Of a stretch of DNA of 64,000 bases, positions 1 through 64,000 are shown in pieces (the first letter of the stretch is position 1; each line of letters begins with the position of its first letter). The notes beneath the pieces were generated by a model that did not search any database, was not told where the DNA came from, and saw only the letters and a list, made by a program, of their open reading frames with translations. The position numbers and the translations under genes were made by a program. The stretch lies in contig NZ_CP134398.1 of the NCBI RefSeq assembly GCF_002968335.2, forward strand, positions 4,092,001 to 4,156,000. The letters run 5' to 3'. The stretch comes from Mycobacterium sp. ITM-2016-00316. GTDB lineage: Bacteria; Actinomycetota; Actinomycetes; Mycobacteriales; Mycobacteriaceae.

Positions 1-229
1 GGAATTTCCGGTACTTCAATTCCAGCGCAATGTCTTTGAATTCAATGCCGGTGAGTTGCCCGCGCGCTGCGGCGACGATCGCCCCGACGATGGAGCCGGC
101 AGACGTGCCCGAAACGCGTTGCGCCCGGTAGCCGGCGTCCATCAGGGCGACCACCGCGCCGATCAGACCGACCCCCTTGACCCCGCCACCGGAGAGCACC
201 AGATCGGCAGGAGAGGTCGGCGACGGCAA
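1..229 (-). CDS. Patatin-like phospholipase, N-terminal part (cut by window edge)
   Basis: Read on the minus strand, this stretch encodes the start of a patatin-family acyl hydrolase: the glycine-rich oxyanion loop LVLSGGGVKG is followed about 30 residues later by the nucleophile elbow GTSAGS, whose serine is the expected catalytic residue. Patatins cleave acyl chains from lipids using a Ser-Asp dyad; the Asp lies beyond the left edge. The only start codons before the glycine loop are TTG at 229 and a GTG just inside it. The amber stop of the upstream Mce-associated gene lies two codons before the TTG and in the same frame. Family is clear; exact start is not. Confidence 0.8.
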   Translation of the reverse strand, partial: MPSPTSPADLVLSGGGVKGVGLIGAVVALMDAGYRAQRVSGTSAGSIVGAIVAAARGQLTGIEFKDIALELKYRKF

Positions 230-232
230 CGG

Positions 233-871
233 CTACACCGGATCGAAGGACGAGATCAACCAGTCGTCGTTCACCCGCGTCAGGCCGACCTTGACGGCGC
301 TGGTGGAGAACGATCCATCCGGGTTCTCCGTGCTGGTGGTGGTCTGGTTCAGGAACACCAGCACCACCGCCGATTCGGGATTCAGTTCGGCGACCGCCGC
401 ATTGACGATCGCCGCGCTCGTCTGCACCGATTTCTTGGTGGCCGCCGGCGTGACGATCTGCTCGGTGAACTGGTTGTAGTAGTTCAGGAAATCACCGGTC
501 AGATGTGTCTTGGCGTTGGTGAAGTCCTCGTCGAGGGTCTCCGGCGAATACGACAGCAGCGCAACGGTTCCGTCTTTGGCGGCGCTCAGCGCGGTGTCGG
601 CGGCGGCGGTTCCGGTGGCCTGATCGGGCTTGTATTGATTGAAGTACAGCCACGCGGTCACGCCTCCGGTGATGGCCAACAACACCACCAACGTGATGGC
701 CACCCAGAAGCGGGCAGCACCGTGGAGCACCCGGCGTACCGGGCCTGCCGGGCGATCGGGCGGTCCACCCGTCGCCACGTCCGGTTCCTCGGCGGCCACG
801 GCGTCCTCGGGACCATCTTCTGCGTCGATCTCGACAGCGGTCAACAGTTCTTCTTCGTTCTTCACGGTCAC
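233..871 (-). CDS. Mce-associated membrane protein (second of pair)
   Basis: A 212-residue protein with an acidic N-terminal tail (about residues 1-45), one membrane segment (about 56-76) and an extracytoplasmic domain ending in the motif DDWLISSFDPV, the usual ending of mycobacterial Mce-associated (Mas) proteins. These are thought to stabilise or assist Mce lipid-import complexes in the envelope. Its start overlaps the stop of the upstream Mas gene by four bases, so the two are co-translated. Unlike in many mce operons the pair is not next to mceF but about 12 kb away on the same strand, behind an acyl-CoA ligase and an amidohydrolase. The stop is TAG and is followed in frame by the patatin gene. 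Confidence 0.85.
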   Translation of the reverse strand: MTVKNEEELLTAVEIDAEDGPEDAVAAEEPDVATGGPPDRPAGPVRRVLHGAARFWVAITLVVLLAITGGVTAWLYFNQYKPDQATGTAAADTALSAAKDGTVALLSYSPETLDEDFTNAKTHLTGDFLNYYNQFTEQIVTPAATKKSVQTSAAIVNAAVAELNPESAVVLVFLNQTTTSTENPDGSFSTSAVKVGLTRVNDDWLISSFDPV

Positions 872-1689
872 GGCGCGAACTCAACTTTCGCCATCTTGAT
901 CTGGTCACCATCGCGGGCCACGCTCACGATCAGCCGCCAGCTGCGGGGGTCTTCCTTGGCGCCCTGCGCATTGGTGATGGTCGAGGCGGCCGCCACCAGA
1001 ACATCGGCGGTGTCGTCGGTCATCGTCTGCACCGCGGTGGCGGTGACGTTCGCCTCGGTGACGACCTTCGACGATTCGGCGACCTTCGCGAACTCCTCGG
1101 CCTGACTCTGGAAATCCTCGCGGAACTGACCGGTGGAGTTGTCGATGATGCGCTGCACGTCTTGCTGCGCGCGATTGAAGTCCAGCGACATCAGCGACAC
1201 CACGCCCTGACGTGCGGCAGCTGAGAACTGGGCGCTGAGGTCCCGCCGCTGCTCGGCCTGCTGGTGCTTGACCACGATCCAGGCACTGGTGCTGGCCAGC
1301 GCGGCGATGCCGAGGACCGCGAGGATCACCGCGGCGTACTTGACGATGCTGGTGAATTTCCGGCTGCGGCGCACGGGGTCCGAGTCGTCCTCGGCATCTT
1401 CACCCTCTTCAGCCGCGTCATCTTCAGCCGCGTCAATGTCGTCGACTGCGACGTCCTCGGCGACCACGTCGATGTCTTCGACTGCGTCGTCAGCGGCCGC
1501 TTCGTCGGCGGCTTCAGCGGCCTGCTTGGCCTTGGCCTGCTGCACCCTGAGCACATTGGCCCGCGCGCGGGCTGCCGCCGCTTCGGCCTCGGCGGCTGCG
1601 GCAAGCGCCTCTGCCTCCTCGGCGGACAAATCCGCGACGTCCGCCTGATCGGCGTCCGGCGACGCTTCGCCAGGCTTCCGGGTCGACAT
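868..1689 (-). CDS. Mce-associated membrane protein (first of pair)
   Basis: About 273 residues: a long Ala/Glu/Asp-rich cytoplasmic tail with coiled-coil character (roughly residues 20-125), one membrane helix (about 132-152, YAAVILAVLGIAALAST region) and a Mas-type outer domain ending MAKVEFAP. I chose ATG 1689 because an AGGAGG box sits five bases upstream; an ATG one codon earlier is too close to it. Likely part of, or helper to, a Mce lipid importer. A TGAGAAT-type dyad at 1709-1725 lies just upstream, so it may have its own regulated promoter besides read-through from the ligase gene. Confidence 0.85.
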   Translation of the reverse strand: MSTRKPGEASPDADQADVADLSAEEAEALAAAAEAEAAAARARANVLRVQQAKAKQAAEAADEAAADDAVEDIDVVAEDVAVDDIDAAEDDAAEEGEDAEDDSDPVRRSRKFTSIVKYAAVILAVLGIAALASTSAWIVVKHQQAEQRRDLSAQFSAAARQGVVSLMSLDFNRAQQDVQRIIDNSTGQFREDFQSQAEEFAKVAESSKVVTEANVTATAVQTMTDDTADVLVAAASTITNAQGAKEDPRSWRLIVSVARDGDQIKMAKVEFAP

Positions 1690-1708
1690 CATGACCTCCT
1701 GCGCCAAA

Positions 1709-1725
1709 CGAGAATGGCGTTATCA
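1709..1725. promoter_or_regulatory. Candidate TGAGAAT-N3-ATTCTCA operator upstream of Mas genes
   Basis: The sequence reads CGAGAAT-GGC-GTTATCA, matching 11 of 14 positions of the dyad found at several other promoters in this window. It lies about 20 bases upstream of the chosen Mas start codon. By itself it would be weak evidence; the recurrence is what supports it. Confidence 0.4.
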
Positions 1726-1818
1726 AATTCGACTATTCATTCGACGATACCCCATCATCGATTCGCCCAGAAACAATGCTCTTCCTGCGGAAACGCTATT
1801 TCCGTGCTGTGCGTACGC

Positions 1819-3282
1819 TCAGCGGGCGAGGTCCTGAAGGCGATCCTTCATCACCTTGCCCGTGGCGTTCAGGGGCAGCTCATCCAGAAACTCTACGTAC
1901 CGCGGCACCTTATACCCGGCCATCCGGTCACGGCTCCAAGCGATCAAATCGGCCTCGCTCAGGGCATCGTCGCCTTCACGGCACACCACGAAGGCCTTGC
2001 CGACCTGGCCCATCCGTTCGTCGGGCACGCCGATCACCGCCGCCTGACGGACCGCGGGGTGCTCGAGCAGGAAGCCCTCGATCTCGGCCGGGTAGGCATT
2101 GAACCCGCCGACGATGAACATGTCCTTCTTGCGGCCGACGATCTTGAGCCGTCCAGCGTCGTCGACGGTTCCCAGATCCCCGGTGTGCAGCCATCCGTCG
2201 GCGTCGATCGTCTCTGCGGTGGCCACCGGATCATCCAGGTAGCCCTGCATCACGGTGTAGCCGCGCACCAGCACCTCCGCGTCCGCGGCGATACGCACCT
2301 CGACACCGTCGCAGGGCCTGCCCGCGGTGGTCGCGATGTCCTCGAAGGTATCGCCGGGGCGGGACAGGGTGACCGTGCCGGCCTCGGTCAATCCGTACCC
2401 GGTCGCCAGCGTCTGGAAGGGCAGTTCCTCGTGCACCCGGCGGATGAGTTCCACCGGGATGTCAGCGGCCCCGGTGACCCCGGCGCGCAGGGTCGCCAGC
2501 CGATGCTTGTCGGTGACCGCCAGCAGTGAGTGGTACAGCGTCGGGGCGCCCGGCAGCATCGTGATCTTTTCGGCCTCGATGAGGTCCACGACGGCGGGCA
2601 CGTCGAACACCGGAACCGGCAGGATGGTGGCGCCGCGAATCAGCGAGGAGATGCAGCCGGCCTTGTAGCCGAAGGTGTGGAAGAACGGGTTGACGATCAG
2701 GTAGCGGTCGCCCTGGCGCAGGTCGGCCAGATCGCACCACTCGGTGTACAACCGAAGCGTCTGTTCATGATTCATCATCACTCCCTTGGCCCGGCCGGTG
2801 GTGCCGGAGGTGTAGATGATGTCGGCGATATCGGTGCCCAGCAGACCCTTCGCCTCGAAGGGCTGCCCGCTGTCCAGGAAGCCCGAGGTGATCTCGATCG
2901 CCGGGACGCCAGCGGGAACGCTGAAATCCTGGCCCAGGAAGCCGTTTTGGACCAGGACGGCCTTGGCGCCGCTGCGGGTGATGATATCGGCGGCCTCTTC
3001 GGCCTTGAATCGGGTGTTCACCGGGACGACCACTGCACCGGCGGTCACCGCACCGAAGGCGGCGATCAGCCAGCCTGCGGAGTTGGGCGCCCAGATCGCG
3101 ACCCGGTCGCCCTTGCCGATACCGAATTCGGCGAAAGCTCCCGCGGCACACCGAACACGCTGCGCCAGTTCGATATAGCTCAGCCGCAGGGAACCGTCAA
3201 CGACCGCTTCGGCATCACCGAAGCGGTCGCCGACGCTCAAGACCATCTCCGGGATGGTCTGCCACTCTTGGGTATACGTCAC
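1819..3282 (-). CDS. Acyl-CoA synthetase, FadD3-like
   Basis: A 487-residue ANL-superfamily ligase that would activate a carboxylic acid to its CoA thioester via an acyl-adenylate. The P-loop reads YTSGTTGRAKG, the adenine-binding motif GYGLTEAG, and the C-terminal catalytic lysine lies in NATGKVMKD. Length and several blocks (NPFFHTFGYKAG, GGFNAYPAEIE, VIGVPDERMG) resemble mycobacterial FadD3, which activates a steroid ring-degradation intermediate; I compared from memory, so treat it as FadD3-like rather than FadD3. It lies nine bases after the amidohydrolase gene and precedes the Mas pair, so it probably belongs to the transcript starting near 4500. Confidence 0.85.
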   Translation of the reverse strand: MTYTQEWQTIPEMVLSVGDRFGDAEAVVDGSLRLSYIELAQRVRCAAGAFAEFGIGKGDRVAIWAPNSAGWLIAAFGAVTAGAVVVPVNTRFKAEEAADIITRSGAKAVLVQNGFLGQDFSVPAGVPAIEITSGFLDSGQPFEAKGLLGTDIADIIYTSGTTGRAKGVMMNHEQTLRLYTEWCDLADLRQGDRYLIVNPFFHTFGYKAGCISSLIRGATILPVPVFDVPAVVDLIEAEKITMLPGAPTLYHSLLAVTDKHRLATLRAGVTGAADIPVELIRRVHEELPFQTLATGYGLTEAGTVTLSRPGDTFEDIATTAGRPCDGVEVRIAADAEVLVRGYTVMQGYLDDPVATAETIDADGWLHTGDLGTVDDAGRLKIVGRKKDMFIVGGFNAYPAEIEGFLLEHPAVRQAAVIGVPDERMGQVGKAFVVCREGDDALSEADLIAWSRDRMAGYKVPRYVEFLDELPLNATGKVMKDRLQDLAR

Positions 3283-3290
3283 TCGCGAAA

Positions 3291-4481
3291 TTACGTGGTG
3301 ATGAGGCGCCCGAGGTTGCCGCCCATGATCTTTGCCTGGTCCTCGATGGAGAGATGCTCCAGGGCGGTCACATAGTGCGTCGGCTCCGCCAGGCCCTCCG
3401 GGTGCGGCCAGTCCGAGCCGTACAGCACCTGGTCGACGCCGATGAGGTTGATCAGATCATCGATGCCCTCTTCGTAGAACGGGCTGACGTAGATGCGGTT
3501 CTTGATCTCTTCCATCGGGTTACCCAGGAACGCCTCCGGCGCCTTCTTGTACACCTCGGCCATCGAATCCAACAGCGGGAACATCCACTTGGAGCCGGCC
3601 TCGACGATGCCGACCTTCAGCTTCGGGTGCCGGAAGAGTGCGCCGTGAATGACCCAGGAGGCCACCGCGTCCTGGATCGGACGCCATTCGTTGAGGATGG
3701 ACATCGCGTTGGTCTGGAACGGCAGCATCTCCTGCGCCCCGCCATCCCACTCCGAGGTGTAGCGCGAGTAGCCACTGTCGCTGGAGTGCATGCCCACGAA
3801 GATGTCGTGATGCACGCAACGCTCCCAGAAGGGATCGAATTCGGGCAGAGCGAACGACCGCGGGCCGCGGAAGCCGGGCACCGGTGCCGGGCGGATCAGG
3901 ATGGCACGGGCGCCGCGCGCGACCGCCCACTCCAGCTCCTCGAGCGCCTTGTCCAGGATGGGCAGGGTGATCACCGGAGTGGTGAAGATGCGGCCCTTGT
4001 GATTGAAGCCCCACACCTCGTGCAGCCATTCGTTCAGCGCGTGCACGATGACGTGGATGGCGACCGGATCGTCGGCGAGGCGTTCCTCGATGAGGCTGGC
4101 CAGCGTCGGGAACATCAGCGTGCGGTCCAGACCGAGGTCGTCCATCACCTTGATGCGCGGCTCGGGCTCGAAGAACGCCGGGATGGCCTTCATCGGCTCG
4201 CCGAACAGCTCGCGCTTGCTCTTGCCGTCGGGGTTACCGAACTTGAAGTACTCCTCCCAGGCGCCCGGCTTGGCGACCACCGAGAAGGTGGGGTTCGGGA
4301 TGTAGTTGCTGATCTGGCCCTTGATGGCGATCTTCGTGCGGCCGTTGATCTCCACGTACTGGACGATGTCCTTGTACTCCTTGGGGAGGTACTTGGTCAT
4401 CGCCTCCGGAGGCTCGTAGAGGTGGTTGTCCGCATCGAAAAGCGGAAACGGTATGTCGACCCGATGCGACAGTTGACCCAT
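3291..4481 (-). CDS. Amidohydrolase-family (ACMSD-like) metal-dependent hydrolase
   Basis: A 396-residue TIM-barrel protein of the amidohydrolase-2 family, which includes decarboxylases and C-C hydrolases acting on ring-cleavage products. The N-terminal metal site is the DADNH form instead of a plain HxH; later motifs are GMHSSD, HPKLKVGIVEAG and the signature YGSDWPHPEG near the C terminus, whose Asp normally binds the metal. The start ATG has an AAAGGAG box. First gene of an apparent transcript with the FadD3-like ligase, under the perfect TGAGAAT dyad. Substrate cannot be told; two more members of this family lie at 35-37 kb. Confidence 0.85.
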   Translation of the reverse strand: MGQLSHRVDIPFPLFDADNHLYEPPEAMTKYLPKEYKDIVQYVEINGRTKIAIKGQISNYIPNPTFSVVAKPGAWEEYFKFGNPDGKSKRELFGEPMKAIPAFFEPEPRIKVMDDLGLDRTLMFPTLASLIEERLADDPVAIHVIVHALNEWLHEVWGFNHKGRIFTTPVITLPILDKALEELEWAVARGARAILIRPAPVPGFRGPRSFALPEFDPFWERCVHHDIFVGMHSSDSGYSRYTSEWDGGAQEMLPFQTNAMSILNEWRPIQDAVASWVIHGALFRHPKLKVGIVEAGSKWMFPLLDSMAEVYKKAPEAFLGNPMEEIKNRIYVSPFYEEGIDDLINLIGVDQVLYGSDWPHPEGLAEPTHYVTALEHLSIEDQAKIMGGNLGRLITT

Positions 4482-4502
4482 GAGATGCTCCTTTTCAGTT
4501 CG

Positions 4503-4519
4503 TGAGAATCATATTCTCA
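4503..4519. promoter_or_regulatory. Perfect dyad operator overlapping a -10 box
   Basis: TGAGAAT-CAT-ATTCTCA is a perfect 14/14 inverted repeat. On the minus strand a promoter-like TTGCGA lies 17 bases from TATGAT, and the TATGAT is inside the dyad, so a bound repressor would block RNA polymerase. The site also overlaps the stop codon of the upstream ligase gene. It is the strongest member of the repeated operator family in this window. Confidence 0.65.
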
Positions 4520-6163
4520 TGTTGTGGATGTCGCAATGCCCCTGGGTGCGGCCGAGGCCGAATCGCTCACGGCCTGTCGCACCCTGAATTTCTGCACCTT
4601 GCCGCTCGCGGTCCGCGGGAAGTCCTCTCCCTCCGATAGCGCGACCAGTTCCTCGGGCCACTTCTGCCGAGCCACGCCCGCTTGTTCGAAGTGGGCGCGT
4701 ACCTGCTCGCGCGTGGGCATCTGGGCCCCGGGCCGGATTCGCAGCACAGCCGCGACATGCTCGCCGAGGCGCGCATCCGGGGCCGCCACCACGACGGCCT
4801 CCTGCACCGCGGGCATGCTCAGCAGCACTTCCTCGACCTCGAGGGCACTGATGTTCTCGCCGCCCCGGATGATCAGGTCGGCGGTGCGGTCGGTGATGGT
4901 GAGGTAGCCGTCCTCGTCGAGGACGCCGATATCGCCGGTGCGGTACCAGCCGTCGTCGTCGAACGATTCCGCAGTCAGCACGTCATCGGTATAGCCCAGG
5001 CAGAGGTCGGGGCCGCGGCTGAAGATCTCGCCGTCGGGTCCCAGCCGGATCTCCACACCGGGCCGGGCATTGCCGTCGGTGAACAGCCGCTTGTCCTCCG
5101 GCGCTGCCGGTCCCGAACCGGTGATCGAGGGATGCTCGGTGCTGCCGTACGAACGGAACACGAAGAGTCCGAGGTCGGCGAGGCGCCGGGTGACCGCGGA
5201 CGGGACCGTCGACCCACCCAGCCCAACGGTGGAGAACCGGGCCAGATGCGCGTCGGTGAAACCCGGGTGGTCCATCAGGCTGGTGACGAAGTACGGCGGT
5301 CCGCCGCCGATGGACAGCCCGTCGCGCTCGATGATGTCGAGCACCCGGCCGGGATCCCACACATCGCACAGGTCGATGGGCGCGCCTTCGAGCACCGGGA
5401 TCAGGAACGCGCCGAGCATGCCGATGAAGTGTCCGACCGGGGTGGCGGTGAGTTGGCGACCGCGACCCGGCGGGTAGTTGGCCAGCAGCTGGCGGGTCTC
5501 ACAGTTCAGCGTCTGGTGGCTGTGGATGACACCCTTGGGTTCCTTGGTGGTGCCCGAGGTGAACGCGATCAGCGCCGGGGCGGCCGGATCGGCGTCCACG
5601 GTCCCGGTCATCGGCTCGTCGGCCAGCAGCCGGTCGAAGGCCAACTCGCCATCGGCGCCGACCAATCCGACGATCGGCACCTCGGTGCACAGATCCGGGT
5701 GGAACGTCATCCGCCCGAATTCCGCGGTGCTGATGAAAACCTTCGGCCGGGCGGTCGCGATGATGTGACCGAGTTCCTTGCGGCCGTAGAAATGCACGAT
5801 CGGGACGGTGACCGCGCCCAGGAACGCCGAGGCCCAGAACGCGACGGCGGCTTCCATCCAGTTCGGCAGCTGCAGGGCCACCACGTCGCCCGCGCCGACA
5901 CCACGCTCGGCCAGGCCGGCGGCCAGCCGACGGGCGCGGTGCTCGACGTCGGCGAAGGTACCGGCGAAGGGCCGGGTCTCGGAGTGTACGAAGAACCCGG
6001 CGTCGGGACTCGCCTGCAAGCCGTCGGCCAGCAGCTGGCCGAGTGTTTCCGGTGTCCACCACCCCTGCTCCACGTACCGTTTACTCAGCTCAGCAGGGAT
6101 TTTTCGGATCGAAATGACAGCACCTCCGCAACGCCGGGCAGATGCTGGTGATGCTATTCTCAC
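4517..6163 (-). CDS. Acyl-CoA synthetase / AMP-dependent ligase
   Basis: An ANL-superfamily ligase of up to 548 residues. Motifs: P-loop FTSGTTKEPKG, SYGSTEHPS for adenine binding, GDIGVLDEDGY, and the C-terminal SGKVQKFRVR with the catalytic lysine. It resembles ligases for cyclic or short carboxylates (cyclohexanecarboxylate-CoA ligase type) more than long-chain FadDs; that is a family-level impression. The start is unclear: GTG 6163 opens the frame but has no ribosome site, while a good GGAGGT box lies seven bases before an ATT codon at 6115, followed by the usual family N-terminus (IPAELSKRYVEQGWW). Divergent from the enoyl-CoA hydratase gene. Confidence 0.85.
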   Translation of the reverse strand: MRIASPASARRCGGAVISIRKIPAELSKRYVEQGWWTPETLGQLLADGLQASPDAGFFVHSETRPFAGTFADVEHRARRLAAGLAERGVGAGDVVALQLPNWMEAAVAFWASAFLGAVTVPIVHFYGRKELGHIIATARPKVFISTAEFGRMTFHPDLCTEVPIVGLVGADGELAFDRLLADEPMTGTVDADPAAPALIAFTSGTTKEPKGVIHSHQTLNCETRQLLANYPPGRGRQLTATPVGHFIGMLGAFLIPVLEGAPIDLCDVWDPGRVLDIIERDGLSIGGGPPYFVTSLMDHPGFTDAHLARFSTVGLGGSTVPSAVTRRLADLGLFVFRSYGSTEHPSITGSGPAAPEDKRLFTDGNARPGVEIRLGPDGEIFSRGPDLCLGYTDDVLTAESFDDDGWYRTGDIGVLDEDGYLTITDRTADLIIRGGENISALEVEEVLLSMPAVQEAVVVAAPDARLGEHVAAVLRIRPGAQMPTREQVRAHFEQAGVARQKWPEELVALSEGEDFPRTASGKVQKFRVRQAVSDSASAAPRGIATSTT

Positions 6164-6174
6164 CTGCCGAGAAT
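6146..6174. promoter_or_regulatory. Divergent promoter region with TGAGAAT-type sites
   Basis: TGGTGAT-GCT-ATTCTCA at 6146-6162 has one perfect and one degraded half of the recurrent dyad. A further GAGAAT at 6169-6174 makes an everted ATTCTC-N7-GAGAAT pair, the same arrangement seen at 12292-12310. The region separates the divergent ligase and hydratase genes. Confidence 0.35.
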
Positions 6175-6201
6175 GCCAATACCGAAATCGGAGAACCTTT
6201 G

Positions 6202-6918
6202 ATGGTCGACCTCGAACTGGACGGCGAACTGGCGGTCATCACCATCGACCGCCCGCATGCCCGCAACGCCATCTCGCTGGAGACGATGGACCAACTGAAC
6301 ACGGCCCTGGACGGCGCCGCCGGTGCATCCGCGCTCGCCATCACCGGGGCCGGTGACCGGGCGTTCGTCTCCGGGGGCGACCTCAAGGAACTGGCACTGC
6401 TGCGCACCGAGCTGGAGGCGTCGTCGATGGCCTGGCGGATGCGGGCGATCTGTGATCGCATCGCCGGCTTCCCCGGCCCGGTGATCGCCGCACTGAACGG
6501 ACATGCGCTCGGCGGTGGCGCCGAGGTGGCGGTCTCCGCCGATATCCGGATCGCCGCCGATGACATCAAGATCGGCTTCAACCAGATCTCGCTGGCGATC
6601 ATGCCGGCCTGGGGCGGCGCCGAGCGGCTCGGCCATCTGGTCGGGCGCAGCCAGGCGCTGCTGCTGGCCGGGACCGGGCGGGTACTGGATGCCCCCGCCG
6701 CCGAGCGGGTCGGACTGATCGATCAGGTGATACCCCGCGCCGAGTTCGCCACCTCGTGGCGCGAGACGGCCCAACTGCTGGCCCGCCGACCCGCCGGCGA
6801 GATCAAACGGGTCATCAAGGGAGCGACCACCACCGAGGCGGTCGCGGCCTTCGCCGGACTCTGGGTCTCCCAGGAACACTGGGATGCCGCCGACAAGGTG
6901 ATGAACAAGGGCAAATAG
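6202..6918 (+). CDS. Enoyl-CoA hydratase/isomerase family protein
   Basis: A 238-residue crotonase-fold protein, slightly shorter than the usual 255-265. Oxyanion-hole blocks are visible: FVSGGDLKEL in the first half and GHALGGGAEVAVSADIRIA in the second. In classical hydratases two glutamates follow these blocks; the alanine- and glycine-rich INQISLAIMPAWGG stretch lacks the usual second catalytic glutamate, so isomerase, hydrolase or other crotonase chemistry is possible. ATG 6202 has a GGAG box nine bases upstream. It is transcribed away from the ligase at 4.5-6.1 kb and is probably co-regulated with it. Confidence 0.8.
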   Translation: MVDLELDGELAVITIDRPHARNAISLETMDQLNTALDGAAGASALAITGAGDRAFVSGGDLKELALLRTELEASSMAWRMRAICDRIAGFPGPVIAALNGHALGGGAEVAVSADIRIAADDIKIGFNQISLAIMPAWGGAERLGHLVGRSQALLLAGTGRVLDAPAAERVGLIDQVIPRAEFATSWRETAQLLARRPAGEIKRVIKGATTTEAVAAFAGLWVSQEHWDAADKVMNKGK

Positions 6919-6947
6919 CCGCTGGTGGCGTCGAAATCTTCTGTCCA

Positions 6948-7090
6948 CTAAGCGAATTGGTGGAAGCCCGGCCCCGATTCGACGAACTCGACGTGTCGTC
7001 GGTCTGCTGGATGAGTTCTATCCGGAGCTCTGCAACGTTGGCCAGCGCGAGGGACACGGTCACCTCGCACGGCGCACCGCGGTAGGTCAC
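6948..7090 (-). pseudogene. Relic of a VOC (glyoxalase-fold) protein
   Basis: On the minus strand one frame reads TYRGAPCEVTVSLALANV and then ELRIELIQQTDDTS, a typical internal stretch of VOC/glyoxalase-superfamily proteins. A neighbouring frame then continues EFVESGPGFHQFA before a TAG. A frame change and loss of a few codons separate the pieces, and both the N-terminal third and the C-terminal half are missing. No start codon with a ribosome site is present. I read it as a decayed gene remnant between the hydratase and the membrane-protein operon. Confidence 0.5.
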
Positions 7091-7095
7091 CACCC

Positions 7096-7149
7096 TTGAG
7101 CCAGAGTAGCCGATCGGCTACCCTGGCCCCGTGGATAGCCGAACGGCTA
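7096..7149 (+). promoter_or_regulatory. Promoter with two tandem TAGCCG-NN-CGGCTA operators
   Basis: A TTGAGC box (7096-7101) and TACCCT box (7119-7124) are 17 bases apart. Between and overlapping them lies the perfect palindrome TAGCCG-AT-CGGCTA (7107-7120), and a second copy, TAGCCG-AA-CGGCTA, lies at 7136-7149, centre to centre 29 bases away. Tandem near-identical palindromes over a promoter are typical of a TetR- or MarR-type repressor site. The promoter serves the membrane-protein operon starting at 7175. Confidence 0.55.
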
Positions 7150-7174
7150 GCGACCAGGCGATGGGCAGGTGCCG

Positions 7175-7885
7175 ATGAATACCCGGGGTCAACGCATTCT
7201 GCTGTGGACGGCGCCGCCGGCCATGGCCCTTTTCGCCCTTGCCTTCCTACTGTTCCCGATCTTCTCACCGCCGCTGTCGCCGACGATGACGCCCGAGGAC
7301 GTCGCGGCGTTCTTTCGCGACCACAACACCGGCATCCTCGGCGTGGTCATCCTGTGCAATCTGATCGCCGGCTCCCTGGTGCCGCTCTTCGCGGTGATCG
7401 CCGTGCAGATCTCCCGCACCGCGACCTCCAGCAGTGTCTTCAGCTACGCCTACATCATCTGCGTCGGGGTCGGCACAACGGCTTTCATCCTGGCCGACTA
7501 CTGCTGGGGGGTCGCCGCCTTCAGGCCCGACCGGGACCCACAGTTGATCAGCCTGCTCAACGACATGGCGTGGTTCTTCTTCATCGCGCCGGTCGGCACC
7601 ATCGTCGTGCAGAACCTCTGCTTCGCGGCGAGCATCTATCTCGACGAGAAACCGCAGCCGGTCTTTCCGCGCTGGGTGGCACATTTCAACATCGCGACCG
7701 CCATACTCCTGATTCCCGGCGCGTTCTCGGTCCTGTTCACCTCGGGCCCCCTGGCCTGGGACGGGTCCGTGTCCTTCACGCTGCGTATGGCGGTGCTGGC
7801 GGCATATCTGGTGGTGATGTTCCCGGTGCTGCTGCGGATCGTGAATCGCCAAGGGAGCGAACAGGAGCAGGAGGTGTTGGTGTGA
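7175..7885 (+). CDS. Multi-pass membrane protein (tandem paralogue 1)
   Basis: About 236 residues with roughly seven predicted membrane segments, each rich in Leu/Val/Ile/Phe, and no recognisable catalytic motif. Residues near the C terminus include SGPLAWDG, also present in the next gene (SGPFAWNG), and overall size and topology agree, so the two look like diverged tandem duplicates. I prefer ATG 7175 (GGCAGG five bases upstream) over GTG 7169. First gene of a four-gene operon with COX3- and COX4-like subunits. Function unknown; an accessory membrane role in redox or substrate handling is only a guess. Confidence 0.75.
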   Translation: MNTRGQRILLWTAPPAMALFALAFLLFPIFSPPLSPTMTPEDVAAFFRDHNTGILGVVILCNLIAGSLVPLFAVIAVQISRTATSSSVFSYAYIICVGVGTTAFILADYCWGVAAFRPDRDPQLISLLNDMAWFFFIAPVGTIVVQNLCFAASIYLDEKPQPVFPRWVAHFNIATAILLIPGAFSVLFTSGPLAWDGSVSFTLRMAVLAAYLVVMFPVLLRIVNRQGSEQEQEVLV

Positions 7886-8631
7886 GCGATATCGCGACAG
7901 CATCTCCCGCCATCGAGTCCCCACCACCGAAACGCCGGAACCGCAAACTCGATCAATGGATCGCCTTCTGCACCGTGCCGTTCTTCTTCAATCTGTTCGG
8001 CATCGTGTTCGTCCCGCTGAGCTGGATGATGCCTCCGCGATCTCCGAGCAGTTCGTCGTCGCAGATCGTCGAGTTCATGCAGTCGCCCAATCTGCTGATC
8101 GCGTGCGCCATCCTGACGCTGTCCTTCGGTCTGGCCCCGCTGTCCAACGCGGTGTACCTGATCCAGATCAAGCGCATGTCGGTGAGCCCAGTGTTCCGGT
8201 ACTCGTTGATGGTCGGCTCCATGTCCGGGGCCATCGTCGGCATGCTGTTCCCGATGTTCTGCTTCGGCCTCGGGTCGTTCCGCGCCGGCTACGACCCCGC
8301 GGTGCTGGCCATGCTCTACGACTTCGGCTACCTCGCCTACATCGGGTCGCTGGGGTGTTTCTGCGTGATGTGGATGGCCTTCGGGCTGGCCATCATCCTG
8401 GACCGCAACCGGGTGTTGCCCAAATGGCTCGGCTACTACACCGTCTGGCAGTACGTCACCGAACTCATGGCCGCTCCGGTCTGGATCTCCACATCGGGAC
8501 CGTTCGCCTGGAACGGTGTGATGACGTTCTGGTTCGCCATGGTGATCTACGTGCCCTGGCAGATCATCGTCTATGTCTGCATCTACCGGTCTATCAGGAA
8601 TCAACCCGACCACGAACTCGAGAACGCATGA
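7882..8631 (+). CDS. Multi-pass membrane protein (tandem paralogue 2)
   Basis: About 249 residues beginning at GTG 7882, which overlaps the previous stop by four bases. A basic N-terminal tail (about 30 residues) precedes around seven hydrophobic segments. The SGPFAWNG motif with following aromatic membrane segment matches the upstream protein, supporting common ancestry. No charged catalytic cluster is evident. It overlaps the COX3-like start by four bases (ATGA), so all four products are probably made in fixed proportion. Function unknown. Confidence 0.75.
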   Translation: MSDIATASPAIESPPPKRRNRKLDQWIAFCTVPFFFNLFGIVFVPLSWMMPPRSPSSSSSQIVEFMQSPNLLIACAILTLSFGLAPLSNAVYLIQIKRMSVSPVFRYSLMVGSMSGAIVGMLFPMFCFGLGSFRAGYDPAVLAMLYDFGYLAYIGSLGCFCVMWMAFGLAIILDRNRVLPKWLGYYTVWQYVTELMAAPVWISTSGPFAWNGVMTFWFAMVIYVPWQIIVYVCIYRSIRNQPDHELENA

Positions 8632-9233
8632 CCGGCGTCACGCACAGCCGGCGCGTCGGCAGCGCGGAACGCAATTCCGGCTTGTACAAACACATCCCGG
8701 GCGATTCGAGCATGTGGTTCTTCGTCATCGGCGACCTGCTCATCTTCGGCGCATACTTCGTGGCCTACATGTACTACCGCGGCCAGCAGCCGGCACTGTT
8801 CCTCGAGAGCCAGGCACGGCTGAACCTGGACATCGGCGCCGCCAACACCCTCGTGCTGCTCACCAGCTCGCTGTTCGTCGCGCTGGGCACATCGGCCGTG
8901 CGGGCGGGCAAGGCCTCGGATGGTCTGCGGCTCTTCGGAATTGCGCTGGCCCTGGGTGTCACGTTCCCCGTCCTGAAACTCTTCGAGTACGTTCCCGAGA
9001 TCGTCGCGGGCATCACTCCCGGCACGAATCTGTTCTTCATGTACTACTTCGTCATGACGGGACTGCACCTGTGCCATGTCGTGCTCGGCCTGGTCATCCT
9101 CTCTTTCGTCATCCGCAACCTGAGAGGGCCTGCAGCACCGAATATCTCGTTCGTCGAGACCGCCGCCACCTACTGGCACATGGTGGATGTGCTGTGGCTC
9201 GTCCTGTTTGCTCTGCTCTACGTGATGAGGTGA
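8628..9233 (+). CDS. Cytochrome c oxidase subunit III-like (NorE-like) membrane protein
   Basis: A 201-residue protein with five membrane segments that fits the COX3/NorE family: N-terminal GDSSMWFFVIGDLLIFG, an internal LFEY block, TGLHLCHVVLG and the C-terminal ATYWHMVDVLWLVLF, the usual subunit III ending. In oxidases subunit III binds the catalytic subunit I; NorE is its counterpart near nitric-oxide reductases. No subunit I or II gene is anywhere in this window. It is translationally coupled to the paralogous membrane proteins upstream and followed two bases later by a COX4-like gene. Confidence 0.85.
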   Translation: MTGVTHSRRVGSAERNSGLYKHIPGDSSMWFFVIGDLLIFGAYFVAYMYYRGQQPALFLESQARLNLDIGAANTLVLLTSSLFVALGTSAVRAGKASDGLRLFGIALALGVTFPVLKLFEYVPEIVAGITPGTNLFFMYYFVMTGLHLCHVVLGLVILSFVIRNLRGPAAPNISFVETAATYWHMVDVLWLVLFALLYVMR

Positions 9234-9235
9234 TC

Positions 9236-9514
9236 ATGACGTCGTATCTGCGGAATCCGCTGACCATCGCGTGGGCACTGCTCACCGCAGTCACCCTGGT
9301 GTCCTGGCTGACGGCACGCGACACCGGCTCCGCACACGTCCTCAACGCGACGGTGACGGTGGCGGTTCTACTCATCGCCGCGGTGAAATCGCAGCTGGTG
9401 ATCTGGTATTTCATGGAGGTCCGGCACGCACCGCGGTGGCTGAAAGCGGCCACCACCGGCTGGGTGATCTCCCTCTTCGCGCTGCTGCTGGGGCTGTACT
9501 TCGTCGGGGCGTGA
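9236..9514 (+). CDS. Prokaryotic cytochrome c oxidase subunit IV-like protein
   Basis: A 92-residue protein with three short membrane helices, matching the small subunit IV (COX4_pro/NorF) family: the central AVKSQLVIWYFMEVRHAPRW block is characteristic, with Lys, Phe-Met-Glu and Arg conserved in the family. Such proteins help assemble haem-copper oxidases. Here it pairs with the COX3-like gene without a catalytic subunit. It ends two bases before the stop of the convergent TetR gene, with no visible terminator hairpin between them. Confidence 0.8.
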   Translation: MTSYLRNPLTIAWALLTAVTLVSWLTARDTGSAHVLNATVTVAVLLIAAVKSQLVIWYFMEVRHAPRWLKAATTGWVISLFALLLGLYFVGA

Positions 9515-9516
9515 CG

Positions 9517-10185
9517 CTAGTGAACGGGACCCGGCGGCAACTTCCCGGCCGCCGCCTCGAAACCACTGCCCGCAAGGTCACCGAAAATCTGCTCCAACGG
9601 CAGCGCCTCCCCCTCGAGTTCGCGCAGCCAGCGCTCCACGAACTCCAGTGTCTCGGCATGCCCGGCCGACATCCCCAACGCCTGTTCCATCACCAGCGCC
9701 CACGACAGGCTGGTGCCGATGACGGCCCAGACCACCGGTGGGACGTCGCCGGGGTCCACCCCGTAGCGCTCCAGTGCCGCGGACATGGCCACCCGCTGAT
9801 CCTCCCGGAAGCGCTCCGCGTAGTAGCTGATCTCCGCGCGCAGTTCCTTGCGGTGATTGGCCAGCCCCATGAACTCCATGGTCAGCCGGGTGGACTCCTG
9901 ATCGGTGCTGAACAGCCAGATGGCCCGCAGCGGCTGCGCCGATTTCAGCGCGGCTTCCAGCACCACCAGTCCCTGCTCGGCACGGCGGCGGAACACCGCC
10001 AGGAACAGATCGTCCATGGTCCGGAAGTAGTAGTGCACCAACTGGGGCTTGAGCCCCGCCCGCTCGGCGACCCGCCGCGAGGTGACCGCGGCGTAGCTCT
10101 CGTCGATCATCAGCGCCTGCGCGGCGTCGAGTAGGACGCCCCGGTTCTTGGCATCCGGCGCCCCGATCCTGCGCGCTGTGGACAT
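9517..10185 (-). CDS. TetR-family transcriptional regulator
   Basis: About 222 residues. The N-terminal DNA-binding domain (roughly residues 12-60) shows the TetR helix-turn-helix VTSRRVAERAGLKPQLVHYYF. The remaining helical domain would bind a ligand, plausibly an acyl-CoA or pathway intermediate. ATG 10185 has a GGTGGAG box five bases upstream; GTG 10209 would add eight residues. Divergent from the P450 gene at 10399, whose promoter carries a CTAAGCA-N2-TGCACAG dyad, so this protein is the nearest candidate to bind it. The same promoter element recurs before the P450 at 54.9 kb. Confidence 0.85.
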   Translation of the reverse strand: MSTARRIGAPDAKNRGVLLDAAQALMIDESYAAVTSRRVAERAGLKPQLVHYYFRTMDDLFLAVFRRRAEQGLVVLEAALKSAQPLRAIWLFSTDQESTRLTMEFMGLANHRKELRAEISYYAERFREDQRVAMSAALERYGVDPGDVPPVVWAVIGTSLSWALVMEQALGMSAGHAETLEFVERWLRELEGEALPLEQIFGDLAGSGFEAAAGKLPPGPVH

Positions 10186-10267
10186 GACACTCCACCCTTT
10201 GCTCGACACTTATCCGGTACGTCCGCACGGCCGCCCACCGGATCGTATCGACTCGCCGGTTGTGACC

Positions 10268-10306
10268 TTGACCACGACTCTATCCACATGCTAAGCAGGT
10301 GCACAG
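10268..10306 (+). promoter_or_regulatory. P450 promoter with CTAAGCA dyad (copy A)
   Basis: TTGACC (10268-10273) and TAAGCA (10292-10297) are 18 bases apart. The second box lies inside the dyad CTAAGCA-GG-TGCACAG (10291-10306). An element with the same order, spacing and about 80 percent identity over 44 bases precedes the P450 gene at 54920. Likely a regulated promoter. Confidence 0.5.
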
Positions 10307-10398
10307 CACTTTCAACGGCATTGCTTCCGCCGGATTCTCGGTCCGCCGGCACGACAGCGCTGACACCATCCCACCCACAGCCCGGGAGATCGACCTAC

Positions 10399-11676
10399 AT
10401 GAGCGAATACGCGACGCTGGATTTCCTCACCGACCAGTCGCTGGTTCCCAATCCCTACCCCTACTTCGACTACCTGCGTGAGCAGAATCCGGTGCTGCAG
10501 GTGCCGCCGTGGGGTTGCTACGCGGTCACCGGGTACGAGGAAGCGGTCGCGGTCTACAAGAACACCGATGCGTTCTCCAATGCGGTCGCCCTCGGCGGTC
10601 CGTTCCCGCCGCTGCCCTTCACCCCCGAGGGTGACGACATCTCCGAGCAGCTCGAGGCACACCGGCACCTGCTGCCCATGTTCGAGCACATGGTCACCAT
10701 GGATCCGCCCGACCACACCAAGGCACGTTCCCTGCTGAACCGGCTGCTGACCCCGCGCCGTCTCAAGGAGAACGAGGATTTCATGTGGAAGCTGGCCGAC
10801 GTCCAGCTCGACGAGTTCCTCGACCACGGCCGGTGTGAGTTCCTCGCCGAATACGCAAAGCCGTTCTCGCTGCTGGTGATTGCCGACCTGCTCGGCGTGC
10901 CCGAGGAGGACCACAAGCAGTTCCGTACGGTGCTGGGCGCCGATCGCCCCGGCGCCCGGGTGGGCTCCCTGGAGCAGGAGACCGTCGCGGAGAACCCGTT
11001 GCAGTTCCTCGACGACAAGTTCATCGCCTACCTCGAGGACCGCCGGGCCACCCCGCGCGAGGACGTCCTGACCTCACTGGCGACCGCGCTCTATCCCGAT
11101 GGCTCGGTACCTCCTGTCATCGAGCCGGTGCGCTCGGCGACGTTCCTCTTCGCCGCCGGCCAGGAGACCACCACCAAGCTGCTCAGCGCCGCGATGCGGG
11201 TGCTGGCCGAGAATCCCGCGGTGCAGCAGCAGCTGCGCGATGACCGCAGTCTGATCCCGACGTTCATCGAGGAGTCGCTGCGCCTGGAGAGCCCGGTCAA
11301 GTGCGATTTCCGGTTGGCCCGCAAGACAACCGAGGTCGGCGGTGTGGTGATCAAGGCGGGTGCCCCGGTGATGGTGCTCCCCGGTGCGGTCAACCGCGAC
11401 CCGAAACGCTTCGAGAATCCGCACGAGTTGCGGCTGGACCGCAAGAATGTGCGCGAGCACATGGCCTTCGGTCGCGGTGTGCACTCCTGCCCGGGTGGTC
11501 CGCTGGCCCGCGTGGAGGGCCGCGTCTCGATCGAGCGGCTGCTGGACCGGATGGGCGATATCACCGTCGATCCCGAGAAGCACGGCCCCGTAGGGGATCA
11601 GAACTTCAACTATGAGCCGACATTCGTGCTGCGCGGGCTCACCGAGCTCAACATCAACTACACGCCGCTGCGTTAG
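10399..11676 (+). CDS. Cytochrome P450
   Basis: A 425-residue soluble class I bacterial P450, inserting one oxygen atom into a substrate C-H bond with electrons from a ferredoxin. Diagnostic motifs: I-helix LFAAGQETTTK, K-helix ESLRLESPV (ExxR), and the haem loop FGRGVHSCPGG with the axial cysteine. ATG 10399 has a GGGAG box. No ferredoxin is adjacent, so it probably borrows one from the four in this window. Its closest local relative is the P450 at 47.9-49.2 kb: same length, the shared RLKENED and AGQETT stretches and a nearly identical haem loop. A 17-bp hairpin follows. Confidence 0.95.
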   Translation: MSEYATLDFLTDQSLVPNPYPYFDYLREQNPVLQVPPWGCYAVTGYEEAVAVYKNTDAFSNAVALGGPFPPLPFTPEGDDISEQLEAHRHLLPMFEHMVTMDPPDHTKARSLLNRLLTPRRLKENEDFMWKLADVQLDEFLDHGRCEFLAEYAKPFSLLVIADLLGVPEEDHKQFRTVLGADRPGARVGSLEQETVAENPLQFLDDKFIAYLEDRRATPREDVLTSLATALYPDGSVPPVIEPVRSATFLFAAGQETTTKLLSAAMRVLAENPAVQQQLRDDRSLIPTFIEESLRLESPVKCDFRLARKTTEVGGVVIKAGAPVMVLPGAVNRDPKRFENPHELRLDRKNVREHMAFGRGVHSCPGGPLARVEGRVSIERLLDRMGDITVDPEKHGPVGDQNFNYEPTFVLRGLTELNINYTPLR

Positions 11677-11687
11677 ACCCCCTCAAC

Positions 11688-11727
11688 ACTTCGGCGCGTT
11701 CCCGTATGTGCGGGAACGCGCCGAAGT
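11688..11727. terminator. Bidirectional terminator hairpin
   Basis: A perfect 17-bp inverted repeat (left arm 11688-11704 beginning ACTTCGGCGCG, right arm 11711-11727) with a six-base loop sits between the convergent P450 and exported-protein genes. No T-run follows, as is common for mycobacterial terminators. It could also be a copy of a dispersed intergenic palindrome. Confidence 0.65.
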
Positions 11728-11744
11728 CACATCTGCAGGGCCCG

Positions 11745-12263
11745 CTAGCCGGCGGGCTTCATGTAGAACGGCATCTCGATGGTGGGCCACTGGTTACGGC
11801 CACAGGACCCGCTGGGCCCGACGGTCTTGTCGAACCCGGTGTACTCCTTGGCATCCGCGTCGACGTGGCCGTTGGCGCCGACAGGGTAGAACTTGTAGGT
11901 CTGCAGGCCCTCGACGGGTACACCGTCGGCGCAGAACCGCCAGTTGGCCACCTTGCGCTTGACGTACCAGAGTCCGTTGGTGGTGTAGATCGGGGCGCTC
12001 CAGCCGGCGTCGCTGTTCACCGTGCCGGTGCAGTCCGTCGGGGAGACGCACTGCGTCGAGATGGTCCAGGTGCTGCGCGTGGATGGCTGATCTTCGTAGC
12101 GCTGGTTCAACTGCGCCCAGTCACCGTTGGACGACGTGAGAAACGTGCCGTTGATCCCCCACTGCGGTTCGGGACCCAGCGGGTCGGCGTTGACGGGCGA
12201 TGCTCCCCCGAGCGCGATGAACGTGGCCGCGGCAATGACCGCGCTCACCTTACTGGCCGACAT
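11745..12263 (-). CDS. Exported protein of unknown function
   Basis: About 172 residues. A signal peptide (about residues 1-27) ends near SPVNADP. The mature part is rich in Trp, Tyr and Thr and contains four cysteines, two of them close together in CVSPTDC and others in WRFCADG and SGSCGRN, suggesting disulfides in a small beta-rich domain. ATG 12263 was chosen for its AGAGGAG box and because it begins the signal peptide directly. It resembles mycobacterial secreted hypothetical proteins; I cannot name a function. Divergent from another small exported protein. Confidence 0.75.
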   Translation of the reverse strand: MSASKVSAVIAAATFIALGGASPVNADPLGPEPQWGINGTFLTSSNGDWAQLNQRYEDQPSTRSTWTISTQCVSPTDCTGTVNSDAGWSAPIYTTNGLWYVKRKVANWRFCADGVPVEGLQTYKFYPVGANGHVDADAKEYTGFDKTVGPSGSCGRNQWPTIEMPFYMKPAG

Positions 12264-12287
12264 GGATCCGCTCCTCTGAACCGATAG

Positions 12288-12314
12288 TGACATTCTCTGT
12301 TTTGGAGAATATCA
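12288..12314. promoter_or_regulatory. Everted ATTCTC-N7-GAGAAT dyad between two exported-protein genes
   Basis: A 27-base dyad with TGA and TCA at its ends contains ATTCTC (12292-12297) and GAGAAT (12305-12310) seven bases apart. The same everted arrangement occurs at 6156-6174. The half-sites are those of the TGAGAAT operator family, but the order is reversed, so binding by the same regulator is uncertain. Confidence 0.35.
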
Positions 12315-12453
12315 GCGACAGGCCCGCTGACCGGGGGCAACGACCAGATCCGGATGCAGAGATCGGGAGCGGCACATCGCACCGAGATCCCTTGTTGGAG
12401 CAATCTTCTCCAGATACAAGAATTTCGTTTCCAAGTGTGCGAGAGTAGAAGCC

Positions 12454-12855
12454 GTGCGCGTGAGAGTACTGGCGACCAGTGCCTTGATTGTTGCAGGAGC
12501 GATGGGTGCTCCGCAGGTGAATGCCCCGCGGGCATCGGCAGAGCCGCAAACCTGCAACGACGCCTTCTGCGTTCCCGGGATCAACCCCCACGCCATCCTC
12601 GGCAACACCTGTACCAACACGACGTACTACGTCTTCGGTGTCGACGCCCGAAACGGTTGGGGCCGACTGGTGTTCTGCGGGTCGCCGCGCCGTTATGAGC
12701 CGCGTTGGTTCCGCTCCCCGCCGATGGTCGGCATCCGTGACGAGAACAGCCTCTGCATCAACGAGAACAACGCCGTGGCGCAGGCACCGGACGGGCTGTT
12801 CCTCAGCTGCGTGACGATGAACGGCGACACGCGCTGGCGGCGCGGGGATTCCTGA
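12454..12855 (+). CDS. Small exported cysteine-containing protein
   Basis: A 133-residue protein starting at GTG 12454. A signal peptide (about residues 1-30) ends near RASAEPQ. The mature domain has six cysteines, in NDAFCV, GNTCTN, VFCGSP, SLCINE and LSCVTM among others, implying a disulfide-stabilised fold. No enzymatic motif is visible. The upstream 190 bases are shared with the divergent exported protein at 11745. Function unknown; coding is supported by the signal peptide, even codon use and isolated position. Confidence 0.7.
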   Translation: MRVRVLATSALIVAGAMGAPQVNAPRASAEPQTCNDAFCVPGINPHAILGNTCTNTTYYVFGVDARNGWGRLVFCGSPRRYEPRWFRSPPMVGIRDENSLCINENNAVAQAPDGLFLSCVTMNGDTRWRRGDS

Positions 12856-12861
12856 CACCTG

Positions 12862-13293
12862 CTACCAGCTCCGCAGTGAACACAGCGCGCCCTTGGGGCC
12901 GCGGCCTGTCTTGAGCACCACACCGTCGACCGCCAGCGTGCAGTAGATCGTCGGCGGCGTCACATTCGGGGACTCCCCGCTCTGTGCCGTGACCATCGCC
13001 CACATATCCGGATCGGCCAGCATCGCATCGAACACCCATGGGCGTTCGGGTGCGACCTCGACCTGCACGCGGGGGCTGAACACGTACGGATTGTGGCTGT
13101 AGTCCGACCAGGTCGGCGGATCGGCCTCGCGGTAGTAGATGTCCACGAAGAACGGCGAATCGGCGGTCACGATGTACTGCACGTGACGCAACGGTGGCGG
13201 CGGCGCGGGCGGTTCGGCGGCCACCGGCGCAGCGGTGACCACTGCACCGCACAACATCGTCAGCGCACCCCAGAGCGGCATTTCACGACGCAT
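12862..13293 (-). CDS. Exported MmpS-like beta-sandwich protein
   Basis: About 143 residues. A signal sequence or anchor (about residues 8-24) is followed by a proline stretch and a domain with the pattern VQYIVTADSPFFVDIYYREA, then PWVFDAML, then TIYCTLAVDGVV. That order resembles the small outer domain of MmpS proteins, which accompany MmpL lipid exporters; the match is by eye and partial. The gene starts two bases after the previous exported-protein gene, itself overlapping mceF, so all three are one transcript tail. A role in the periplasmic part of Mce lipid transport is plausible, unproven. Confidence 0.6.
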   Translation of the reverse strand: MRREMPLWGALTMLCGAVVTAAPVAAEPPAPPPPLRHVQYIVTADSPFFVDIYYREADPPTWSDYSHNPYVFSPRVQVEVAPERPWVFDAMLADPDMWAMVTAQSGESPNVTPPTIYCTLAVDGVVLKTGRGPKGALCSLRSW

Positions 13294-13295
13294 CG

Positions 13296-13787
13296 TCACA
13301 TCCTCGTCAGGTTGAACCGATAGGTCAGCGACCCGCCGGGGGCGCCATCGCAGCCGGCGGCAAAGCTGGAGACCATCTCGCCGGCCAAAGTCGTTGCATC
13401 CCATGAGTACACATCGTGGGTGGGGATGGTCGGGCCGTAGTAGATGTTCCCGCAGCGCAGACCGAACGGGTCGTCGATGGTCATCGTGTACCGGCCGTCG
13501 ACCATGGTGGCGTTCGCGTGTGTGTACTGCGCCTTGGCCACCGGTTGCGGGATGGTGAGCACGTTGATGCAGTCGGGGATGAGGACACGGTCCTCGTCCT
13601 CACACGGTGTCAGCGCCGACCAGATCCAGGTGTGGAAGTCCCGCCTGTCCGGGATGTTGACGGCGTAGTTGCCCAGGTACATCGTTGCCGTGGCGGGCGG
13701 CGCGACACCGACGGCGACCGCCACGCCCACCGCGCCGAGTACCGCGCCGGCCTTCATCGATGTCATCGGACGCCTCCAGCCCCTCAT
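13296..13787 (-). CDS. Exported protein coupled to mceF
   Basis: About 163 residues. I chose ATG 13787 because it overlaps the mceF stop by four bases (ATGA), giving a signal peptide that ends near PPATATMY. The mature part contains three or four cysteines (TPCEDE, IPDCIN, LRCGNI, AAGCDG), aromatic residues and no catalytic motif; it looks beta-rich. Downstream lies the MmpS-like gene. Translational coupling to the last mce gene suggests it works with the transporter in the cell envelope. Not a family I can name. Confidence 0.75.
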   Translation of the reverse strand: MRGWRRPMTSMKAGAVLGAVGVAVAVGVAPPATATMYLGNYAVNIPDRRDFHTWIWSALTPCEDEDRVLIPDCINVLTIPQPVAKAQYTHANATMVDGRYTMTIDDPFGLRCGNIYYGPTIPTHDVYSWDATTLAGEMVSSFAAGCDGAPGGSLTYRFNLTRM

Positions 13788-15535
13788 GTCGGCATCAGGT
13801 CCTGCCACGATGTCGCGGTGTTCACCAGATCGGTCTGCTTGTACAGGTGGCCGTCGGCTCCCATGTACTCCCCGGTGCGCGGGTTGTACTTGGCCACGGC
13901 CAGCGACGGCCCCTGCGCGCCTGCGCCTTCGAAGGCGCTGGGCGCGGCGGCCGGTGCCGGGACATCAGGTGGCGGAAGCGGTACGCCGCCCTCGGGCACG
14001 CCGACGTAGGTGTCCGGGAACACCGGCACCTCGGTGGCCTGCGGCAGTTCTCCGGGTGGCAACGGCACGATCTCGTAATCCGGTTGCGGCGGCGGCGGCT
14101 GACCGACCACCGGCGGTTCGGTGTAGAGCGGCCGGCCCGGCAGCATGGGCCCGGGCGGCATGCCCGGGAAGCTGGCAGGCGGCTGCGGCGGCGACAGCGG
14201 GTTCGGCGGCGGAACGACGGTGCCCGGTGGCAGCGGCGTGCCTTGTAGCGGACCGTAGATGTTCTCGTCAGGCAGCACCCGGGTGTCCACCGGGACACCC
14301 TGCGAGATCAGGTTGGGGTCGATCGGGTAGGGCCCCAGCGCATGCTGGCGCTGGGCCAGTGGCACGAAACCGCGTGGGTCGTTGCACAATTCGACCGTGG
14401 GTGCTCGCTTGCCGGGATGCCCCTGGCAGGGATAGTTACGCGCGCCGCGCACGGCGATCGGCGAGTCCTGGGGCAGCTTGCAGTAGATGTTGTCGGGGGT
14501 GTCGATGGTCGTGGTGTCGGCCGGCGACCGCCAGGCCGAGGGCGGCAGGAACCCTACGGTGCACGACGGCGGGTCCCCGAGCCCGAGCGAGAACTCACCG
14601 TTGGGCAGGCCGGTGGGGTTGTTGGTCGGCGCGTACGTCTGGATCTGGGAGACATACGGCGGCAACAACACCAGCAGCTGCTCCAGCGACGAGTTGTAGG
14701 TGACACCGATCTGCCCGATGGTGGTCAGGTTGGCCAGCAGCACCGGCAGCGTCGGCTTGAGATCGTTGAGCAGCATCGAGGTCTCACTGGCGAATCCCGG
14801 CCCGTTCTGCAGGATCGAGCGGACGTGGATATCGTTGTCGGCCAGCTGATCCGTGATTCCCGCCAGGCTGGCCGCCCAGGTCCTGGTCTGCTCGGTGGTC
14901 TGCGCCTGTGCCTCCAGGAACGGCCCGGAATCGTCGATCAGGGCGCGGAACTGGTCGGAGATTTCGTTGGCGTCGTTCGTGATGGTCTCGGCCGAGTCCA
15001 GCAGGGAGCCGAACGCATACCCGGTGCCGTTGAACGCCTCATATGTCGAGTCGAGCAGCTGGCTCAGCTTGTCCTGCGGAATCGTGTCCATCAACGCGCT
15101 GACCTGATCGAGCATCGGTCCGACCTTCTGCGGGATGGAGGTGTTCTCCTGGGTGATCACCGAACCGTTCTTCAGAAACGGGCCGGAATCGGTGCGGGGC
15201 AACAGCTCGACGAACTGCTCACCGACGGCCGACATGCTGCGCACTTCCGCCTTCAGGTCGGCAGGGATCTCCGGCGAGGTCTCCAGCGACAGGGTGGCTT
15301 CCGCTCCTCTTTCGGTCAGTTCGACGGAGGTGACCTTGCCGATCTCCGACCCGCGGTAGGTCACGTTGCTGAACCGGTAGAGGCCTCCGGTGGCCGGCAG
15401 CTCCACCTTGACGGTGATGCGTCCCAGACCCAACAGGGTGGGGACCTGCATATAGCTGAAGACCATCACCGAGACGCCGATCACCGACGCGATCGTGAAC
15501 AGAATCAGCTGGATGCGAACGAACCGGGTCAGCAT
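13784..15535 (-). CDS. mceF: Mce family protein MceF
   Basis: A 583-residue Mce subunit. An N-terminal membrane helix (about residues 8-28) anchors an MlaD/Mce domain (about 38-115, RITVKVELPATGGLYRFSNVTYRGSEIG). A long helical region follows, then a proline-rich C-terminal tail of over 150 residues. In Mce complexes six such subunits form a hexameric channel that carries lipid across the periplasm. Start overlaps the mceE stop by one base. The tail is longer and more proline-rich than in typical MceF proteins, as I recall them. Confidence 0.93.
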   Translation of the reverse strand: MLTRFVRIQLILFTIASVIGVSVMVFSYMQVPTLLGLGRITVKVELPATGGLYRFSNVTYRGSEIGKVTSVELTERGAEATLSLETSPEIPADLKAEVRSMSAVGEQFVELLPRTDSGPFLKNGSVITQENTSIPQKVGPMLDQVSALMDTIPQDKLSQLLDSTYEAFNGTGYAFGSLLDSAETITNDANEISDQFRALIDDSGPFLEAQAQTTEQTRTWAASLAGITDQLADNDIHVRSILQNGPGFASETSMLLNDLKPTLPVLLANLTTIGQIGVTYNSSLEQLLVLLPPYVSQIQTYAPTNNPTGLPNGEFSLGLGDPPSCTVGFLPPSAWRSPADTTTIDTPDNIYCKLPQDSPIAVRGARNYPCQGHPGKRAPTVELCNDPRGFVPLAQRQHALGPYPIDPNLISQGVPVDTRVLPDENIYGPLQGTPLPPGTVVPPPNPLSPPQPPASFPGMPPGPMLPGRPLYTEPPVVGQPPPPQPDYEIVPLPPGELPQATEVPVFPDTYVGVPEGGVPLPPPDVPAPAAAPSAFEGAGAQGPSLAVAKYNPRTGEYMGADGHLYKQTDLVNTATSWQDLMPT

Positions 15536-16854
15536 CAGTTGCCTCCAGCAGACGGCGCCACGGGCGGATTACCTTGCGGCCCATAGGGTCCAGCGAAAAT
15601 GGGCGCAGCACCACCGGCCATCGGCGTGGCGACCTGCAACGGCCCACCCACCGTGCTCTGCGGCGGGGTGAACGGCAGCACCGGACCCGACGGCAGCGGT
15701 GGCGGCGGCGGCGCGGCCGGCGGCTCCCCCGGGTTGATGATCTCCGGCGGCGGCGGTTCGATACCGGTCTTGAGCGGATCGTAGGTGTAGTTCAGGTAAG
15801 GCGGATCACCCGGGGCGGGGACCAGCTCCAGACCGGACTCGCCCCAGCGCGTGCCCAGGAACAGGCTGCGCTTCAGTCGGGGAACCGTGAGGTCGATCGT
15901 GGCGAACAGGTTGTAATAGTCACCGCGGATCGCCCGATCGATGAAGCTCTGGGTGAACGGGAAATGCACCGCGTACTCCAGGACATCGGGCAGTTGCTTG
16001 CCCACATCGGCCAGCGCCTTGATGGCGGGTTCCAGGTTCTTCAGGTTCCGCACCAGATCGGCCTGCGACTCGTTGGCGAGCCGGCTCGCCGTGGTCCCGA
16101 AAGTGCCGAGCTTCTGCAGGGCCGTCACGAGTGTGGGACGTTCCTTGATCAGCACATCCATCGCGGGCGGAATCTTGTCCAGGGCCCGGGTGATGACATC
16201 CCGTTGCCCGGCGAACGTCGAGGACAACCGGTTCAGGGATTCGATCGATGCCACGATGTTGCCGCGCTGTGCATCCAGCACACCGACGAAGGTGTCCAAC
16301 CGCGTGATGAGATCCCGGATCTCGGTCTCGCGCCCACTGACGGCGGTGCTGAAGTTGTGGATCACATCGCCGATCTGGCCCAGCCCACCACCGTTGACGA
16401 CGGCCGCCAACGACGCCAGCGTCTGCTCGGTGGACGGGTACGTCGACGAGTTGTTCAGTGCGACGGTGGCTCCCGGAGGCAGCTTGCCCTCCGGGGCTTC
16501 GCCGATCGGTGGATTCAGGGCCACATGCATGGACCCGAGCAGGCTGGTCTGACCCACACTGGCCACGGCGTTGGCGGGCACCGTGACATCGGGCTTCACC
16601 GAGACCTCGACGACCGCGTGCCAGTCCCGCACGGTGAGGCTGCGCACGCTCCCCACCACGACATCGTCGATCATCACCGGCGAATTCGGCTCCAGCGTAG
16701 CCACATTCGCGATCTCCACCTGGTAGACGAGGGCATCCGCACCCCTACCGACCGCGCCCGGCAAGGGCAGCGAGTTCACGCCCTGAAACGCGCAGCCCGA
16801 GCTGGTGATCGCCACACAAGCACCGAGCGCCACGATTGATCGTCTGCCTATCAT
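15535..16854 (-). CDS. mceE: Mce family lipoprotein MceE (LprK-type)
   Basis: A 439-residue subunit whose N terminus is a lipoprotein signal: hydrophobic segment followed by the lipobox TSSGC, with the cysteine at about residue 21. Mce domain roughly residues 40-120, then coiled-coil-like helices and a short proline-rich end. ATG 16854 overlaps the mceD stop by four bases; the longer open frame upstream is rejected because it runs through mceD. MceE is the lipid-anchored member of the Mce hexamer. Confidence 0.93.
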   Translation of the reverse strand: MIGRRSIVALGACVAITSSGCAFQGVNSLPLPGAVGRGADALVYQVEIANVATLEPNSPVMIDDVVVGSVRSLTVRDWHAVVEVSVKPDVTVPANAVASVGQTSLLGSMHVALNPPIGEAPEGKLPPGATVALNNSSTYPSTEQTLASLAAVVNGGGLGQIGDVIHNFSTAVSGRETEIRDLITRLDTFVGVLDAQRGNIVASIESLNRLSSTFAGQRDVITRALDKIPPAMDVLIKERPTLVTALQKLGTFGTTASRLANESQADLVRNLKNLEPAIKALADVGKQLPDVLEYAVHFPFTQSFIDRAIRGDYYNLFATIDLTVPRLKRSLFLGTRWGESGLELVPAPGDPPYLNYTYDPLKTGIEPPPPEIINPGEPPAAPPPPPLPSGPVLPFTPPQSTVGGPLQVATPMAGGAAPIFAGPYGPQGNPPVAPSAGGN

Positions 16855-18305
16855 GCCGGTGGCATTCCTTCCGCTGGCAGCAACGGTGCATCCGGCGCCG
16901 GTGGCGGCGGTGCATCGGGTGCGGGGCCGGGTAGCGCCCCTGCCGGATTGAGCATGTCGCGCAACGAGGACGGCACATTGGGCGGCAGCACCGAGACCGG
17001 CGGTGCGCCCGGCAGCATCTGCTGTGCACCCGGCGGCGGGGTACCCGGCGGCCGGCCGGTGAACGGCGCCGGCGGTGGTGGCCCGGGGTTGTACGCCGAC
17101 AGGGTCGGCGGCAGATCCGGCGCTTCCGGCGACCCACCCGCCCCACCGGGCATCAGCCCGGGTTCGGAGTAGAGGATGTCCTCCGGTGCGGCCGAGGGCA
17201 TCAGGTAGGGCGAGATCGGGAACGGGAGGTGATTGAAGTTCAGCAACCGCAGTGCCGGACCCAGATACTGCGAGCACAGTTTCGCGGTCTCCGGCCCGGT
17301 CACATTCTCGACCGCTCCGATCGCAGAGCAGATGAACGACACCGGGTCGGAGAAGTTGTTCAGCACGAACTGGCCGACGGCGCTGCCGGTGGACGGGTTG
17401 TAGATGTTGTAGCCGTTGAGGAAAGCGTTCGGCGCGATGTGCAGGACGTTCTCCAGGTTGATCTTGTTGTCGACCAGGTTCTGGGTGACATTGGACAACC
17501 GCTGGACCTGTTCTGAGGTCTGATTGCGGCTGCCTGCCACGAAACGCTGTACCTCGGTGATCGCCACCGACAGTTCCTTGACCATCGCATCGATATCGTC
17601 CCCGCTGCCGTTGACGACGCTGGTCAGCGTGGCCAGCCGGTCCTGGAACTGCACCACCTGCTGATCACTGTTCTTCAACGCGGTGACGAACTTCTGCAAG
17701 TTCACGATGATGTCGACGATGTCGCCACTACCCTCGGCGAGCACGCGGGCCACCCCGGACAGTTCGTTGATGGTGTCGCGCAGCTTGGGGCCGTTGCCCT
17801 CCAAGGCATTTGCCGCACTATCGATGAACCTCGACACCGATGTGCCGTCGACGCCGCTCTGCGGACCGAGGTCCGTCGCGAGCCGGGTGAGCTGCGTCTT
17901 CACCTCGTCCCATTCGACGGGTACCGCGGTGCGCTCCAACGGGATCACCGCATCGTCGGGCAGTGTCGGACCACTCGACCGATAGGCCGGGGCCAGCTGT
18001 ACATAACGGGCCGCCACCAGGTTGGGCGCCACGAGCACCGCTTTCGCATCGGCGGGGACCTCGACACCGCGGTCGACCTTCAGCGTCAGCCGGGTCTGGG
18101 TGCCCTCGGGCTCGATCGACTCGATGGTGCCGACGACGACGCCGGACACCCGCACCTCATCGCCCGGGTACACACCGGTCGCGGTGGTGAACAGCGCCGA
18201 GATCGTGCGCGGCCCGAAGTACATCTCGCGGGCCAGATACGCGGCGCCGGCCACCAGGACTGCCACCACGGCGACCGCAATCACTGCCGAACGTCTACGG
18301 TTCAT
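16851..18305 (-). CDS. mceD: Mce family protein MceD
   Basis: A 484-residue Mce subunit: membrane anchor at residues 6-26, Mce domain about 34-115 (ISALFTTATGVYPGDEVRVSGVVVG), long helical segment to about 380, then a proline-rich tail (NPGPPPPAPF and similar) to the end. Start shares one base with the mceC stop. The proline tail is a usual feature of MceD proteins and may interact with the cell wall. Part of the same lipid channel as its neighbours. Confidence 0.93.
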   Translation of the reverse strand: MNRRRSAVIAVAVVAVLVAGAAYLAREMYFGPRTISALFTTATGVYPGDEVRVSGVVVGTIESIEPEGTQTRLTLKVDRGVEVPADAKAVLVAPNLVAARYVQLAPAYRSSGPTLPDDAVIPLERTAVPVEWDEVKTQLTRLATDLGPQSGVDGTSVSRFIDSAANALEGNGPKLRDTINELSGVARVLAEGSGDIVDIIVNLQKFVTALKNSDQQVVQFQDRLATLTSVVNGSGDDIDAMVKELSVAITEVQRFVAGSRNQTSEQVQRLSNVTQNLVDNKINLENVLHIAPNAFLNGYNIYNPSTGSAVGQFVLNNFSDPVSFICSAIGAVENVTGPETAKLCSQYLGPALRLLNFNHLPFPISPYLMPSAAPEDILYSEPGLMPGGAGGSPEAPDLPPTLSAYNPGPPPPAPFTGRPPGTPPPGAQQMLPGAPPVSVLPPNVPSSLRDMLNPAGALPGPAPDAPPPPAPDAPLLPAEGMPPA

Positions 18306-19387
18306 CAGCGCGAACCTCCCGGAATCCCGTTGTAGGGCAGCGGTAGCTCGGCCCGCGGACCGACATTGTCCGGCGGCTGCCCGGCGTTGACGCCGCGCCG
18401 GAAGCCGAATGCGTAGTCGATGAAGGGCTGCAGGATCTGAGCCGGTTGCAAGTTGGGCACGTAGGCGTTGTAGAACGGACCGTTCGCCAGCGTCTCGGCC
18501 TGGGACAGCATGAATTTCTTGACGTTCGGCAGTGCGTTGGAGATGTTGTCGCGGTTCTTCTCCAGCACCTCGGTCACCGCGTTCAACCGCTCCAGGGTGG
18601 GCGCCAACTGTGCCTCGTTGTCGGCGACCAGCCCGGTCAGCTGCTGTGACACCGCCGTCGTGCTGGCCAGCAGGTCGACGATGGCGCCGCGGCGGTCATC
18701 GAGGACGCCGAGCAGGTCATTGGCGTTGAGAATCAGGGTGTTCAGCTGCGTGCTGCGCTCACCGAGCACCACGGACACCTCGCTCGCACTCTTGAGCAGG
18801 GTGGCCAGATCCTCGTTGCGCCCGTTGATCGACTTTGACAGTCTGCTCAGCCCGTCGAAGGTGGGGCCCAGCTGCGGGGCGAGCTGGTCGATGGTCGCCG
18901 ACAACGTGTCCAGCGACTGATTGAGCTGGCCCGTGTCGGTGCCGGCCGTGTTGGTGGTCAGATCGCTGACCGCATCGGTGAGCGAATACGGCGAGGAGGT
19001 CCGCGATGTCGGGATGACGTCGTTCTGGCTGAGCGTTCCGCTACCCGCCGACTCCAGGGTCAGCACCCGCTCGCCCAGCAGTGACCCGGTCCGGATGTGC
19101 GCTGTGGTCTGAGAACCCACCGGGTACTTGCCCGCGGTCGTGAACTTCACCAGTGCATCACCGTTCTCCAGCGACACATCGGTGACCGACCCGATTTTGA
19201 TGCCCGACATCGTCACGTCGTTACCGATGGCGATGCCGCCGGCCTCGGTGAACAGCGCCTGATAGCGCACCGAGGTGGCCCACTGGATGAGCTTCTCCGG
19301 CTGCAGCCCGACCGAGATGACGAGCACGATCAAGACCACGCCCATGATGCCGGCCTTGACGAGATTGGCTCCGCGATACTTCAGCAT
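18305..19387 (-). CDS. mceC: Mce family protein MceC
   Basis: A 360-residue Mce subunit. ATG 19387 shares its A with the mceB stop (TGATG), so I prefer it over the ATG five codons upstream. Membrane helix at about residues 10-28, Mce domain about 38-115 (YQALFTEAGGIAIGNDVTMSGIKIGSV), then helical region with the common GERSTQLNTLILNANDLLG and DDRRGAI blocks. Forms part of the hexameric lipid conduit. Confidence 0.93.
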   Translation of the reverse strand: MLKYRGANLVKAGIMGVVLIVLVISVGLQPEKLIQWATSVRYQALFTEAGGIAIGNDVTMSGIKIGSVTDVSLENGDALVKFTTAGKYPVGSQTTAHIRTGSLLGERVLTLESAGSGTLSQNDVIPTSRTSSPYSLTDAVSDLTTNTAGTDTGQLNQSLDTLSATIDQLAPQLGPTFDGLSRLSKSINGRNEDLATLLKSASEVSVVLGERSTQLNTLILNANDLLGVLDDRRGAIVDLLASTTAVSQQLTGLVADNEAQLAPTLERLNAVTEVLEKNRDNISNALPNVKKFMLSQAETLANGPFYNAYVPNLQPAQILQPFIDYAFGFRRGVNAGQPPDNVGPRAELPLPYNGIPGGSR

Positions 19388-20412
19388 CAGGGCTCCCCGC
19401 ACCTTCCGGATTCTTGTTTGAGCATGGGGAAGACCGCCGTACGGCCTTGCAGATCGGTGACACGAATCGAGAGCCCGCAGATGTAGTACATGATCCAGCT
19501 GCCGTAGGAGCCCAGCCGCGCGAGCTTCTTGTAGTTCTCGGGGGCCTTCTGCAGACCGGCGTCGAACCCGGCCCGGCCGTCGTAGAGCAGCGGGGCCATC
19601 CGATTGAGTTGGTCCACAGTGCCTTTCAACGGCGCACGGGCCTCGGTCAGCAGGCTGGCGATCGACGACGTCCCGTTGTCCAAGGCGGTGATCGCCTCAC
19701 CGATGGGGTCGCGGTCCTGCGACAGCCCGGTGATCAGCTGCTCCAACCGGTCGATGGTCGCCGAGAACTTGTCACCGTCCTTGGCCAAGGTGTCGACCAC
19801 GCTGTTCAGATTGGTGATCAGTTCCTGGATGACCTCGTTGTTGTCGGCCAGTGTGTTCGAGAATGACGAGGTCCTGGTCATCAGCGAGCTCAGGGAGTCA
19901 CCCTGGCCCTGCAGGATCTGGATCAACGAGGTGGTGAGCGCGTTGACATCCTGGGGGTTCAGGCCCTGGATCACCGGCCGCAGGCCGCCCAGCAGCAGAT
20001 CCAGATCCAGGGCAGCGGCGGTGCGGTCCTTGGGAATCTGTGACCCCGCCGGCAGCGGCTGGGTGGATCCGGGTCCGTCGATCAGCTCAAGATAGCGATC
20101 ACCCACCAGGTTCAGATAGCGCACCGCCGCCTTGGTACCGGTGGTCAGCCCGATCGTCCGGTCGGAGTCGAACCTCACCAGCACGGAACGGTCCGGTTGC
20201 AGCGCCACCTCGTTGACGGTGCCCACCCGCACGCCGGCGACGCGCACCGAATCACCGGCTTCCAGCCGGGACGCATCGTTGAACACCGCCGAGTAACCGT
20301 TGGTGGAACCGCTGCGGTACTGACCGAATGCCATGAACAGGAACGCGGTCAGGAGCACCATCACGGCGGCGAACACCGCGAACTTGATGAGAGTGCTGGT
20401 CGCGCGCGTCAT
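19387..20412 (-). CDS. mceB: Mce family protein MceB
   Basis: A 341-residue Mce subunit with an N-terminal membrane helix (about residues 8-28) and Mce domain (about 38-115, YSAVFNDASRLEAGDSVRVAGVRVGTV). A helical region follows, and a C-terminal section with two cysteines near YYICGLSIRV and SGRCGEP. Start overlaps the mceA stop by four bases. Typical MceB length and order. Confidence 0.93.
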   Translation of the reverse strand: MTRATSTLIKFAVFAAVMVLLTAFLFMAFGQYRSGSTNGYSAVFNDASRLEAGDSVRVAGVRVGTVNEVALQPDRSVLVRFDSDRTIGLTTGTKAAVRYLNLVGDRYLELIDGPGSTQPLPAGSQIPKDRTAAALDLDLLLGGLRPVIQGLNPQDVNALTTSLIQILQGQGDSLSSLMTRTSSFSNTLADNNEVIQELITNLNSVVDTLAKDGDKFSATIDRLEQLITGLSQDRDPIGEAITALDNGTSSIASLLTEARAPLKGTVDQLNRMAPLLYDGRAGFDAGLQKAPENYKKLARLGSYGSWIMYYICGLSIRVTDLQGRTAVFPMLKQESGRCGEP

Positions 20413-21596
20413 CCCGGCTGTCCTACCTGTGTGGTGTTGCGCGGCGGACCGTCCAGCGGGCCGAACAACATCTGCTTGAGTCCGTCGGAGTTGAGCAGGA
20501 TGCCCTGGTTTCCGTACTGCCAGGGATTGGCATCGGTGTCGGTGACGAGATACTTCGCGCGGTTTCCGAATCCGATGTAGGGCAACCCCATGCAGTTGGG
20601 CCCACCCTTGGCGGCGACCTTGGGCAGGTTCTGCGGGTAGCGGTAGCGCTCGATCCCCAGCGTGAAGGCCACGTTGACCAGCACGCCCGGATCCGGCAGC
20701 GGTGGTTGGTTCTTCACGAACAACATGCCCTCGAGCGCGCAGTTGAGACCGGGGGCGTACTCGTTGAGCAGGTCGGTGGTGGGCGCCAGCAGTCGCAGCA
20801 CTTCGCTCAGCGCGGGCTGGTTGCCGCCCAGCACCTCGTTGCCGATATCTGCAAGCCCGATCATGCTGACCAGGAACGCGTCGAGGTTCTGCTCCTCGTC
20901 GATGATGCTCTGGCTGATCTGTGTCGTATTGTCCAGCGTCCGAAGCAGATCCGGTGCCGCGTCGGCGTAACCGCCGGCGACGACGGCGGTGTTCTCGATG
21001 TCCCGGGCCATATTGGGCAGGCTGGGCTCGAGCTTGGCCAGCAGCGCCTCGAAATCGCTGAGCGTCTGCCCCATCTTCTCGCCACGCCCGCCGAAGGCCG
21101 CCGACATCGCGCCCAGCGTCTCGTTCAGCTTGGCCGGGTCGATCTTGTCCAGCACCCGGGTCAGCTGCTGGAAGACCGTGTTGATCTCGACGGTGACGTG
21201 CTGGCCCTGCAGCACCTGCCCGGCGTACATCCTTGCCGCGGACGGGTCCTCGGGAGGCAGCAACTCCACGAACTTCGCCCCGAACACCGTCGAGGATGCG
21301 ATATCGGCGGTGACATTGGAGGGAATCAACTTCAGCTGCGCCGGATTGATCTCCAGCTTCAGCTCGGCTCGTCCGTCGGGCAACGCCTCGATGGTGGCAA
21401 CCTTGCCCACCTCGACGCCGTGCATCTTGACCTTGGCATCGGGGTTCATCACCAGACCGGCACGGTCCGAGATCAGGGTGACGGTCTCGCTTTTGGTGAA
21501 GTCGCCCCGGAACAACGCGACCGACAGCCCGATGATCAGCCCGATCACCACCACCGTGACCAGGCCGGCCACGGCACTCTTACTGGTTTGCTTCAT
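20409..21596 (-). CDS. mceA: Mce family protein MceA
   Basis: A 395-residue Mce subunit, the first of six. Membrane helix at about residues 9-29, Mce domain about 36-115 (ETVTLISDRAGLVMNPDAKV with KMHGVEVGKV), then a helical stretch and a C-terminal portion containing LNCALEGMLF and GPNCMGLPY. MceA proteins are key to substrate choice and host interaction in pathogens; here the likely cargo is an environmental lipid. It follows yrbEB by 12 bases. I cannot assign it to a numbered mce operon from sequence alone. Confidence 0.94.
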   Translation of the reverse strand: MKQTSKSAVAGLVTVVVIGLIIGLSVALFRGDFTKSETVTLISDRAGLVMNPDAKVKMHGVEVGKVATIEALPDGRAELKLEINPAQLKLIPSNVTADIASSTVFGAKFVELLPPEDPSAARMYAGQVLQGQHVTVEINTVFQQLTRVLDKIDPAKLNETLGAMSAAFGGRGEKMGQTLSDFEALLAKLEPSLPNMARDIENTAVVAGGYADAAPDLLRTLDNTTQISQSIIDEEQNLDAFLVSMIGLADIGNEVLGGNQPALSEVLRLLAPTTDLLNEYAPGLNCALEGMLFVKNQPPLPDPGVLVNVAFTLGIERYRYPQNLPKVAAKGGPNCMGLPYIGFGNRAKYLVTDTDANPWQYGNQGILLNSDGLKQMLFGPLDGPPRNTTQVGQPG

Positions 21597-21608
21597 CGAC
21601 CGTTGCCC

Positions 21609-22466
21609 CTAGCCCGACAGGTTGAAGTTGCCGTTGGAGCCGTAGATGGCCAGCGACACCAACAGGGTCACCGACACCACCACGACCAGTGAGGTCCGCA
21701 CCGCGTTGCCGACCGCCACCCCGACACCGGACGGTCCGCCGGTGGCGAAGAACCCGAAGTAGGTGTGGATGAACAGCACCGCCAGCGCCATCAGGATCGC
21801 CTGCAGGAACGACCACAACAGGTCGATCGGGTTGAGGAACGTGTTGAAGTAGTGCGAGTACAGCCCGCCGGACTGCCCGAACAGCACCGTGGTGGTGAAC
21901 TCACTGGCCAGGAACGACAGCACCACCGCGATCGAGTACAGCGGGGTGATCGCGATCATCCCTGCCACGATCCGGGTGGACACCAAATATTCGACCGGCC
22001 GGATCGCCATGGCCTCCAGCGCGTCGATCTCCTCGTTGATCCGCATCGCACCCAACTGCGCGGTCACACCGGCGCCGAAGGTGGCCGCCAGCCCGATCCC
22101 GGCAATCACCGGCGCTGCGATGCGCACGTTGATGAACGCCGACAAGAATCCCGTCAGCGCCTCGATACCGATATTGCCCAGGCTCGAATACCCCTGCACG
22201 GCAAGCGTGCCGCCGGTGGCCAAGGTCAAAAAGCCGACGATCACCAGCGTGCCGCCGATCATCGCCAGCGCACCGGCGCCCATCGAGATCTCGGCGATCA
22301 GCCGGATCACCTCACGCCGGTAGTGCACCGCGGCCAGCGGGATGCCCCTGACTGCGCGGGCATAGAACAGGGTGTGATCCCCCAGCGAGGCCAGCGACAC
22401 GACCGGGCGCTTGAAGCTGCGTGCCAACCGCGGATAGGTGGACTTCAGTACGGCGACGTTCCCCAT
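21609..22466 (-). CDS. yrbEB: YrbE/MlaE-family permease B
   Basis: A 285-residue integral membrane protein of the MlaE permease family with about six membrane segments. The family's conserved cytoplasmic block appears as EEIDALEAMAIRPVEYLVSTRIVAGMI, which would contact the ATPase (encoded elsewhere; no ATPase gene is in this window). With YrbEA it forms the inner-membrane part of the Mce ABC-type importer. Starts four bases after the yrbEA stop. Confidence 0.94.
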   Translation of the reverse strand: MGNVAVLKSTYPRLARSFKRPVVSLASLGDHTLFYARAVRGIPLAAVHYRREVIRLIAEISMGAGALAMIGGTLVIVGFLTLATGGTLAVQGYSSLGNIGIEALTGFLSAFINVRIAAPVIAGIGLAATFGAGVTAQLGAMRINEEIDALEAMAIRPVEYLVSTRIVAGMIAITPLYSIAVVLSFLASEFTTTVLFGQSGGLYSHYFNTFLNPIDLLWSFLQAILMALAVLFIHTYFGFFATGGPSGVGVAVGNAVRTSLVVVVSVTLLVSLAIYGSNGNFNLSG

Positions 22467-22470
22467 GAGA

Positions 22471-23286
22471 TCAGCTGTCCGTCATCTGGATACCGATGGC
22501 GGTGACCACCACGTTGACCACGAAGAGCGCCATGAAGGCGTACACCACCGTCTCGTTGACCGCGTTACCTACCGCTTTTGCACCGCCACCGCTGATCGTC
22601 AAACCCCTGTAGCAGGCGATCAATCCGGCGATCAGACCGAACAGTCCGGCCTTGACACAGGAGATGATCACCTCCGGCACCCCGGTCAGCAGCGTGATCC
22701 CGGCCGCGAACGCACCCGGGTTGACGTCCTGGACGAAGACCGAGAAGAAGTAGCCGCCCAGGATGCCGATGATCACCACCAGACTGTTGAGCAGCAGGGC
22801 CACCAAACCCGAGGCCAGCATCCGCGGCGTCACCAGACGCTGCACCGGGTTGATCCCGAGCACCTCCATGGCGTCGATCTCCTCGCGGATGGTCCGCGAT
22901 CCGAGATCCGCGCACATCGCCGTCGCACCCGCGCCGGCCACGATCAGCACCGTGACCATCGGGCCCACCTGGGTCACCGCGCCGAATGCCGCACCGGCCC
23001 CGGACAAATCCGCCGCGCCCAACTCGCGAAGCAGGATGTTCAGCGTGAACGACACCAGCACCGTGAACGGAATCGCCACCAGCAGCGTCGGTCCCAGTGC
23101 CACCTTCGCGACGAACCACGCTTGCTCCAGGAACTCACGCCAGAAGAACGGCCGCTGAAACAGATACTTGACCGCATCCGCGCTCATCGCGAACAGACCA
23201 CCCACGGCCTGCATCGGCCCCGAGGCGTTGCGCGCTATCGCGATACCCGGAGTCCACCGGTCCGGACCCTTACCTGCCATACCCAT
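22471..23286 (-). CDS. yrbEA: YrbE/MlaE-family permease A
   Basis: A 271-residue MlaE-type permease, partner of YrbEB. Conserved block EEIDAMEVLGINPVQRLVTPRMLASGL sits before the last membrane segments. ATG 23286 was taken as start because AAGGA lies six bases upstream; it overlaps the 3' end of the thiolase gene by 17 bases, so transport and catabolic genes share one transcript. Confidence 0.94.
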   Translation of the reverse strand: MGMAGKGPDRWTPGIAIARNASGPMQAVGGLFAMSADAVKYLFQRPFFWREFLEQAWFVAKVALGPTLLVAIPFTVLVSFTLNILLRELGAADLSGAGAAFGAVTQVGPMVTVLIVAGAGATAMCADLGSRTIREEIDAMEVLGINPVQRLVTPRMLASGLVALLLNSLVVIIGILGGYFFSVFVQDVNPGAFAAGITLLTGVPEVIISCVKAGLFGLIAGLIACYRGLTISGGGAKAVGNAVNETVVYAFMALFVVNVVVTAIGIQMTDS

Positions 23287-24439
23287 CGGGTCCTTCCAAG
23301 ATCGTGACTGCTGCTACTGCCGTCGGGCCGCCGACGTTGTGCGCCAACGCGACTCGGGCTCCGTCTACTTGGTTGAAGGCCTCGCCGCGCAGCTGCTGAA
23401 ACAGCTCAACGCACTGTGCCACACCGGTGGCACCCGGTGGATGCCCTTTGGACTTCAAACCTCCACTGGGATTCACCGGCAGCGCTCCCCCGACGCTGGT
23501 GACTTCCGCCTCGGCGAGTTTGTACGCGTCGAAGCGGTCAGCAAAGCCAAGATCTTCATAGCTGATCAACTCGATTCCGGTGAAGAAATCGTGGACTTCG
23601 GCGACATGAATGTCCTTAGGCGTCATATTTGCCATCCCGAAGGCCTGTTTGGCGGCCCGGACGGTCGCCGGGAAGGTGGTCAGGTCCTCTTTGTGTTGAT
23701 GCATCACCGAATCCAGCCCCAGGCCGACACCGCGGATCCACACCGGCCGGTCGGTGAAACGTTCCACCACGTCCTCGGCGGCGATCACCAGCGCGGCGGC
23801 GCCGTCGCTCTGGGGCGCACAGTCATAGACGTGGAACGGGGTGACCACCACCGGCGCCGCCATGGCCTGCTCCATGGTGATCTCAAACCGTAAGCGGGCC
23901 TTGGGGTTCGTGACCCCGTGCCGGTGGTTCTTCACGGCGATCATGGCCAGGTGTTCCCGGGTCGCCGGCGACTCGTGCAGGTAGCGGCGCACGTGCAGCG
24001 CGAATCCGGCGGGCGCCACCAGCCCCAGCGGGTAGTCCCAGGCCTTGTCGCGCGCCATCGCCTCCCACTCCCACAGCATGTCTGCCGAGGTGGTGTCGCG
24101 CAGCTTGTCCGCCCCCATGACCAGTGCCACGTCGAAGGCGCCCGAGGCGACCCCGAACAGTGCGTTACGCACCGCGTCGTTGCCGGTGGCACACGAATTC
24201 TCGACGCGTGTCACCGGGATGTCGGGTAGCCCCAACGTATCGGCGAGGATCCCCGCCGGGAATCCGTCGGCGGTACCCATCGAGCCGTACCAGGCCGCCT
24301 GGAGGTCGAACTTGTCCAGGCCCTTGTCGATGCTGTGCACACAGTCGGCGAAGGCCAGTGGCAGCAGATCCTTGAGGCCGAGCGCGAAGTGCTCACCGAA
24401 GGTGGTCATTCCCGCGCCGACGATGGCGACGTTTCTCAT
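23270..24439 (-). CDS. Thiolase-family protein (SCPx/lipid-transfer type)
   Basis: A 389-residue thiolase-fold enzyme of the SCPx/Ltp group, which cleaves beta-ketoacyl-CoA, often from branched or sterol side chains. The nucleophilic cysteine is in VENSCATGND, and the C-terminal catalytic loop reads NPSGGLKSKGHPPGATG with its histidine. The VHDFFTGIELISYEDLGF block is common to this subgroup. It has a strong GGGGAGG ribosome site. Upstream (74 bases) is an HMG-CoA-synthase-like/DUF35 protein; such thiolases often work in complex with a DUF35 partner. Directly coupled to yrbEA. Confidence 0.88.
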   Translation of the reverse strand: MRNVAIVGAGMTTFGEHFALGLKDLLPLAFADCVHSIDKGLDKFDLQAAWYGSMGTADGFPAGILADTLGLPDIPVTRVENSCATGNDAVRNALFGVASGAFDVALVMGADKLRDTTSADMLWEWEAMARDKAWDYPLGLVAPAGFALHVRRYLHESPATREHLAMIAVKNHRHGVTNPKARLRFEITMEQAMAAPVVVTPFHVYDCAPQSDGAAALVIAAEDVVERFTDRPVWIRGVGLGLDSVMHQHKEDLTTFPATVRAAKQAFGMANMTPKDIHVAEVHDFFTGIELISYEDLGFADRFDAYKLAEAEVTSVGGALPVNPSGGLKSKGHPPGATGVAQCVELFQQLRGEAFNQVDGARVALAHNVGGPTAVAAVTILEGPDGYGR

Positions 24440-24465
24440 GGCCTCCCCTCGGTGCCGCGAGGGAT

Positions 24466-24500
24466 AATATCGAATGCTTTACCGTAAAGGTGGCGATATT
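24466..24500. promoter_or_regulatory. Nested dyad operator upstream of the thiolase-mce genes
   Basis: Two inverted repeats share one centre at 24483: inner CTTTAC-C-GTAAAG (24477-24489) and outer AATATCG (24466-24472) with CGATATT (24494-24500). On the minus strand a TATTAT -10-like box lies within the outer arm. It sits between the HMG-CoA-synthase-like gene and the thiolase-yrbE-mce genes, so it could control an internal promoter of the import operon. Confidence 0.5.
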
Positions 24501-24512
24501 CGCTGAATCCGC

Positions 24513-25688
24513 TCATGCCGCCACCTCGTCGGGCGCGAAGGCATACCCGTAGTCGGGCACACCGGAGCGCATCGCGACCCGCCGCAGCGCCATCCGTCCG
24601 CGGTCCCCGATGTCGACGGTGCCTGGCTGCACCCCGGTGACCTTGACCAGCGCCCGCACCCCCACCCCGTCGAGCTCGACGATCACCAGCGAGTAGGGCG
24701 TCCGCAGGCCGGGGACCGGGACGTGCACGGTCACCTCGGTGTAGACGGTGCCGGTGCGCGGTAACGGCACCAACTCATAATCGGTACCCAGCGTGCCGTC
24801 GCGGGCCACCCGGAAACGCGGTGGGAAGTCCAGTTCGTCACTGCCGGCGAAAGTGCCCGCTTCCCAACGCACCTTGGCCTCGAAGGCACGCTCATAGGCG
24901 GCCAGCGAGATCGGGATGTCCGCGCCCTTGGCGCAGGTGTACACCGGGCTGGGCCGGGCCGGGATCTCGCGGCGATGAATCGTCGCGCATCCACCGCTGA
25001 CCGTGATCCCGGACAGGATGGCCTGCTCGACGGCGACCAGCGGACCGGTCTTGCCCGTCTCGGCCAATCCGGCGAGGGCGAAAATGCCGGCGCTGGCGCC
25101 CATGGTCGGCAGCACCGGAGGATCGGGCAGACACAGTTCGGCGGCCCGGGCGTGATCGACCCCCGCCACCGCCGCCGGGGTATCCAGCCAGGCGGCCTCC
25201 AATGACGCGATCAACCCACGTTCGTGCAACAACCTCGGGTCGCCGTAGTCCTGGATGCCGCCCGCCTCGGTCCGGGTGCGCACCGGCAGACTGCGCGCCA
25301 GCCGGGCCGCGGTCCGCACCTGCAGCCCGTGTTCGGCGGTGACCAGGGCGGCGGCGCCGGCCGGATCCAGGTCCACGCCGATGATCAGCGTGCGCGGACG
25401 CGCCGAACTCAGCGCGTCGGCGGTCGCGGGTGCGCCGCCCAACCGTTCGTCGACCTCGAGTTCGGGGTCGAGCCCCAACCCGGCCAGCAGCACCGCGGCA
25501 TTACTGCTCTCGACCAGCGGCAGGTTGCGACTCACCAGCACCACGCGTTCGACGGCGCCACCGGACTCGAGCGCGGCGCGGCCGGCCTCGACGGCGAGGG
25601 TGATCGCATCCTCGTCATCGCCGGGCACCCGCCGTGTGGGGGTACCCCAGCACGGCAGGTAGGTGCCGATCGATGAAACGTAGGGCAT
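24513..25688 (-). CDS. HMG-CoA-synthase-like domain fused to DUF35 OB-fold
   Basis: A 391-residue protein. The N-terminal two thirds resemble a degenerate HMG-CoA-synthase/KAS-III-like fold (MPYVSSIGTYLPCWG opening, as in archaeal-type synthases). The last third (from about PVYTCAKGADIP) is a DUF35 OB-fold with YTEVTVHVPVPGL and LVIVELDGVGVRALVKV. In archaea, thiolase, HMG-CoA synthase and DUF35 form one complex that channels CoA intermediates; here synthase-like and DUF35 parts are fused beside a thiolase gene. I see no clear catalytic cysteine motif, so enzymatic activity is doubtful. ATG 25688 was taken; the longer frame upstream runs into the CaiB gene. Confidence 0.72.
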   Translation of the reverse strand: MPYVSSIGTYLPCWGTPTRRVPGDDEDAITLAVEAGRAALESGGAVERVVLVSRNLPLVESSNAAVLLAGLGLDPELEVDERLGGAPATADALSSARPRTLIIGVDLDPAGAAALVTAEHGLQVRTAARLARSLPVRTRTEAGGIQDYGDPRLLHERGLIASLEAAWLDTPAAVAGVDHARAAELCLPDPPVLPTMGASAGIFALAGLAETGKTGPLVAVEQAILSGITVSGGCATIHRREIPARPSPVYTCAKGADIPISLAAYERAFEAKVRWEAGTFAGSDELDFPPRFRVARDGTLGTDYELVPLPRTGTVYTEVTVHVPVPGLRTPYSLVIVELDGVGVRALVKVTGVQPGTVDIGDRGRMALRRVAMRSGVPDYGYAFAPDEVAA

Positions 25689-25717
25689 GAGCTGTGTGGG
25701 TACCTCTCGGGACGAAC

Positions 25718-26926
25718 TTAGGTAACGGCGCCTGCGGTTTTGAGCTCGATGATGCGGTCCCAGTCCAGGCCGAGTTCCAACAGGATCTCCTCGGTCTGTT
25801 CGGCGAATCCCGGAGCTCCCCCGGTACTCGGCGCGGTGACGTCGAACTGCACCGGGTTGGCCACCAGTTCGAGATCGCCGGCCTGCACGATGTACTCGTT
25901 GGACCGGATCTGGGTGTCGTTGGCGGCCTGCAGGGTGTCCTGGACGGGCGCCCACGGCCCGGCGAGGGTGGCGAAGCGCTCGCTCCATTCGGGCAGGGTG
26001 CGCTTGCGCATCGCCTCGGTGAGGATCTCGTTGGCGGCGGCGGTGTTCTCACCGATCGATTCCGCGGTGGCGAACCGAGGATCGTCGATCAACTCTTCGA
26101 GGTCCATGTGCCGGCACACGTCGGCCCAGAACTTCGTCGGTTGCATCATCACGAAGGAGATGTAGCGGTCGTCGGCGGTCGGGTACAGCCCGACGAGCGG
26201 GTTCAGTGGCGAACCCTGCGTTCCCGGCGGGAAGGCTTCCATCCGCTGATTGAGGTGATTGGTCAGCGCGACGGTGTGGCCCAGGGCCCACAGGCCGCTG
26301 CCGAGCAGCGAGACGTCCACCACCGACGGTTCACCGGTGCGCTCCCGCTTGAGCAGCGCCGCGGCGATACCGCCGGCAAGGTTCGTCCCGGAGATGGTGT
26401 CGCCGTAGGCGGGTCCCGGGGGGCCGACCATGCCCGGCGTGCCGGGTGGCGTGATGGTCGCGGCCGTCCCGGCGCGGCACCAGAACGCCGTCATGTCGTA
26501 GCCGCCCTTGCCCGACTCCTCGCCCCGCGGCCCCAGCGCGCTGCCTCTGGCGTAGATGACGTTCGGGTTCACCGTGCGGATGTCCTCGACGTCGATGCCG
26601 AATTTCTCCCGGTGCCCGGGCAGGAAGCTGGTCAGGAAAACGTCTGCGCGGCGGGCGAGTTCGAGCAGGACCTCTTTGCCCTCGGGCACCGACATGTCCA
26701 GACCGATGCTGCGCTTACCGCGATTGGCGTGCTCGATGTTCGGGTTCGGGTCACCCTCGACCCGCAGCAGACCGGTCTGGCGCAACCCGCGCTGGGGATC
26801 GCCGGTGACCGCGTGCTCGACCTTGACGACGTCGGCGCCCCATTCGGCGAGCACGGCACCCGCCGACGGGACGAACCCGTACATCGCCACTTCCAGGACC
26901 CGGATTCCGTCCAGCGGCTTGCTCAC
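25718..26926 (-). CDS. CaiB/BaiF-family CoA-transferase
   Basis: A 402-residue family III CoA-transferase that moves CoA between acyl groups through an aspartyl-CoA thioester. The N-terminal GIRVLEVAMYGFVPSAG and ANRGKRSIGLDM blocks and the catalytic region GYDMTAFWCRAG, with its Asp, are present. Overlaps the aldehyde dehydrogenase stop by four bases (ATGA). Possible role: acyl-CoA activation or CoA exchange for a substrate brought in by the mce system; a racemase such as MCR is the alternative within the family. Confidence 0.87.
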   Translation of the reverse strand: MSKPLDGIRVLEVAMYGFVPSAGAVLAEWGADVVKVEHAVTGDPQRGLRQTGLLRVEGDPNPNIEHANRGKRSIGLDMSVPEGKEVLLELARRADVFLTSFLPGHREKFGIDVEDIRTVNPNVIYARGSALGPRGEESGKGGYDMTAFWCRAGTAATITPPGTPGMVGPPGPAYGDTISGTNLAGGIAAALLKRERTGEPSVVDVSLLGSGLWALGHTVALTNHLNQRMEAFPPGTQGSPLNPLVGLYPTADDRYISFVMMQPTKFWADVCRHMDLEELIDDPRFATAESIGENTAAANEILTEAMRKRTLPEWSERFATLAGPWAPVQDTLQAANDTQIRSNEYIVQAGDLELVANPVQFDVTAPSTGGAPGFAEQTEEILLELGLDWDRIIELKTAGAVT

Positions 26927-28434
26927 GCCGGCACCACCGGAACGGCGAACGTCTTGCCCTCCAGGAACTCTTCGAGTCCGGCCACACCCATCTCACGCCC
27001 GATACCGGATTGCTTGAACCCACCGAAGGGGCTGTCCGGGCTGAAGTAGTTGCCGCCGTTGATCGAGAAGGTGCCGGTACGGATGCGCCGCGCGACCGCG
27101 AGCGCACGCTCCTGGCTGCCGAACACCGCGCCGGACAGTCCATAGATGGAGTTGTTCGCGATCCGCACCGCGTCGTCGTCATCGTCGTAGGCGATGATCA
27201 CCAGGACCGGGCCGAACACCTCTTCCTGGGCGATCTCACTGTCGGGGTCGACATCGGTGAGCAGGGTCGGTGTGTAGAAGTAGCCCGGCCCCTTCTTCTC
27301 GCCACCGGTCACCAGTGTTGCCCCGGCGGCGACGGCTCGCTGGACCATGGCGTCGACCTTGTCGCGCTGTTTCTCGCTGATGAGTGGACCCATGTAAGTG
27401 GACGGGTCGGTCGGATCTCCATAGCGCACATGCCCGAAGTTGGCCTTCACCAGTTCGACGATCTCGTCGTGGTGCGTGCGCGGCACCAGCAGACGTGAGG
27501 TCAGCGCGCAGCCCTGGCCGGCGTGGGTCACCATGCTGAACGCGGAGAACAGTGCGGCGGTACCGAAGTCGGCATCGTCGAGGACGATCGCGGCCGACTT
27601 GCCACCGAGTTCGAGGAAGACCTTCTTGAGCGTGGTGCTCGCCGCGGCCATGATCGCCCGGCCGGTCGGCGTGGAGCCGGTGAAGGTGACCATGTCGACG
27701 TCGGGATCGGTGGTCAGCACGGCACCGACTTGCGGGTCGGCCCCGCTGATGACGTTGACGACGCCGGCCGGGATGTCGGTGTGGTTGGCGATCAGCTCGC
27801 CGAGGGCCAGGGTGATCAGCGGGGTGTCCGGGGCGGCCTTGAGCACGACGGTGCATCCGGCGGCCAGCGCGGGCGCCAGCTTGGCCAGCGCCAGCTGGTT
27901 CGGATAGTTGTAGGCGATGATCGCGGCCACCACGCCGCCGGCTTCCTTCTCGACCCAGCGGTGATGCTGCTGCCCGCGGCTCTCGACGTGACCGAGGTCC
28001 TCGGTGAGCGGGTAGTCGCGCAACAGGTTCGTGTAGTACTCGACGATCGCGATCGGCTGATCCAGCTGCGCGCCCAGGTTCAGCGCGGCGGTGGCACCCA
28101 CCTCCGCGGTGGTCAGCGCGGCGAGTTCGTCGCGGTTGGCCAGCAGTGCGGCGTGGAACTGCTCGAGGCATCGCACCCGCAGGGCCACATCGGTGGCCCA
28201 GCCGGAGCCGTCGAAGGCGCGCCGCGCCGCGGCGACGGCGGCCTCGGCATCGGCGACCGATGCGTCCGGCGCGTAGCCGAGCACCTCGCCGGTGGCGGGG
28301 TTCAGCGTGGCGAAGGTGCGGGCGGCGTCGACGAGTTGTCCGTCGATCAGCATTCGCCGATCGGCCTTCGTAGTGGCTTCTTCGCTGACCGAATCACTGC
28401 CGCTCGGGGCGGTGATCGTGGGGGTCTCCGACAT
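26923..28434 (-). CDS. NAD(P)-dependent aldehyde dehydrogenase
   Basis: About 503 residues. Conserved ALDH features: the cofactor site FTGSTPTGRAIM, the general-base glutamate in LELGGKSA, and the nucleophilic cysteine in HAGQGCALTSR. It would oxidise an aldehyde to a carboxylic acid, consistent with P450 or alcohol dehydrogenase products feeding CoA activation. ATG 28434 has an AGGAG box four bases upstream. First gene of the long minus-strand transcript leading into the mce operon; a TGAGAAT-type dyad lies 18-34 bases upstream. Confidence 0.92.
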   Translation of the reverse strand: MSETPTITAPSGSDSVSEEATTKADRRMLIDGQLVDAARTFATLNPATGEVLGYAPDASVADAEAAVAAARRAFDGSGWATDVALRVRCLEQFHAALLANRDELAALTTAEVGATAALNLGAQLDQPIAIVEYYTNLLRDYPLTEDLGHVESRGQQHHRWVEKEAGGVVAAIIAYNYPNQLALAKLAPALAAGCTVVLKAAPDTPLITLALGELIANHTDIPAGVVNVISGADPQVGAVLTTDPDVDMVTFTGSTPTGRAIMAAASTTLKKVFLELGGKSAAIVLDDADFGTAALFSAFSMVTHAGQGCALTSRLLVPRTHHDEIVELVKANFGHVRYGDPTDPSTYMGPLISEKQRDKVDAMVQRAVAAGATLVTGGEKKGPGYFYTPTLLTDVDPDSEIAQEEVFGPVLVIIAYDDDDDAVRIANNSIYGLSGAVFGSQERALAVARRIRTGTFSINGGNYFSPDSPFGGFKQSGIGREMGVAGLEEFLEGKTFAVPVVPA

Positions 28435-28451
28435 CAGGCTCCTCACTGTGA

Positions 28452-28468
28452 TGGAAATTTCATTCTCA
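28452..28468. promoter_or_regulatory. TGAGAAT-type operator upstream of aldehyde dehydrogenase-mce transcript
   Basis: TGGAAAT-TTC-ATTCTCA matches 12 of 14 dyad positions. Minus-strand promoter boxes TTGCGT and TAAGAT, 16 bases apart, lie just upstream, placing the dyad near the transcription start. Confidence 0.5.
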
Positions 28469-28604
28469 TCAGGGGCGAATCTTACATCCGGTTCATGAGA
28501 ACGCAAGAAAGTGTAGATGCGCTAGTCGTATACCCCGAGCTGGCTTCTGGGCCAAACCTTTGTTCCCTAATTCAGGCCCGCCGATCTTGCGGTATCGCCC
28601 GACC

Positions 28605-28621
28605 CGAGAGTACGGTTCTCA
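28605..28621. promoter_or_regulatory. TGAGAAT-type operator upstream of SDR-P450 operon
   Basis: CGAGAGT-ACG-GTTCTCA matches 11 of 14 dyad positions and lies about 55 bases before the first SDR gene, in the region divergent from the aldehyde dehydrogenase promoter. A CATAAT -10-like box overlaps its right end. Confidence 0.4.
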
Positions 28622-28673
28622 TAATCGAAAGGGCGATTCTTGAGATCGCCGCCACACCGAGGAGGCCTCACAG

Positions 28674-29375
28674 GTGAAGAACGCTGTCGTGACAGGCGGC
28701 GGGTCGGGCATCGGACGTGCGATCGCCGACCGTCTGCGCGCGGATGGTTACCACGTCGCCACCCTCGACCTGAACCCCTCGGATACACCGAACGCGTTCA
28801 TCGCGAACGTGACCGACCGCGCCGCCGTTGACGAGGCGCTGAACGGCATCCGCGACCAGCTCGGCCCGGTCTCGATCCTGGTCAACGCCGCCGGCCTGGA
28901 CAGCTTCCGCCGGTTCACCGACACCACCTTCGAGCAGTGGCAGCGGGTCATCGACGTCAACCTCAACGGCACGTTCCACTGCATCCAGGCCGTTCTGCCG
29001 GAGATGGTCGAGGCCGGCTGGGGACGCATCGTGAACATCTCCTCCTCCAGCACCCACTCGGGGCAGCCCTTCATGGCGCCCTACGTCGCGGCCAAATCCG
29101 CGGTCAACGGGTTGACGAAATCGCTGGCGCTGGAATACGGGCCGATGGGCATCACCGTCAACGCCGTCCCGCCCGGCTTCATCGACACCCCGATGCTGCG
29201 CAAGGCCGAGGACCGCGGGTTCCTCGGCGATACCGAGAAGCAGATCGAGCAGACCCCGGTGCGCCGGATGGGCAAGCCCGAGGACATCGCTGCGGCCTGT
29301 GCCTTCTTCATCTCCGAAGAGGCGAGCTACATCACCGGACAGATCCTGGGCGTCAACGGCGGCCGGAACACCTAG
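28674..29375 (+). CDS. Short-chain dehydrogenase/reductase (SDR)
   Basis: A 233-residue classical SDR oxidising or reducing a hydroxyl/keto group with NAD(P). Cofactor motif TGGGSGIGRA at residues 8-17, NAAG at about 66-69, catalytic Ser in NISSSSTHSG and the Tyr-Lys pair in YVAAKSA. GTG 28674 follows a GGAGG box. Nineteen bases upstream of the second SDR and part of the operon SDR-SDR-ferredoxin-P450. The acidic residue after the second strand (TLDLN) favours NAD over NADP. Confidence 0.9.
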   Translation: MKNAVVTGGGSGIGRAIADRLRADGYHVATLDLNPSDTPNAFIANVTDRAAVDEALNGIRDQLGPVSILVNAAGLDSFRRFTDTTFEQWQRVIDVNLNGTFHCIQAVLPEMVEAGWGRIVNISSSSTHSGQPFMAPYVAAKSAVNGLTKSLALEYGPMGITVNAVPPGFIDTPMLRKAEDRGFLGDTEKQIEQTPVRRMGKPEDIAAACAFFISEEASYITGQILGVNGGRNT

Positions 29376-29393
29376 AAGCGAGAAGGGCTGAAC

Positions 29394-30275
29394 ATGGGGA
29401 GCACGGGAAACACTGCAGGCCGGGTAGCCGGAAAAGTCGCATTCATCACCGGTGCGGCCCGCGGTCAGGGCCGCAGCCACGCAATTCGGCTGGCCGAAGA
29501 GGGCGCCGACATCATCGCCGTCGACATCTGTAAGAACTACGACACCGTCGGCTACGCCATGGCCACGGCAGAGGACCTCGAAGAGACCAAGAACTACGTC
29601 GAAAAGACCGGCCGCCGCATCGTCACAGCCCAGGCCGACGTTCGCAACGAGGCCGAGTTGCGCGGCGCGCTGGAGGCCGGACTCGCCGAACTCGGCAAGG
29701 TCGACATCGTCGTCGCGCAGGCCGGCGTCGCCGCCATGAAGGGCCAGCCGCCGATGCAGGCCTGGACCGATGGCATCAACACCAACTTCGTCGGCACCAT
29801 CAATGCCATCCAGGTGGCGCTGCCGCATCTGACCGAGGGGGCCTCGATCGTGGCGACCGCCTCAGCGGCCGCACTGATGGACGCCCACAACAAGCCCAAC
29901 CCAGGCGGCGACCCGGGCGGTATGGGCTACATGGTCAGCAAGCGCCTCATCTCCGAATACGTGCACTACCTGGCCACCGAACTCGCCGTCCGCGGCATCC
30001 GCGCCAATGTCATCCATCCGACCAACTGCAACACCGACATGCTGCAGAGCGAACCGATGTACCGGTCCTTCCGACCGGACCTGGAGAACCCGACCCGCGC
30101 CGATGCCGAGCCGGTTTTCAGCGTGCAGCAGGCCATGAAGGTGAATTACATCGAGCCCGAGGACATCAGCAACGCCGTGCTGTGGCTGGCCTCCGACGAG
30201 TCCCGATTCGTCACCGGCATGCAGTTGCGCGTCGATGCGGGCGGATACCTCAAGTGGTACGACTACCACGTCTGA
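29394..30275 (+). CDS. SDR, mycofactocin-coupled type
   Basis: A 293-residue SDR with the longer form typical of mycofactocin-coupled SDRs: TGAARGQGRSHAIRLAEEGADI at the cofactor site followed by an insertion (NYDTVGYAMATAEDL), and catalytic YMVSKRL. In this group the nicotinamide is not released and electrons pass to mycofactocin, as known for actinobacterial alcohol oxidation. Its place before a ferredoxin and P450 suggests it oxidises the alcohol made by the P450. Fusion of cofactor role is by family knowledge; no mycofactocin synthesis genes are in this window. Confidence 0.88.
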   Translation: MGSTGNTAGRVAGKVAFITGAARGQGRSHAIRLAEEGADIIAVDICKNYDTVGYAMATAEDLEETKNYVEKTGRRIVTAQADVRNEAELRGALEAGLAELGKVDIVVAQAGVAAMKGQPPMQAWTDGINTNFVGTINAIQVALPHLTEGASIVATASAAALMDAHNKPNPGGDPGGMGYMVSKRLISEYVHYLATELAVRGIRANVIHPTNCNTDMLQSEPMYRSFRPDLENPTRADAEPVFSVQQAMKVNYIEPEDISNAVLWLASDESRFVTGMQLRVDAGGYLKWYDYHV

Positions 30276-30309
30276 TGGCGCAACCAAACATCCGGAAGGA
30301 GCTGGCGCA

Positions 30310-30501
30310 GTGAAGGTTTCGGTCGACGGAAGCCGCTGCCAGGGGCACACCCTGTGCGCGATGATCGCCCCCGACTCGTTCGAACTCGACGATGTCGACG
30401 GTCACGCCTCACCCACCTCGGAAGTGGTGCCTGCCGATCAGGAGGATGCGGTCAACGAGGCGGTGCACTCCTGCCCGGAGCAGGCGATCGTCGTCGAATG
30501 A
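30310..30501 (+). CDS. Ferredoxin, 3Fe-4S type, P450 partner
   Basis: A 63-residue ferredoxin starting at GTG 30310 with a GGAAGGAG box. Cluster ligands are in RCQGHTLC (C10, C16) and SCPEQA near the end; the central position that would hold the second ligand of a 4Fe-4S cluster is His, the usual mycobacterial P450-ferredoxin pattern CxxHxxC. It is 65 bases upstream of a P450 gene and would pass single electrons to it. Confidence 0.92.
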   Translation: MKVSVDGSRCQGHTLCAMIAPDSFELDDVDGHASPTSEVVPADQEDAVNEAVHSCPEQAIVVE

Positions 30502-30566
30502 CGCCGCCGTCGATGACTTGCTCACCAGAGCGCCGTCCACACCACTGAATCAAGGGAGACACCGCC

Positions 30567-31934
30567 GTGAGTACCGAGGCCGCCACCGATGACGCGCGTA
30601 AGCGGAACACGTACCACTTCGACCGGCACACACCCGAGTACCGGCTGCAGTTCGAGAAGATCACCGAGGAGATGCAGTCCCGGTGCCCGATGGCGTGGAC
30701 CGACGTCTACGACGGCCATTGGGTCGCCGCGGACAGCAAGCATGTCTTCGAGCTGGCCCGCTGCCCGGTGGTGTCCAACGACCACGACCTCACCGGCGAG
30801 GGCACCGGCTACGACGGCATCAGCATTCCGGTCGCCAGCCGCGCCAAGACGGTGCGCGGCGGCATCCTGGAGATGGACGAGCCCGACCACAGCACCTACC
30901 GCGGCGCACTGAACCCCTACCTGTCGCCGGCGGCCATCAAGCGCTGGGTCCCGTTCGTCGACGAGATCACCCGCGCGGCACTCGACGAGCACATCGAGAC
31001 CGGCGAGATCGACTTCGTCGACCACCTCGCCAACGTCGTGCCCGCCGTGCTGACTCTGGCCATGATGGGGCTGGACCTCAAGAAGTGGCACGTCTACAGC
31101 GAGCCCACGCACGCCTCGGTCTACACCCCCGAGCACTCGCCGGACCGCGAGAAGATCAACGAGATGCACCGTGAGATGGGCATCGACCTGCTCACCAACA
31201 TGTTCGCCTTCAAGGAGAACCCGAAGCCAGGCCTGATCAACGCTCTGCTGCAGCTGCGCATCGACGGTGAGCCCGCGCCCGATATGGAGATCCTGGGCAA
31301 CCTGGGCCTGATCATCGGCGGTGGGTTCGACACCACCACCGCGCTGACGGCGCACGCGCTGGAGTGGCTGGGCGAGAACCCCGATCAGCGCAGCCTGCTC
31401 AGCCGGGAACGGGACACCCTGCTCAACCCCGCCACCGAGGAGTTCCTGCGCTTCTTCACACCGGCCCCCGGGGACGGACGCACCTTCGCCGCGGACGTCG
31501 AGGTCGAGGGCACCCAGTTCAAGGAGGGTGAGCGGCTGTGGATCTCGTGGGCGATGGCAAACCGCGATCCCTCCGTCTTCGAAGACCCCAACACGATCAT
31601 CATGGACCGCAAGGGCAACCGGCACTTCAGCTTCGGAATCGGCGTGCACCGCTGCGTGGGCTCCAACGTGGCCCGCACGGTGTTCAAATCGATGCTGACC
31701 GCGGTGCTCGACCGGATGCCGGACTACACATGCGATCCCGCGGGCACCGTGCACTACGACAGCATCGGTGTCATCCAGGGCATGCGGAAGCTGCCCGCCA
31801 CCTTCACACCGGGCAAAAAGCTCGGGCCCGGTCTGGACGAGACACTGGACAACCTGCAGCGCATCTGCGACGAGCAGGAACTGGCCCGGCCGATCACCGA
31901 GCGCAAGGAGACCGCGGTCATCGACTGGAAGTGA
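30567..31934 (+). CDS. Cytochrome P450 with adjacent ferredoxin
   Basis: A 455-residue P450, longer than its neighbours by an N-terminal extension and a C-terminal tail of about 60 residues after the haem loop. I-helix IGGGFDTTTAL has Gly-Gly-Gly-Phe-Asp-Thr in place of the usual AGxET, the K-helix is EEFLRFF, and the haem loop FGIGVHRCVGSN holds the cysteine. Last gene of the SDR-SDR-ferredoxin-P450 operon, so oxidation to alcohol and then ketone or aldehyde in one operon is plausible. Confidence 0.94.
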   Translation: MSTEAATDDARKRNTYHFDRHTPEYRLQFEKITEEMQSRCPMAWTDVYDGHWVAADSKHVFELARCPVVSNDHDLTGEGTGYDGISIPVASRAKTVRGGILEMDEPDHSTYRGALNPYLSPAAIKRWVPFVDEITRAALDEHIETGEIDFVDHLANVVPAVLTLAMMGLDLKKWHVYSEPTHASVYTPEHSPDREKINEMHREMGIDLLTNMFAFKENPKPGLINALLQLRIDGEPAPDMEILGNLGLIIGGGFDTTTALTAHALEWLGENPDQRSLLSRERDTLLNPATEEFLRFFTPAPGDGRTFAADVEVEGTQFKEGERLWISWAMANRDPSVFEDPNTIIMDRKGNRHFSFGIGVHRCVGSNVARTVFKSMLTAVLDRMPDYTCDPAGTVHYDSIGVIQGMRKLPATFTPGKKLGPGLDETLDNLQRICDEQELARPITERKETAVIDWK

Positions 31935-32126
31935 TGCCGCCGAATTCGGACACCCGGATCGGGGAACTTCACCCGTTTGACCAGCGTTACCCCTGGGTAA
32001 TGGACTTGCGTGGAGCACCGGCGCTCCTGTTAGCCTTTTGATCAGAAGATCTGTAACAAATTAGATGTCCTCCACGACAAGGAGGATGTCGCCCGAATCA
32101 GTCGGGTGGGGAAAGGTAAAAACCAC

Positions 32127-32465
32127 ATGCTCAAGGTGTCGCGCACGAAGCTTGCCGTCGTGATTGGCGGTCTGGCTCTGTCGGTGCCGATGTCGGTCGG
32201 GATCGCCTCAGCCCAGCCCGACCTCGGTCCTGTCATCAACACGACCTGTACCTATGACCAGGTGTGGGCCGCCATGAACGCGGAGCGCCCCGACCTGGCC
32301 GCGCAGTTCAACGCCCAGCCGATGGCGCTGGGGATGCTGCGCAGCTTCCTGAACTCCAGTCCGGCGGACCGCCAGGGCACGGTCAATCAGATCGCCGCCT
32401 ACCCGGGCGCGCAGAGCTACCTGGGAGCCACCCTCCAGTTGGCCGGAAGCTGCAACAACTACTGA
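32127..32465 (+). CDS. Hemophore-related exported protein
   Basis: A 112-residue precursor: signal peptide (about residues 1-30) ending ASAQPD, then a small helical domain with two cysteines (NTTCTYDQV and AGSCNNY) expected to pair, and the FLNSSPADRQ motif typical of the mycobacterial hemophore-related family (Rv0203-like). Family members bind haem outside the cell, but many paralogues have unknown ligands. ATG 32127 was preferred over an in-frame GTG seven codons upstream. Its leader of over 100 bases holds small hairpins (TCCTCC/GGAGGA and CCCGA/TCGGG) of unknown meaning. A strong terminator follows. Confidence 0.8.
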   Translation: MLKVSRTKLAVVIGGLALSVPMSVGIASAQPDLGPVINTTCTYDQVWAAMNAERPDLAAQFNAQPMALGMLRSFLNSSPADRQGTVNQIAAYPGAQSYLGATLQLAGSCNNY

Positions 32466-32479
32466 GTCGTCGCAAGCCG

Positions 32480-32519
32480 AAAAAGTCCCGCCTTCCGGTA
32501 TCGGAGGGCGGGACTTTTT
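32480..32519. terminator. Intrinsic terminator hairpin
   Basis: Arms AAAAAGTCCCGCC (32480-32492) and GGCGGGACTTTTT (32507-32519) pair perfectly and extend inward with TCC/GGA around a six-base loop. The A- and T-runs on both sides make it a bidirectional terminator between the hemophore-like gene and the convergent acyl-CoA dehydrogenase gene. Confidence 0.85.
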
Positions 32520-32534
32520 CGTGCGGGCTGCCCG

Positions 32535-33722
32535 CTAACCGCGGGGCAACCCCAGCACCTGTTGGGCGATGATGTTGCGCTGGATCTCCGACGTGCCGCC
32601 CGCGATGGTCCCCGAGAAACTGCGTGCATAGCGCTCGAACCAGCTCGCGTAATAGTGGTCCAGGTTCATGTGGGCGTACGGTCCGCTGAACGACGGGTGG
32701 ATCAGCCCTTCCGGCCCGGCCGCGACGAGCGCGTTGTTCGCCGCCCGCAGCTCCGCCTCGGCGCCGAGCAGCTTGGGCACCGACACCGCCGCGACGTCGA
32801 CCTCCCCGCGGGCCGCCTTGGCCAACCCCACCGATCCCAGCAACCGCAGCGCCTGATAATCCATGATGGTCGACGCCAGCTGATCGCGCTCCAGCGGTGT
32901 GGAGGGCTTGAAATCGCCGATCGAGTTGGCGATCCGGTCCGCAAACCCCAGCCACATCATGGTGCGCTCGTGGCCCAGCGACCCGTTGGCCACCTTCCAG
33001 CCGCCGTTGAGCGGGCCGACAAGATTCTCCGCGGGGACCCGCACATCGGCGAAGAAGACCTCGTTGAAGTCCTTGTTCTCCTCGCCGGTGAGATCGGCGA
33101 ACGGCCGGCACACCACACCGTCGGTATCGGTCGGGATGATGAGTACGCTGATGCCCTTGTGCTTGGGCGCGTCGGGATCGGTACGCACGAAGGTCAGCAG
33201 CCAGTCGGCGTCATGCGCCCCCGAGGTCCAGACCTTCTGCCCGTTGACCACGAAGTGGTCGCCATCTGAATCAGTGGAGCGAACGGCCTTGGTGCGCAAG
33301 GACGCCAGATCGGACCCCGCACTGGGTTCACTCATGCCCAACGAGGCGGTGCGCTCTCCCTTGAGCACCGGCACCGCCCACTGCTGCTTCTGTTCGTCGG
33401 TACCGAAGGTCAGCAGCGACGCGGCGATGATGTTGACGCCCTGGGGGTTGAAGCTGTGGTAAATCCGTCGCCGGCACAGCTCTTCGAGATGCACGAAGCT
33501 TTGCAGCACCGATGCGTTGCGGCCGCCGAACTCCGGCGGCTGGGCCGGCAGCAGCCAACCGTTGTCGAACAGCAGGCGCTGCCAGTCGCGGGCCCATTGC
33601 GGCATGTGCGATACCGACCGCGGACGCTCCAGAGTGTCTGCCGCAGAGGGTAAGTGAGCGTCGAGGAAGGCCGAGAACTCGGCGCGGAACTCTTCGACGT
33701 CGGGATCAAATTCGAGTTGCAT
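32535..33722 (-). CDS. Acyl-CoA dehydrogenase, large subunit of a FadE pair
   Basis: A 395-residue acyl-CoA dehydrogenase. FAD- and substrate-binding blocks are clear: LGMSEPSAGSDLASLRTKAV, NGQKVWTSGAHDAD and the C-terminal FSGTIAGGTSEIQRNIIAQQVLGLPRG. ATG 33722 (GAGGAG box) lies inside the 3' end of the preceding FadE gene, overlapping by 17 bases. Size and pairing with a 342-residue partner match the alpha2beta2 heteromeric FadEs used for steroid side chains and ring remnants (ChsE1-ChsE2 type), in which each subunit alone is incomplete. Confidence 0.9.
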   Translation of the reverse strand: MQLEFDPDVEEFRAEFSAFLDAHLPSAADTLERPRSVSHMPQWARDWQRLLFDNGWLLPAQPPEFGGRNASVLQSFVHLEELCRRRIYHSFNPQGVNIIAASLLTFGTDEQKQQWAVPVLKGERTASLGMSEPSAGSDLASLRTKAVRSTDSDGDHFVVNGQKVWTSGAHDADWLLTFVRTDPDAPKHKGISVLIIPTDTDGVVCRPFADLTGEENKDFNEVFFADVRVPAENLVGPLNGGWKVANGSLGHERTMMWLGFADRIANSIGDFKPSTPLERDQLASTIMDYQALRLLGSVGLAKAARGEVDVAAVSVPKLLGAEAELRAANNALVAAGPEGLIHPSFSGPYAHMNLDHYYASWFERYARSFSGTIAGGTSEIQRNIIAQQVLGLPRG

Positions 33723-34734
33723 CAAACTCCTCGGCGATGAGGGCGCGGTGTTCAGCGGCACCGCCGAGCAGCAGCTCGCCGGCCTTGGCCCGCTTCAGCG
33801 CGAACTGAAGGTCGTTCTCCCAGGTGAAGCCCATGGCTCCGAAGGTCTGCAGGCCGTGCTGGAACACCAGCGTCTGGCACTCCCCCGCACTGGCCTTGGC
33901 CATCGCTGCGGCGATCCGGCGCCGCGGGTCATCCGCGGCGATGGTGAGTGCGGCGAAATAGGACAGCGCGCGGGCCCGTTCGATGGCCACGTACATGTCG
34001 GTGGCCTTGTGTTGGATGGCCTGAAACGATCCGATCGGCACCCCGAACTGGTGGCGACTCTTGGCATGCTCAAGCGCAAGGTCCAAAACGCGCTGACACG
34101 CTCCGACCGTGGTGATGGCCATACCCATCAACGCGATGTGGCGAGACCGCTCGACCAGAGCCAGCGCGGCAGCGGGTTCCAGGTCGAGGCGGTCGGACTC
34201 TTCCACGCGTACCCGGTCGAAGGTGACCTCGGCGACATGCAGCACCGGGTCGAACACATCGCGGCGCCGTGTGGTGATGCCTTCCGGGGCGATCACGAAG
34301 ACCCCCGCGGGCGTGACCACGGCGAGTTGTTCGGCGCGGTCCCCGTCCAGGACGAACTTCGAGGTGCCGTTCAGTTCCCAACCCTGCCGGCTCCAATTGG
34401 CGCTGACACCTTCGTATATCGCCGCCCCGGCCTTGGCGGGGTCGTACCGCTCGCCCGCCAGCGGCGCGAACTGCGACAGCGTGGCCAGCAGCGGTGTCGG
34501 GTCGGTGGCCCGGCCCAGTTCCTCGAGCACGATGGCGAGTTCGACCGCGTTCTCCGGGTCGGTCAGCTCGGTCCATCCGGCGTCCAGATAGGACTTCCAC
34601 AGGGGGATCGACGCGTCCCCTTCGCCCCGCCCCTCTGAGATTCCCCGGACCAGTGACGCCGGGCACTGCTTGCCCACCGCGTCACGCACCGTTTCCTGCC
34701 ATAGCCGCTGATCAGAGTCGAACTCCAGAAGCAT
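33706..34734 (-). CDS. Acyl-CoA dehydrogenase, small subunit of a FadE pair
   Basis: A 342-residue, shortened acyl-CoA dehydrogenase-like protein. The N-terminal and middle domains are condensed, and the C-terminal helical domain is kept (HQFGVPIGSFQAIQHKATDMYVAIERAR and HGLQTFGAMGFTWENDLQF). It lacks the C-terminal IAGGTSEI block present in its partner. Such short subunits occur in heterotetrameric steroid FadEs, where the pair shares FAD sites. First gene of the transcript, with a near-perfect TGAGAAT dyad 35 bases upstream. Confidence 0.88.
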   Translation of the reverse strand: MLLEFDSDQRLWQETVRDAVGKQCPASLVRGISEGRGEGDASIPLWKSYLDAGWTELTDPENAVELAIVLEELGRATDPTPLLATLSQFAPLAGERYDPAKAGAAIYEGVSANWSRQGWELNGTSKFVLDGDRAEQLAVVTPAGVFVIAPEGITTRRRDVFDPVLHVAEVTFDRVRVEESDRLDLEPAAALALVERSRHIALMGMAITTVGACQRVLDLALEHAKSRHQFGVPIGSFQAIQHKATDMYVAIERARALSYFAALTIAADDPRRRIAAAMAKASAGECQTLVFQHGLQTFGAMGFTWENDLQFALKRAKAGELLLGGAAEHRALIAEEFDATRI

Positions 34735-34768
34735 CTGGCACCTCCCGCCTGCACTAGTTCCGTCCGCA

Positions 34769-34785
34769 GGAGAATAGCATTCTCA
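34769..34785. promoter_or_regulatory. TGAGAAT-type operator upstream of the FadE pair
   Basis: GGAGAAT-AGC-ATTCTCA matches 13 of 14 dyad positions. On the minus strand it contains TGC-TATTCT, an extended -10-like element, so repressor and polymerase would compete. Confidence 0.55.
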
Positions 34786-34893
34786 TCAAGGGCGTCGGCA
34801 TTCTCGTTTCGCGTGTATGCAGTTTCACCATATGCGCGCTACGCGACTGACCAGCAGACACTCTCACCAGCGACGATGTAAGCGATCCGCTGG

Positions 34894-34933
34894 AGAACAA
34901 TGTTCTTGCTATTGAAGAACAAGGATCTACACT
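34894..34933 (+). promoter_or_regulatory. Promoter with AGAACA dyads upstream of amidohydrolase operon
   Basis: AGAACA-A-TGTTCT (34894-34906) is a perfect dyad, and GTTCTT (34902-34907) pairs again with AAGAAC (34915-34920). TTGCTA (34906-34911) and TACACT (34928-34933), 16 bases apart, form a promoter overlapping both. The dyad differs from the TGAGAAT family, so this operon may answer to another regulator. Confidence 0.45.
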
Positions 34934-34996
34934 GAGGTTCGAGACGTCGCGCTGGGCCGTGCCCACGCCCGCCGCAGAGCTGAAGGATGGACCACG

Positions 34997-36109
34997 GTGA
35001 AAGAACTGCAGGACGGCGCGGGGAACGTCGTGACGACGCCCGTCATCGATACCAGCGTCCACATCTTCGTCGAGTCGAACAAGGACCTCCGCAAGAACTT
35101 CCTCAAGGAGCCGTTCAGCAGCCGGGGATTCCCGGACTACGAGATGGACTGGTACGGGGCGCCCGGCGGCGAGTACGCCACCCGCACCACGGGCCCGGAC
35201 GGCCAGTACCCCGGCTCCGATCCCGCGGTCGTGGCCAAGCACCTGTTCGCCGACCGCGGCGTGGACATCGCCATCCTGCATCCGATGACACGCGGCATCA
35301 TGCCCGACCGTCACCTCGGCTCCGCGATCGCCGCAGCGCACAACGAGATGATGGTGACGCGCTGGCTCGCGCACGACGAGTTCGGCGATCGGTTCCGCGG
35401 GACCATCCGGGTCAACCCCGACGATATCGCCGGGGCCCTGCGCGAGATCGACAAGTACAAGGGCCACCCGCAGGTGGTGCAACTCGGCATTCCGCTGCAG
35501 TCCCGCGAACTCTATGGAAAACCGCAGTTCTGGCCGCTGTGGGAGGCCGCCGTCGACGCCGGACTCCCGGTCGCCGTGCACTTCGAGGTCGGCTCGGGCG
35601 TCGCACTGCCGCCGACCCCCAACGGACTCACCCGCACCTACGAGCAGTATGTCGGGTTCACCGCGCTGAACTTCCTCTACCACCTCATGAACATGATCGC
35701 CGAGGGCGTTTTCGAACGCTTGCCGGAACTGAAGTTCGTCTGGGCCGACGGCGCCGCCGACCTGCTGACGCCCTTCATGTGGCGGATGGACTGCTTCGGC
35801 CGGCCGCATCTCGAGCAGACACCGTGGGCGCCCAAGATGCCCAGCGACTATCTGCCCGGCCACGTGTACTTCGTGCAGGGTGCACTGGACGGACCCGGCG
35901 ATGTCGACTTCGCCGGTGAGTGGGCCGGATTCACCGGCAAGGACGACATGGTGATGTACGGATCGAGCTATCCGCACTGGCAGCTCAACGAGCTCGCGGT
36001 GCCGCGCAGCTACAGCGCCGAGCAGCGCGACAAGTTGTGCTGGCGCAACGCGGCCGAACTGTACGGGATCCAAAGCCCGGTCATCGCGTCCACCGCCGGG
36101 GCACAGTAG
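34997..36109 (+). CDS. Amidohydrolase-family protein 1 of catabolic operon
   Basis: A 370-residue amidohydrolase-2 (ACMSD-like) TIM barrel, starting at GTG 34997. Metal-site features: IDTSVHIF near residue 18-22, VAVHFEVGSG, and the C-terminal MVMYGSSYPHWQ in place of the more usual GSDYPH, i.e. Asp replaced by Ser at a position that normally binds metal. That substitution may mean altered or lost chemistry. Paired with a second member of the family 20 bases downstream; a heteromeric enzyme is possible. Confidence 0.85.
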   Translation: MKELQDGAGNVVTTPVIDTSVHIFVESNKDLRKNFLKEPFSSRGFPDYEMDWYGAPGGEYATRTTGPDGQYPGSDPAVVAKHLFADRGVDIAILHPMTRGIMPDRHLGSAIAAAHNEMMVTRWLAHDEFGDRFRGTIRVNPDDIAGALREIDKYKGHPQVVQLGIPLQSRELYGKPQFWPLWEAAVDAGLPVAVHFEVGSGVALPPTPNGLTRTYEQYVGFTALNFLYHLMNMIAEGVFERLPELKFVWADGAADLLTPFMWRMDCFGRPHLEQTPWAPKMPSDYLPGHVYFVQGALDGPGDVDFAGEWAGFTGKDDMVMYGSSYPHWQLNELAVPRSYSAEQRDKLCWRNAAELYGIQSPVIASTAGAQ

Positions 36110-36129
36110 AGGGAACGAGGAGGCACACC

Positions 36130-37275
36130 ATGACCACCACAGCCAATCCGCGGCTACCTGCCACCGAGCGCATCGCCGTGCGGTGCGTCGACTCCGACGT
36201 GCATCCGGCGCCCCGGTCGGGCGAGCTCGGCCAGTACCTCCCCGAACCGTGGCGCAGCAAGTACTTCGGCACGCACAAGGTCGGCGACCAGATCTACTAC
36301 GACGCACCCGACTACGCGCATTCCTACGCCATGCGTCTGGACACGTTCCCCCCGGATGGTCAGTTCCCCTGCAGTGACCCCGAACTGGCGTTCAAACAGC
36401 TGATCATGGAGGCCGGCGCGGATATCGCGATCCTGGAACCCGCCGCCTACCCGGCGCGCATCCCGGAGGCGCAGCACGCCATGTCGATGGCGCTCAACGA
36501 CTGGCAGGCCAACCACTGGCTCGACAGCCAGAACAACTGGCACGAGCGCTGGCGCGGGTCGATCTGCCTGGCCATCGAGGAGCCCGACAAGAGCGTCGAG
36601 GAGATCGAACGCTGGGCCGACCATCCGTACATGTCGCAGATCCTGATCAAGGCCGAACCCCGTCCATCCTGGGGCAACCCCAAGTACGACGCCATCTGGG
36701 CGGCGGCCACCAAGCACGACATCCCGGTGAGCTGCCACCTGTCGCGCAGCCATTACGACGAGCTGCCGATGCCGCCGGTCGGATTGCCCAGCTACAACCA
36801 CGATTTCATGGTCACCTACTCGCTGCTGGCGGCCAACCAGGTGATGAGCCTGATCTTCGACGGCACCTTCGACCGGCATCCGACGCTCAAGATCGTCTTC
36901 GTCGAGCACGCGTTCACCTGGATTCTGCCGCTGATGTGGCGAATGGACGCGCTCTACGAAGCCCGTAAGTCCTGGGTCGACATCAAGCGCAAGCCCAGCG
37001 AGTACGTCAAGGACCACATCAAGTTCACCACCCAGCCACTGGACTACCCGGAGGACAAGACCGAACTGACCCGCGCCTTCGAGTGGATGGAGTGCGAGAA
37101 GATCCTGCTGTTCAGCAGCGATTACCCGCACTGGACGTTCGACGATCCACGCTGGCTGGTCAAGCACCTGCCCGAACATGCCCGCGAGCCGATCATGTTC
37201 CGCAATGGGATGGCCACGTACAGAAATGTGCCGCAGACTGTGCCGGCACTCGAGGGCCAGGTTCGGGTTTTCTGA
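36130..37275 (+). CDS. Amidohydrolase-family protein 2 of catabolic operon
   Basis: A 381-residue amidohydrolase-2 protein. Motifs: CVDSDVHPAPRSG near the N terminus, VSCHLSRSH mid-barrel, HPTLKIVFVEHAFTW and LLFSSDYPHWTFDDP, which keeps the metal-binding Asp that the neighbouring paralogue lacks. Enzymes of this family hydrolyse or decarboxylate carboxylated ring or ring-cleavage products. ATG 36130 is preceded by GAGGAGG. Followed three bases later by the Rieske ferredoxin gene. Confidence 0.87.
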   Translation: MTTTANPRLPATERIAVRCVDSDVHPAPRSGELGQYLPEPWRSKYFGTHKVGDQIYYDAPDYAHSYAMRLDTFPPDGQFPCSDPELAFKQLIMEAGADIAILEPAAYPARIPEAQHAMSMALNDWQANHWLDSQNNWHERWRGSICLAIEEPDKSVEEIERWADHPYMSQILIKAEPRPSWGNPKYDAIWAAATKHDIPVSCHLSRSHYDELPMPPVGLPSYNHDFMVTYSLLAANQVMSLIFDGTFDRHPTLKIVFVEHAFTWILPLMWRMDALYEARKSWVDIKRKPSEYVKDHIKFTTQPLDYPEDKTELTRAFEWMECEKILLFSSDYPHWTFDDPRWLVKHLPEHAREPIMFRNGMATYRNVPQTVPALEGQVRVF

Positions 37276-37278
37276 CCG

Positions 37279-37680
37279 ATGAGCAACGAAACAGAGGCGG
37301 GACGTGAGCCCCGCCTGGCACAAGGACGCGAGCACATCGTCGCCACTGTCGACGAGATTCCGCACGGCTCACACAAACTCGTGCCCATCGGCCGGCACGG
37401 GGTCGGCGTCTACAACGTCAACGGCACCTTCTATGCCATCGCCAACTACTGCCCGCACGAGGGCGGTCCGCTGTGTTCGGGCCGCGCGCGCGGCCTGAAC
37501 ATCGTCGACGAGAACGTGCCCGGCGACGCGGTGATGGTGCGCGACAAGGAGTACATCTTCTGCCCGTGGCACCAGTGGGGCTTCGAGCTGGCCACCGGCA
37601 CCACCGCGGTCAAGCCGGAATGGAGCATCCGCACCTATCCGGTCCGGGTGGTCGGCAACGATGTGCTGGTGCAGGCATGA
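37279..37680 (+). CDS. Rieske-type [2Fe-2S] ferredoxin
   Basis: A 133-residue single-domain Rieske protein. Cluster ligands are Cys58 and His60 in CPHEGGPL and Cys95 and His98 in CPWHQWGF. Such ferredoxins feed electrons to oxygenases, or sit in small complexes of unknown partner. No ring-hydroxylating oxygenase alpha subunit is in this operon; the neighbouring amidohydrolases and hydrolase are its only obvious companions. Its stop overlaps the next start by four bases. Confidence 0.92.
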   Translation: MSNETEAGREPRLAQGREHIVATVDEIPHGSHKLVPIGRHGVGVYNVNGTFYAIANYCPHEGGPLCSGRARGLNIVDENVPGDAVMVRDKEYIFCPWHQWGFELATGTTAVKPEWSIRTYPVRVVGNDVLVQA

Positions 37681-38585
37681 GTGCTGAGACCGGGCCGGTA
37701 CTGACCGCCGGCGAGAAGTCCATCGAGATCAATGGTGGCAACGTCGTCTACGAGATCCTCGGTGACACAGGCGAATTGATCGCCCTGACCCCTGGTGGAC
37801 GGTTCAGCAAGGACATCCCGGGCCTGCGCCCACTGGCCGAGGCCCTGGTGGCCGGCGGCTACCGGGTGCTGCTGTGGGATCGGCCCAACTGTGGCAAGTC
37901 CGATGTGCAGTTCTACGGGCTGAGCGAATCCCACATGCGGGCCGAGACGTTGTTCCGGCTGATCACCCGGCTCGACGCCGGCCCGTGCATCATCCTCGGC
38001 GGATCCGGCGGCGCACGCGACTCGATGCTGACGACCATGCTGTACCCGGAGATCGTCCGAAAACTCGTGGTGTGGAACATCGTCGGTGGTGTGTACGGAT
38101 CGTTCGTACTCGGTGGCCACTACGTGACCCCCAGCATCCTGGCCGTCCGCGGCCTCGGCATCAAGGGCCTGCTGAGCGTGCCGGAGTGGCGTGAGCGCAT
38201 CGAGCAGAATCCGGCGAACCGCCACCGGCTGCTCGCCCTCGACGCCGACGACTACCTCAAGGTGATGCTGCGCTGGCTCAATGCCTTTGTCCCCAAGCCG
38301 GGCCAGACCATCCCCGGCGTCCCCGACGAGATGTTCGACAACATCACCGTGCCCACCCTGATCATCCGCGGCGGCGAGAATGACTGGGACCACCCCAAAC
38401 GCACCTCTCTGGAGGTGAGCTGTCTGATCAAGGGGTCGACGCTGATCGAACCGCCGTGGCCCGAGGACGCCTGGGAGCGTGCCGGGGAGAAGTTCGCGCA
38501 GAGCGGCGGCAAGACGTTCTGCCTCTTCGACACCTGGGTGCAGGCCGCGCCGCCGATTCTGGACTTCCTGGGCACACCGCGATGA
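37677..38585 (+). CDS. Alpha/beta-fold hydrolase
   Basis: A 302-residue alpha/beta hydrolase. The strand-turn WDRPNCGKSD and the nucleophile elbow GGSGGARDS (Ser as nucleophile) are clear, but the usual C-terminal Gly-His is not: the end reads CLFDTWVQAAPPILDFLG without an obvious catalytic histidine. Related proteins include C-C bond hydrolases of ring-cleavage products and epoxide hydrolases. Coupled to the Rieske gene by an ATGA overlap, and ends three bases before the stop of the convergent hypothetical gene. Confidence 0.82.
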   Translation: MSAETGPVLTAGEKSIEINGGNVVYEILGDTGELIALTPGGRFSKDIPGLRPLAEALVAGGYRVLLWDRPNCGKSDVQFYGLSESHMRAETLFRLITRLDAGPCIILGGSGGARDSMLTTMLYPEIVRKLVVWNIVGGVYGSFVLGGHYVTPSILAVRGLGIKGLLSVPEWRERIEQNPANRHRLLALDADDYLKVMLRWLNAFVPKPGQTIPGVPDEMFDNITVPTLIIRGGENDWDHPKRTSLEVSCLIKGSTLIEPPWPEDAWERAGEKFAQSGGKTFCLFDTWVQAAPPILDFLGTPR

Positions 38586-38587
38586 CC

Positions 38588-39061
38588 TCACCGCACCAGG
38601 ATGCGCACCTCACTGTTCAGCGAGGCTTCCAGCGCGGTGTGCACACGACTTTCCGGCACCCGCGCCAGATCGTCTCGGCGCAGCGTCACCTCGACCACAT
38701 CCCAGCCCTGACCGCTCGGATGACGGTGCACGTCGCCGGTGAGTCCGAATCCCGCCAGCACGCCGTGCGCGTCATCATCGGTGCCGCGGCTGACGAAGGT
38801 CAGCACACCGGGAGCCACATCGGTGCCGAAAGCTCTGCCGCACAAGGCAACGACCGTGTCCTGTAACGCATCGGCGTCATCGCCGGCCAGCAGCACCTCG
38901 ACCTCACGCCGGTTGGACGGCATGACCGAGAGGTCCGCATCGACCAACTGGGCGCCGACCGGGCCACACAGTTGCCGGAGCATCGCCACGCCCTCGGTCA
39001 ACTGCGCGGGTGTCAGGCGACCCGACGGATCCACGTCAACGCGCACCACTGCGGTTCTCAC
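38588..39061 (-). CDS. Conserved-looking protein of unknown function
   Basis: A 157-residue protein read from GTG 39061; the open frame continues far upstream but only through the antisense of the NuoF-like gene, so I reject the longer start. Composition is that of a soluble alpha/beta protein with VRVDVDPSGRLTPAQL near the start and RREVEVLLAGDD in the middle. No known motif. It lies alone on the minus strand between two plus-strand operon segments, divergent from the NuoF-like gene, which suggests a regulatory or accessory role; that is a guess. Confidence 0.55.
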   Translation of the reverse strand: MRTAVVRVDVDPSGRLTPAQLTEGVAMLRQLCGPVGAQLVDADLSVMPSNRREVEVLLAGDDADALQDTVVALCGRAFGTDVAPGVLTFVSRGTDDDAHGVLAGFGLTGDVHRHPSGQGWDVVEVTLRRDDLARVPESRVHTALEASLNSEVRILVR

Positions 39062-39097
39062 GGCCGTCAGCCTAACGGTGGAAAGGACCAGCCGATC

Positions 39098-40380
39098 ATG
39101 ACAACCACCGCCACCGATCTCAGGGTCGAGGTCTGGCCCGGGCTCACACCGCGGCTGCTGCGGCCCGGTGCCGGCCCCGAGGATCTCGCCGAATACGCCA
39201 ATGCCGGTGGCTATCAACAGATCGACGACTACGGGGTGTTGCTCGACGCGGTGGCCGCCGCCGGGCTGCTGGGCCGCGGCGGGGCGGCGTTCCCGTTGGC
39301 CGTGAAGCTGACCACCGTGCGGGCCGCCAGGCGTGCCGGCAAGCAGACCGTCGTGATCGCCAACGGCGAGGAGGGTGAGCCGGCCTCGGTGAAGGACCGC
39401 TGGCTGCTGCGCCATCGGCCGCACCTGGTGCTCGACGGACTGCGCCTGGCCGCTCAGATCACCGGGGCCGAGCGCGCCCATGTGTACGTTTCCGATCCGC
39501 AGGCCGCGACAGCAGTGGAGTCGGCGCTCACCGCCGCGGGCGAGCATCTGGGGACGCTCCGGATCAGCGTGGTGACCGTGGACGCCTCCTATATCGCCGG
39601 CGAGGAGTCGGCGGCGGTGCGGGTGATCAACGGCGGACCGGCCAAGCCGACCGACAAGCCGCCGAGGGTGTTCGAGGAGGGCGTCGCCGGCAACCCGACA
39701 TTGGTGAGCAACGTCGAGACCCTCGCGCACCTGCCGTTCATCCTGCGCCACGGCCCGGCCGAGTTCCGTCGCTACGGCACCGAGGCCTCCCCGGAACCTT
39801 TCTGGCCACCATCACCGGCGCGGGACGCCCACCCGCGCTCTACGAATTGCCGCACGGCGCCATGGCCTCCGATCTGCTCGCCCTGCACGGGGTCGATCCC
39901 GGCACGGTGACCGGTGCGCTGATGGGCGGTTACTTCGCCGGCCTGCTCAACCGGTCCATCGTCGGCGCCACCCTGGACCACGAGTCGATGCGCGCGCTGG
40001 GCAGCGGTCTCGGATGTGGCGCCGTCGCCGTGCTGACCGAGGACTGCCCGGTCGCGGTGGCCGCCTCCGTGCTGGCCTATTTCGACCGGGAGAACGCCGG
40101 GCAGTGCGGGTCGTGCTTCAACGGCACCGCCGCCATGGCAGCCGTCACCGACGCGCTGCGCGACGGCGCCGCCACCGCCGAGGACGTGGCCCGGCTGCGC
40201 CGCTGGTCGGTGGTGCTGCGCGGCAGGGGCGCCTGCGCGACGCTCGACGGTGCGGCGAATGTGGCGGCAAGCCTGCTGGACCAGTTCCCCGAGCTGGTGA
40301 CAAGCCACCTCGAGGGCGGTTGCGCCGACTGCAGCGGGTTTTCGGCCCTGCGTCCCTTCGAAGTTGAGGCGGTGTCATGA
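39098..40380 (+). CDS. NuoF-like NADH-binding flavoprotein with Fe-S domain (one-base frameshift)
   Basis: The two halves join into a protein of about 427 residues resembling the 51-kDa NADH-dehydrogenase subunit. GRGGAAFP and NGEEGEPASVKDR form the FMN/NADH site; IAGEESAA and GNPTLVSNVETLAHL follow. The C-terminal cluster motif is altered: NAGQCGSC lacks the first cysteine of the usual ESCGxCxxC, with another cysteine in GRGACA. A frame break at about 39793 (one G missing in a GG/GGG run) separates the halves; restoring it gives SPGTFLATITGAGR. Its stop overlaps a ferredoxin start, so it probably reduces that ferredoxin with NADH. Confidence 0.82.
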
Positions 40381-40616
40381 GAATCAAACTCGACAGGACC
40401 CTGTGCGACGGGTTCGGCATCTGCGCCAAACACGCACCCGACTACTTCTCGCTGGACGACTGGGGCTACGCCTGCCTCGAAGGCAACGGCGAAGTGTCCG
40501 AACAGGATCGCGACGCGGTGATGCGCGCTCTGCTGGACTGCCCGGTGCACGCCATCATCGAGATCCCGGCGGTGCAGCAGGACCAGGATCACGCCGCCGC
40601 TACAACAGGGAGCTGA
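40377..40616 (+). CDS. Ferredoxin, CxxFxxC type
   Basis: A 79-residue ferredoxin with ligands in LCDGFGIC and DCPVHA and a Gln/Asp-rich tail of about 15 residues. The variable position between the first two cysteines is Phe. It overlaps the NuoF-like gene by four bases and precedes the DUF35-thiolase gene by one base, so it forms a redox pair with the flavoprotein in the middle of a beta-oxidation-like operon. No P450 is immediately adjacent; the next, at 44.9 kb, has its own ferredoxin. Confidence 0.92.
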   Translation: MRIKLDRTLCDGFGICAKHAPDYFSLDDWGYACLEGNGEVSEQDRDAVMRALLDCPVHAIIEIPAVQQDQDHAAATTGS

Positions 40617-40617
40617 T

Positions 40618-42277
40618 TTGTCCGCCATTGCAGGCCGGCCACTGCCCCAACTCACGGTGCAGAACGAGTTCTTCTGGACTTCGGGCGCTGACGGACGGTT
40701 ACGCATCCAGGAGTGCCAGGCCTGCAGGGCGCTGATCCACCCGCCGGCACCGATCTGCCGCTACTGCCGCAGCCACGATCTGGGTGTGCGGGCGGTATCG
40801 GGGAAAGCCACGCTGTCCGGCTTCAGCATCAACCACCGCTTCGGGTTTCCCGACCTGCCGCCGCCGTACGTCATCGCCGAGGTCGCGATACTGGAGGACC
40901 CGCGGGTGCGGTTGACCACCAACATCGTGGACTGCGACGCCGACGCCCTGAAGATCGGCCAGCCCGTCGAGGTGGCCTTCCAGCACGTCGACGATGTCTG
41001 GCTGCCGGTGTTCACCCCGGCCGCCGATCCGGACGCCCCGACCGCCATGCCCGAAGACCTGATTCCGCCAACGGATTTCGCCAAACATGTGCGGCCGATG
41101 CTGGGGGGCGAGAAGTTCGAGGACAAAGCGGCCATCACCGGCATCGGCGCATCACGGCTGGGTCGGCGCCTGATGGCGGCTCCGCTGTCGCTGACCATCG
41201 AGGCGTGCGAGGCAGCCGTCGCCGACGCCGGTCTGACCTTCGACGATATCGACGGCCTGTCCACCTATCCGGGGCTGGACATCGCCGGCATGGGCGAAGG
41301 CGGTGTCAGCGCGCTCGAAGGGTGCGCTCGGTCTTCGGCCGACCTGGATCAACGGCGGCATGGACACGTTCGGCCCCGGCGGATCGGTCATCGCCGCGAT
41401 GATGGCCGTCGCCACCGGGATGGCCCGCCACGTGCTGTGCTTCCGGACGCTGTGGGAGGCCACCTTCCAGCAGCTGATGAAGGAAGGCAAGATGTCCCCG
41501 CCGGGCGGCGCCCGCGCCAACGGCTGGCAACAGCCCTTCGGCGGCATCTCGGCGGCGCACACGCTGGCGCAGAACGCCTCCCGGCACTTCCACCGGTATG
41601 GCACCACCCGCGAGACGCTGGGCTGGATCGCGTTGAACCAGCGTGCCAACGCCGCGCTCAACCCGACGGCCATCTATCGCGACCCGATGACCATGGACGA
41701 CTATCTGTCCGCGCGGATGATCACCACGCCGTTCGGGCTGTATGACTGCGATGTGCCGTGCGACGGTGCGGTCGCCGTCATCGTCTCGGCCGTCGACGTC
41801 GCACGCGACCTGCCGCAGAAACCCATCCGGGTCGAGGCCGTCGGCACCCAGATCATCGAACGCCTCGACTGGGATCAGACCACGCTGACCCACGAGCCGC
41901 AGGTACTCGGCCAGTCCGCGCACCTGTGGTCACGAACGTCTTTGCGGCCCAGCGACGTCGACGTCGCCGAGCTCTATGACGGCTTCACCTTCAACTGCCT
42001 TTCCTGGCTGGAGGCGCTCGGCTTCTGCGGTATCGGAGAGGCCAAGGATTTCCTGGACGGTGGCCACGCCATCGCCCGTGACGGCGTCATCCCACTGAAC
42101 ACGCACGGCGGTCAGCTCTCCCACGGCCGCACACACGGGATGGGGCTCATCCACGAGGCCGTCACCCAGCTGCGCGGGCATGCCGGCGAACGGCAGGTCG
42201 CCGATGCCAAGGTCGCGGTGGCCAGCAGTGGCGGCCTGACCCCCAGTGGTGTGCTGCTGCTACGGACCGATGAGTAA
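40618..42277 (+). CDS. DUF35 OB-fold fused to thiolase-like (Ltp2-type) domain (one-base frameshift)
   Basis: Starts at TTG 40618 (GGGAG box). Residues about 1-135 are a DUF35 protein: zinc-ribbon CQACRALIHPPAPICRYC followed by an OB-fold. A thiolase-fold domain of about 400 residues follows (AITGIGASRLGRR onward). At the nucleophile position the sequence reads FGPGGSVIAAMM with no cysteine, and the C-terminal loop is NTHGGQLSHGRTHGMG; the YDGFTFNCLSWLEALGF block matches Ltp-type proteins. Steroid side-chain aldolase Ltp2 also lacks the cysteine and works with a DUF35 partner, so retro-aldol cleavage is likely. An extra G at about 41321 breaks the frame; removing it yields EGALGLRPTWINGG. Confidence 0.8.
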
Positions 42278-43139
42278 GCCCCGGGTGGTGATGGTCGGGT
42301 CCGTGCCGATGTCCGCCCTGGTCGCCGAAGTCCCCGAGCCCCGCGCGGTGATCGTCGCGATCCACGGCGGCGCGACAACGTCGGCGTACTTCGACTGCCC
42401 CGGTCGCCCCGACCTCTCGTTGCTGCGGACCGCGGCGGCACACGGCTACACCGCGATCGCCCTGGATCGTCCTGGTTACGGTGCGTCGGCGCTGTACCAG
42501 GACACCATGACCGACCCGGCCGCCCGGGTCGCGCTCGCCTCCGGCGCGGTGGACAAGATCCTGGCCGGCCGCCCGCGCGGGGCGGGCATCTTCGTCTTCG
42601 CGCACTCACTGGGATGCGAACTGGCACTGCGGATGACGGTCGCCGACGCCGGCGTGATCGGCGTCGAGCTCGCCGGAACCGGTCTGCGCTACAGTCCCGA
42701 AGCCAAGGAGATCCTCAGCCAGGCGACGTTGACCCGCCGGCCGGCGGGACTGCGGGAACTGTTGTGGGAGCCCGCGGAACTGTACCCGGGCGAGGTGCTG
42801 ACCGGAGCGCTGTCCGCGCCGGGTGTCGCCTACGAGGGTCCGGTGACCGCCAACTGGTCGCGCCGCGACTTCCCGGAACTGGCCGCCGCGGTGCGGGTCC
42901 CCGTCCAGTACAGCGCGGCCGAGCACGAACGCGTCTGGGACACCTCGGCCGCGGCACTGGCCGATATCGCTGGCCTGTTCGTCACTGCGCCAAGGATTTC
43001 GGTCCACGAAATGCCGGATAGCGGGCACAATCTCAGCGTCGGGTTGTCGGCGCAGACCTACCACCTTCGGGTGTTGTCATTTGTCGAAGACTGTATCGCC
43101 GCCGGAAACGGTGGCGCCGAGCAAGCGGAGGCTGGTTGA
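42270..43139 (+). CDS. Alpha/beta-fold hydrolase
   Basis: A 289-residue alpha/beta hydrolase. Oxyanion region IHGGATTS, LDRPGYGAS turn, nucleophile elbow FAHSLGCEL (Ser) and a C-terminal DSGHNLSVG with the catalytic His. It may hydrolyse a thioester, ester or lactone produced by the upstream aldolase. ATG 42270 overlaps the previous stop by eight bases; the stop overlaps the next start by one base. Confidence 0.85.
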   Translation: MSKPRVVMVGSVPMSALVAEVPEPRAVIVAIHGGATTSAYFDCPGRPDLSLLRTAAAHGYTAIALDRPGYGASALYQDTMTDPAARVALASGAVDKILAGRPRGAGIFVFAHSLGCELALRMTVADAGVIGVELAGTGLRYSPEAKEILSQATLTRRPAGLRELLWEPAELYPGEVLTGALSAPGVAYEGPVTANWSRRDFPELAAAVRVPVQYSAAEHERVWDTSAAALADIAGLFVTAPRISVHEMPDSGHNLSVGLSAQTYHLRVLSFVEDCIAAGNGGAEQAEAG

Positions 43140-43957
43140 TGCGCGTTGGATTCATCGGACTGGGCAGTCAGGGTGGGCCGATGGCCCGCCGCATTGTCGA
43201 GGGCGGCTTCGAACTGACGCTGTGGGCCCGTCGCGCAGCATCGCTGGAGCCCTATGCGGACACCGCGGCGAAGACGGCGGGTACGCCCGCCGAGCTGGGC
43301 GCCGCAAGTGATCTGGTGTGTCTGTGCGTCGTCGGCGACGACGACGTTCGCGAGGTGATTGCCGGCGAGCACGGTGTGCTGGCCGGACTGGCCCCCGGCG
43401 GCATCATCGCCATCCACAGCACCGTGCACCCCGACACCTGTGCCGAGATCGCGGACATGGCTGCCGGCAAGGGCGTTTCGGTGATCGATGCCCCGGTCAG
43501 TGGTGGTGGCCCCGCCGTCGAGGCAGGCACCCTGCTGGTCATGATCGGCGGCGACGAAGCCGATGTGGAGAAGGTGCGTCCGGTGTTCGCCACCTACGCC
43601 GATCCCATCGTGCATCTGGGCCCGCTGGGCAGCGGACAGGTCGCCAAGATCCTGAACAACCTGCTGTTCACCGCGAACCTCGGTGCCGCGATGAGCGCAC
43701 TGGCACTCGGCGAATCCCTCGGGGTGCCGCGAGAACGCCTGTGCGAGGTCATCACCCGCGGTTCGGCCACCAGCAAGGCCTTGAGCAGTATCGCCGCGTT
43801 CGGCGGCAGCCTGGACAACCTCGCCCCGATCGCCGGTGCGCTGTTGCAAAAGGATTGCCGGCACGCCGCGACGCTCGCCGACAAGGCATCGGCACCCGAA
43901 GGCGCGGTGTTCGACGCCGCCGACGCCGCGCTGGCGCTGATGGACCACCCGCGCTGA
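43139..43957 (+). CDS. NAD(P)-dependent beta-hydroxyacid dehydrogenase 1
   Basis: A 272-residue member of the 3-hydroxyisobutyrate dehydrogenase family. N-terminal Rossmann motif GFIGLGSQGGPMARR, substrate-binding DAPVSGGGPA, and catalytic lysine in GQVAKILNNLL. It would oxidise a beta-hydroxy acid or reduce a semialdehyde. An apparent paralogue follows after 28 bases; the two share motif order and about the same length. Start shares one base with the preceding stop (TGATG). Confidence 0.88.
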   Translation: MRVGFIGLGSQGGPMARRIVEGGFELTLWARRAASLEPYADTAAKTAGTPAELGAASDLVCLCVVGDDDVREVIAGEHGVLAGLAPGGIIAIHSTVHPDTCAEIADMAAGKGVSVIDAPVSGGGPAVEAGTLLVMIGGDEADVEKVRPVFATYADPIVHLGPLGSGQVAKILNNLLFTANLGAAMSALALGESLGVPRERLCEVITRGSATSKALSSIAAFGGSLDNLAPIAGALLQKDCRHAATLADKASAPEGAVFDAADAALALMDHPR

Positions 43958-43985
43958 TGAGCACCAGCGTGAAGCGACTCGATTG

Positions 43986-44774
43986 ATGCGCGTCGGCGTC
44001 ATCGGCGCGGGCCGGATGGGCGCACCGATGGTGCGCCGTCTCGCCGAGGCCGGGCACCAGGTGCGCGCGCTCGGTCGCACCGAGGAAAAACGTCGGGCCA
44101 TCGCGGAACTGGGCGCAACCCCGGTCGCCGATGCCGCCCAGGTGGCCGACGGCGCCGAGGCGGTGGTCATCTGCCTGTTCACCGACGAGCAGGTGCGCGC
44201 GGTCCTCGACACCGCGCTGCTGGCGGCGGTGCCGGCCGGGGCCGTCCTGATCGTGCACACCACCGGCAGCCCGCGCACAGTCGAACACCTGCGGGAGCTG
44301 GCACCACATCTCGACGTGGTGGACGCACCGGTCAGCGGCGGCCCGCACGATATCGCCGCCGGTGAGGTCACGCTGTTCGTCGGCGGCCCCGACGATGCGG
44401 TGCGGCGGGCGCAGCCGGTGCTGACCGCCTACGGCAGCCCGGTCCTGCACGTCGGCGCGCTCGGCGCCGGCCAGAAGGTCAAGTTGATCAACAACACGCT
44501 GTTCGCCGCGCAGATCGGTCTGTTGGCCGAAGCGGCTCAGCTGGCCGGCAGCCTCGGGGTCGACGAATCCGCCTTGCTGGAGGCGCTGCCGCATGGCAGC
44601 GGAGCCAGCCGGGCGCTGGACAACGTGGCGCGGGCCGGCTCGACCGCCGCATTCGTCGCCGCCGTCGGTGAATTCATCGGCAAGGACGTCGCGGTGATCC
44701 GGCGGACGGTGGCCGAGCTCGGCACCGACCTCGGCGCGCTGAACGCCGTCGTCGACGCCGGATTGGGACGCTGA
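43986..44774 (+). CDS. NAD(P)-dependent beta-hydroxyacid dehydrogenase 2
   Basis: A 262-residue paralogue of the preceding gene: GVIGAGRMGAPMVRR, VDAPVSGGPHD and GQKVKLINNTLFA with the catalytic lysine. The two may act on different intermediates or form a heteromer. It is the last gene of the operon starting at 34997; no clear terminator hairpin follows before the P450 promoter region. Confidence 0.88.
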   Translation: MRVGVIGAGRMGAPMVRRLAEAGHQVRALGRTEEKRRAIAELGATPVADAAQVADGAEAVVICLFTDEQVRAVLDTALLAAVPAGAVLIVHTTGSPRTVEHLRELAPHLDVVDAPVSGGPHDIAAGEVTLFVGGPDDAVRRAQPVLTAYGSPVLHVGALGAGQKVKLINNTLFAAQIGLLAEAAQLAGSLGVDESALLEALPHGSGASRALDNVARAGSTAAFVAAVGEFIGKDVAVIRRTVAELGTDLGALNAVVDAGLGR

Positions 44775-44824
44775 GTTCGGCGCCAAATTGCCTGTTTCAC
44801 AATCCTGTCGACGGGACTACTGTT

Positions 44825-44856
44825 AGCGTTACAGTTTCACAGCCTTCCGTAACGCT
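44825..44856. promoter_or_regulatory. AGCGTTAC / GTAACGCT inverted repeat upstream of P450
   Basis: AGCGTTAC (44825-44832) and GTAACGCT (44849-44856) form an inverted repeat with a 16-base spacer in the leader of the P450 at 44893. The ten bases AGCGTTACAG recur exactly as the right half of the long palindrome at 58381-58417. Confidence 0.4.
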
Positions 44857-44892
44857 TCGGGTGACAGCGCCACCCTGGAGGAGGACCTCAGC

Positions 44893-46098
44893 ATGACCAC
44901 CGCGGAACTCGTGTTCGACCCATTCTCGGACGAGTACTTCAACAACCCGTTCGAGATCTACCGGCGGATGCGTACCGAAGCACCGCTCTACTACTGCTCC
45001 GACCGGGATTTCTACGCCCTGACCCGGCACGAGGACGTCTCCGCCGCACTCAAGGACCACGAGGCGTTCTCCTCATCGCGTGGCTGCGATCTGGCGATGG
45101 TGCAGGCCGACGAGCCCCCGCAGAAGTCGATCATCTTCATGGACCCGCCCGATCACCGACACATGCGCAGCCTGCTCAACAAGGCCTTCACCCCGCGGGC
45201 CGTGCAGGCCCAGCGCGACACCATCGTCGAACAGATCGACCACTACCTCGGTCTGATCACCTCCGATGACTTCGACGTCGTGCAGGACTTCTCCGGGCCC
45301 TTCCCGGTCGAGGTGATCACCCGGATGGCCGGTGTCGAACCCGACTATCGCCAGATGGTGCGGCACTGGATCGACACCAGCCTGTCCCGCGAACCCGGGC
45401 AGGTCGGTACCTCCGAGGCCGGCATGCAGGCCAACATGGACACCGCGATCTACTACTACTCGCTGGTGCAGAAGCGCCGGGAGAACCCGACCGACGACAT
45501 GATCAGCCGTCTCATCGCCGCTGAGATCCCGCGCGAGGACGGCCGCTTGGACAAACTCGACGATATCGAGATCACCGGTTTCGCGACCCTGCTCGGTGGG
45601 GCCGGGGCGGAAACGGTCACCAAGCTGATCGGTACCGCGATGGTGCTCTTCGCGCGCAATCCCGAGCAATGGCAGAAGCTGCTCGACAACAGAGACCTGG
45701 TACCCGCCGCCGTCGAGGAGCTGCTGCGCTACGAGGGACCGGTGCAGTACAACGTGCGCTACACGCTCAAGGAGGCGCACGTGCCCAGCGGCGTGATCCC
45801 GGCGGGCAAGGCGGTCTTCCTGCTCAGCGCCGCGGCCAATCGTGACACCGATGCGTTCACCGATGCCGACAAGTTCGATATCGAACGCGACCGTACCGAG
45901 GCGCAGAACCTGGGCCTCGGTTACGGGATCCACAGTTGTCTGGGTGCGGCGCTGGCGCGGATGGAGAGCGTGATCGCGCTGGAGAAGCTGCTCGATTTCA
46001 TGCCCCGCTACGAGGTGAAATGGGATGGGCTGCAGCGGGTTCACATGCAGAACGTGGCCGGATACTCACACGTGCCGGTGCGAAGGCTGCCGTCATGA
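44893..46098 (+). CDS. Cytochrome P450 with coupled ferredoxin
   Basis: A 401-residue P450. I-helix LGGAGAETVTK, K-helix EELLRYEGPV and haem loop LGYGIHSCLGAA; the usual Phe at the start of the haem loop is Leu. Ribosome site GGAGGAGG. Its stop overlaps a ferredoxin start by four bases, giving an obligate redox pair. An inverted repeat of AGCGTTAC lies in the leader. Start, length and motif set are of standard bacterial class I type. Confidence 0.94.
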   Translation: MTTAELVFDPFSDEYFNNPFEIYRRMRTEAPLYYCSDRDFYALTRHEDVSAALKDHEAFSSSRGCDLAMVQADEPPQKSIIFMDPPDHRHMRSLLNKAFTPRAVQAQRDTIVEQIDHYLGLITSDDFDVVQDFSGPFPVEVITRMAGVEPDYRQMVRHWIDTSLSREPGQVGTSEAGMQANMDTAIYYYSLVQKRRENPTDDMISRLIAAEIPREDGRLDKLDDIEITGFATLLGGAGAETVTKLIGTAMVLFARNPEQWQKLLDNRDLVPAAVEELLRYEGPVQYNVRYTLKEAHVPSGVIPAGKAVFLLSAAANRDTDAFTDADKFDIERDRTEAQNLGLGYGIHSCLGAALARMESVIALEKLLDFMPRYEVKWDGLQRVHMQNVAGYSHVPVRRLPS

Positions 46099-46289
46099 GC
46101 AAAATCGAAGTGGATTTCGGGCTCTGCGAGAGCAACGGCGTCTGTATGGGCATCATCCCCGAGGTGTTCGACCTCGACGACGATGACTACCTGCACGTGC
46201 TCACCGAGGACGTCACCCCAGACAACGAGGCGCAGGTGCGTGAATCCGTGCGACAGTGCCCCCGTCAGGCGATCGCCATCGTCGAGTAA
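46095..46289 (+). CDS. Ferredoxin, CxxNxxC type, P450 partner
   Basis: A 64-residue ferredoxin: ligands in LCESNGVC and QCPRQA; the variable position is Asn. Acidic (EVFDLDDDD), as expected for docking to a P450. Overlaps the P450 stop by ATGA. The window's first 81-bp repeat begins 11 bases after its stop. Confidence 0.92.
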   Translation: MSKIEVDFGLCESNGVCMGIIPEVFDLDDDDYLHVLTEDVTPDNEAQVRESVRQCPRQAIAIVE

Positions 46290-46299
46290 TTTCCTCGCG

Positions 46300-46380
46300 C
46301 GAGCAGACACAAATGGCCCGAAACTAGGCACTTTTGGGGCCATATGTTGGGGGCACCTCCCGCTTGCGGGGGACTGCTCG
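46300..46380. repeat. MITE-like repeat, copy 1
   Basis: An 81-bp element with 7-bp terminal inverted repeats CGAGCAG and CTGCTCG. Its right 53 bases (46328-46380) are identical to 47354-47406. It contains a degraded version of the hairpin seen intact in copy 2 plus a CCCGC-TT-GCGGG hairpin. It overlaps the 3' end of the AbiEi-like gene and supplies that gene's last residues and stop codon. No ORF; non-autonomous. Confidence 0.75.
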
Positions 46381-47256
46381 TCGGGCAAGGGCCGCGCGCT
46401 CGAAGAGGGTTTCCATCCTGGCGACCAGTTCCTGAGGACGTTTCCGCACGTCATCCACCACCAACGGGACCGTTGTCAACCCGACCTCCTGCAGGCGGGC
46501 GACCTTCATCCGGTCATGTTTGAGAGCTTCCGCCGTGGCGTGCCACTGCATGCTCTCGTATTCGGCCACCACACCGAAAGCAGGCCAAGCGAAGTCGACG
46601 CGCCACAGCTTGCCCTGCCTGTCGATGATCTCGAATTGCAGCTCGGGCATGGGCAAGCCGCCGTCGATGAACACGAGACGGGCTTCGCTCTCCATCGGTG
46701 ACTCCGCGCGCCCATCGGCATGCTGCAATAGTTTGCGCACCGTGACGATGCCGCGCCTGCCCTTCTGCTCGGCAACGGCAGACGCCAAGTCCGCGACCGC
46801 GCACCACCCGCTCCCCAGTGCAGCGTCCAACATCGCCAGTGCACGCGGCCGTCGCAGTGTTCGGGCCATCTCGACCGCGGTCCAGGCCGGTGCGGTGGCA
46901 AGACGGTGGCCCACCACCCGAAGCGGTGCGCCCACTCGCTGGTGCACCATCACCTCGGCGGTCGGCCGGATCCGGACACCTGGGTCGAGGATGTGCAGCA
47001 GGTCGTCCGGGTCGGTATCGAACCCGTACAGAGCAGCGGCAGTGTTCATGCACGCGACTGTGCGCTCGCCGGTTCGCAGGTCCATCGCCGCCAACCGGGA
47101 CAGATGATCGGGTGCCGCCGCCGCATAGATGCCGTGTTGGACACGGATGAGTTGGCCCCGCAGAACCAGTGTGCGTAATTGCTTGCGCGAGATCAGCGCA
47201 AGCAGTTGTTGACTAGTTGCGACTTCACTATCCGAGAAAGCGTCCCGCCACGACAT
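46324..47256 (-). CDS. AbiEi/DUF559-like protein, orphan
   Basis: A 310-residue protein: an N-terminal winged-helix-like region (QQLLALISRKQLRTLVLRGQLIRVQHGIYA), as in AbiEi antitoxins of type IV toxin-antitoxin systems, and a C-terminal endonuclease-like DUF559 domain (SPMESEARLVFIDGGLP, RVDFAWP, VAEYESMQWH) with the E...D...ExE pattern of PD-(D/E)xK nucleases. No AbiEii toxin gene is adjacent. The last 20 or so residues derive from the repeat at 46300-46380, and a second repeat copy lies upstream, so the gene is bracketed by direct repeats. No good ribosome site precedes ATG 47256. Confidence 0.78.
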   Translation of the reverse strand: MSWRDAFSDSEVATSQQLLALISRKQLRTLVLRGQLIRVQHGIYAAAAPDHLSRLAAMDLRTGERTVACMNTAAALYGFDTDPDDLLHILDPGVRIRPTAEVMVHQRVGAPLRVVGHRLATAPAWTAVEMARTLRRPRALAMLDAALGSGWCAVADLASAVAEQKGRRGIVTVRKLLQHADGRAESPMESEARLVFIDGGLPMPELQFEIIDRQGKLWRVDFAWPAFGVVAEYESMQWHATAEALKHDRMKVARLQEVGLTTVPLVVDDVRKRPQELVARMETLFERAALARRAVPRKREVPPTYGPKSA

Positions 47257-47324
47257 ACGGTGGATGGTTGCTCAGAATGCACCTACTGCACAGCGACGGA
47301 CCGTTCAGCCTGGGGATAACTCGA

Positions 47325-47406
47325 CGAGCAGACACATAGGGCCCCAAAAGTAAGCACTTTTGGGGCCATATGTTGGGGGCACCTCCCGCTTGCGGGGGAC
47401 TGCTCG
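47325..47406. repeat. MITE-like repeat, copy 2
   Basis: An 82-bp element in the same orientation as copy 1, with the same CGAGCAG/CTGCTCG ends and identical right half. A perfect 12-bp hairpin, GGCCCCAAAAGT pairing with ACTTTTGGGGCC, is followed by CCCGC-TT-GCGGG. It ends seven bases before the stop of the DUF1330 gene, where it may act as terminator. Confidence 0.75.
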
Positions 47407-47413
47407 CGGGAAC

Positions 47414-47698
47414 TCAGAAGCCCGAGATGATCACTCCGTTGCACTCGGCCGCGGCCTGGCGCAGCTTCGCGGCCTCCTGGTAGGCGTCGGAGTAGTACCA
47501 CTCCTTGGCCGCCTCGACCGACTCGAACTCCAGCAGCACGGTCTGAGTTCCGTGCCACTGTCCCTCCAGCGACTCGACCACGGGGCTGAAGGCGAGCACC
47601 TTCGCGGTGCTCATCGTCTGGCTGGCCAGCTTGCCGTACTCGGCCATTCCGGCCGGGTCCTTGATGTCCTCGGTGATGATCACATAACCCTTGGGCAC
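47414..47698 (-). CDS. DUF1330-family protein
   Basis: A 94-residue protein of the DUF1330 ferredoxin-like/dimeric alpha-beta-barrel family: GYVIITEDIKDPAGMAEYG at the start and LLEFESVEAAKEWYYSDAYQEA in the second half, a family hallmark. Function is unknown; members occur with catabolic and P450 operons. GTG 47698 has an AGGAG box nine bases upstream. Third gene of the P450-ferredoxin-DUF1330 operon. Confidence 0.88.
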   Translation of the reverse strand: MPKGYVIITEDIKDPAGMAEYGKLASQTMSTAKVLAFSPVVESLEGQWHGTQTVLLEFESVEAAKEWYYSDAYQEAAKLRQAAAECNGVIISGF

Positions 47699-47732
47699 AG
47701 TTTGAATCTCCTTGTCGGTGAGGCGGATTGAT

Positions 47733-47921
47733 TCAGATCTCGTGGATCGCGTTCTCGGGGCAACACTGGATGGCCTCCTGCACAGCCGCTTCGTGTTCGG
47801 CCGGCACCTCGCCGGGAGCAGCGACCGCCCATCCGTCATCGGAGAGGTCGAACACCTCGGGGCACAGCGTCAGGCACATCCCGTGGCCGGCGCAGCGGTC
47901 CTCGTCGACGCCGACCCTCAT
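47733..47921 (-). CDS. Ferredoxin, CxxHxxC type, P450 partner
   Basis: A 62-residue ferredoxin with ligands in RCAGHGMC and CCPENA and His at the variable position. It also has a cysteine at TLCPEV. Starts inside the P450 stop (ATGA overlap), so it is the cognate partner of that P450. Confidence 0.92.
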   Translation of the reverse strand: MRVGVDEDRCAGHGMCLTLCPEVFDLSDDGWAVAAPGEVPAEHEAAVQEAIQCCPENAIHEI

Positions 47922-49195
47922 ATGGCGTCGAACTCCAGGTGCAGGTGGGTGAGTCCGCGCAGGATGAACGTCGGGATGTAGTGGTAGTCCCTATTGTCCG
48001 CCGGACCGTGCTTCTCCTCGGAGATGCGGATGTCGGTGGTGCGATCGAGCAGCCGCTCCAGGCCCACCCGGGTCTCCGCGCGGGCCAGCGGAGCACCCGG
48101 GCAGCTGTGGATGCCGCGACCGAAAGCCAGGTGCTGGCGGGCATTCTTGCGCGCCGGGTCGAATTCGTCGGGATCCTCGAAGCGGCGCGGATCGCGGTTG
48201 GCCCCGGCGTTGACCACCATGACGGTGGTGCCCGACGGAAGTTCCTTCTCCCCCACCGTAACCGGGGTGCGTGACAGCCGGAAGTCACCCTTGACCGGGC
48301 TTTCGTGGCGCAGCGCTTCCTCGATGAAGTTGGGTAGCAGACTGCGGTCCTCGCGTACCTGCTTCTGGATGTCCGGCCGGTCACCGAGCACCTTGAGCGC
48401 AGTGCCCAGCAGGCGGACCGTGGTCTCCTGACCCGCCGAGAAGACGTTGGTGGCAACACGTGCGACGTCGCCGGGGGTCGGCGTGGTGCCGTCGGGGAAC
48501 AGCGCGGTCGCCATCCCGGTCATGATGTCCTCGCGCGGGTTGACCCGTCGATCCTCGATGTACGCCTCGAACTGGGCGTAGAGGAACTCCAGCGGGCTGT
48601 GCGACAGCGACTCGTCACCGGTGCTGCCGACGCCCCCGCCGGAGTTCTGCGAGATGCCGTCGACGAAGGCGTTGCGGTCCTCGGGCGGGATGCCCAGCAG
48701 GTCTGCGATCACCAGCAGCGTGAACGGGCTGGCGAATCCCTTGATGAACTCACCCTTGCCGGGCGCCAGGAAGTCATCGAGCACCCCGTCGGCCAACTGC
48801 CACATCGCGTCCTCGTTCTCCTTGAGGCGCTTGGGAGTGATCAGCCGCATCATCAGCGAGCGATGGTTGGTGTGCACGGGCGGATCCAGCGTCGGCAGCT
48901 GATCGCTGAACGGCAGCTCGTCGCGGTGCTTCTCGATCAGCTCGGCGACGTCGTCGCGGCCCTCCAGCGGCACCGGAAAGCCCGGGAACGGTCCGGTCAC
49001 CGAGGTGCACGACGAGAAGGTGTCCGCGTCGTTGTAGACCGAAACCGCCTCTTCCCAACCGGTCACCATGGTCACGCCGTAGATGTCTTCGGGTTGGACC
49101 GGGCATTGGTTACGCAACGCGTTGAAGTACGGGTAGGGATCGTCAACCAGCCGCGGGTCCTTGAACCAGTCGATGCCGGCGGGATCGATCGCCAT
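47918..49195 (-). CDS. Cytochrome P450 with coupled ferredoxin
   Basis: A 425-residue P450: I-helix FSAGQETTVRL, K-helix EALRHESPV, haem loop FGRGIHSCPGAP. Same length as the P450 at 10.4 kb and shares with it the DPYPYF/NPYPYF start, RLKENED and haem loop, so the two are paralogues. GGAACGGAG ribosome site. First gene of the operon with ferredoxin and DUF1330, behind two TGAGAAT-type dyads spaced 21 bases apart. Confidence 0.95.
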   Translation of the reverse strand: MAIDPAGIDWFKDPRLVDDPYPYFNALRNQCPVQPEDIYGVTMVTGWEEAVSVYNDADTFSSCTSVTGPFPGFPVPLEGRDDVAELIEKHRDELPFSDQLPTLDPPVHTNHRSLMMRLITPKRLKENEDAMWQLADGVLDDFLAPGKGEFIKGFASPFTLLVIADLLGIPPEDRNAFVDGISQNSGGGVGSTGDESLSHSPLEFLYAQFEAYIEDRRVNPREDIMTGMATALFPDGTTPTPGDVARVATNVFSAGQETTVRLLGTALKVLGDRPDIQKQVREDRSLLPNFIEEALRHESPVKGDFRLSRTPVTVGEKELPSGTTVMVVNAGANRDPRRFEDPDEFDPARKNARQHLAFGRGIHSCPGAPLARAETRVGLERLLDRTTDIRISEEKHGPADNRDYHYIPTFILRGLTHLHLEFDAI

Positions 49196-49231
49196 ATGCG
49201 TTACTCCGTTCCTGGCAGGCAGTGCCCACTA

Positions 49232-49269
49232 CGAGAATGTGGCTCTCATCTATGAGTATTACATTTCCA
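49232..49269. promoter_or_regulatory. Two TGAGAAT-type operators upstream of P450
   Basis: CGAGAAT-GTG-GCTCTCA (49232-49248) and TGAGTAT-TAC-ATTTCCA (49253-49269) each match 11 of 14 dyad positions. Their centres are 21 bases apart, two DNA turns, so bound dimers would sit on the same face. They precede the P450-ferredoxin-DUF1330 operon. Confidence 0.45.
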
Positions 49270-49350
49270 CAGCGCCGCTTCGTCGTCAACGAGGGCAAAC
49301 GCCTCATCGACCCGCTTAACTCGTGGCGAGAGAAAACGAGATTCTCCAAA

Positions 49351-49370
49351 TGTTGAGCGTTCGCTCAACA
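49351..49370. promoter_or_regulatory. TGTTGAGCG-TT-CGCTCAACA operator
   Basis: A perfect dyad with 9-base arms and 2-base centre lies 63 bases before the EXPERA-family gene. Form and size suit a TetR-type repressor. The TetR gene at 50461 is the nearest on the same strand. Confidence 0.55.
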
Positions 49371-49432
49371 CGTGCGCGCCAGAGGCCTATCCTCCGCTGA
49401 GGCGCACGATTCGGCAAGGACAGGATCTCGAG

Positions 49433-50218
49433 ATGACATCGGACGTCGAACTGCAGGCCGCGGCGGACAGCGAGCCGAACCTGGCGCGTCCGTGGGCGCC
49501 ACACCGCCGTCGGGCCTATGTCGCACTCACCGCCATCACCGGCATGGCATTCAGCGTCGCGGTGGTGGGCGTCGGCACCGGGCTCCTGCCGCCCACCTTC
49601 ACCGTCGACGTCATCGCCAATCTGGCATTCGGGCTGCCGGTGATCGTGCTGCCGCTGGTCTACTTCTGGACCGGACGCGGTGAGCAACGATCGCGCCTGG
49701 AACGGGCCTCCGAGCTGACGATGATCTACCTGCCCTACACGGCGGGCAGCCAACTCGGCTACGAGACCATCTTCCTCATCGGCCATCCGCTGAACTGGTG
49801 GACACCGACCACCGATCCGGGCTGGAAGTGGCTGTGGTGGCAGTACGGGCTCGCCGACACCCGTTACACCAGCGGCAACGCCTGGATCTTCGGCCTGGAA
49901 CTCGTCGGCGTCATCACCGGCACCATGCTCTTCATCGTGTGGATTCGGCTGATGCGCACCGATCTACCGGTCGAGGCGCGGATCAGGAGCCTGTGGCTGG
50001 CCTTCACCGGATGCGCCATGCTGATCAGCAGCACCGGCGTGTACTTCCTCGCCGAAGTGCGGGCCGGATTCGGCGATATCGGCCAGGGCGCCTTCGGGCT
50101 CTGGTTCAAATTCATCGCCGAGAACGTGCCCTTCATGATCCTGCCGTTCTTCGCGCTCATCGCGATGCACCGCCAAATCGATCACCTGACACGACGGGCG
50201 GGCCCGCTGCCGCTCTAG
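49433..50218 (+). CDS. EXPERA/emopamil-binding-protein-like membrane protein
   Basis: A 261-residue protein with about six membrane segments. From residue 135 on it aligns by eye with human EBP, the sterol delta8-delta7 isomerase: W-x-x-Y-x-x-x-D142-x-R144-Y145, E156 in the next helix, YFLAE208, GFG, and N231 in the last helix, in the same order and spacing. Glu111 aligns with EBP Glu80. Two EBP residues differ: the catalytic-site His is Gln107 and a Trp is Phe234. I compared with EBP from memory. The family also includes non-isomerase sterol or lipid binders, so the reaction is open. Next genes: small membrane protein (opposite strand) and TetR. Confidence 0.7.
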   Translation: MTSDVELQAAADSEPNLARPWAPHRRRAYVALTAITGMAFSVAVVGVGTGLLPPTFTVDVIANLAFGLPVIVLPLVYFWTGRGEQRSRLERASELTMIYLPYTAGSQLGYETIFLIGHPLNWWTPTTDPGWKWLWWQYGLADTRYTSGNAWIFGLELVGVITGTMLFIVWIRLMRTDLPVEARIRSLWLAFTGCAMLISSTGVYFLAEVRAGFGDIGQGAFGLWFKFIAENVPFMILPFFALIAMHRQIDHLTRRAGPLPL

Positions 50219-50392
50219 TCAGTGCCGCCGGCGGCGCCACACCGCCACGATCACGCAGACGCCGACGGAGCTCGCGAACACGCCGAGGATGAGATGGCGG
50301 GCGCCGCCGGTCACACCGAATGCCCACAGCTGCAACCCACCGGCGACCAGTGCCAGCAATCCGAAGGCCAGCCCCGCCACCCGTAGCGCCAT
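50219..50392 (-). CDS. Small two-helix membrane protein
   Basis: A 57-residue frame from ATG 50392 encodes two hydrophobic segments (about residues 5-26, VAGLAFGLLALVAGG, and 31-50, LILGVFASSVGVCVIVAVW) ending in an Arg-rich tail WRRRRRH-like. It begins right where the neighbouring genes leave room and its stop abuts the EXPERA gene stop. No ribosome site of note. The clean membrane pattern supports coding; function unknown. Confidence 0.5.
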   Translation of the reverse strand: MALRVAGLAFGLLALVAGGLQLWAFGVTGGARHLILGVFASSVGVCVIVAVWRRRRH

Positions 50393-50460
50393 CCGACCAG
50401 TCTGCCACTTCGCTTAGTTTGACTCTGGTCAGCTTCGGACGTGCGGGGTACGGTCAGACG

Positions 50461-51117
50461 GTGCCCAACCCTTCGCGCAGCGCGGAAGCTGACCGTGGTC
50501 AGCGCAGGGCCACATTTCAGCGCTCCAACTCACGCGAAACCAAGCGCATGCTGGTCCAGGCCGCGATGGCGCTGTGGCGCACCAACGGCTACGCCGGCAC
50601 CACTGTGGCCCAGATCTGCGCCGCCGCCGGAGTCTCCAAGGCGTTGTTCTACTTCTACTTCCCCCGCAAGGAGGACGTGCTCTTCGAGGTCGGCGTGATG
50701 TCCACCCGGTCGGCGCAACGCACCATCGCCACCCTGCTCGGAGGCGAGTACGACGTGCAGTCCGTCATCGCGGCGGCGCTGACCGACCTCGAGCGTTCGA
50801 TGGCCCGCAATCCCGCCGAACTGGTCATCGAGACGATCCTGGAGGGCTACCGCCACGAGCACCGGATCCTGGACACCGCCGAGACGCCGGATCTGGACGG
50901 CGGCATGTTCACCGCACTGTTCGACCGCGCACTCGCCGACGGGAAGCTGCCCGCCGGCACCGATACCGGTCACCTGGCCTACCTGGCCATGATGCTGGTC
51001 AGTGAGGGCGCCCGGCATTGGGCCGCAGGCTCATTCGGCGGGCGTTCCTTCGCCGACGTCGTCGGCAACGATATCGCCACCCTGATCGCAGGCACCACCA
51101 GTCAAAGGAGACCGTGA
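50461..51117 (+). CDS. TetR-family transcriptional regulator
   Basis: A 218-residue regulator starting at GTG 50461; no other start precedes the helix-turn-helix. DNA-binding region TTVAQICAAAGVSKALFYFYFPRKEDVLF at about residues 45-73. Translationally coupled (TGATG) to an acyl-CoA dehydrogenase, so it probably senses an acyl-CoA or substrate of the following genes. GGTCAG repeats occur upstream, and a GCTGACC-GT-GGTCAGC dyad (50488-50503) lies within its own first codons, a possible autoregulatory site. Confidence 0.88.
   Translation: MPNPSRSAEADRGQRRATFQRSNSRETKRMLVQAAMALWRTNGYAGTTVAQICAAAGVSKALFYFYFPRKEDVLFEVGVMSTRSAQRTIATLLGGEYDVQSVIAAALTDLERSMARNPAELVIETILEGYRHEHRILDTAETPDLDGGMFTALFDRALADGKLPAGTDTGHLAYLAMMLVSEGARHWAAGSFGGRSFADVVGNDIATLIAGTTSQRRP
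50488..50503. promoter_or_regulatory. GCTGACC-GT-GGTCAGC dyad in 5' coding region of TetR
   Basis: A perfect dyad with 7-base arms. Further GGTCAG half-sites are at 50427-50432 and 50452-50457 upstream of the start codon. The cluster could be an operator array for the TetR itself; being partly within coding sequence it may also be chance. Confidence 0.3.
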
Positions 51118-52418
51118 TGGCATGGGATTTCGAAACCGACCCGGAGTTCCAGGAACTCCTCGACTGGGCGGACGCCTTTGTCCGTGATGAGGTCGAACCG
51201 CTGGACCTCATCTGGCCACACCTGCAGTTCACTCCCCTGGATGACGCCCGCCGCGCCGTGGTGGATCCGCTCAAGGAGCAGGTCCGCCGAAAAGGCTTGT
51301 GGGCCACCCATCTCGGTCCAGACCTCGGCGGCCAGGGCTACGGACAGCTGAAACTGGCGCTGCTCAACGAGATCCTGGGCCGATCCCAATGGGCACCGAT
51401 CGTGTTCGGCTGCCAGGCCCCCGACACCGGCAACGCCGAGATCATCGCCCACTACGGCACACCCGACCAGAAAGACAGCTACCTGCGGCCGCTCCTGAAG
51501 GGCGAGGTGTTCTCCTGCTATTCGATGACCGAACCGCAGGGCGGCGCGGATCCCACCCAGTTCAAGACCGCCGCGGTCCGCGACGGCGATGACTGGGTGA
51601 TCAACGGCTACAAGTTCTTCTCCTCGAACGCCTCGACAGCGTCGTTCCTCATCGTCATGGTCGTGACGAACCCGGATGTCAGTCCCTACCAGGGTATGTC
51701 GATGTTCCTGGTACCCACGGACACGCCCGGGGTGACCATCGTGCGCAACTCGGGTCTCTACGGAGAGGCCGATGGCGAAGGCTCACACGCGCTGATCCAC
51801 TACGACAACGTCCGGGTGCCGGATTCCGCACTGCTCGGCGGTGAGGGTCAGGCCTTCGTCATCGCCCAGACCCGGTTGGGCGGCGGCCGCATCCACCACG
51901 CCATGCGCACCATCGGGCTGGCCCAGAAGGCACTGGACATGATGTGCGAGCGGGTACTGTCCCGGCACACCGCGGGCAGTCTGCTCGCCGACAAACAGGC
52001 CGTACAGGGTTACATTGCCGACTCCTATGCCCAGCTCAAACAATTCCGGCTGATGGTGCTGTTCACCGCATGGGAGATCGACAAGTACAACGATTACAAG
52101 AAGGTCCGCAAGGACATCGCCGCGGTGAAGGTGGTCATGCCCACCGTGCTGCACGACATCGCCTGGCGGGCCATGCAGATACACGGTGCGCTCGGCGTCA
52201 CCAACGAGATGCCGTTCCTCGGGATGGTGACCGGGGCCGCGGTGATGGGCCTTGCCGACGGTCCCACCGAGGTACACAAGACCACCGTGGCCAAGCAGGT
52301 GCTGCGCGACTACACCGGCACCGACGGACTGTGGCCCACCGAATGGATTCCCGGCAAACGGGACGCCGCGCGGGCCCGGTTCGCCGAGCACCTGGAGGCC
52401 GAGGTGGGCAACCTGTGA
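51117..52418 (+). CDS. Acyl-CoA dehydrogenase (ACAD10/11-like group)
   Basis: A 433-residue acyl-CoA dehydrogenase: YSMTEPQGGADPTQFKTAA, NGYKFFSSNASTASF, LGGGRIHHAMR and ALGVTNEMPF with C-terminal GPTEVHKTTVAKQVL. The GADP in place of GSD and the H-rich RIHHAMR block are typical of the ACAD10/11 subgroup. It is followed, with a GTGA overlap, by an APH-family kinase, the same two activities that are fused in human ACAD10/11. I take ATG 51117; a GTG one codon earlier is also possible. Confidence 0.9.
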   Translation: MAWDFETDPEFQELLDWADAFVRDEVEPLDLIWPHLQFTPLDDARRAVVDPLKEQVRRKGLWATHLGPDLGGQGYGQLKLALLNEILGRSQWAPIVFGCQAPDTGNAEIIAHYGTPDQKDSYLRPLLKGEVFSCYSMTEPQGGADPTQFKTAAVRDGDDWVINGYKFFSSNASTASFLIVMVVTNPDVSPYQGMSMFLVPTDTPGVTIVRNSGLYGEADGEGSHALIHYDNVRVPDSALLGGEGQAFVIAQTRLGGGRIHHAMRTIGLAQKALDMMCERVLSRHTAGSLLADKQAVQGYIADSYAQLKQFRLMVLFTAWEIDKYNDYKKVRKDIAAVKVVMPTVLHDIAWRAMQIHGALGVTNEMPFLGMVTGAAVMGLADGPTEVHKTTVAKQVLRDYTGTDGLWPTEWIPGKRDAARARFAEHLEAEVGNL

Positions 52419-53440
52419 ACGCACCGGCCATCGACGTTGCCCGCCTTGCCAATTGGATGGATGACGCCGGGCTGCCCGGCAAAGGCGCCCCGCTGGAGGC
52501 CCGGTTCCTCTCGGGTGGCACGCAGAACGTCATCTACGAACTGACCCGCGGCGAGGAGCGCTGCGTCATCCGGATGCCACCGCCCGGCGCGCCCGCGGAC
52601 CGTGACAAGGGCATCCTGCGGGAATGGCGCATCATCGAGGCGCTCGACGGCACCGACGTGCCACACACCAAGGCCGTCGGCGTCTGCGCCGACGCGAGCG
52701 TGCTGGGCCGGCCGTTCTATCTGATGGGCTTCGTCGACGGCTGGTCGCCGATGGACCAGCATGCCCGGTGGCCCGAGCCGTTCGACAGCGATCTCGGTAC
52801 CCGGCCGGAACTGAGTTACCAACTCGCCGAGGGTATTGCACTGCTCTCCAAGGTGGACTGGAAGACCAGGGGCCTGCAGGACCTGGGCCGGCCCGATGGT
52901 TTCCACGAACGGCAGGTCGCACGTTGGATCGGCTTCCTGGAGCGCATCAAACAGCGCGATCTGCCGGGGCTCGAGGTCGCCACGGCGTGGCTGCAGGAAC
53001 GTAAGCCGCTGGACTTCATCCCCGGCCTGATGCACGGTGATTACCAGTTCGCCAACGTCATGTACCGGCACGGCGCACCCGCTCAGCTGGCCGCGATCGT
53101 CGACTGGGAGATGGGCACGGTCGGTGATCCGAAGCTCGACCTCGGCTGGATGATGCAGAGCTGGCCGGCCGACGAGCACGATCACGCCGCGATGGGTTAT
53201 GTCGACATGCGCGGCGCACCGACCCGCGACCAGGTGGTGGCGCGGTACGCCGAGGTGTCCGGGCGTCAGGTCGATGATCTGGACTACTACCTGGTGCTGG
53301 CCAAGTGGAAACTGGCCATCGTGCTGGAGCAGGGTTTTCAGCGGGCAGGCGATGACGAGAAACTGCTGGCATTCGGCCCGGTCGTCACCGATCTGATGCG
53401 CTCGGCCGCCGAACTCGCCGAGTCCAGCGACTACCGGTGA
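52415..53440 (+). CDS. APH-family phosphotransferase (kinase partner of acyl-CoA dehydrogenase)
   Basis: A 341-residue aminoglycoside-phosphotransferase-fold kinase. Brenner motif HGDYQFANVM supplies the catalytic Asp and Asn; the Mg-binding Asp is in IVDWEMGTVGDP. The N-terminal lobe has SGGTQNVIYEL and CVIRMPP. In ACAD10/11 and in the levulinate pathway LvaA, such kinases phosphorylate 4-hydroxyacyl-CoA so that it can enter beta-oxidation. Linked to the acyl-CoA dehydrogenase upstream and the oxidoreductase downstream by GTGA overlaps. Antibiotic resistance is unlikely from context. Confidence 0.88.
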   Translation: MNAPAIDVARLANWMDDAGLPGKGAPLEARFLSGGTQNVIYELTRGEERCVIRMPPPGAPADRDKGILREWRIIEALDGTDVPHTKAVGVCADASVLGRPFYLMGFVDGWSPMDQHARWPEPFDSDLGTRPELSYQLAEGIALLSKVDWKTRGLQDLGRPDGFHERQVARWIGFLERIKQRDLPGLEVATAWLQERKPLDFIPGLMHGDYQFANVMYRHGAPAQLAAIVDWEMGTVGDPKLDLGWMMQSWPADEHDHAAMGYVDMRGAPTRDQVVARYAEVSGRQVDDLDYYLVLAKWKLAIVLEQGFQRAGDDEKLLAFGPVVTDLMRSAAELAESSDYR

Positions 53441-54402
53441 GGGCTGTGGTCTGCCCGGCATACGGGCCGCCGGAGGTGGTGCGGGTCGAGGAGGCTTCCG
53501 CCCCCGACCTCGCCGACGGCCAGGTGCGGGTGCGGGTCGCCGCGGCGGCGGTGAACTTCCCCGATGTGCTGCTGGTCGCGGGAAAGTACCAGGTCAAGGT
53601 GCCGCCACCGTTCATACCGGGCAGTGAGTTCGCCGGCGTCATCACCGAAACCTCGTGCGATGAACACAATTTCGCGGTCGGCGACCGGGTCACCGGGACC
53701 GGCATGGTCGGCGCCTTCGCCGAACAGGTATGCATCGGTGGCGGCGCCATGGCGCCGATCCCCGAGGGCATCGATTACCGCACCGCCGCGGCCTCCGGAG
53801 TGGCGTTCCGCACCGCGTATCACGCACTGCGCTCGACGGCGCGGGTCGCGCCCGGCGACGATATCGTGGTTCTCGGTGCCGGTGGCGGTGTCGGGCTGGC
53901 CGCGGTGGCGCTGGCCACCGCACTCGGCGCCCGCGTCATCGCGATTGCCTCATCTGCCGAGAAGCTCTGTGCAGCAGCAGAATACGGCGCTGTGCACGGA
54001 ATCGACCACCGCGGCGCGGACCTGCGTCAGGCACTGCGGGAGTCACTGCCTGGCGGCGCCGCGGCGGTGATCGATCCGGTCGGCGGTGACCTTTCCGAGC
54101 CCGCCCTGCGATCGCTGAGACGCGGCGGGCGCTTCGTCACGGTCGGCTTTGCGTCGGGATCCATCCCCCGCATTCCCTTGAATCTGGTTCTGGTCAAGGG
54201 TATCCAGGTGCTGGGTTTTCAGTTCCAGGACATCCCGGCCGGTGAGTTCACCCGCAACGAGTCAGAACTGCGCAGGCTACTCGCGACCGGCGCGGTGGCA
54301 CCACACATCGGCGCCACCTACCCACTGGCGGACACCGCCGCAGCGCTGCGTCACGTGGCCGACGGACGCGCGATCGGAAAGGTGATCATCGACGTCGGAT
54401 GA
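53437..54402 (+). CDS. Zinc-independent quinone oxidoreductase (MDR superfamily)
   Basis: A 321-residue medium-chain dehydrogenase/reductase of the NADPH:quinone oxidoreductase group: NFPDVLLVAGKYQVKVPPPF, GSEFAGVI, nucleotide-binding VLGAGGGVGLAAVALA, and GGRFVTVGFASG. No zinc-ligand cysteines are present. Family members reduce enones or quinones, and one role could be an enoyl-CoA or enone reduction. Starts at GTG 53437, overlapping the kinase stop. Ends nine bases before the convergent SnoaL-like gene. Confidence 0.9.
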   Translation: MRAVVCPAYGPPEVVRVEEASAPDLADGQVRVRVAAAAVNFPDVLLVAGKYQVKVPPPFIPGSEFAGVITETSCDEHNFAVGDRVTGTGMVGAFAEQVCIGGGAMAPIPEGIDYRTAAASGVAFRTAYHALRSTARVAPGDDIVVLGAGGGVGLAAVALATALGARVIAIASSAEKLCAAAEYGAVHGIDHRGADLRQALRESLPGGAAAVIDPVGGDLSEPALRSLRRGGRFVTVGFASGSIPRIPLNLVLVKGIQVLGFQFQDIPAGEFTRNESELRRLLATGAVAPHIGATYPLADTAAALRHVADGRAIGKVIIDVG

Positions 54403-54410
54403 CGCTGCGG

Positions 54411-54767
54411 TCAGGACGGTTTGGGCGGGTAGAAGTACTCCCGCCAGGCGGTGATCTTGTCGCCTTTCACCTCGTAGGCACCCATCACGGGCCAGCTCAG
54501 AGGCTTACCGTCCACGACCCAGTGGTCGCGCCGCTCCATCAGCACCACGTCGCCGTCGACGGCGAGGTGGCAAATCTCCAGGTCGACGCACCGCCCTCCG
54601 GCGAAGAAGACCTTCATCATGTCGTGAATCGCCGCGCGCCCGGACAGCGCGGGCCAGTCCGGGCCGATGTCGAAGGTGGCGTCGTCGGCGAAGTGACTGA
54701 TGACTTCCTCGACGTCGTTTCGGGCCCATGCGGCAATCTCGGCGCGCACGATGTGTTCTGCGGTCAT
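54411..54767 (-). CDS. Limonene-1,2-epoxide hydrolase-like (SnoaL fold) protein
   Basis: A 118-residue cone-fold protein of the limonene-epoxide-hydrolase group. The Arg-x-Asp pair appears in MERRDHW and the second acidic position in AWREYFY, where the family's catalytic Asp is Glu here. The small hydrophobic cavity fold also hosts ketosteroid-isomerase-like and cyclase functions, so activity should be tested. An inverted repeat TTTACACT-N10-AGCGTAAA lies 33 bases upstream of its start. Confidence 0.8.
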   Translation of the reverse strand: MTAEHIVRAEIAAWARNDVEEVISHFADDATFDIGPDWPALSGRAAIHDMMKVFFAGGRCVDLEICHLAVDGDVVLMERRDHWVVDGKPLSWPVMGAYEVKGDKITAWREYFYPPKPS

Positions 54768-54799
54768 GGCGTTCCCCCTCGGTCGGTACCCCGACCATC

Positions 54800-54825
54800 T
54801 TTACACTCTGCGCCAATAGCGTAAA
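54800..54825. promoter_or_regulatory. TTTACACT-N10-AGCGTAAA inverted repeat
   Basis: Seven of eight arm positions pair. It lies between the divergent SnoaL-like and P450 genes, separate from the CTAAGCA promoter element of the P450. Confidence 0.3.
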
Positions 54826-54838
54826 CCGCGCCGATGCC

Positions 54839-54877
54839 TTGACCGCGACTCGACACACCTGCTAAGCAAGTGCTCAG
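54839..54877 (+). promoter_or_regulatory. P450 promoter with CTAAGCA dyad (copy B)
   Basis: TTGACC (54839-54844), 18-base spacer, TAAGCA (54863-54868) inside the dyad CTAAGCA-AG-TGCTCAG (54862-54877). Order, spacing and most bases match copy A at 10268-10306. The left arm pairs with the right at six of seven positions. Confidence 0.5.
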
Positions 54878-54919
54878 TAGAACCAGCCCCGCACTCTTCG
54901 CCTCTCTGATGGAGCCACG

Positions 54920-56104
54920 ATGGCACAGCCGACTGCCGCACCCGACCTGTACTACGACCCGTACAGCGTCGAACTGAACATGGACCCCTACGCGGTGTTC
55001 GCGCGGATCAGGGAGGAGGCGCCGCTGTACTACAACGAACAACACGACTTCTATGCGCTGAGCCGCTACGACGATGTCAATGCGGCGGTCATCGATCATG
55101 AGACATTCATCTCGGGCCGCGGCGCGGTGCTCGAGATCATCAAGTCCGGCATGGAGATCCCGCCGGGCACGTTGATTTTCGAGGACCCCCCGATCCACAA
55201 CATCCACCGCAACCTGCTGTCCCGGATGTTCACCCCGCGCAAGGTTCTCGCGCTCGAACCGCAGATCCGCGAGTTCACCGCGCGCTGCCTCGACCCAGTC
55301 ATCGGTTCGGGCCGTTTCGATTTCGTCAACGATCTCGGTGAACAGATGCCGATGCGGGTCATCGGCATGCTGCTGGGCATCCCCGAGGACCGGCAGCGTC
55401 AGATCACCGACCACGGCGGCGAGCCCCTGCAGGGCGGGCGCCTGGAGGGAATGGCGACAGGCGAGGTGTTCTCCGAGTTCATCGACTGGCGGGCCGAACA
55501 TCCCTCCGACGACATCATGACCGATCTGCTGAACGCCGAGTTCGAAGACGAAACCGGCACGCGGCGCACACTGCGCCGCGACGAATTGCTGTTGTATCTG
55601 ACCGTCATCGCCACCGCGGGTTCGGAGACCACCACACGGCTGATCGGCTGGGCCGGAAAGACACTGGCCGATCACCCGGATCAACGCCGCGCTCTGGTGG
55701 AGAACCCCGCCCTGATCCCGCAGGCGATCGAGGAGATCCTGCGTTGGGAGCCACCGGCGCTGCAGATCGCCCGCTATGTCACCCGCGACGTCGAGTACTA
55801 CGGGCAGACGGTGCCGGAGGGGTCGGCGATGCTCATGCTCGTCGGCGCCGCCAACCGCGACCATCGCCGTTTCGCGCCCGACGGCGATGTCTTCGACATC
55901 TTCCGTGAACCACGCTCACACATGACGTTCGGCGCGGGCACCCACTTCTGCATGGGCAATGCACTGGCGCGCCTGGAAGGCCGAATCGCCTTGGAGGAGA
56001 TCCTCAAACGCTTCCCGGAATGGGAGGTCGACTGGCCCAACACCGTCCCGTCGGAGACCGCCGCGGTGCGCGGCTGGGCCGCCATGCCCACCCTGCTGCC
56101 CTGA
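54920..56104 (+). CDS. Cytochrome P450
   Basis: A 394-residue P450: I-helix IATAGSETTTRL, K-helix EEILRWEPP, haem loop FGAGTHFCMGNALAR. Preceded by the duplicated CTAAGCA promoter and therefore probably co-regulated with the P450 at 10.4 kb. No ferredoxin is adjacent. Followed 13 bases later by an F420-type monooxygenase gene. No strong ribosome box (ATGGAGCC lies upstream). Confidence 0.95.
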   Translation: MAQPTAAPDLYYDPYSVELNMDPYAVFARIREEAPLYYNEQHDFYALSRYDDVNAAVIDHETFISGRGAVLEIIKSGMEIPPGTLIFEDPPIHNIHRNLLSRMFTPRKVLALEPQIREFTARCLDPVIGSGRFDFVNDLGEQMPMRVIGMLLGIPEDRQRQITDHGGEPLQGGRLEGMATGEVFSEFIDWRAEHPSDDIMTDLLNAEFEDETGTRRTLRRDELLLYLTVIATAGSETTTRLIGWAGKTLADHPDQRRALVENPALIPQAIEEILRWEPPALQIARYVTRDVEYYGQTVPEGSAMLMLVGAANRDHRRFAPDGDVFDIFREPRSHMTFGAGTHFCMGNALARLEGRIALEEILKRFPEWEVDWPNTVPSETAAVRGWAAMPTLLP

Positions 56105-56117
56105 GGCGAGGTCAGGC

Positions 56118-57065
56118 ATGCGCATCGGGCTGATGGTCGGTTCGGACAGGGAACGCGCACGCACCGACCGGTTGGCGGGACTGCTGTCCGATGCCGTCGC
56201 CGCGGAGTCGGCCGGCTTCCACTCGTTCTGGTTTCCGCAGGTGCCCGGATATCTGGACGCACTGACCGCGGTGGCACTGATCGGCGCCACCACAAGCAGC
56301 ATCGAGGTCGGCACCGCAGTCGTCCCGATCCAGACCCGACACCCGCTGATCCTGGCCCAGCAGTCTCTGACCACGCAGGCGGCGTGCGCGGGCAGGTTCA
56401 CCCTCGGTATCGGCCTGTCGCATGACTGGATCATCCAGGGGCAGTTGGGCTTGCCGTATGACCGCCCGGTCGCACTTGTGCGCGACTACCTCGACGTGCT
56501 GCTCGCCGGATCTGCCGGCCCGGGGGTGGTGGACGTCGACAACGACACCTTCGCCGTGCACAGCCCGGTGGATGTCACGGATCGCACGGTGCCGGTGCTG
56601 CTGGCCGCGCTCGGACCGACCATGCTGCGGATCGCGGGTGAACGCGCCGACGGCACGATCCTGTGGATGGCGGATGAACGCGCGATCGGCGAACACGTCG
56701 CGCCTCGGATCAACGCCGCCGCCGAGGCCTCGGGTCGGGGCCGCCCGCGCGTGGTGGCCGGCGTCCCTGTCACGCTCTGCGCGCCAGGCGATGTCGAGGA
56801 CGCCCGCGCCCATGCGAGCGAGGTGCTGGGGCATGCTCATCTGTCACCGAACTACCTGCGCTTACTCGAGCACGGTGATGCCGAGGACGTGGGCGACACC
56901 ATGGCCGCCGGTGACGAGGCGGCGGTGCTGAAGGGACTGCAGCGCTACCGGGACGCAGGCGTCACTGACCTGGCTGCACGGATCGTGCCGCTCGGGGCCG
57001 ACGGCGCGGCGCGGCGCGCCTCCCGGGACCGCACCATGGAGTTCCTCGCGACACTGTCCCTGTGA
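56118..57065 (+). CDS. LLM-class (F420-dependent type) oxidoreductase
   Basis: A 315-residue luciferase-like TIM barrel: GFHSFWFPQVPGYLDALTAVALIG, IEVGTAVVPIQTRHPLILAQQ, RFTLGIGLSH and GERADGTILW, the standard set of mycobacterial F420-dependent LLM proteins. It would reduce or oxidise a carbonyl or C=C with F420H2. Follows the P450 closely and converges with the gene at 57076. Confidence 0.9.
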   Translation: MRIGLMVGSDRERARTDRLAGLLSDAVAAESAGFHSFWFPQVPGYLDALTAVALIGATTSSIEVGTAVVPIQTRHPLILAQQSLTTQAACAGRFTLGIGLSHDWIIQGQLGLPYDRPVALVRDYLDVLLAGSAGPGVVDVDNDTFAVHSPVDVTDRTVPVLLAALGPTMLRIAGERADGTILWMADERAIGEHVAPRINAAAEASGRGRPRVVAGVPVTLCAPGDVEDARAHASEVLGHAHLSPNYLRLLEHGDAEDVGDTMAAGDEAAVLKGLQRYRDAGVTDLAARIVPLGADGAARRASRDRTMEFLATLSL

Positions 57066-57075
57066 GTTGGTGAAT

Positions 57076-57579
57076 TCAGCTGGCCGGCACCAGGTCTGCG
57101 GCCACCGACGGACAGGACATGACGCCGCACCGGAAGGCCTCGGTGCGACCGAACGGCTCGGTGTCACCGGCGGCGGCCAGCGCCTGCGCCTTGAAGGCAC
57201 GGGCGGCCGCGCTCAGCTGGTGCTGCACCGAGTCGACGGTGCTGTCGAGCTCTTCGGGCCAGCTGTCGCCCCACAGGGTCACCTCGGTGAGGCCCTGCTC
57301 CAGGGCGCCGAGCACACCTTCGCGGACCCGGGCATCGCTGACGAACAGCTCGGCGGCCACCGCCACCGTCTGCGGATGGGGCCGCTCCTCCCAGAGCTGC
57401 ATCGCCGTCTCCAGGTCGCCGGTGTCCACACCCAGGATCTGCAACGGGCGGATGTCGTCATCACCGGTGATCAGCACGGTGACATCCCAGCCGGCCATCA
57501 CGCGGTCGACCAGCCAACCGCCGGCATTGCGCACCACCTCGGCGACGCTGGGCGCCACCACATCGAGTCGGTACCTCAT
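57076..57579 (-). CDS. Conserved-looking protein of unknown function coupled to TetR
   Basis: A 167-residue protein starting at ATG 57579, which overlaps the TetR stop by four bases. It opens RYRLDVVAPSVAEVVRNAGGWLVDR and has GWDVTVLITGDDDIRPLQILG; the acidic, helical C-terminal part has one pair of cysteines (AFRCGVMSCPS). No motif of known function. Same transcript as the regulator, so it may modulate its ligand or be a target. Confidence 0.65.
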   Translation of the reverse strand: MRYRLDVVAPSVAEVVRNAGGWLVDRVMAGWDVTVLITGDDDIRPLQILGVDTGDLETAMQLWEERPHPQTVAVAAELFVSDARVREGVLGALEQGLTEVTLWGDSWPEELDSTVDSVQHQLSAAARAFKAQALAAAGDTEPFGRTEAFRCGVMSCPSVAADLVPAS

Positions 57580-58256
57580 ATCGAATTCCTCTCGGTGCCC
57601 GGCTTTAACGATTCCCCGTTCGCTGCGCTCCTGCCCGCCGCGAAGTCGCGGGCCAGCGACTCCGTGTATCCCTTGAACACTGCCGCCAGCGGGATTGAAG
57701 GATCGAGTAGCCATGCGGTCTCCATTCCATTGACGAAGGCGAGAATCTCCACGGCCTTGGCGGCCGGGTCGAGGTCTGAGCGGTAGCGGCCACTGAGCTG
57801 GCCGCGCCGGATCGCGTCCGCGACGATCCCGACGGCGGCCTGCTGCCGGGCCACCAGGCGGTCGTGCAGCGGGGCGTCGGGCTGGATGTTCTCCACCAGC
57901 AGCACGGTGAAGGTCCCGACGAGTTCGGGAGCGCGGTCGAACCGCTCGGCCACCCGACCGATGTTGGCGATCAGATCACCGCCCCGGTCGGCATGGGTGT
58001 CATCGTCGAAATCGCGGGCGTCGAGCACCGCGTGCAGCAGCTGTTCTTTGGATTCGAAGTGGTGCAGCAGGCCGGCGGCGCTGACTCCGGCCTCCCTGGC
58101 GATCTGGGCCAGCGAGGTGTTGCGCCAGCCGTTTCGCGCCAGCAGGTTCTCCGCGGCGGCGAGAATGCGCTGCTTGCGGTCCTCGCCCTTGGCCAGCAGC
58201 GACTCGTAGGGCCGGGGCCCAGACGCCGCAGATATCGCCGACACCGCTCTCCTCAT
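57576..58256 (-). CDS. TetR-family transcriptional regulator
   Basis: About 226 residues. DNA-binding region: NTSLAQIAREAGVSAAGLLHHFESKEQLL. I start it at ATG 58256; the longer frame to 58283 runs into the likely operator. A nested dyad (AACCAACC and ACTG with partners) at 58266-58297 lies immediately upstream, suggesting autoregulation, possibly of a leaderless or near-leaderless transcript. Coupled to the unknown gene downstream. Possible targets: the beta-oxidation operon at 58.4-64 kb. Confidence 0.88.
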   Translation of the reverse strand: MRRAVSAISAASGPRPYESLLAKGEDRKQRILAAAENLLARNGWRNTSLAQIAREAGVSAAGLLHHFESKEQLLHAVLDARDFDDDTHADRGGDLIANIGRVAERFDRAPELVGTFTVLLVENIQPDAPLHDRLVARQQAAVGIVADAIRRGQLSGRYRSDLDPAAKAVEILAFVNGMETAWLLDPSIPLAAVFKGYTESLARDFAAGRSAANGESLKPGTERNSI

Positions 58257-58265
58257 CACCGAGTG

Positions 58266-58297
58266 AACCAACCAACTGAACACACAGTAGGTTGGTT
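58266..58297. promoter_or_regulatory. Nested dyad, candidate TetR autoregulatory operator
   Basis: AACCAACC (58266-58273) pairs with GGTTGGTT (58290-58297), and ACTG (58275-58278) with CAGT (58285-58288) about the same centre. It abuts the start of the TetR gene. Confidence 0.5.
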
Positions 58298-58380
58298 AGC
58301 GCCGTGTGACAAGGGTCTCAGTTAACAAATTTCCCGACGGGTGTCACGTGCCTGGTCAGAGCGTCGGACGATGCGATTTA

Positions 58381-58417
58381 CGCACATTCTGTAACGCTCA
58401 GCGTTACAGAATGCGCG
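58381..58417. promoter_or_regulatory. 37-bp palindrome (terminator hairpin or operator)
   Basis: Arms of 18 bases around a single C, with 17 of 18 pairs matched; the core is CTGTAACGCT and AGCGTTACAG. It begins eight bases after the stop of the acyl-CoA dehydrogenase operon, suiting a terminator, but the AGCGTTACAG half-site recurs upstream of the P450 at 44.9 kb, suiting an operator. Confidence 0.6.
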
Positions 58418-58424
58418 CAGACCC

Positions 58425-59573
58425 TCAGAGGCCCAGGGACTTCGCGATGATCACCTTCATGACCTCGCTGGTGCCCGCGTAGATGCGGGCCACCCGGGCA
58501 TCGGTGTACAGCCGGGCGATCGGGTATTCCATCATGTAGCCGTAGCCACCGAAGAGCTGTAGGCAACGGTCGATCACCCGGGCCTGCATCTCGGTGCAGA
58601 ACAGTTTCACCCGCGCGGCGTCCGGTGCGGACAGTTCGCCGTCGACATGCAGGGCCACGGCCCGGTCCAGCATCGCCTGGGCGGCCTCCACCTCCGTCGA
58701 GCAGGCCGCGAGTTCGAACTTGGTGTTCTGGAACGACGCGACCGGAGTACCGAAGGCCTTGCGGTCCTTGGTGTAGTCGATGGCCGCGGCGATCGCCGAT
58801 CGCGCCTGCGCCACCGAGCCCACCGCGACGGTCAGCCGCTCCTGAGCCAGGTTGTGACCCAGATAGCTGAACGCCTCCCCCACCTCACCGAGCACATTGG
58901 CGGCTGGCACCCGCACGTCGACGAACGAGAGCTCCGCAGTGTCCTGCACCTTGCAGCCCATCTTCTCCAGCTCGCGGCCGCGGGTGAACCCGGCCATCCC
59001 GTCCTCCACGACGAACAGGGTGAGCCCCTTGCGCCGGTTGTCGGGGTCGGTGGACGTGCGGGCCACCACCACGACGAGGTCGGCCTGCATACCGCCGGTG
59101 ATGAACGTCTTGGCGCCGTTGACGATCCAGTGGTCACCGTCGCGCACGGCGGTGGTGCGCATGCCGGCCAGATCGGATCCGGTACCGGGTTCGGTCATCG
59201 CCACCGCGGTCAGCAGCGTGCCGTCGGCCAGGCCCGGGAACCAGCGCGTGCGCTGCTCCTCATTCGCGTAATGCAGGAAGTACGGCAGGATCACCTCGAG
59301 CTGGGTGCGCACCGTGGACAGCGTCACCAGGGCTCGGGCCGCCTCCTCCTGGAGCACCACGTTGTAACGGTAATCCGGCGTGCCGCCACCGCCGTACTCC
59401 TCGGGAATGGCGACGCCGAGCATGCCCAGCTTGCCCATCTTCTCGAACACCGCGCGCGGCATCCGGCCGCCCTTTTCCCAGTCCGGGTAGGCCGGCACCA
59501 CTTCCTTCTCGACGAAGTCGCGTGCGAGTTCACGGAATGCCTCGTGATCCTCGGTGAACAGATTGCGTTGCAC
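58425..59573 (-). CDS. Acyl-CoA dehydrogenase
   Basis: A 382-residue acyl-CoA dehydrogenase with the full set of motifs: VAMTEPGTGSDLAGMRTTAV, NGAKTFITGGMQAD, LQLFGGYGYMMEYP and IYAGTSEVMKVIIAKSLGL. It introduces the alpha-beta double bond into acyl-CoA with FAD. Last gene of the operon FadE-CaiB-hydratase-thiolase-FadE. Starts 16 bases after the thiolase stop. Confidence 0.93.
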   Translation of the reverse strand: MQRNLFTEDHEAFRELARDFVEKEVVPAYPDWEKGGRMPRAVFEKMGKLGMLGVAIPEEYGGGGTPDYRYNVVLQEEAARALVTLSTVRTQLEVILPYFLHYANEEQRTRWFPGLADGTLLTAVAMTEPGTGSDLAGMRTTAVRDGDHWIVNGAKTFITGGMQADLVVVVARTSTDPDNRRKGLTLFVVEDGMAGFTRGRELEKMGCKVQDTAELSFVDVRVPAANVLGEVGEAFSYLGHNLAQERLTVAVGSVAQARSAIAAAIDYTKDRKAFGTPVASFQNTKFELAACSTEVEAAQAMLDRAVALHVDGELSAPDAARVKLFCTEMQARVIDRCLQLFGGYGYMMEYPIARLYTDARVARIYAGTSEVMKVIIAKSLGL

Positions 59574-59588
59574 GTGTTGTCCTTTCGG

Positions 59589-60734
59589 CTAGAAGACGTA
59601 CTCGACCAGCGTGGCGTTGGCGGTCCCGCCGCCCTCGCACATGGTCTGCAGCCCGTAGCGGATGCCGTTGTCGCGCATGTGATGGATCATCCGGGTCATC
59701 AGCACCGCGCCGGAGGCGCCGAGTGGATGCCCCAGCGCGATGGCCCCACCCAGCGGGTTGAGCTTCGCCTCGTCGACGCCGGTTTCTGCCAGCCACGCCA
59801 ACGGCACCGGCGCGAACGCCTCGTTGACCTCGAACACGCCGACATCGTCGATCCCGACGCCCGCCTTGTGCAGCACCTTCTCGGTGGCCGGGATGGGACC
59901 GGTCAGCATCAGCACCGGATCGGCGCCGGTGACCGCCCCTGCGCGGTAGTACACCAGCGGGGTCAGACCCAGGTTGAGCGCCTGATCGGCGGTCATCACC
60001 AGCAGTGCGGCCGCACCATCGGAGATCTGCGAGGAGTTGCCCGCGTGGATGACGCCGTCGTCGGTGAAGGCGGGTTTGAGGCCGGCCAACTTTTCGACGG
60101 TGGTGCCACGCCGGATCCCTTCGTCATCGGTGATGACATCGTCGTCGGTGAAGACGGGCACGATCTGGTCGATGAAGGCGCCGGCGTCCTGCGCGGCGGC
60201 GGCGCGCTCGTGCGACTGCGCCGAGTACTCGTCGCAGCGGGTGCGCGACAGATCCCATTTCTGGCAGAGCATTTCGGCAGAGATACCCTGATTGAAGGAG
60301 AAATCGTCATATCGGGCAAAGACTTTCGGACCGTAGGGCTGACCGGTGGCACGCGCGGCGCCGAGTGGGACCCGGCTCATCACCTCGACACCGCCGGCGA
60401 CCACGACATCCTGCTGGCCGGACATGACGGCCTGCACCGCGAAGTCCAGCGCCTGCTGACTGGACCCGCAGGCCCGGTTCACCGTGGTGCCCGGGATGCT
60501 CTCCGGCCAGCCGGCGGCCAGCACCGCGTACCGTCCGATATTGCTGGACTGATCCCCCACCTGCGACACGCAGCCCCACACCACATCGTCGATCAGGCCC
60601 GGGTCGACCCCGGTGCGTTCGACGAGTTCCTTGAGTACCACCGCGGACAGGTCGGCGGCGTGCTGCGCTGACAGCCCGCCGTTCCGTTTCCCGACCGGGG
60701 TGCGCACGGCTCCGACGATGACGGTCTCACGCAT
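59589..60734 (-). CDS. Acetyl-CoA acyltransferase (FadA-type thiolase)
   Basis: A 381-residue degradative thiolase. Nucleophile in NRACGSSQQA, C-terminal histidine in NPLGGAIALGHPLGASG and the second cysteine in MCEGGGTANA. It cleaves beta-ketoacyl-CoA with CoA. ATG 60734 shares a base with the restored stop of the hydratase gene (TGATG), which supports the frameshift correction there. Confidence 0.94.
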   Translation of the reverse strand: MRETVIVGAVRTPVGKRNGGLSAQHAADLSAVVLKELVERTGVDPGLIDDVVWGCVSQVGDQSSNIGRYAVLAAGWPESIPGTTVNRACGSSQQALDFAVQAVMSGQQDVVVAGGVEVMSRVPLGAARATGQPYGPKVFARYDDFSFNQGISAEMLCQKWDLSRTRCDEYSAQSHERAAAAQDAGAFIDQIVPVFTDDDVITDDEGIRRGTTVEKLAGLKPAFTDDGVIHAGNSSQISDGAAALLVMTADQALNLGLTPLVYYRAGAVTGADPVLMLTGPIPATEKVLHKAGVGIDDVGVFEVNEAFAPVPLAWLAETGVDEAKLNPLGGAIALGHPLGASGAVLMTRMIHHMRDNGIRYGLQTMCEGGGTANATLVEYVF

Positions 60735-61542
60735 CAGTTCTGCTCCTTCTCGACAGCTGCAGAGGAGGGCACCGCCCACTCTCCGGAAAACTCTGGGTCG
60801 CGCTTGGCGGCGAACGCCGAATAGGCCTCCCCGCATCGGCGGTCGCGAAATTGCCGGGCTGGGCCCGGGCCTCATTGCCCAGCGCCTGGGCGAAGGTGGC
60901 GGTGGCCCCGTCGTTGAGCAGCGCCTTGCTCTGCGCCAGCGCGAACGGCGGCCCCTCGGCCAGCCGCCGCGCCACCTCATCGACGAACGCGTCGATCGCG
61001 TCGGTGTCCTGCACCCAGGTGACCAGACCGAGCCGGTGCGCCTCGGCCGCGTCGATCATATCGGCAAGCAGCACAAGGCGTTTGGCCTGCTGCAGGCCGA
61101 CGAGTTTGGGGAGCAGCCAGGAGCCGCCGAGATCGACCGACAGCCCGCGTTTGGCGAAGATCTGGCAGAACTTCGATTCGGGGGTCGCCACCACCAGGTC
61201 GCAGCCCAATGCCAGGTTCCACCCGGCGCCGACCGCGACGCCGGTGACCTTGGCGATGGTGGGCACCGTCAGGTTGTGCAGTGCCAGCGCCACATCGGTG
61301 AGCCGCTGCAGCTTTCGCCGGGGATGAATGGCCTCGCCGGTGCCGATATCGGCACCCGAGCAGAACGCCCCGCCGGCACCGGTCAGCACTACCGCGCGCA
61401 CCGAGTCGTCGGTGTCGACCGCGCGCAGCGCCGCGGCCAGCGCATGCCACAGTTCGACGTCGATGGCATTCTTGCGGTGCGGCCGGTTCAGCGTGAGCGT
61501 GCGCACTCCGTCGCGGTCCTCGATCAACAATGCATCACTCAT
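60734..61542 (-). CDS. Enoyl-CoA hydratase (one-base frameshift near the C terminus)
   Basis: Crotonase family, about 268 residues after correction. SGADIGTGEAI and AVGAGWNLALGCDLVVA form the oxyanion hole. The frame breaks at the C-run 60829-60832: as sequenced, the last residues become nonsense after NFATADAG; one more base there restores EAYSAFAAKRDPEFSGEW, the typical family ending, and a TGA overlapping the thiolase start. ATG 61542 follows the CaiB gene by 31 bases. Hydrates enoyl-CoA in beta-oxidation; isomerase activity is an alternative. Confidence 0.85.
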
Positions 61543-61573
61543 GCGCGATCCGCCTTCGGCTCCTCGCTGGCGC

Positions 61574-62794
61574 TCACGAGTACACCGGGCCGATCGCACC
61601 CTCGTCGCGCATTCCGGCCAATTCTTCGGCGCTGTAACCCAGTTCACGCAGCACGTCGTCGGTGTGCTGACCCAGCCCGGGCACCGCACCCATCCCCAAC
61701 TCCACGCCGCTGATCACCGGCGGCGGTAGCAGCGCGGCAATCTCACCCTTGGGCGTGCCGACCTGCCGCCAGCGGTCACGGGCCCTCAGGTGTTCATGGG
61801 CGATGACCTCGCTGGGCTTGTTGTAGCGCGAGTTGCCGATCCCGGCGGCATCGGCGATGCGCTGGATATCGTCGAGATCGTGCTGTAGGCACCATGATTC
61901 GATGGCCGCATTGAGTTCATCCCGGTTGGCGCAGCGTTGCGGGTTGGTCGCGAAGCGCGGATCATCGGCCAGGTCGGGGCGCTCGATGATCTCCCGTGCC
62001 AGCCGCTGCCATTCGCGGTCGTTGGTGGTGCCCAGCACCACCGTCTGCCCGTCACGGGTACCGAACGAACCGTAGGGCGCGACCGCCGGCGAGCTCATCC
62101 CCAGCGGTTCCTGATCGATCCCGGAGTGCTGGGTGTAGGTCAACTGGTAGCCCATGATGTCGGTCATGGTGTCGAACAGGCTGACCGCCACGGCCGGGGC
62201 CGCTTCGGTGGCGCCGTTGCGCGCCCGGCCCAGCAGCAGCGCCATGATCGACAGCGCCGAATACAGGCCGGTGGTGATGTCGGCGACCGGCGCTCCGGGT
62301 TTGGCCGGCATCCCCGGGTGGCCGGTGGCCGCGCACGATCCCGACTCCGCCTGCACCAGAAGGTCATAGGCGCGCTTCTCGGACAGCGGGCCACCCGGGC
62401 CGTAACCGTCGATCTCGACCGGGATCACCTGCGGGTGCCGCGCCCGCAGGTCCGCCGGGCTCAGCCCGAGCCGCGCTGTGGCCCCGGGCGCGAGGTTGGA
62501 CACGAAGGCGTCGGCGCCGGCGAGCAGCCGGTGCAACACGTCCATCCCCGCCGGTGATTTCAGGTTGAGGGTCACCGACTCCTTGCCCCGGTTCGCCCAC
62601 ACGAAATGAGCGGCCAGGCCGTTGACCACATCGTCGTAGTCGCGGGCGAAATCCCCGCCCTTGGGGTTTTCGATCTTGATCACCCGGGCACCGAAGTCGG
62701 CGAGCACCCTGGTGCACATCGGCGCGGACACCGCCTGCTCCATGGCGATGACGGTGATGCCGGCCAGCGGCAATGCCGGCCCGGTGGTGCTCAT
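61574..62794 (-). CDS. CaiB/BaiF-family CoA-transferase
   Basis: A 406-residue family III CoA-transferase: GITVIAMEQAVSAPMCTRVLADFGARVIKIE, ANRGKESVTLNLKSPAG, and catalytic-region RAYDLLVQAESGSCAATG with the Asp. Activates a carboxylate by CoA exchange or racemises 2-methylacyl-CoA. Located between a partial FadE and the hydratase, as the activation step of this operon. Confidence 0.9.
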   Translation of the reverse strand: MSTTGPALPLAGITVIAMEQAVSAPMCTRVLADFGARVIKIENPKGGDFARDYDDVVNGLAAHFVWANRGKESVTLNLKSPAGMDVLHRLLAGADAFVSNLAPGATARLGLSPADLRARHPQVIPVEIDGYGPGGPLSEKRAYDLLVQAESGSCAATGHPGMPAKPGAPVADITTGLYSALSIMALLLGRARNGATEAAPAVAVSLFDTMTDIMGYQLTYTQHSGIDQEPLGMSSPAVAPYGSFGTRDGQTVVLGTTNDREWQRLAREIIERPDLADDPRFATNPQRCANRDELNAAIESWCLQHDLDDIQRIADAAGIGNSRYNKPSEVIAHEHLRARDRWRQVGTPKGEIAALLPPPVISGVELGMGAVPGLGQHTDDVLRELGYSAEELAGMRDEGAIGPVYS

Positions 62795-62818
62795 GACGAT
62801 GATCCCCTCTGCCTGAAC

Positions 62819-62879
62819 GCGAGATTGCCGTTATCGCGACAAAGTGCGAGTGGACATGACGATAACCGCAACCTCGCGT
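62819..62879. repeat. Imperfect 19-bp inverted repeat (hairpin)
   Basis: Left arm 62819-62837 (CGCGAGATTGCCGTTATCG) and right arm 62861-62879 pair at 17 of 19 positions around a 23-base loop. It fills most of the 96-base gap between two genes of the same operon. Could be an attenuator, an mRNA processing site or a dispersed intergenic palindrome. Confidence 0.6.
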
Positions 62880-62890
62880 GACCCTTCAGG

Positions 62891-64000
62891 TCAGTAGCTC
62901 TTGGGGAGGCCGAGCACATTGGCGGCCAGGAAATTCAGGATCATCTCCTGGCTGACCGGCGCGATCTTCATCAGGCGGGACTCCCGGAAGAACCGGGAGA
63001 TGTTGTACTCCTCGGAGTAGCCCATACCGCCGTGGGTCTGCAGCGCACGGTCCGCGGCGTCGAACCCGGCATCGGCGCACAGGTACTTGGCCATGTTGGC
63101 CTCGCGTCCGCAGGATTGGCCGTTGTCATACAGCCAGGTGGCCTTGCGCAGGATCAGTTCGGCCGCGTCGAGGCGGGCCAGCGAATCAGCGAGCGGGAAC
63201 GCGATGCCCTGGTTCTTACCGATCGGGCGGTCGAACACCACCCGCTCGTTGGCGTATTTCACCGCCCGGTCCAGCGCGACCCGACCGATGCCGAGGGCCT
63301 CGGCGGCGATCAGCATCCGCTCCGGGTTGAGTCCGTGCAGGATGTAGGAGAAGCCCTTGCCCTCCTCGCCGATGCGGTCCTCGACCGGGATCCGCAGGTC
63401 GTCGATGAACACCTCATTGGAGCTGACGGCGTTGCGGCCCATCTTCTTGATCGGCCGGATATCGACGTGGTCGCGGTCGATATCGGTGAGGAACAGGGTG
63501 AGACCGTCGGTGGGCTTGGCTGTTTCGTCCCGCGGCGTCGTGCGGGTCAGCAGCAGGATCTTCTCCGACTCCAGCGCCTTCGAGATCCACACCTTCCGGC
63601 CGTTGACCACATAATGGTCGCCGTCACGCTTGGCGAAGGTGGTGATCCGCGAAGTATCGAGCCCGGCACCGGGTTCGGTCACGCCGAAACAGACGTGCAG
63701 GTCACCGTTGACGATGCGCGGCAGCGTCGCCCTCTTCATCTCCTCGGACCCGAAGACGACAACCGGCTGCATGCCGAAGATCGACATGTGGATGGCGCTG
63801 GCGGCGTTCATGGCGCCACCGGAGCGCGCCACCTCCTCGGCGAGGATGGTGGCCTCGGTGATGCCCAGACCGTGCCCGCCGTACTCCTCGGGGATGGTCA
63901 TGCCCAGCCAGCCGCCGGCGGCGATCGCATCGTAGAACTCGGTCGGGAACTCGTGCGCCTGATCTTTTTCCATCCAGTAGTGATCGTCGAACCTGGCCGC
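62891..64000 (-). CDS. Acyl-CoA dehydrogenase (5' end beyond window)
   Basis: At least 369 residues of an acyl-CoA dehydrogenase: FGVTEPGAGLDTSRITTFA, NGRKVWISKALESE, HGGMGYSEEYNISRFFRE and the ending NFLAANVLGLPKSY. The open frame continues past 63973 (residues ARFDDHYWMEKD) to the right edge, so the ATG there is internal. First visible gene of the minus-strand beta-oxidation operon. Confidence 0.92.
   Translation of the reverse strand, partial: AARFDDHYWMEKDQAHEFPTEFYDAIAAGGWLGMTIPEEYGGHGLGITEATILAEEVARSGGAMNAASAIHMSIFGMQPVVVFGSEEMKRATLPRIVNGDLHVCFGVTEPGAGLDTSRITTFAKRDGDHYVVNGRKVWISKALESEKILLLTRTTPRDETAKPTDGLTLFLTDIDRDHVDIRPIKKMGRNAVSSNEVFIDDLRIPVEDRIGEEGKGFSYILHGLNPERMLIAAEALGIGRVALDRAVKYANERVVFDRPIGKNQGIAFPLADSLARLDAAELILRKATWLYDNGQSCGREANMAKYLCADAGFDAADRALQTHGGMGYSEEYNISRFFRESRLMKIAPVSQEMILNFLAANVLGLPKSY

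Follow-up and report, generated by a model that had tools for sequence, protein, structure and literature searches.

A conserved palindromic putative operator in a mycobacterial catabolic island and its likely TetR-family regulator

Introduction

The described regulons closest to the one considered here are governed by TetR-family proteins. KstR (Rv3574) is a conserved TetR repressor with operator TnnAACnnGTTnnA and many lipid-catabolic targets, and the operator in its own promoter lies partly over the -10 region (accessible text of PMC1995591). KstR2, with operator AnCAAGnnCTTGnT, controls 15 genes in a local palindromic regulon with divergent promoters (accessible text of PMC3068626). In Mycobacterium sp. 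VKM Ac-1817D, a further palindrome, ‘motif X’, is found at TetR promoters and ahead of genes for P450, SDR and aldehyde dehydrogenase; it is predicted to serve the Rv0767c orthologue as its operator (accessible text of PMC6593523).

Here, we analyse a 64,000-nucleotide stretch of the Mycobacterium sp. ITM-2016-00316 genome (the window; positions refer to it unless marked as genome coordinates), in which the palindrome TGAGAAT-N3-ATTCTCA precedes many catabolic genes. No description of this operator or regulon was found in the searchable literature text, outside which figures and subscription journals lie, and searches with the motif letters returned nothing relevant. In the accessible portions, PMC4881515, PMC10312376 and PMC10470581 contributed no operator sequence and PMC5018878 gave only the size of the CYP150 family.

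Results

Eight copies of the palindrome had been picked out by eye in a preliminary description of the window, and all eight were recovered with the same coordinates and match counts (up to three mismatches), compared with a mean of 0.69 and a maximum of 3 in 100 dinucleotide shuffles. Eleven sites of this genome (G000) with at most two mismatches, omitting the one at 4510967, were used to train a weight matrix. It placed nine sites above 12 bits in the window, where 40 column-permuted matrices averaged 0.35 and never exceeded 2; because the matrix was trained on G000 sites, counts in this genome are partly circular, while those in other genomes are not. The sites had also been said to lie in upstream regions, and in the 164-kb surrounding region each of the 17 sites above 12 bits falls no more than 350 bp upstream of, or 60 bp inside, a gene start predicted by a simple ORF call.

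The genome scan proposed as a check on the regulon found 52 sites at up to three mismatches, compared with five for the reversed pattern. At least 16 of the 52 are concentrated in one 110-kb island and at least 34, mostly with three mismatches, lie outside it, both being lower bounds as 50 of the sites were listed individually. The outside sites exceed the five of the reversed control, which counts against assigning the palindrome to the regulator favoured below (T1).

At the left of the window, CGAGAATGGCGTTATCA (1709–1725; 16.1 bits) lies directly upstream of an ORF on the minus strand (868–1707), and the orthologous promoter scores 23 bits in comparison genome G034 and 14 bits in G196. This ORF had been labelled ‘Mas’, a name left unsupported by the lack of any Pfam match at 1e-5. 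The perfect site TGAGAATCATATTCTCA (4503–4519; 0 mismatches) is about 22 bp upstream of an amidohydrolase gene (3291–4481, minus strand; Amidohydro_2, PF04909) whose product matches PDB 4dzi at 276.7 bits and, more weakly, PtmU3 (85.7 bits) and DitZ (50.4 bits; known here as a PDB name, with no papers on it found), and an AMP-binding acyl-CoA ligase gene (1819–3282, minus strand; PF00501, 3.2e-75) is likely co-transcribed behind it. The site is kept in G034 and G196 (29 bits) and in G241 (21 bits), with differing spacers. The weak site TGGTGATGCTATTCTCA (6146–6162; 13.4 bits) spans the starts of two weak targets, a second AMP-binding acyl-CoA ligase (4517–6163, minus strand; PF00501, 3.3e-49) and an enoyl-CoA hydratase (6142–6918, plus strand; PF00378). 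The corresponding sites of the two usable orthologues reach 13 and 11 bits, so that 6146 was not supported as a firm member and its place in the regulon is doubtful.

Two sites, TGGAAATTTCATTCTCA (28452–28468; 21.3 bits) and CGAGAGTACGGTTCTCA (28605–28621; 15.0 bits), occupy the divergent promoter between the aldehyde dehydrogenase-mce and SDR-P450 units. The former scores 21 bits in G034 and 16 bits in G196, while the 17-mer of the latter is unchanged in both, spacer included, and is represented by a 12.4-bit site before the aldehyde dehydrogenase in G241. On the minus strand, the mce unit begins with that aldehyde dehydrogenase, a paralogue of the Rv0768 family (26923–28506; TIGR04284, 638.8 bits, below the cut-off of 775), and includes a MlaE/YrbE permease (22471–23286; PF02405) and an mce-family protein (13784–15535; PF02470, PF11887); the same strand carries a CoA-transferase of family III (25718–26926; PF02515) and a thiolase of the Thiolase_C_1 type (23270–24439; PF22691). 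On the plus strand are an SDR oxidoreductase (28674–29375; NF009466, 228 bits, cut-off 222), a mycofactocin-coupled SDR (29394–30275; TIGR03971, 338.9 bits, cut-off 300) and a cytochrome P450 whose nearest PDB entry is P450cin (30567–31934; 147.8 bits to 4l6g). At sites 6146 and 28452, the longest-ORF predictions extend at their 5' ends into the site.

The site GGAGAATAGCATTCTCA (34769–34785; 26.8 bits) separates a FadE pair on the minus strand from two amidohydrolases on the plus strand (34997–36109 and 35920–37275; both PF04909). The first FadE-like acyl-CoA dehydrogenase is nearest to IpdE2 (33706–34734; NF050027, 118 bits, below the cut-off of 450) and the second (32535–33761) matches TIGR03204 at 176.1 bits, below the cut-off of 623.85. 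The site scores 23–29 bits in six of the seven comparison genomes, those with an orthologue of the first FadE. Finally, CGAGAATGTGGCTCTCA (49232–49248; 15.0 bits) and the adjoining TGAGTATTACATTTCCA (49253–49269; 14.3 bits, three mismatches) lie upstream of a P450 whose nearest PDB entry is CYP150A6 (47918–49195, minus strand; 512.5 bits to 6dcd). Its orthologue has an upstream site of 18–29 bits in G034, G196, G011 and G065, and none in G314. A second P450 nearest to CYP150A6 (10288–11676, plus strand; 700.5 bits to 6dcd) is located in the island and has no firm site of its own. On the far side of the paired sites is an ORF with no Pfam family at 1e-5 (49433–50218, plus strand); a TetR gene (50320–51117) stands second behind this ORF, whose upstream region carries the pair.

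Conservation in orthologous promoters, the other check proposed, was assessed in seven genomes, where 62 of 89 target-orthologue promoters carry a site above 16 bits and 27 fall below this threshold, compared with 4 of 276 non-target promoters carrying one. The 89 promoters are not independent, as divergent gene pairs have common sites, and the denominators are altered by dropping cells with offset errors near region ends and orthologues below 60% identity or coverage. Seven of the eight window sites are conserved in at least one relative or adjoin a conserved site, while conservation is weak or absent for those at 6146, 72211, 101490 and 111110 on the window scale. The palindrome is thus, on the sequence evidence, a real and widely conserved putative operator of a large gene set for lipid- or terpenoid-type catabolism, and the earlier proposal of one regulon holds as far as sequence tells, given the island concentration and the orthologous promoters.

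The regulator had been suggested to lie outside the window, and a likely candidate, T1, is encoded 7.4 kb past its end (genome 4163391–4164041, window-scale 71391–72041). T1 is a 216-residue protein with one TetR_N domain (PF00440, 4.1e-07, 30.1 bits, cut-off 24), and its own promoter in G000 carries the palindrome at 27.1 bits. Among 129 T1 loci, into which some genomes entered twice, 128 have an upstream site above 12 bits, positioned exactly at -141 in 96, and a site above 18 bits precedes T1 in 79 of the 80 titled loci (all except L090). Of the 129, 119 have the same helix-turn-helix stretch, and the other 10 differ from it by a single K-for-R change. A -10-like TATTCT lies within 116 of the 128 operators, which makes blocking of RNA polymerase the simplest mechanism of repression. 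T1 occurs in 165 of 198 genus genomes (E≤1e-20), and species in which it is found include M. gastri, M. persicum, M. shimoidei and M. celatum; M. tuberculosis is not among the 80 listed of 397 T1 loci, and a plasmid search for T1 gave zero matches.

The core operator GAGAATNNNATTCTC was found in 163 of the 198 sampled genus genomes and tracks T1 closely, being present in 160 of 163 genomes with T1 and 3 of 35 without it, where absence means no match, or only a weak one (G009, G156 and G240), among the 15 candidates scored per genome. Outside the genus, with 20 candidates scored, the corresponding counts are 22 of 23 and 9 of 118, and in the five outside genera holding both states none of 100,000 within-genus permutations reached the observed number of T1-motif pairings. 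Exceptions are G056, G089, G178 and, outside the genus, G291, with T1 but no core motif; G044 and G070, with one core motif and no T1; and G148, with eight motifs and no T1 match in an assembly of 700 contigs, where a DitZ-like target lies near a contig end. As T1 sits inside the island, this co-occurrence could follow from the presence of the island instead of T1 itself.

Several further regulators are located in the island, and the palindrome could be a real operator belonging to one of them or to a nearby regulator (for example, TetR 50320–51117, TetR 57576–58283 or the IclR at genome 4188469–4189203), with T1 merely one of its targets. The IclR gene, for instance, has a conserved upstream site, common to a divergent hydrolase gene. 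At least three TetR genes (9517–10209, 50320–51117 and 57576–58283) were found in the window among the 150 of 283 candidates scored, and, as had been observed earlier of window TetRs, these three lack the motif at their own promoters (no site above 8 bits in 300 bp upstream), on which ground they were rejected as the regulator. For T2, a regulator gene elsewhere in the genome (1502014–1502646), no relative at E≤1e-40 turned up in the 197 other genomes, with 15 candidates scored per genome shown, and the T2 promoter reads CAAGAAT-N3-ATTCTTG; T2 was accordingly rejected as the regulator across the genus. Among the regulators compared, which are part of those in the island, T1 has the best-conserved site, at a near-fixed distance, and an almost invariant helix-turn-helix. 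We therefore consider control by another regulator improbable.

Discussion

On this evidence, it is very likely that the palindrome (core GAGAAT-N3-ATTCTC) is the operator of T1, which would bind it, most likely as a dimer, and repress about ten promoters of the 110-kb catabolic island as well as its own until an intermediate of the pathway, probably a CoA thioester, released it. We infer binding, repression, ligand and substrate from sequence comparisons. The presence of CYP150-like P450s, the DitZ-like amidohydrolase, mce, FadE and thiolases points to a substrate of polycyclic terpenoid or steroid-like type that would be sensed as its acyl-CoA. The predicted T1 structure is of mediocre quality (pLDDT 74.5; fold matches with TM of about 0.5) and too uncertain to name a ligand. 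More tentatively, and with the balance leaning somewhat against it, T1 might be the master repressor of a third catabolic regulon of KstR scale in mycobacteria and related genera, for a non-sterol polycyclic lipid such as a polycyclic terpenoid, degraded via CYP150 P450s, a Rieske oxygenase, DitZ-like amidohydrolases, an mce importer and a branch resembling 2-hydroxyisobutyryl-CoA mutase, with T1 sensing a CoA-thioester intermediate. Defining the regulon would assign many P450, amidohydrolase and mce genes, now a large orphan block, to a single pathway open to testing, and T1, as its sensor, would disclose the substrate through its ligand. Such a regulon would complement those of KstR and KstR2 in a genus whose lipid catabolism is relevant to industry and infection.

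T1 shares with KstR its conservation as a TetR protein, a putative operator in its own promoter that partly coincides with the -10 region, and many predicted lipid-catabolic targets (accessible text of PMC1995591), and with KstR2 the combination of a TetR and a local palindromic regulon with divergent promoters (accessible text of PMC3068626). The gene types are also alike (mce, P450, FadE and thiolase), which could make the island an extension of either steroid regulon. In contrast, the palindrome is unlike TnnAACnnGTTnnA and AnCAAGnnCTTGnT in sequence and spacing, as the preliminary description had proposed, T1 matches KstR structures weakly (E 5e-4), and the KstR2 regulon is described with 15 genes. 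In the window, both consensus sites occur at chance level: the KstR consensus TAGAAC-N2-GTTCTA, scanned as TAGAACNNGTTCTA, has one match at up to two mismatches (0.34 expected) and the KstR2 consensus, scanned as AAGCAAGNNCTTGCTT, one at up to three (0.75 expected). Sequence comparison, with consensus scans covering the window, thus indicates that the palindrome is neither a KstR nor a KstR2 site, and we give a steroid-regulon extension practically no credence.

Motif X is likewise palindromic and predicted to be a TetR operator, placed at TetR promoters and ahead of P450, SDR and aldehyde dehydrogenase genes (accessible text of PMC6593523), and the palindrome could be the same element. However, T1 is separated by about 950 kb from the presumed Rv0767c orthologue, a TetR at 5115.4 kb whose neighbour alone exceeds the Rv0768 family cut-off, and our matrix places no site above 8 bits in the 16 kb around that orthologue. 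The promoter of the orthologue instead contains TGGACATGTGTCCA, detected by script, and GGACAAGTGTCC, picked out by eye, with the palindrome GGACA-N2-TGTCC; the letters of motif X appear only in a figure of that source, and the comparison used its description in the text. The Rv0767c orthologue was therefore rejected as the regulator; the palindrome is very probably not motif X, and their identity seems highly improbable.

Three other regulators resemble T1 in part. Mce3R, also of TetR type, regulates an mce operon and lipid genes, but is a double TetR protein with a non-palindromic operator (accessible text of PMC11667970), and was rejected because T1 is a single 216-residue TetR with one TetR_N domain and a palindrome. 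KstR3 of Mycolicibacterium neoaurum, a negative regulator belonging to the TetR family, acts on a sterol side-chain operon, but that operon contains atf1, chsH4 and chsE6, and deletion altered seven genes (accessible text of PMC10398937), whereas the T1 neighbours in G000 encode, by Pfam, amidohydrolases, a Rieske oxygenase, SnoaL, an acyl-CoA dehydrogenase, an SDR and epimerases. In the PDB, the entry closest to T1 by sequence (5gpa, titled as Bacillus halodurans FadR) is one of the TetR-type FadR proteins of Bacillus and Thermus, which, after Bacillus YvdT, are also among the best fold matches of T1, several of these entries containing acyl-CoA; identity is about 20%, TM-scores are about 0.5 and the 5gpa sequence match is limited to residues 28–119.

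Distribution and conservation of the motif

The eight sites of the palindrome TGAGAAT-N3-ATTCTCA that the preliminary description had claimed in the window (starting at 1709, 4503, 6146, 28452, 28605, 34769, 49232 and 49253) are all present with the mismatch counts assigned to them, versus a mean of 0.69 and a maximum of 3 in shuffled sequence. A scan of the whole genome (5,986,944 bases, up to three mismatches), run as a check that might refute the proposed regulon, gave 52 sites versus 5 for the reversed pattern and upheld it: sites were concentrated in the 110-kb catabolic island to which the window genes belong, with at least 16 of the 52 (16 among the 50 listed) and 8 of the 12 with no more than two mismatches falling within genome positions 4,093,709–4,203,110. 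The 34 listed sites beyond this interval, 30 of them at three mismatches, also exceed the reversed control (34 versus 5). A weight matrix trained on 11 sites of the same genome, which makes its counts there partly circular, recovered 9 sites above 12 bits in the window (mean 0.35, maximum 2 for 40 permuted matrices), 17 in a 164-kb region (permuted mean 1.12, maximum 5), and one and none in two flanking 20-kb stretches. Each of the 17 is found either in the 350 bp upstream of a predicted gene start or up to 60 bp inside the gene.

Conservation in orthologous promoters, likewise run as a refuting check, also bore out the proposal. Across seven comparison genomes (80–160 kb fetched around their sites), 62 of 89 promoters of orthologues of genes adjoining sites in the source genome scored above 16 bits versus 4 of 276 others, and two of those four represent one gene beside a target. 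At 4503, 34769, 65650, 96384, 103556 and 106595 (window-scale coordinates, which run beyond the window end) the spacer changes but most of each arm remains, a pattern that looks like a protein footprint. Sites at 6146, 72211 (absent in G011 and G065), 101490 and 111110 are weak or lost in orthologues, and the divergent partner gene often had no site in the scanned 350 bp. The 17-mer at 28605–28621, unlike most other sites, is identical in two genomes (G034 and G196) including its spacer, and may overlap another promoter element.

Further sites were observed individually. A third, weaker one (49331–49347, 12.3 bits) lies beside 49232 and 49253 in the P450 promoter. Distant from the island, a one-mismatch site at genome 2506112 (L023:10112-10128) lies upstream of an acyl-CoA dehydrogenase-like gene adjoining an APH-family gene. 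At genome 421734 (L021:7734-7750), a two-mismatch site falls inside a predicted minus-strand ORF for a fatty acid desaturase, in its 3' portion, and is probably not a promoter site.

A candidate TetR-family regulator

The genome holds at least 150 TetR_N matches (150 of 283 candidates scored). The candidate repressor T1 is encoded in the island at 4163391–4164041, 7.4 kb past the window; a one-mismatch site (4163250) precedes its start, and two more (4164039 and 4164211) are placed between T1 and the short-chain dehydrogenase gene that follows. T1 was found at E<=1e-20 in 165 of 198 genus genomes, in 163 of these below 1e-80. An upstream site above 18 bits occurs at 79 of 80 titled T1 loci, which together carry 215 such sites; each of three permuted matrices gave 0. 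A site scoring more than 12 bits was present at 128 of 129 T1 loci (some genes being counted twice), in 96 of them at position -141; 119 loci share the same HTH stretch, FTVQEVVDRSRQSLRSFYLQFDGK, and 10 differ from it by a single K for R. In 116 of the 128 T1-promoter operators the sequence TATTCT is included, which resembles a -10 box when read in the direction of the gene, in line with repression by occlusion; the box may also explain the low spacer variation of these operators. A second T1 relative (58–63% identity) occurs in G219, G289, G301 and G312 of genus g23.

Of the 198 genus genomes, 163 contain the core motif GAGAATNNNATTCTC, often in 5–8 copies (reversed control, 3 matches overall), and 76 the exact 14-base motif (control, 0). 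With T1 "absent" meaning no match among up to 15 or 20 scored candidates per genome, the core was present in 160 of 163 genus genomes with T1 (exceptions G056, G089 and G178) and in 3 of 35 without it (33 with no match, 2 with a weak one): one copy each in G044 and G070 (73% completeness), and eight in G148, an assembly of 700 contigs with a DitZ-like target near a contig end. Outside the genus it occurred in 22 of 23 T1-positive genomes (exception G291) and, as single sites, in 9 of 118 without T1 (the 118 include G240, with a weak T1 match). In the five genera showing both states the observed sum was 83, a value attained in 0 of 100,000 permutations within genera. This co-occurrence fits T1 itself or the presence of the whole island alike.

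The best PDB sequence match of T1 is a Bacillus FadR, and a modest T1 model matched the fold of YvdT first, then lauroyl-CoA-containing FadR proteins and an isovaleryl-CoA-containing AibR, with identities of about 20%. We hypothesise that an acyl-CoA could be the effector.

Another TetR gene, T2 (1502014–1502646), carries a two-mismatch site and a related palindrome that overlap; the 197 other genus genomes gave no relative of it at E<=1e-40. T2 is divergent from an amidohydrolase gene (L022:9850-10646, genome 1501850–1502646), and the overlapping palindromes of its promoter, CAAGAAT-N3-ATTCTTG and TGAGAAT-N3-ATTCTTG, form an operator related to, but distinct from, the T1-type motif.

Putative target genes and possible substrate

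Assigned by Pfam, NCBIfam and PDB comparison, the gene set comprises, besides amidohydrolases and P450s, acyl-CoA ligases, CoA-transferases, an mce importer, a Rieske oxygenase, acyl-CoA dehydrogenases, SDRs (one mycofactocin-coupled), thiolases, a ChsH2-type OB-fold protein, MeaB and a mutase that most resembles 2-hydroxyisobutyryl-CoA mutase and whose site is not conserved. It looks like a beta-oxidation-type pathway whose substrate would be a bulky lipid, probably a polycyclic one. Of two target amidohydrolases compared with PDB, one is close to DitZ (370 bits), whereas the other is nearer to 4dzi and matches PtmU3 and DitZ weakly. For two island P450s the nearest PDB match is CYP150A6 (one at 700 bits, which lacks a firm site, and one at 512 bits), and for a third it is P450cin (148 bits); another gave no telling match. 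The names DitZ, PtmU3 and P450cin we take as pointing to terpenoids, and a terpenoid is a fair guess at the substrate. A steroid is conceivable too, but KstR and KstR2 sites in the window are at chance level only. The mutase (L019:5355-7004, genome 4201355–4203004; PDB-closest to the large subunit) has 84–95% identity in 7 of 7 comparison genomes, with the island thiolase and MeaB genes nearby.

Comparison with known regulators

As the preliminary description stated, the motif differs from those of KstR and KstR2 (PMC1995591 and PMC3068626). The Mce3R operator is non-palindromic (PMC11667970), in contrast to the palindrome here, and the KstR3 operon, as described in PMC10398937, appears to differ from the T1 setting. 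PMC6593523 assigns a predicted operator, motif X, to the Rv0767c orthologue of Mycobacterium sp. VKM Ac-1817D; identity with the present motif is very improbable, as the promoter of the presumed Rv0767c orthologue here carries another palindrome. This promoter, which separates that gene from the Rv0768 orthologue (L165:8190-8470, genome 5115.2–5115.5 kb), contains TGGACATGTGTCCA and, as a second element read by eye, GGACAAGTGTCC; they would make up a likely Rv0767c operator. A less significant Rv0767c motif appears, as a logo only, in PMC4482099. Open-licence papers, in which logos in figures are not searchable, yielded no account of the motif or T1; the putative regulon would be of a known kind, a TetR regulon.
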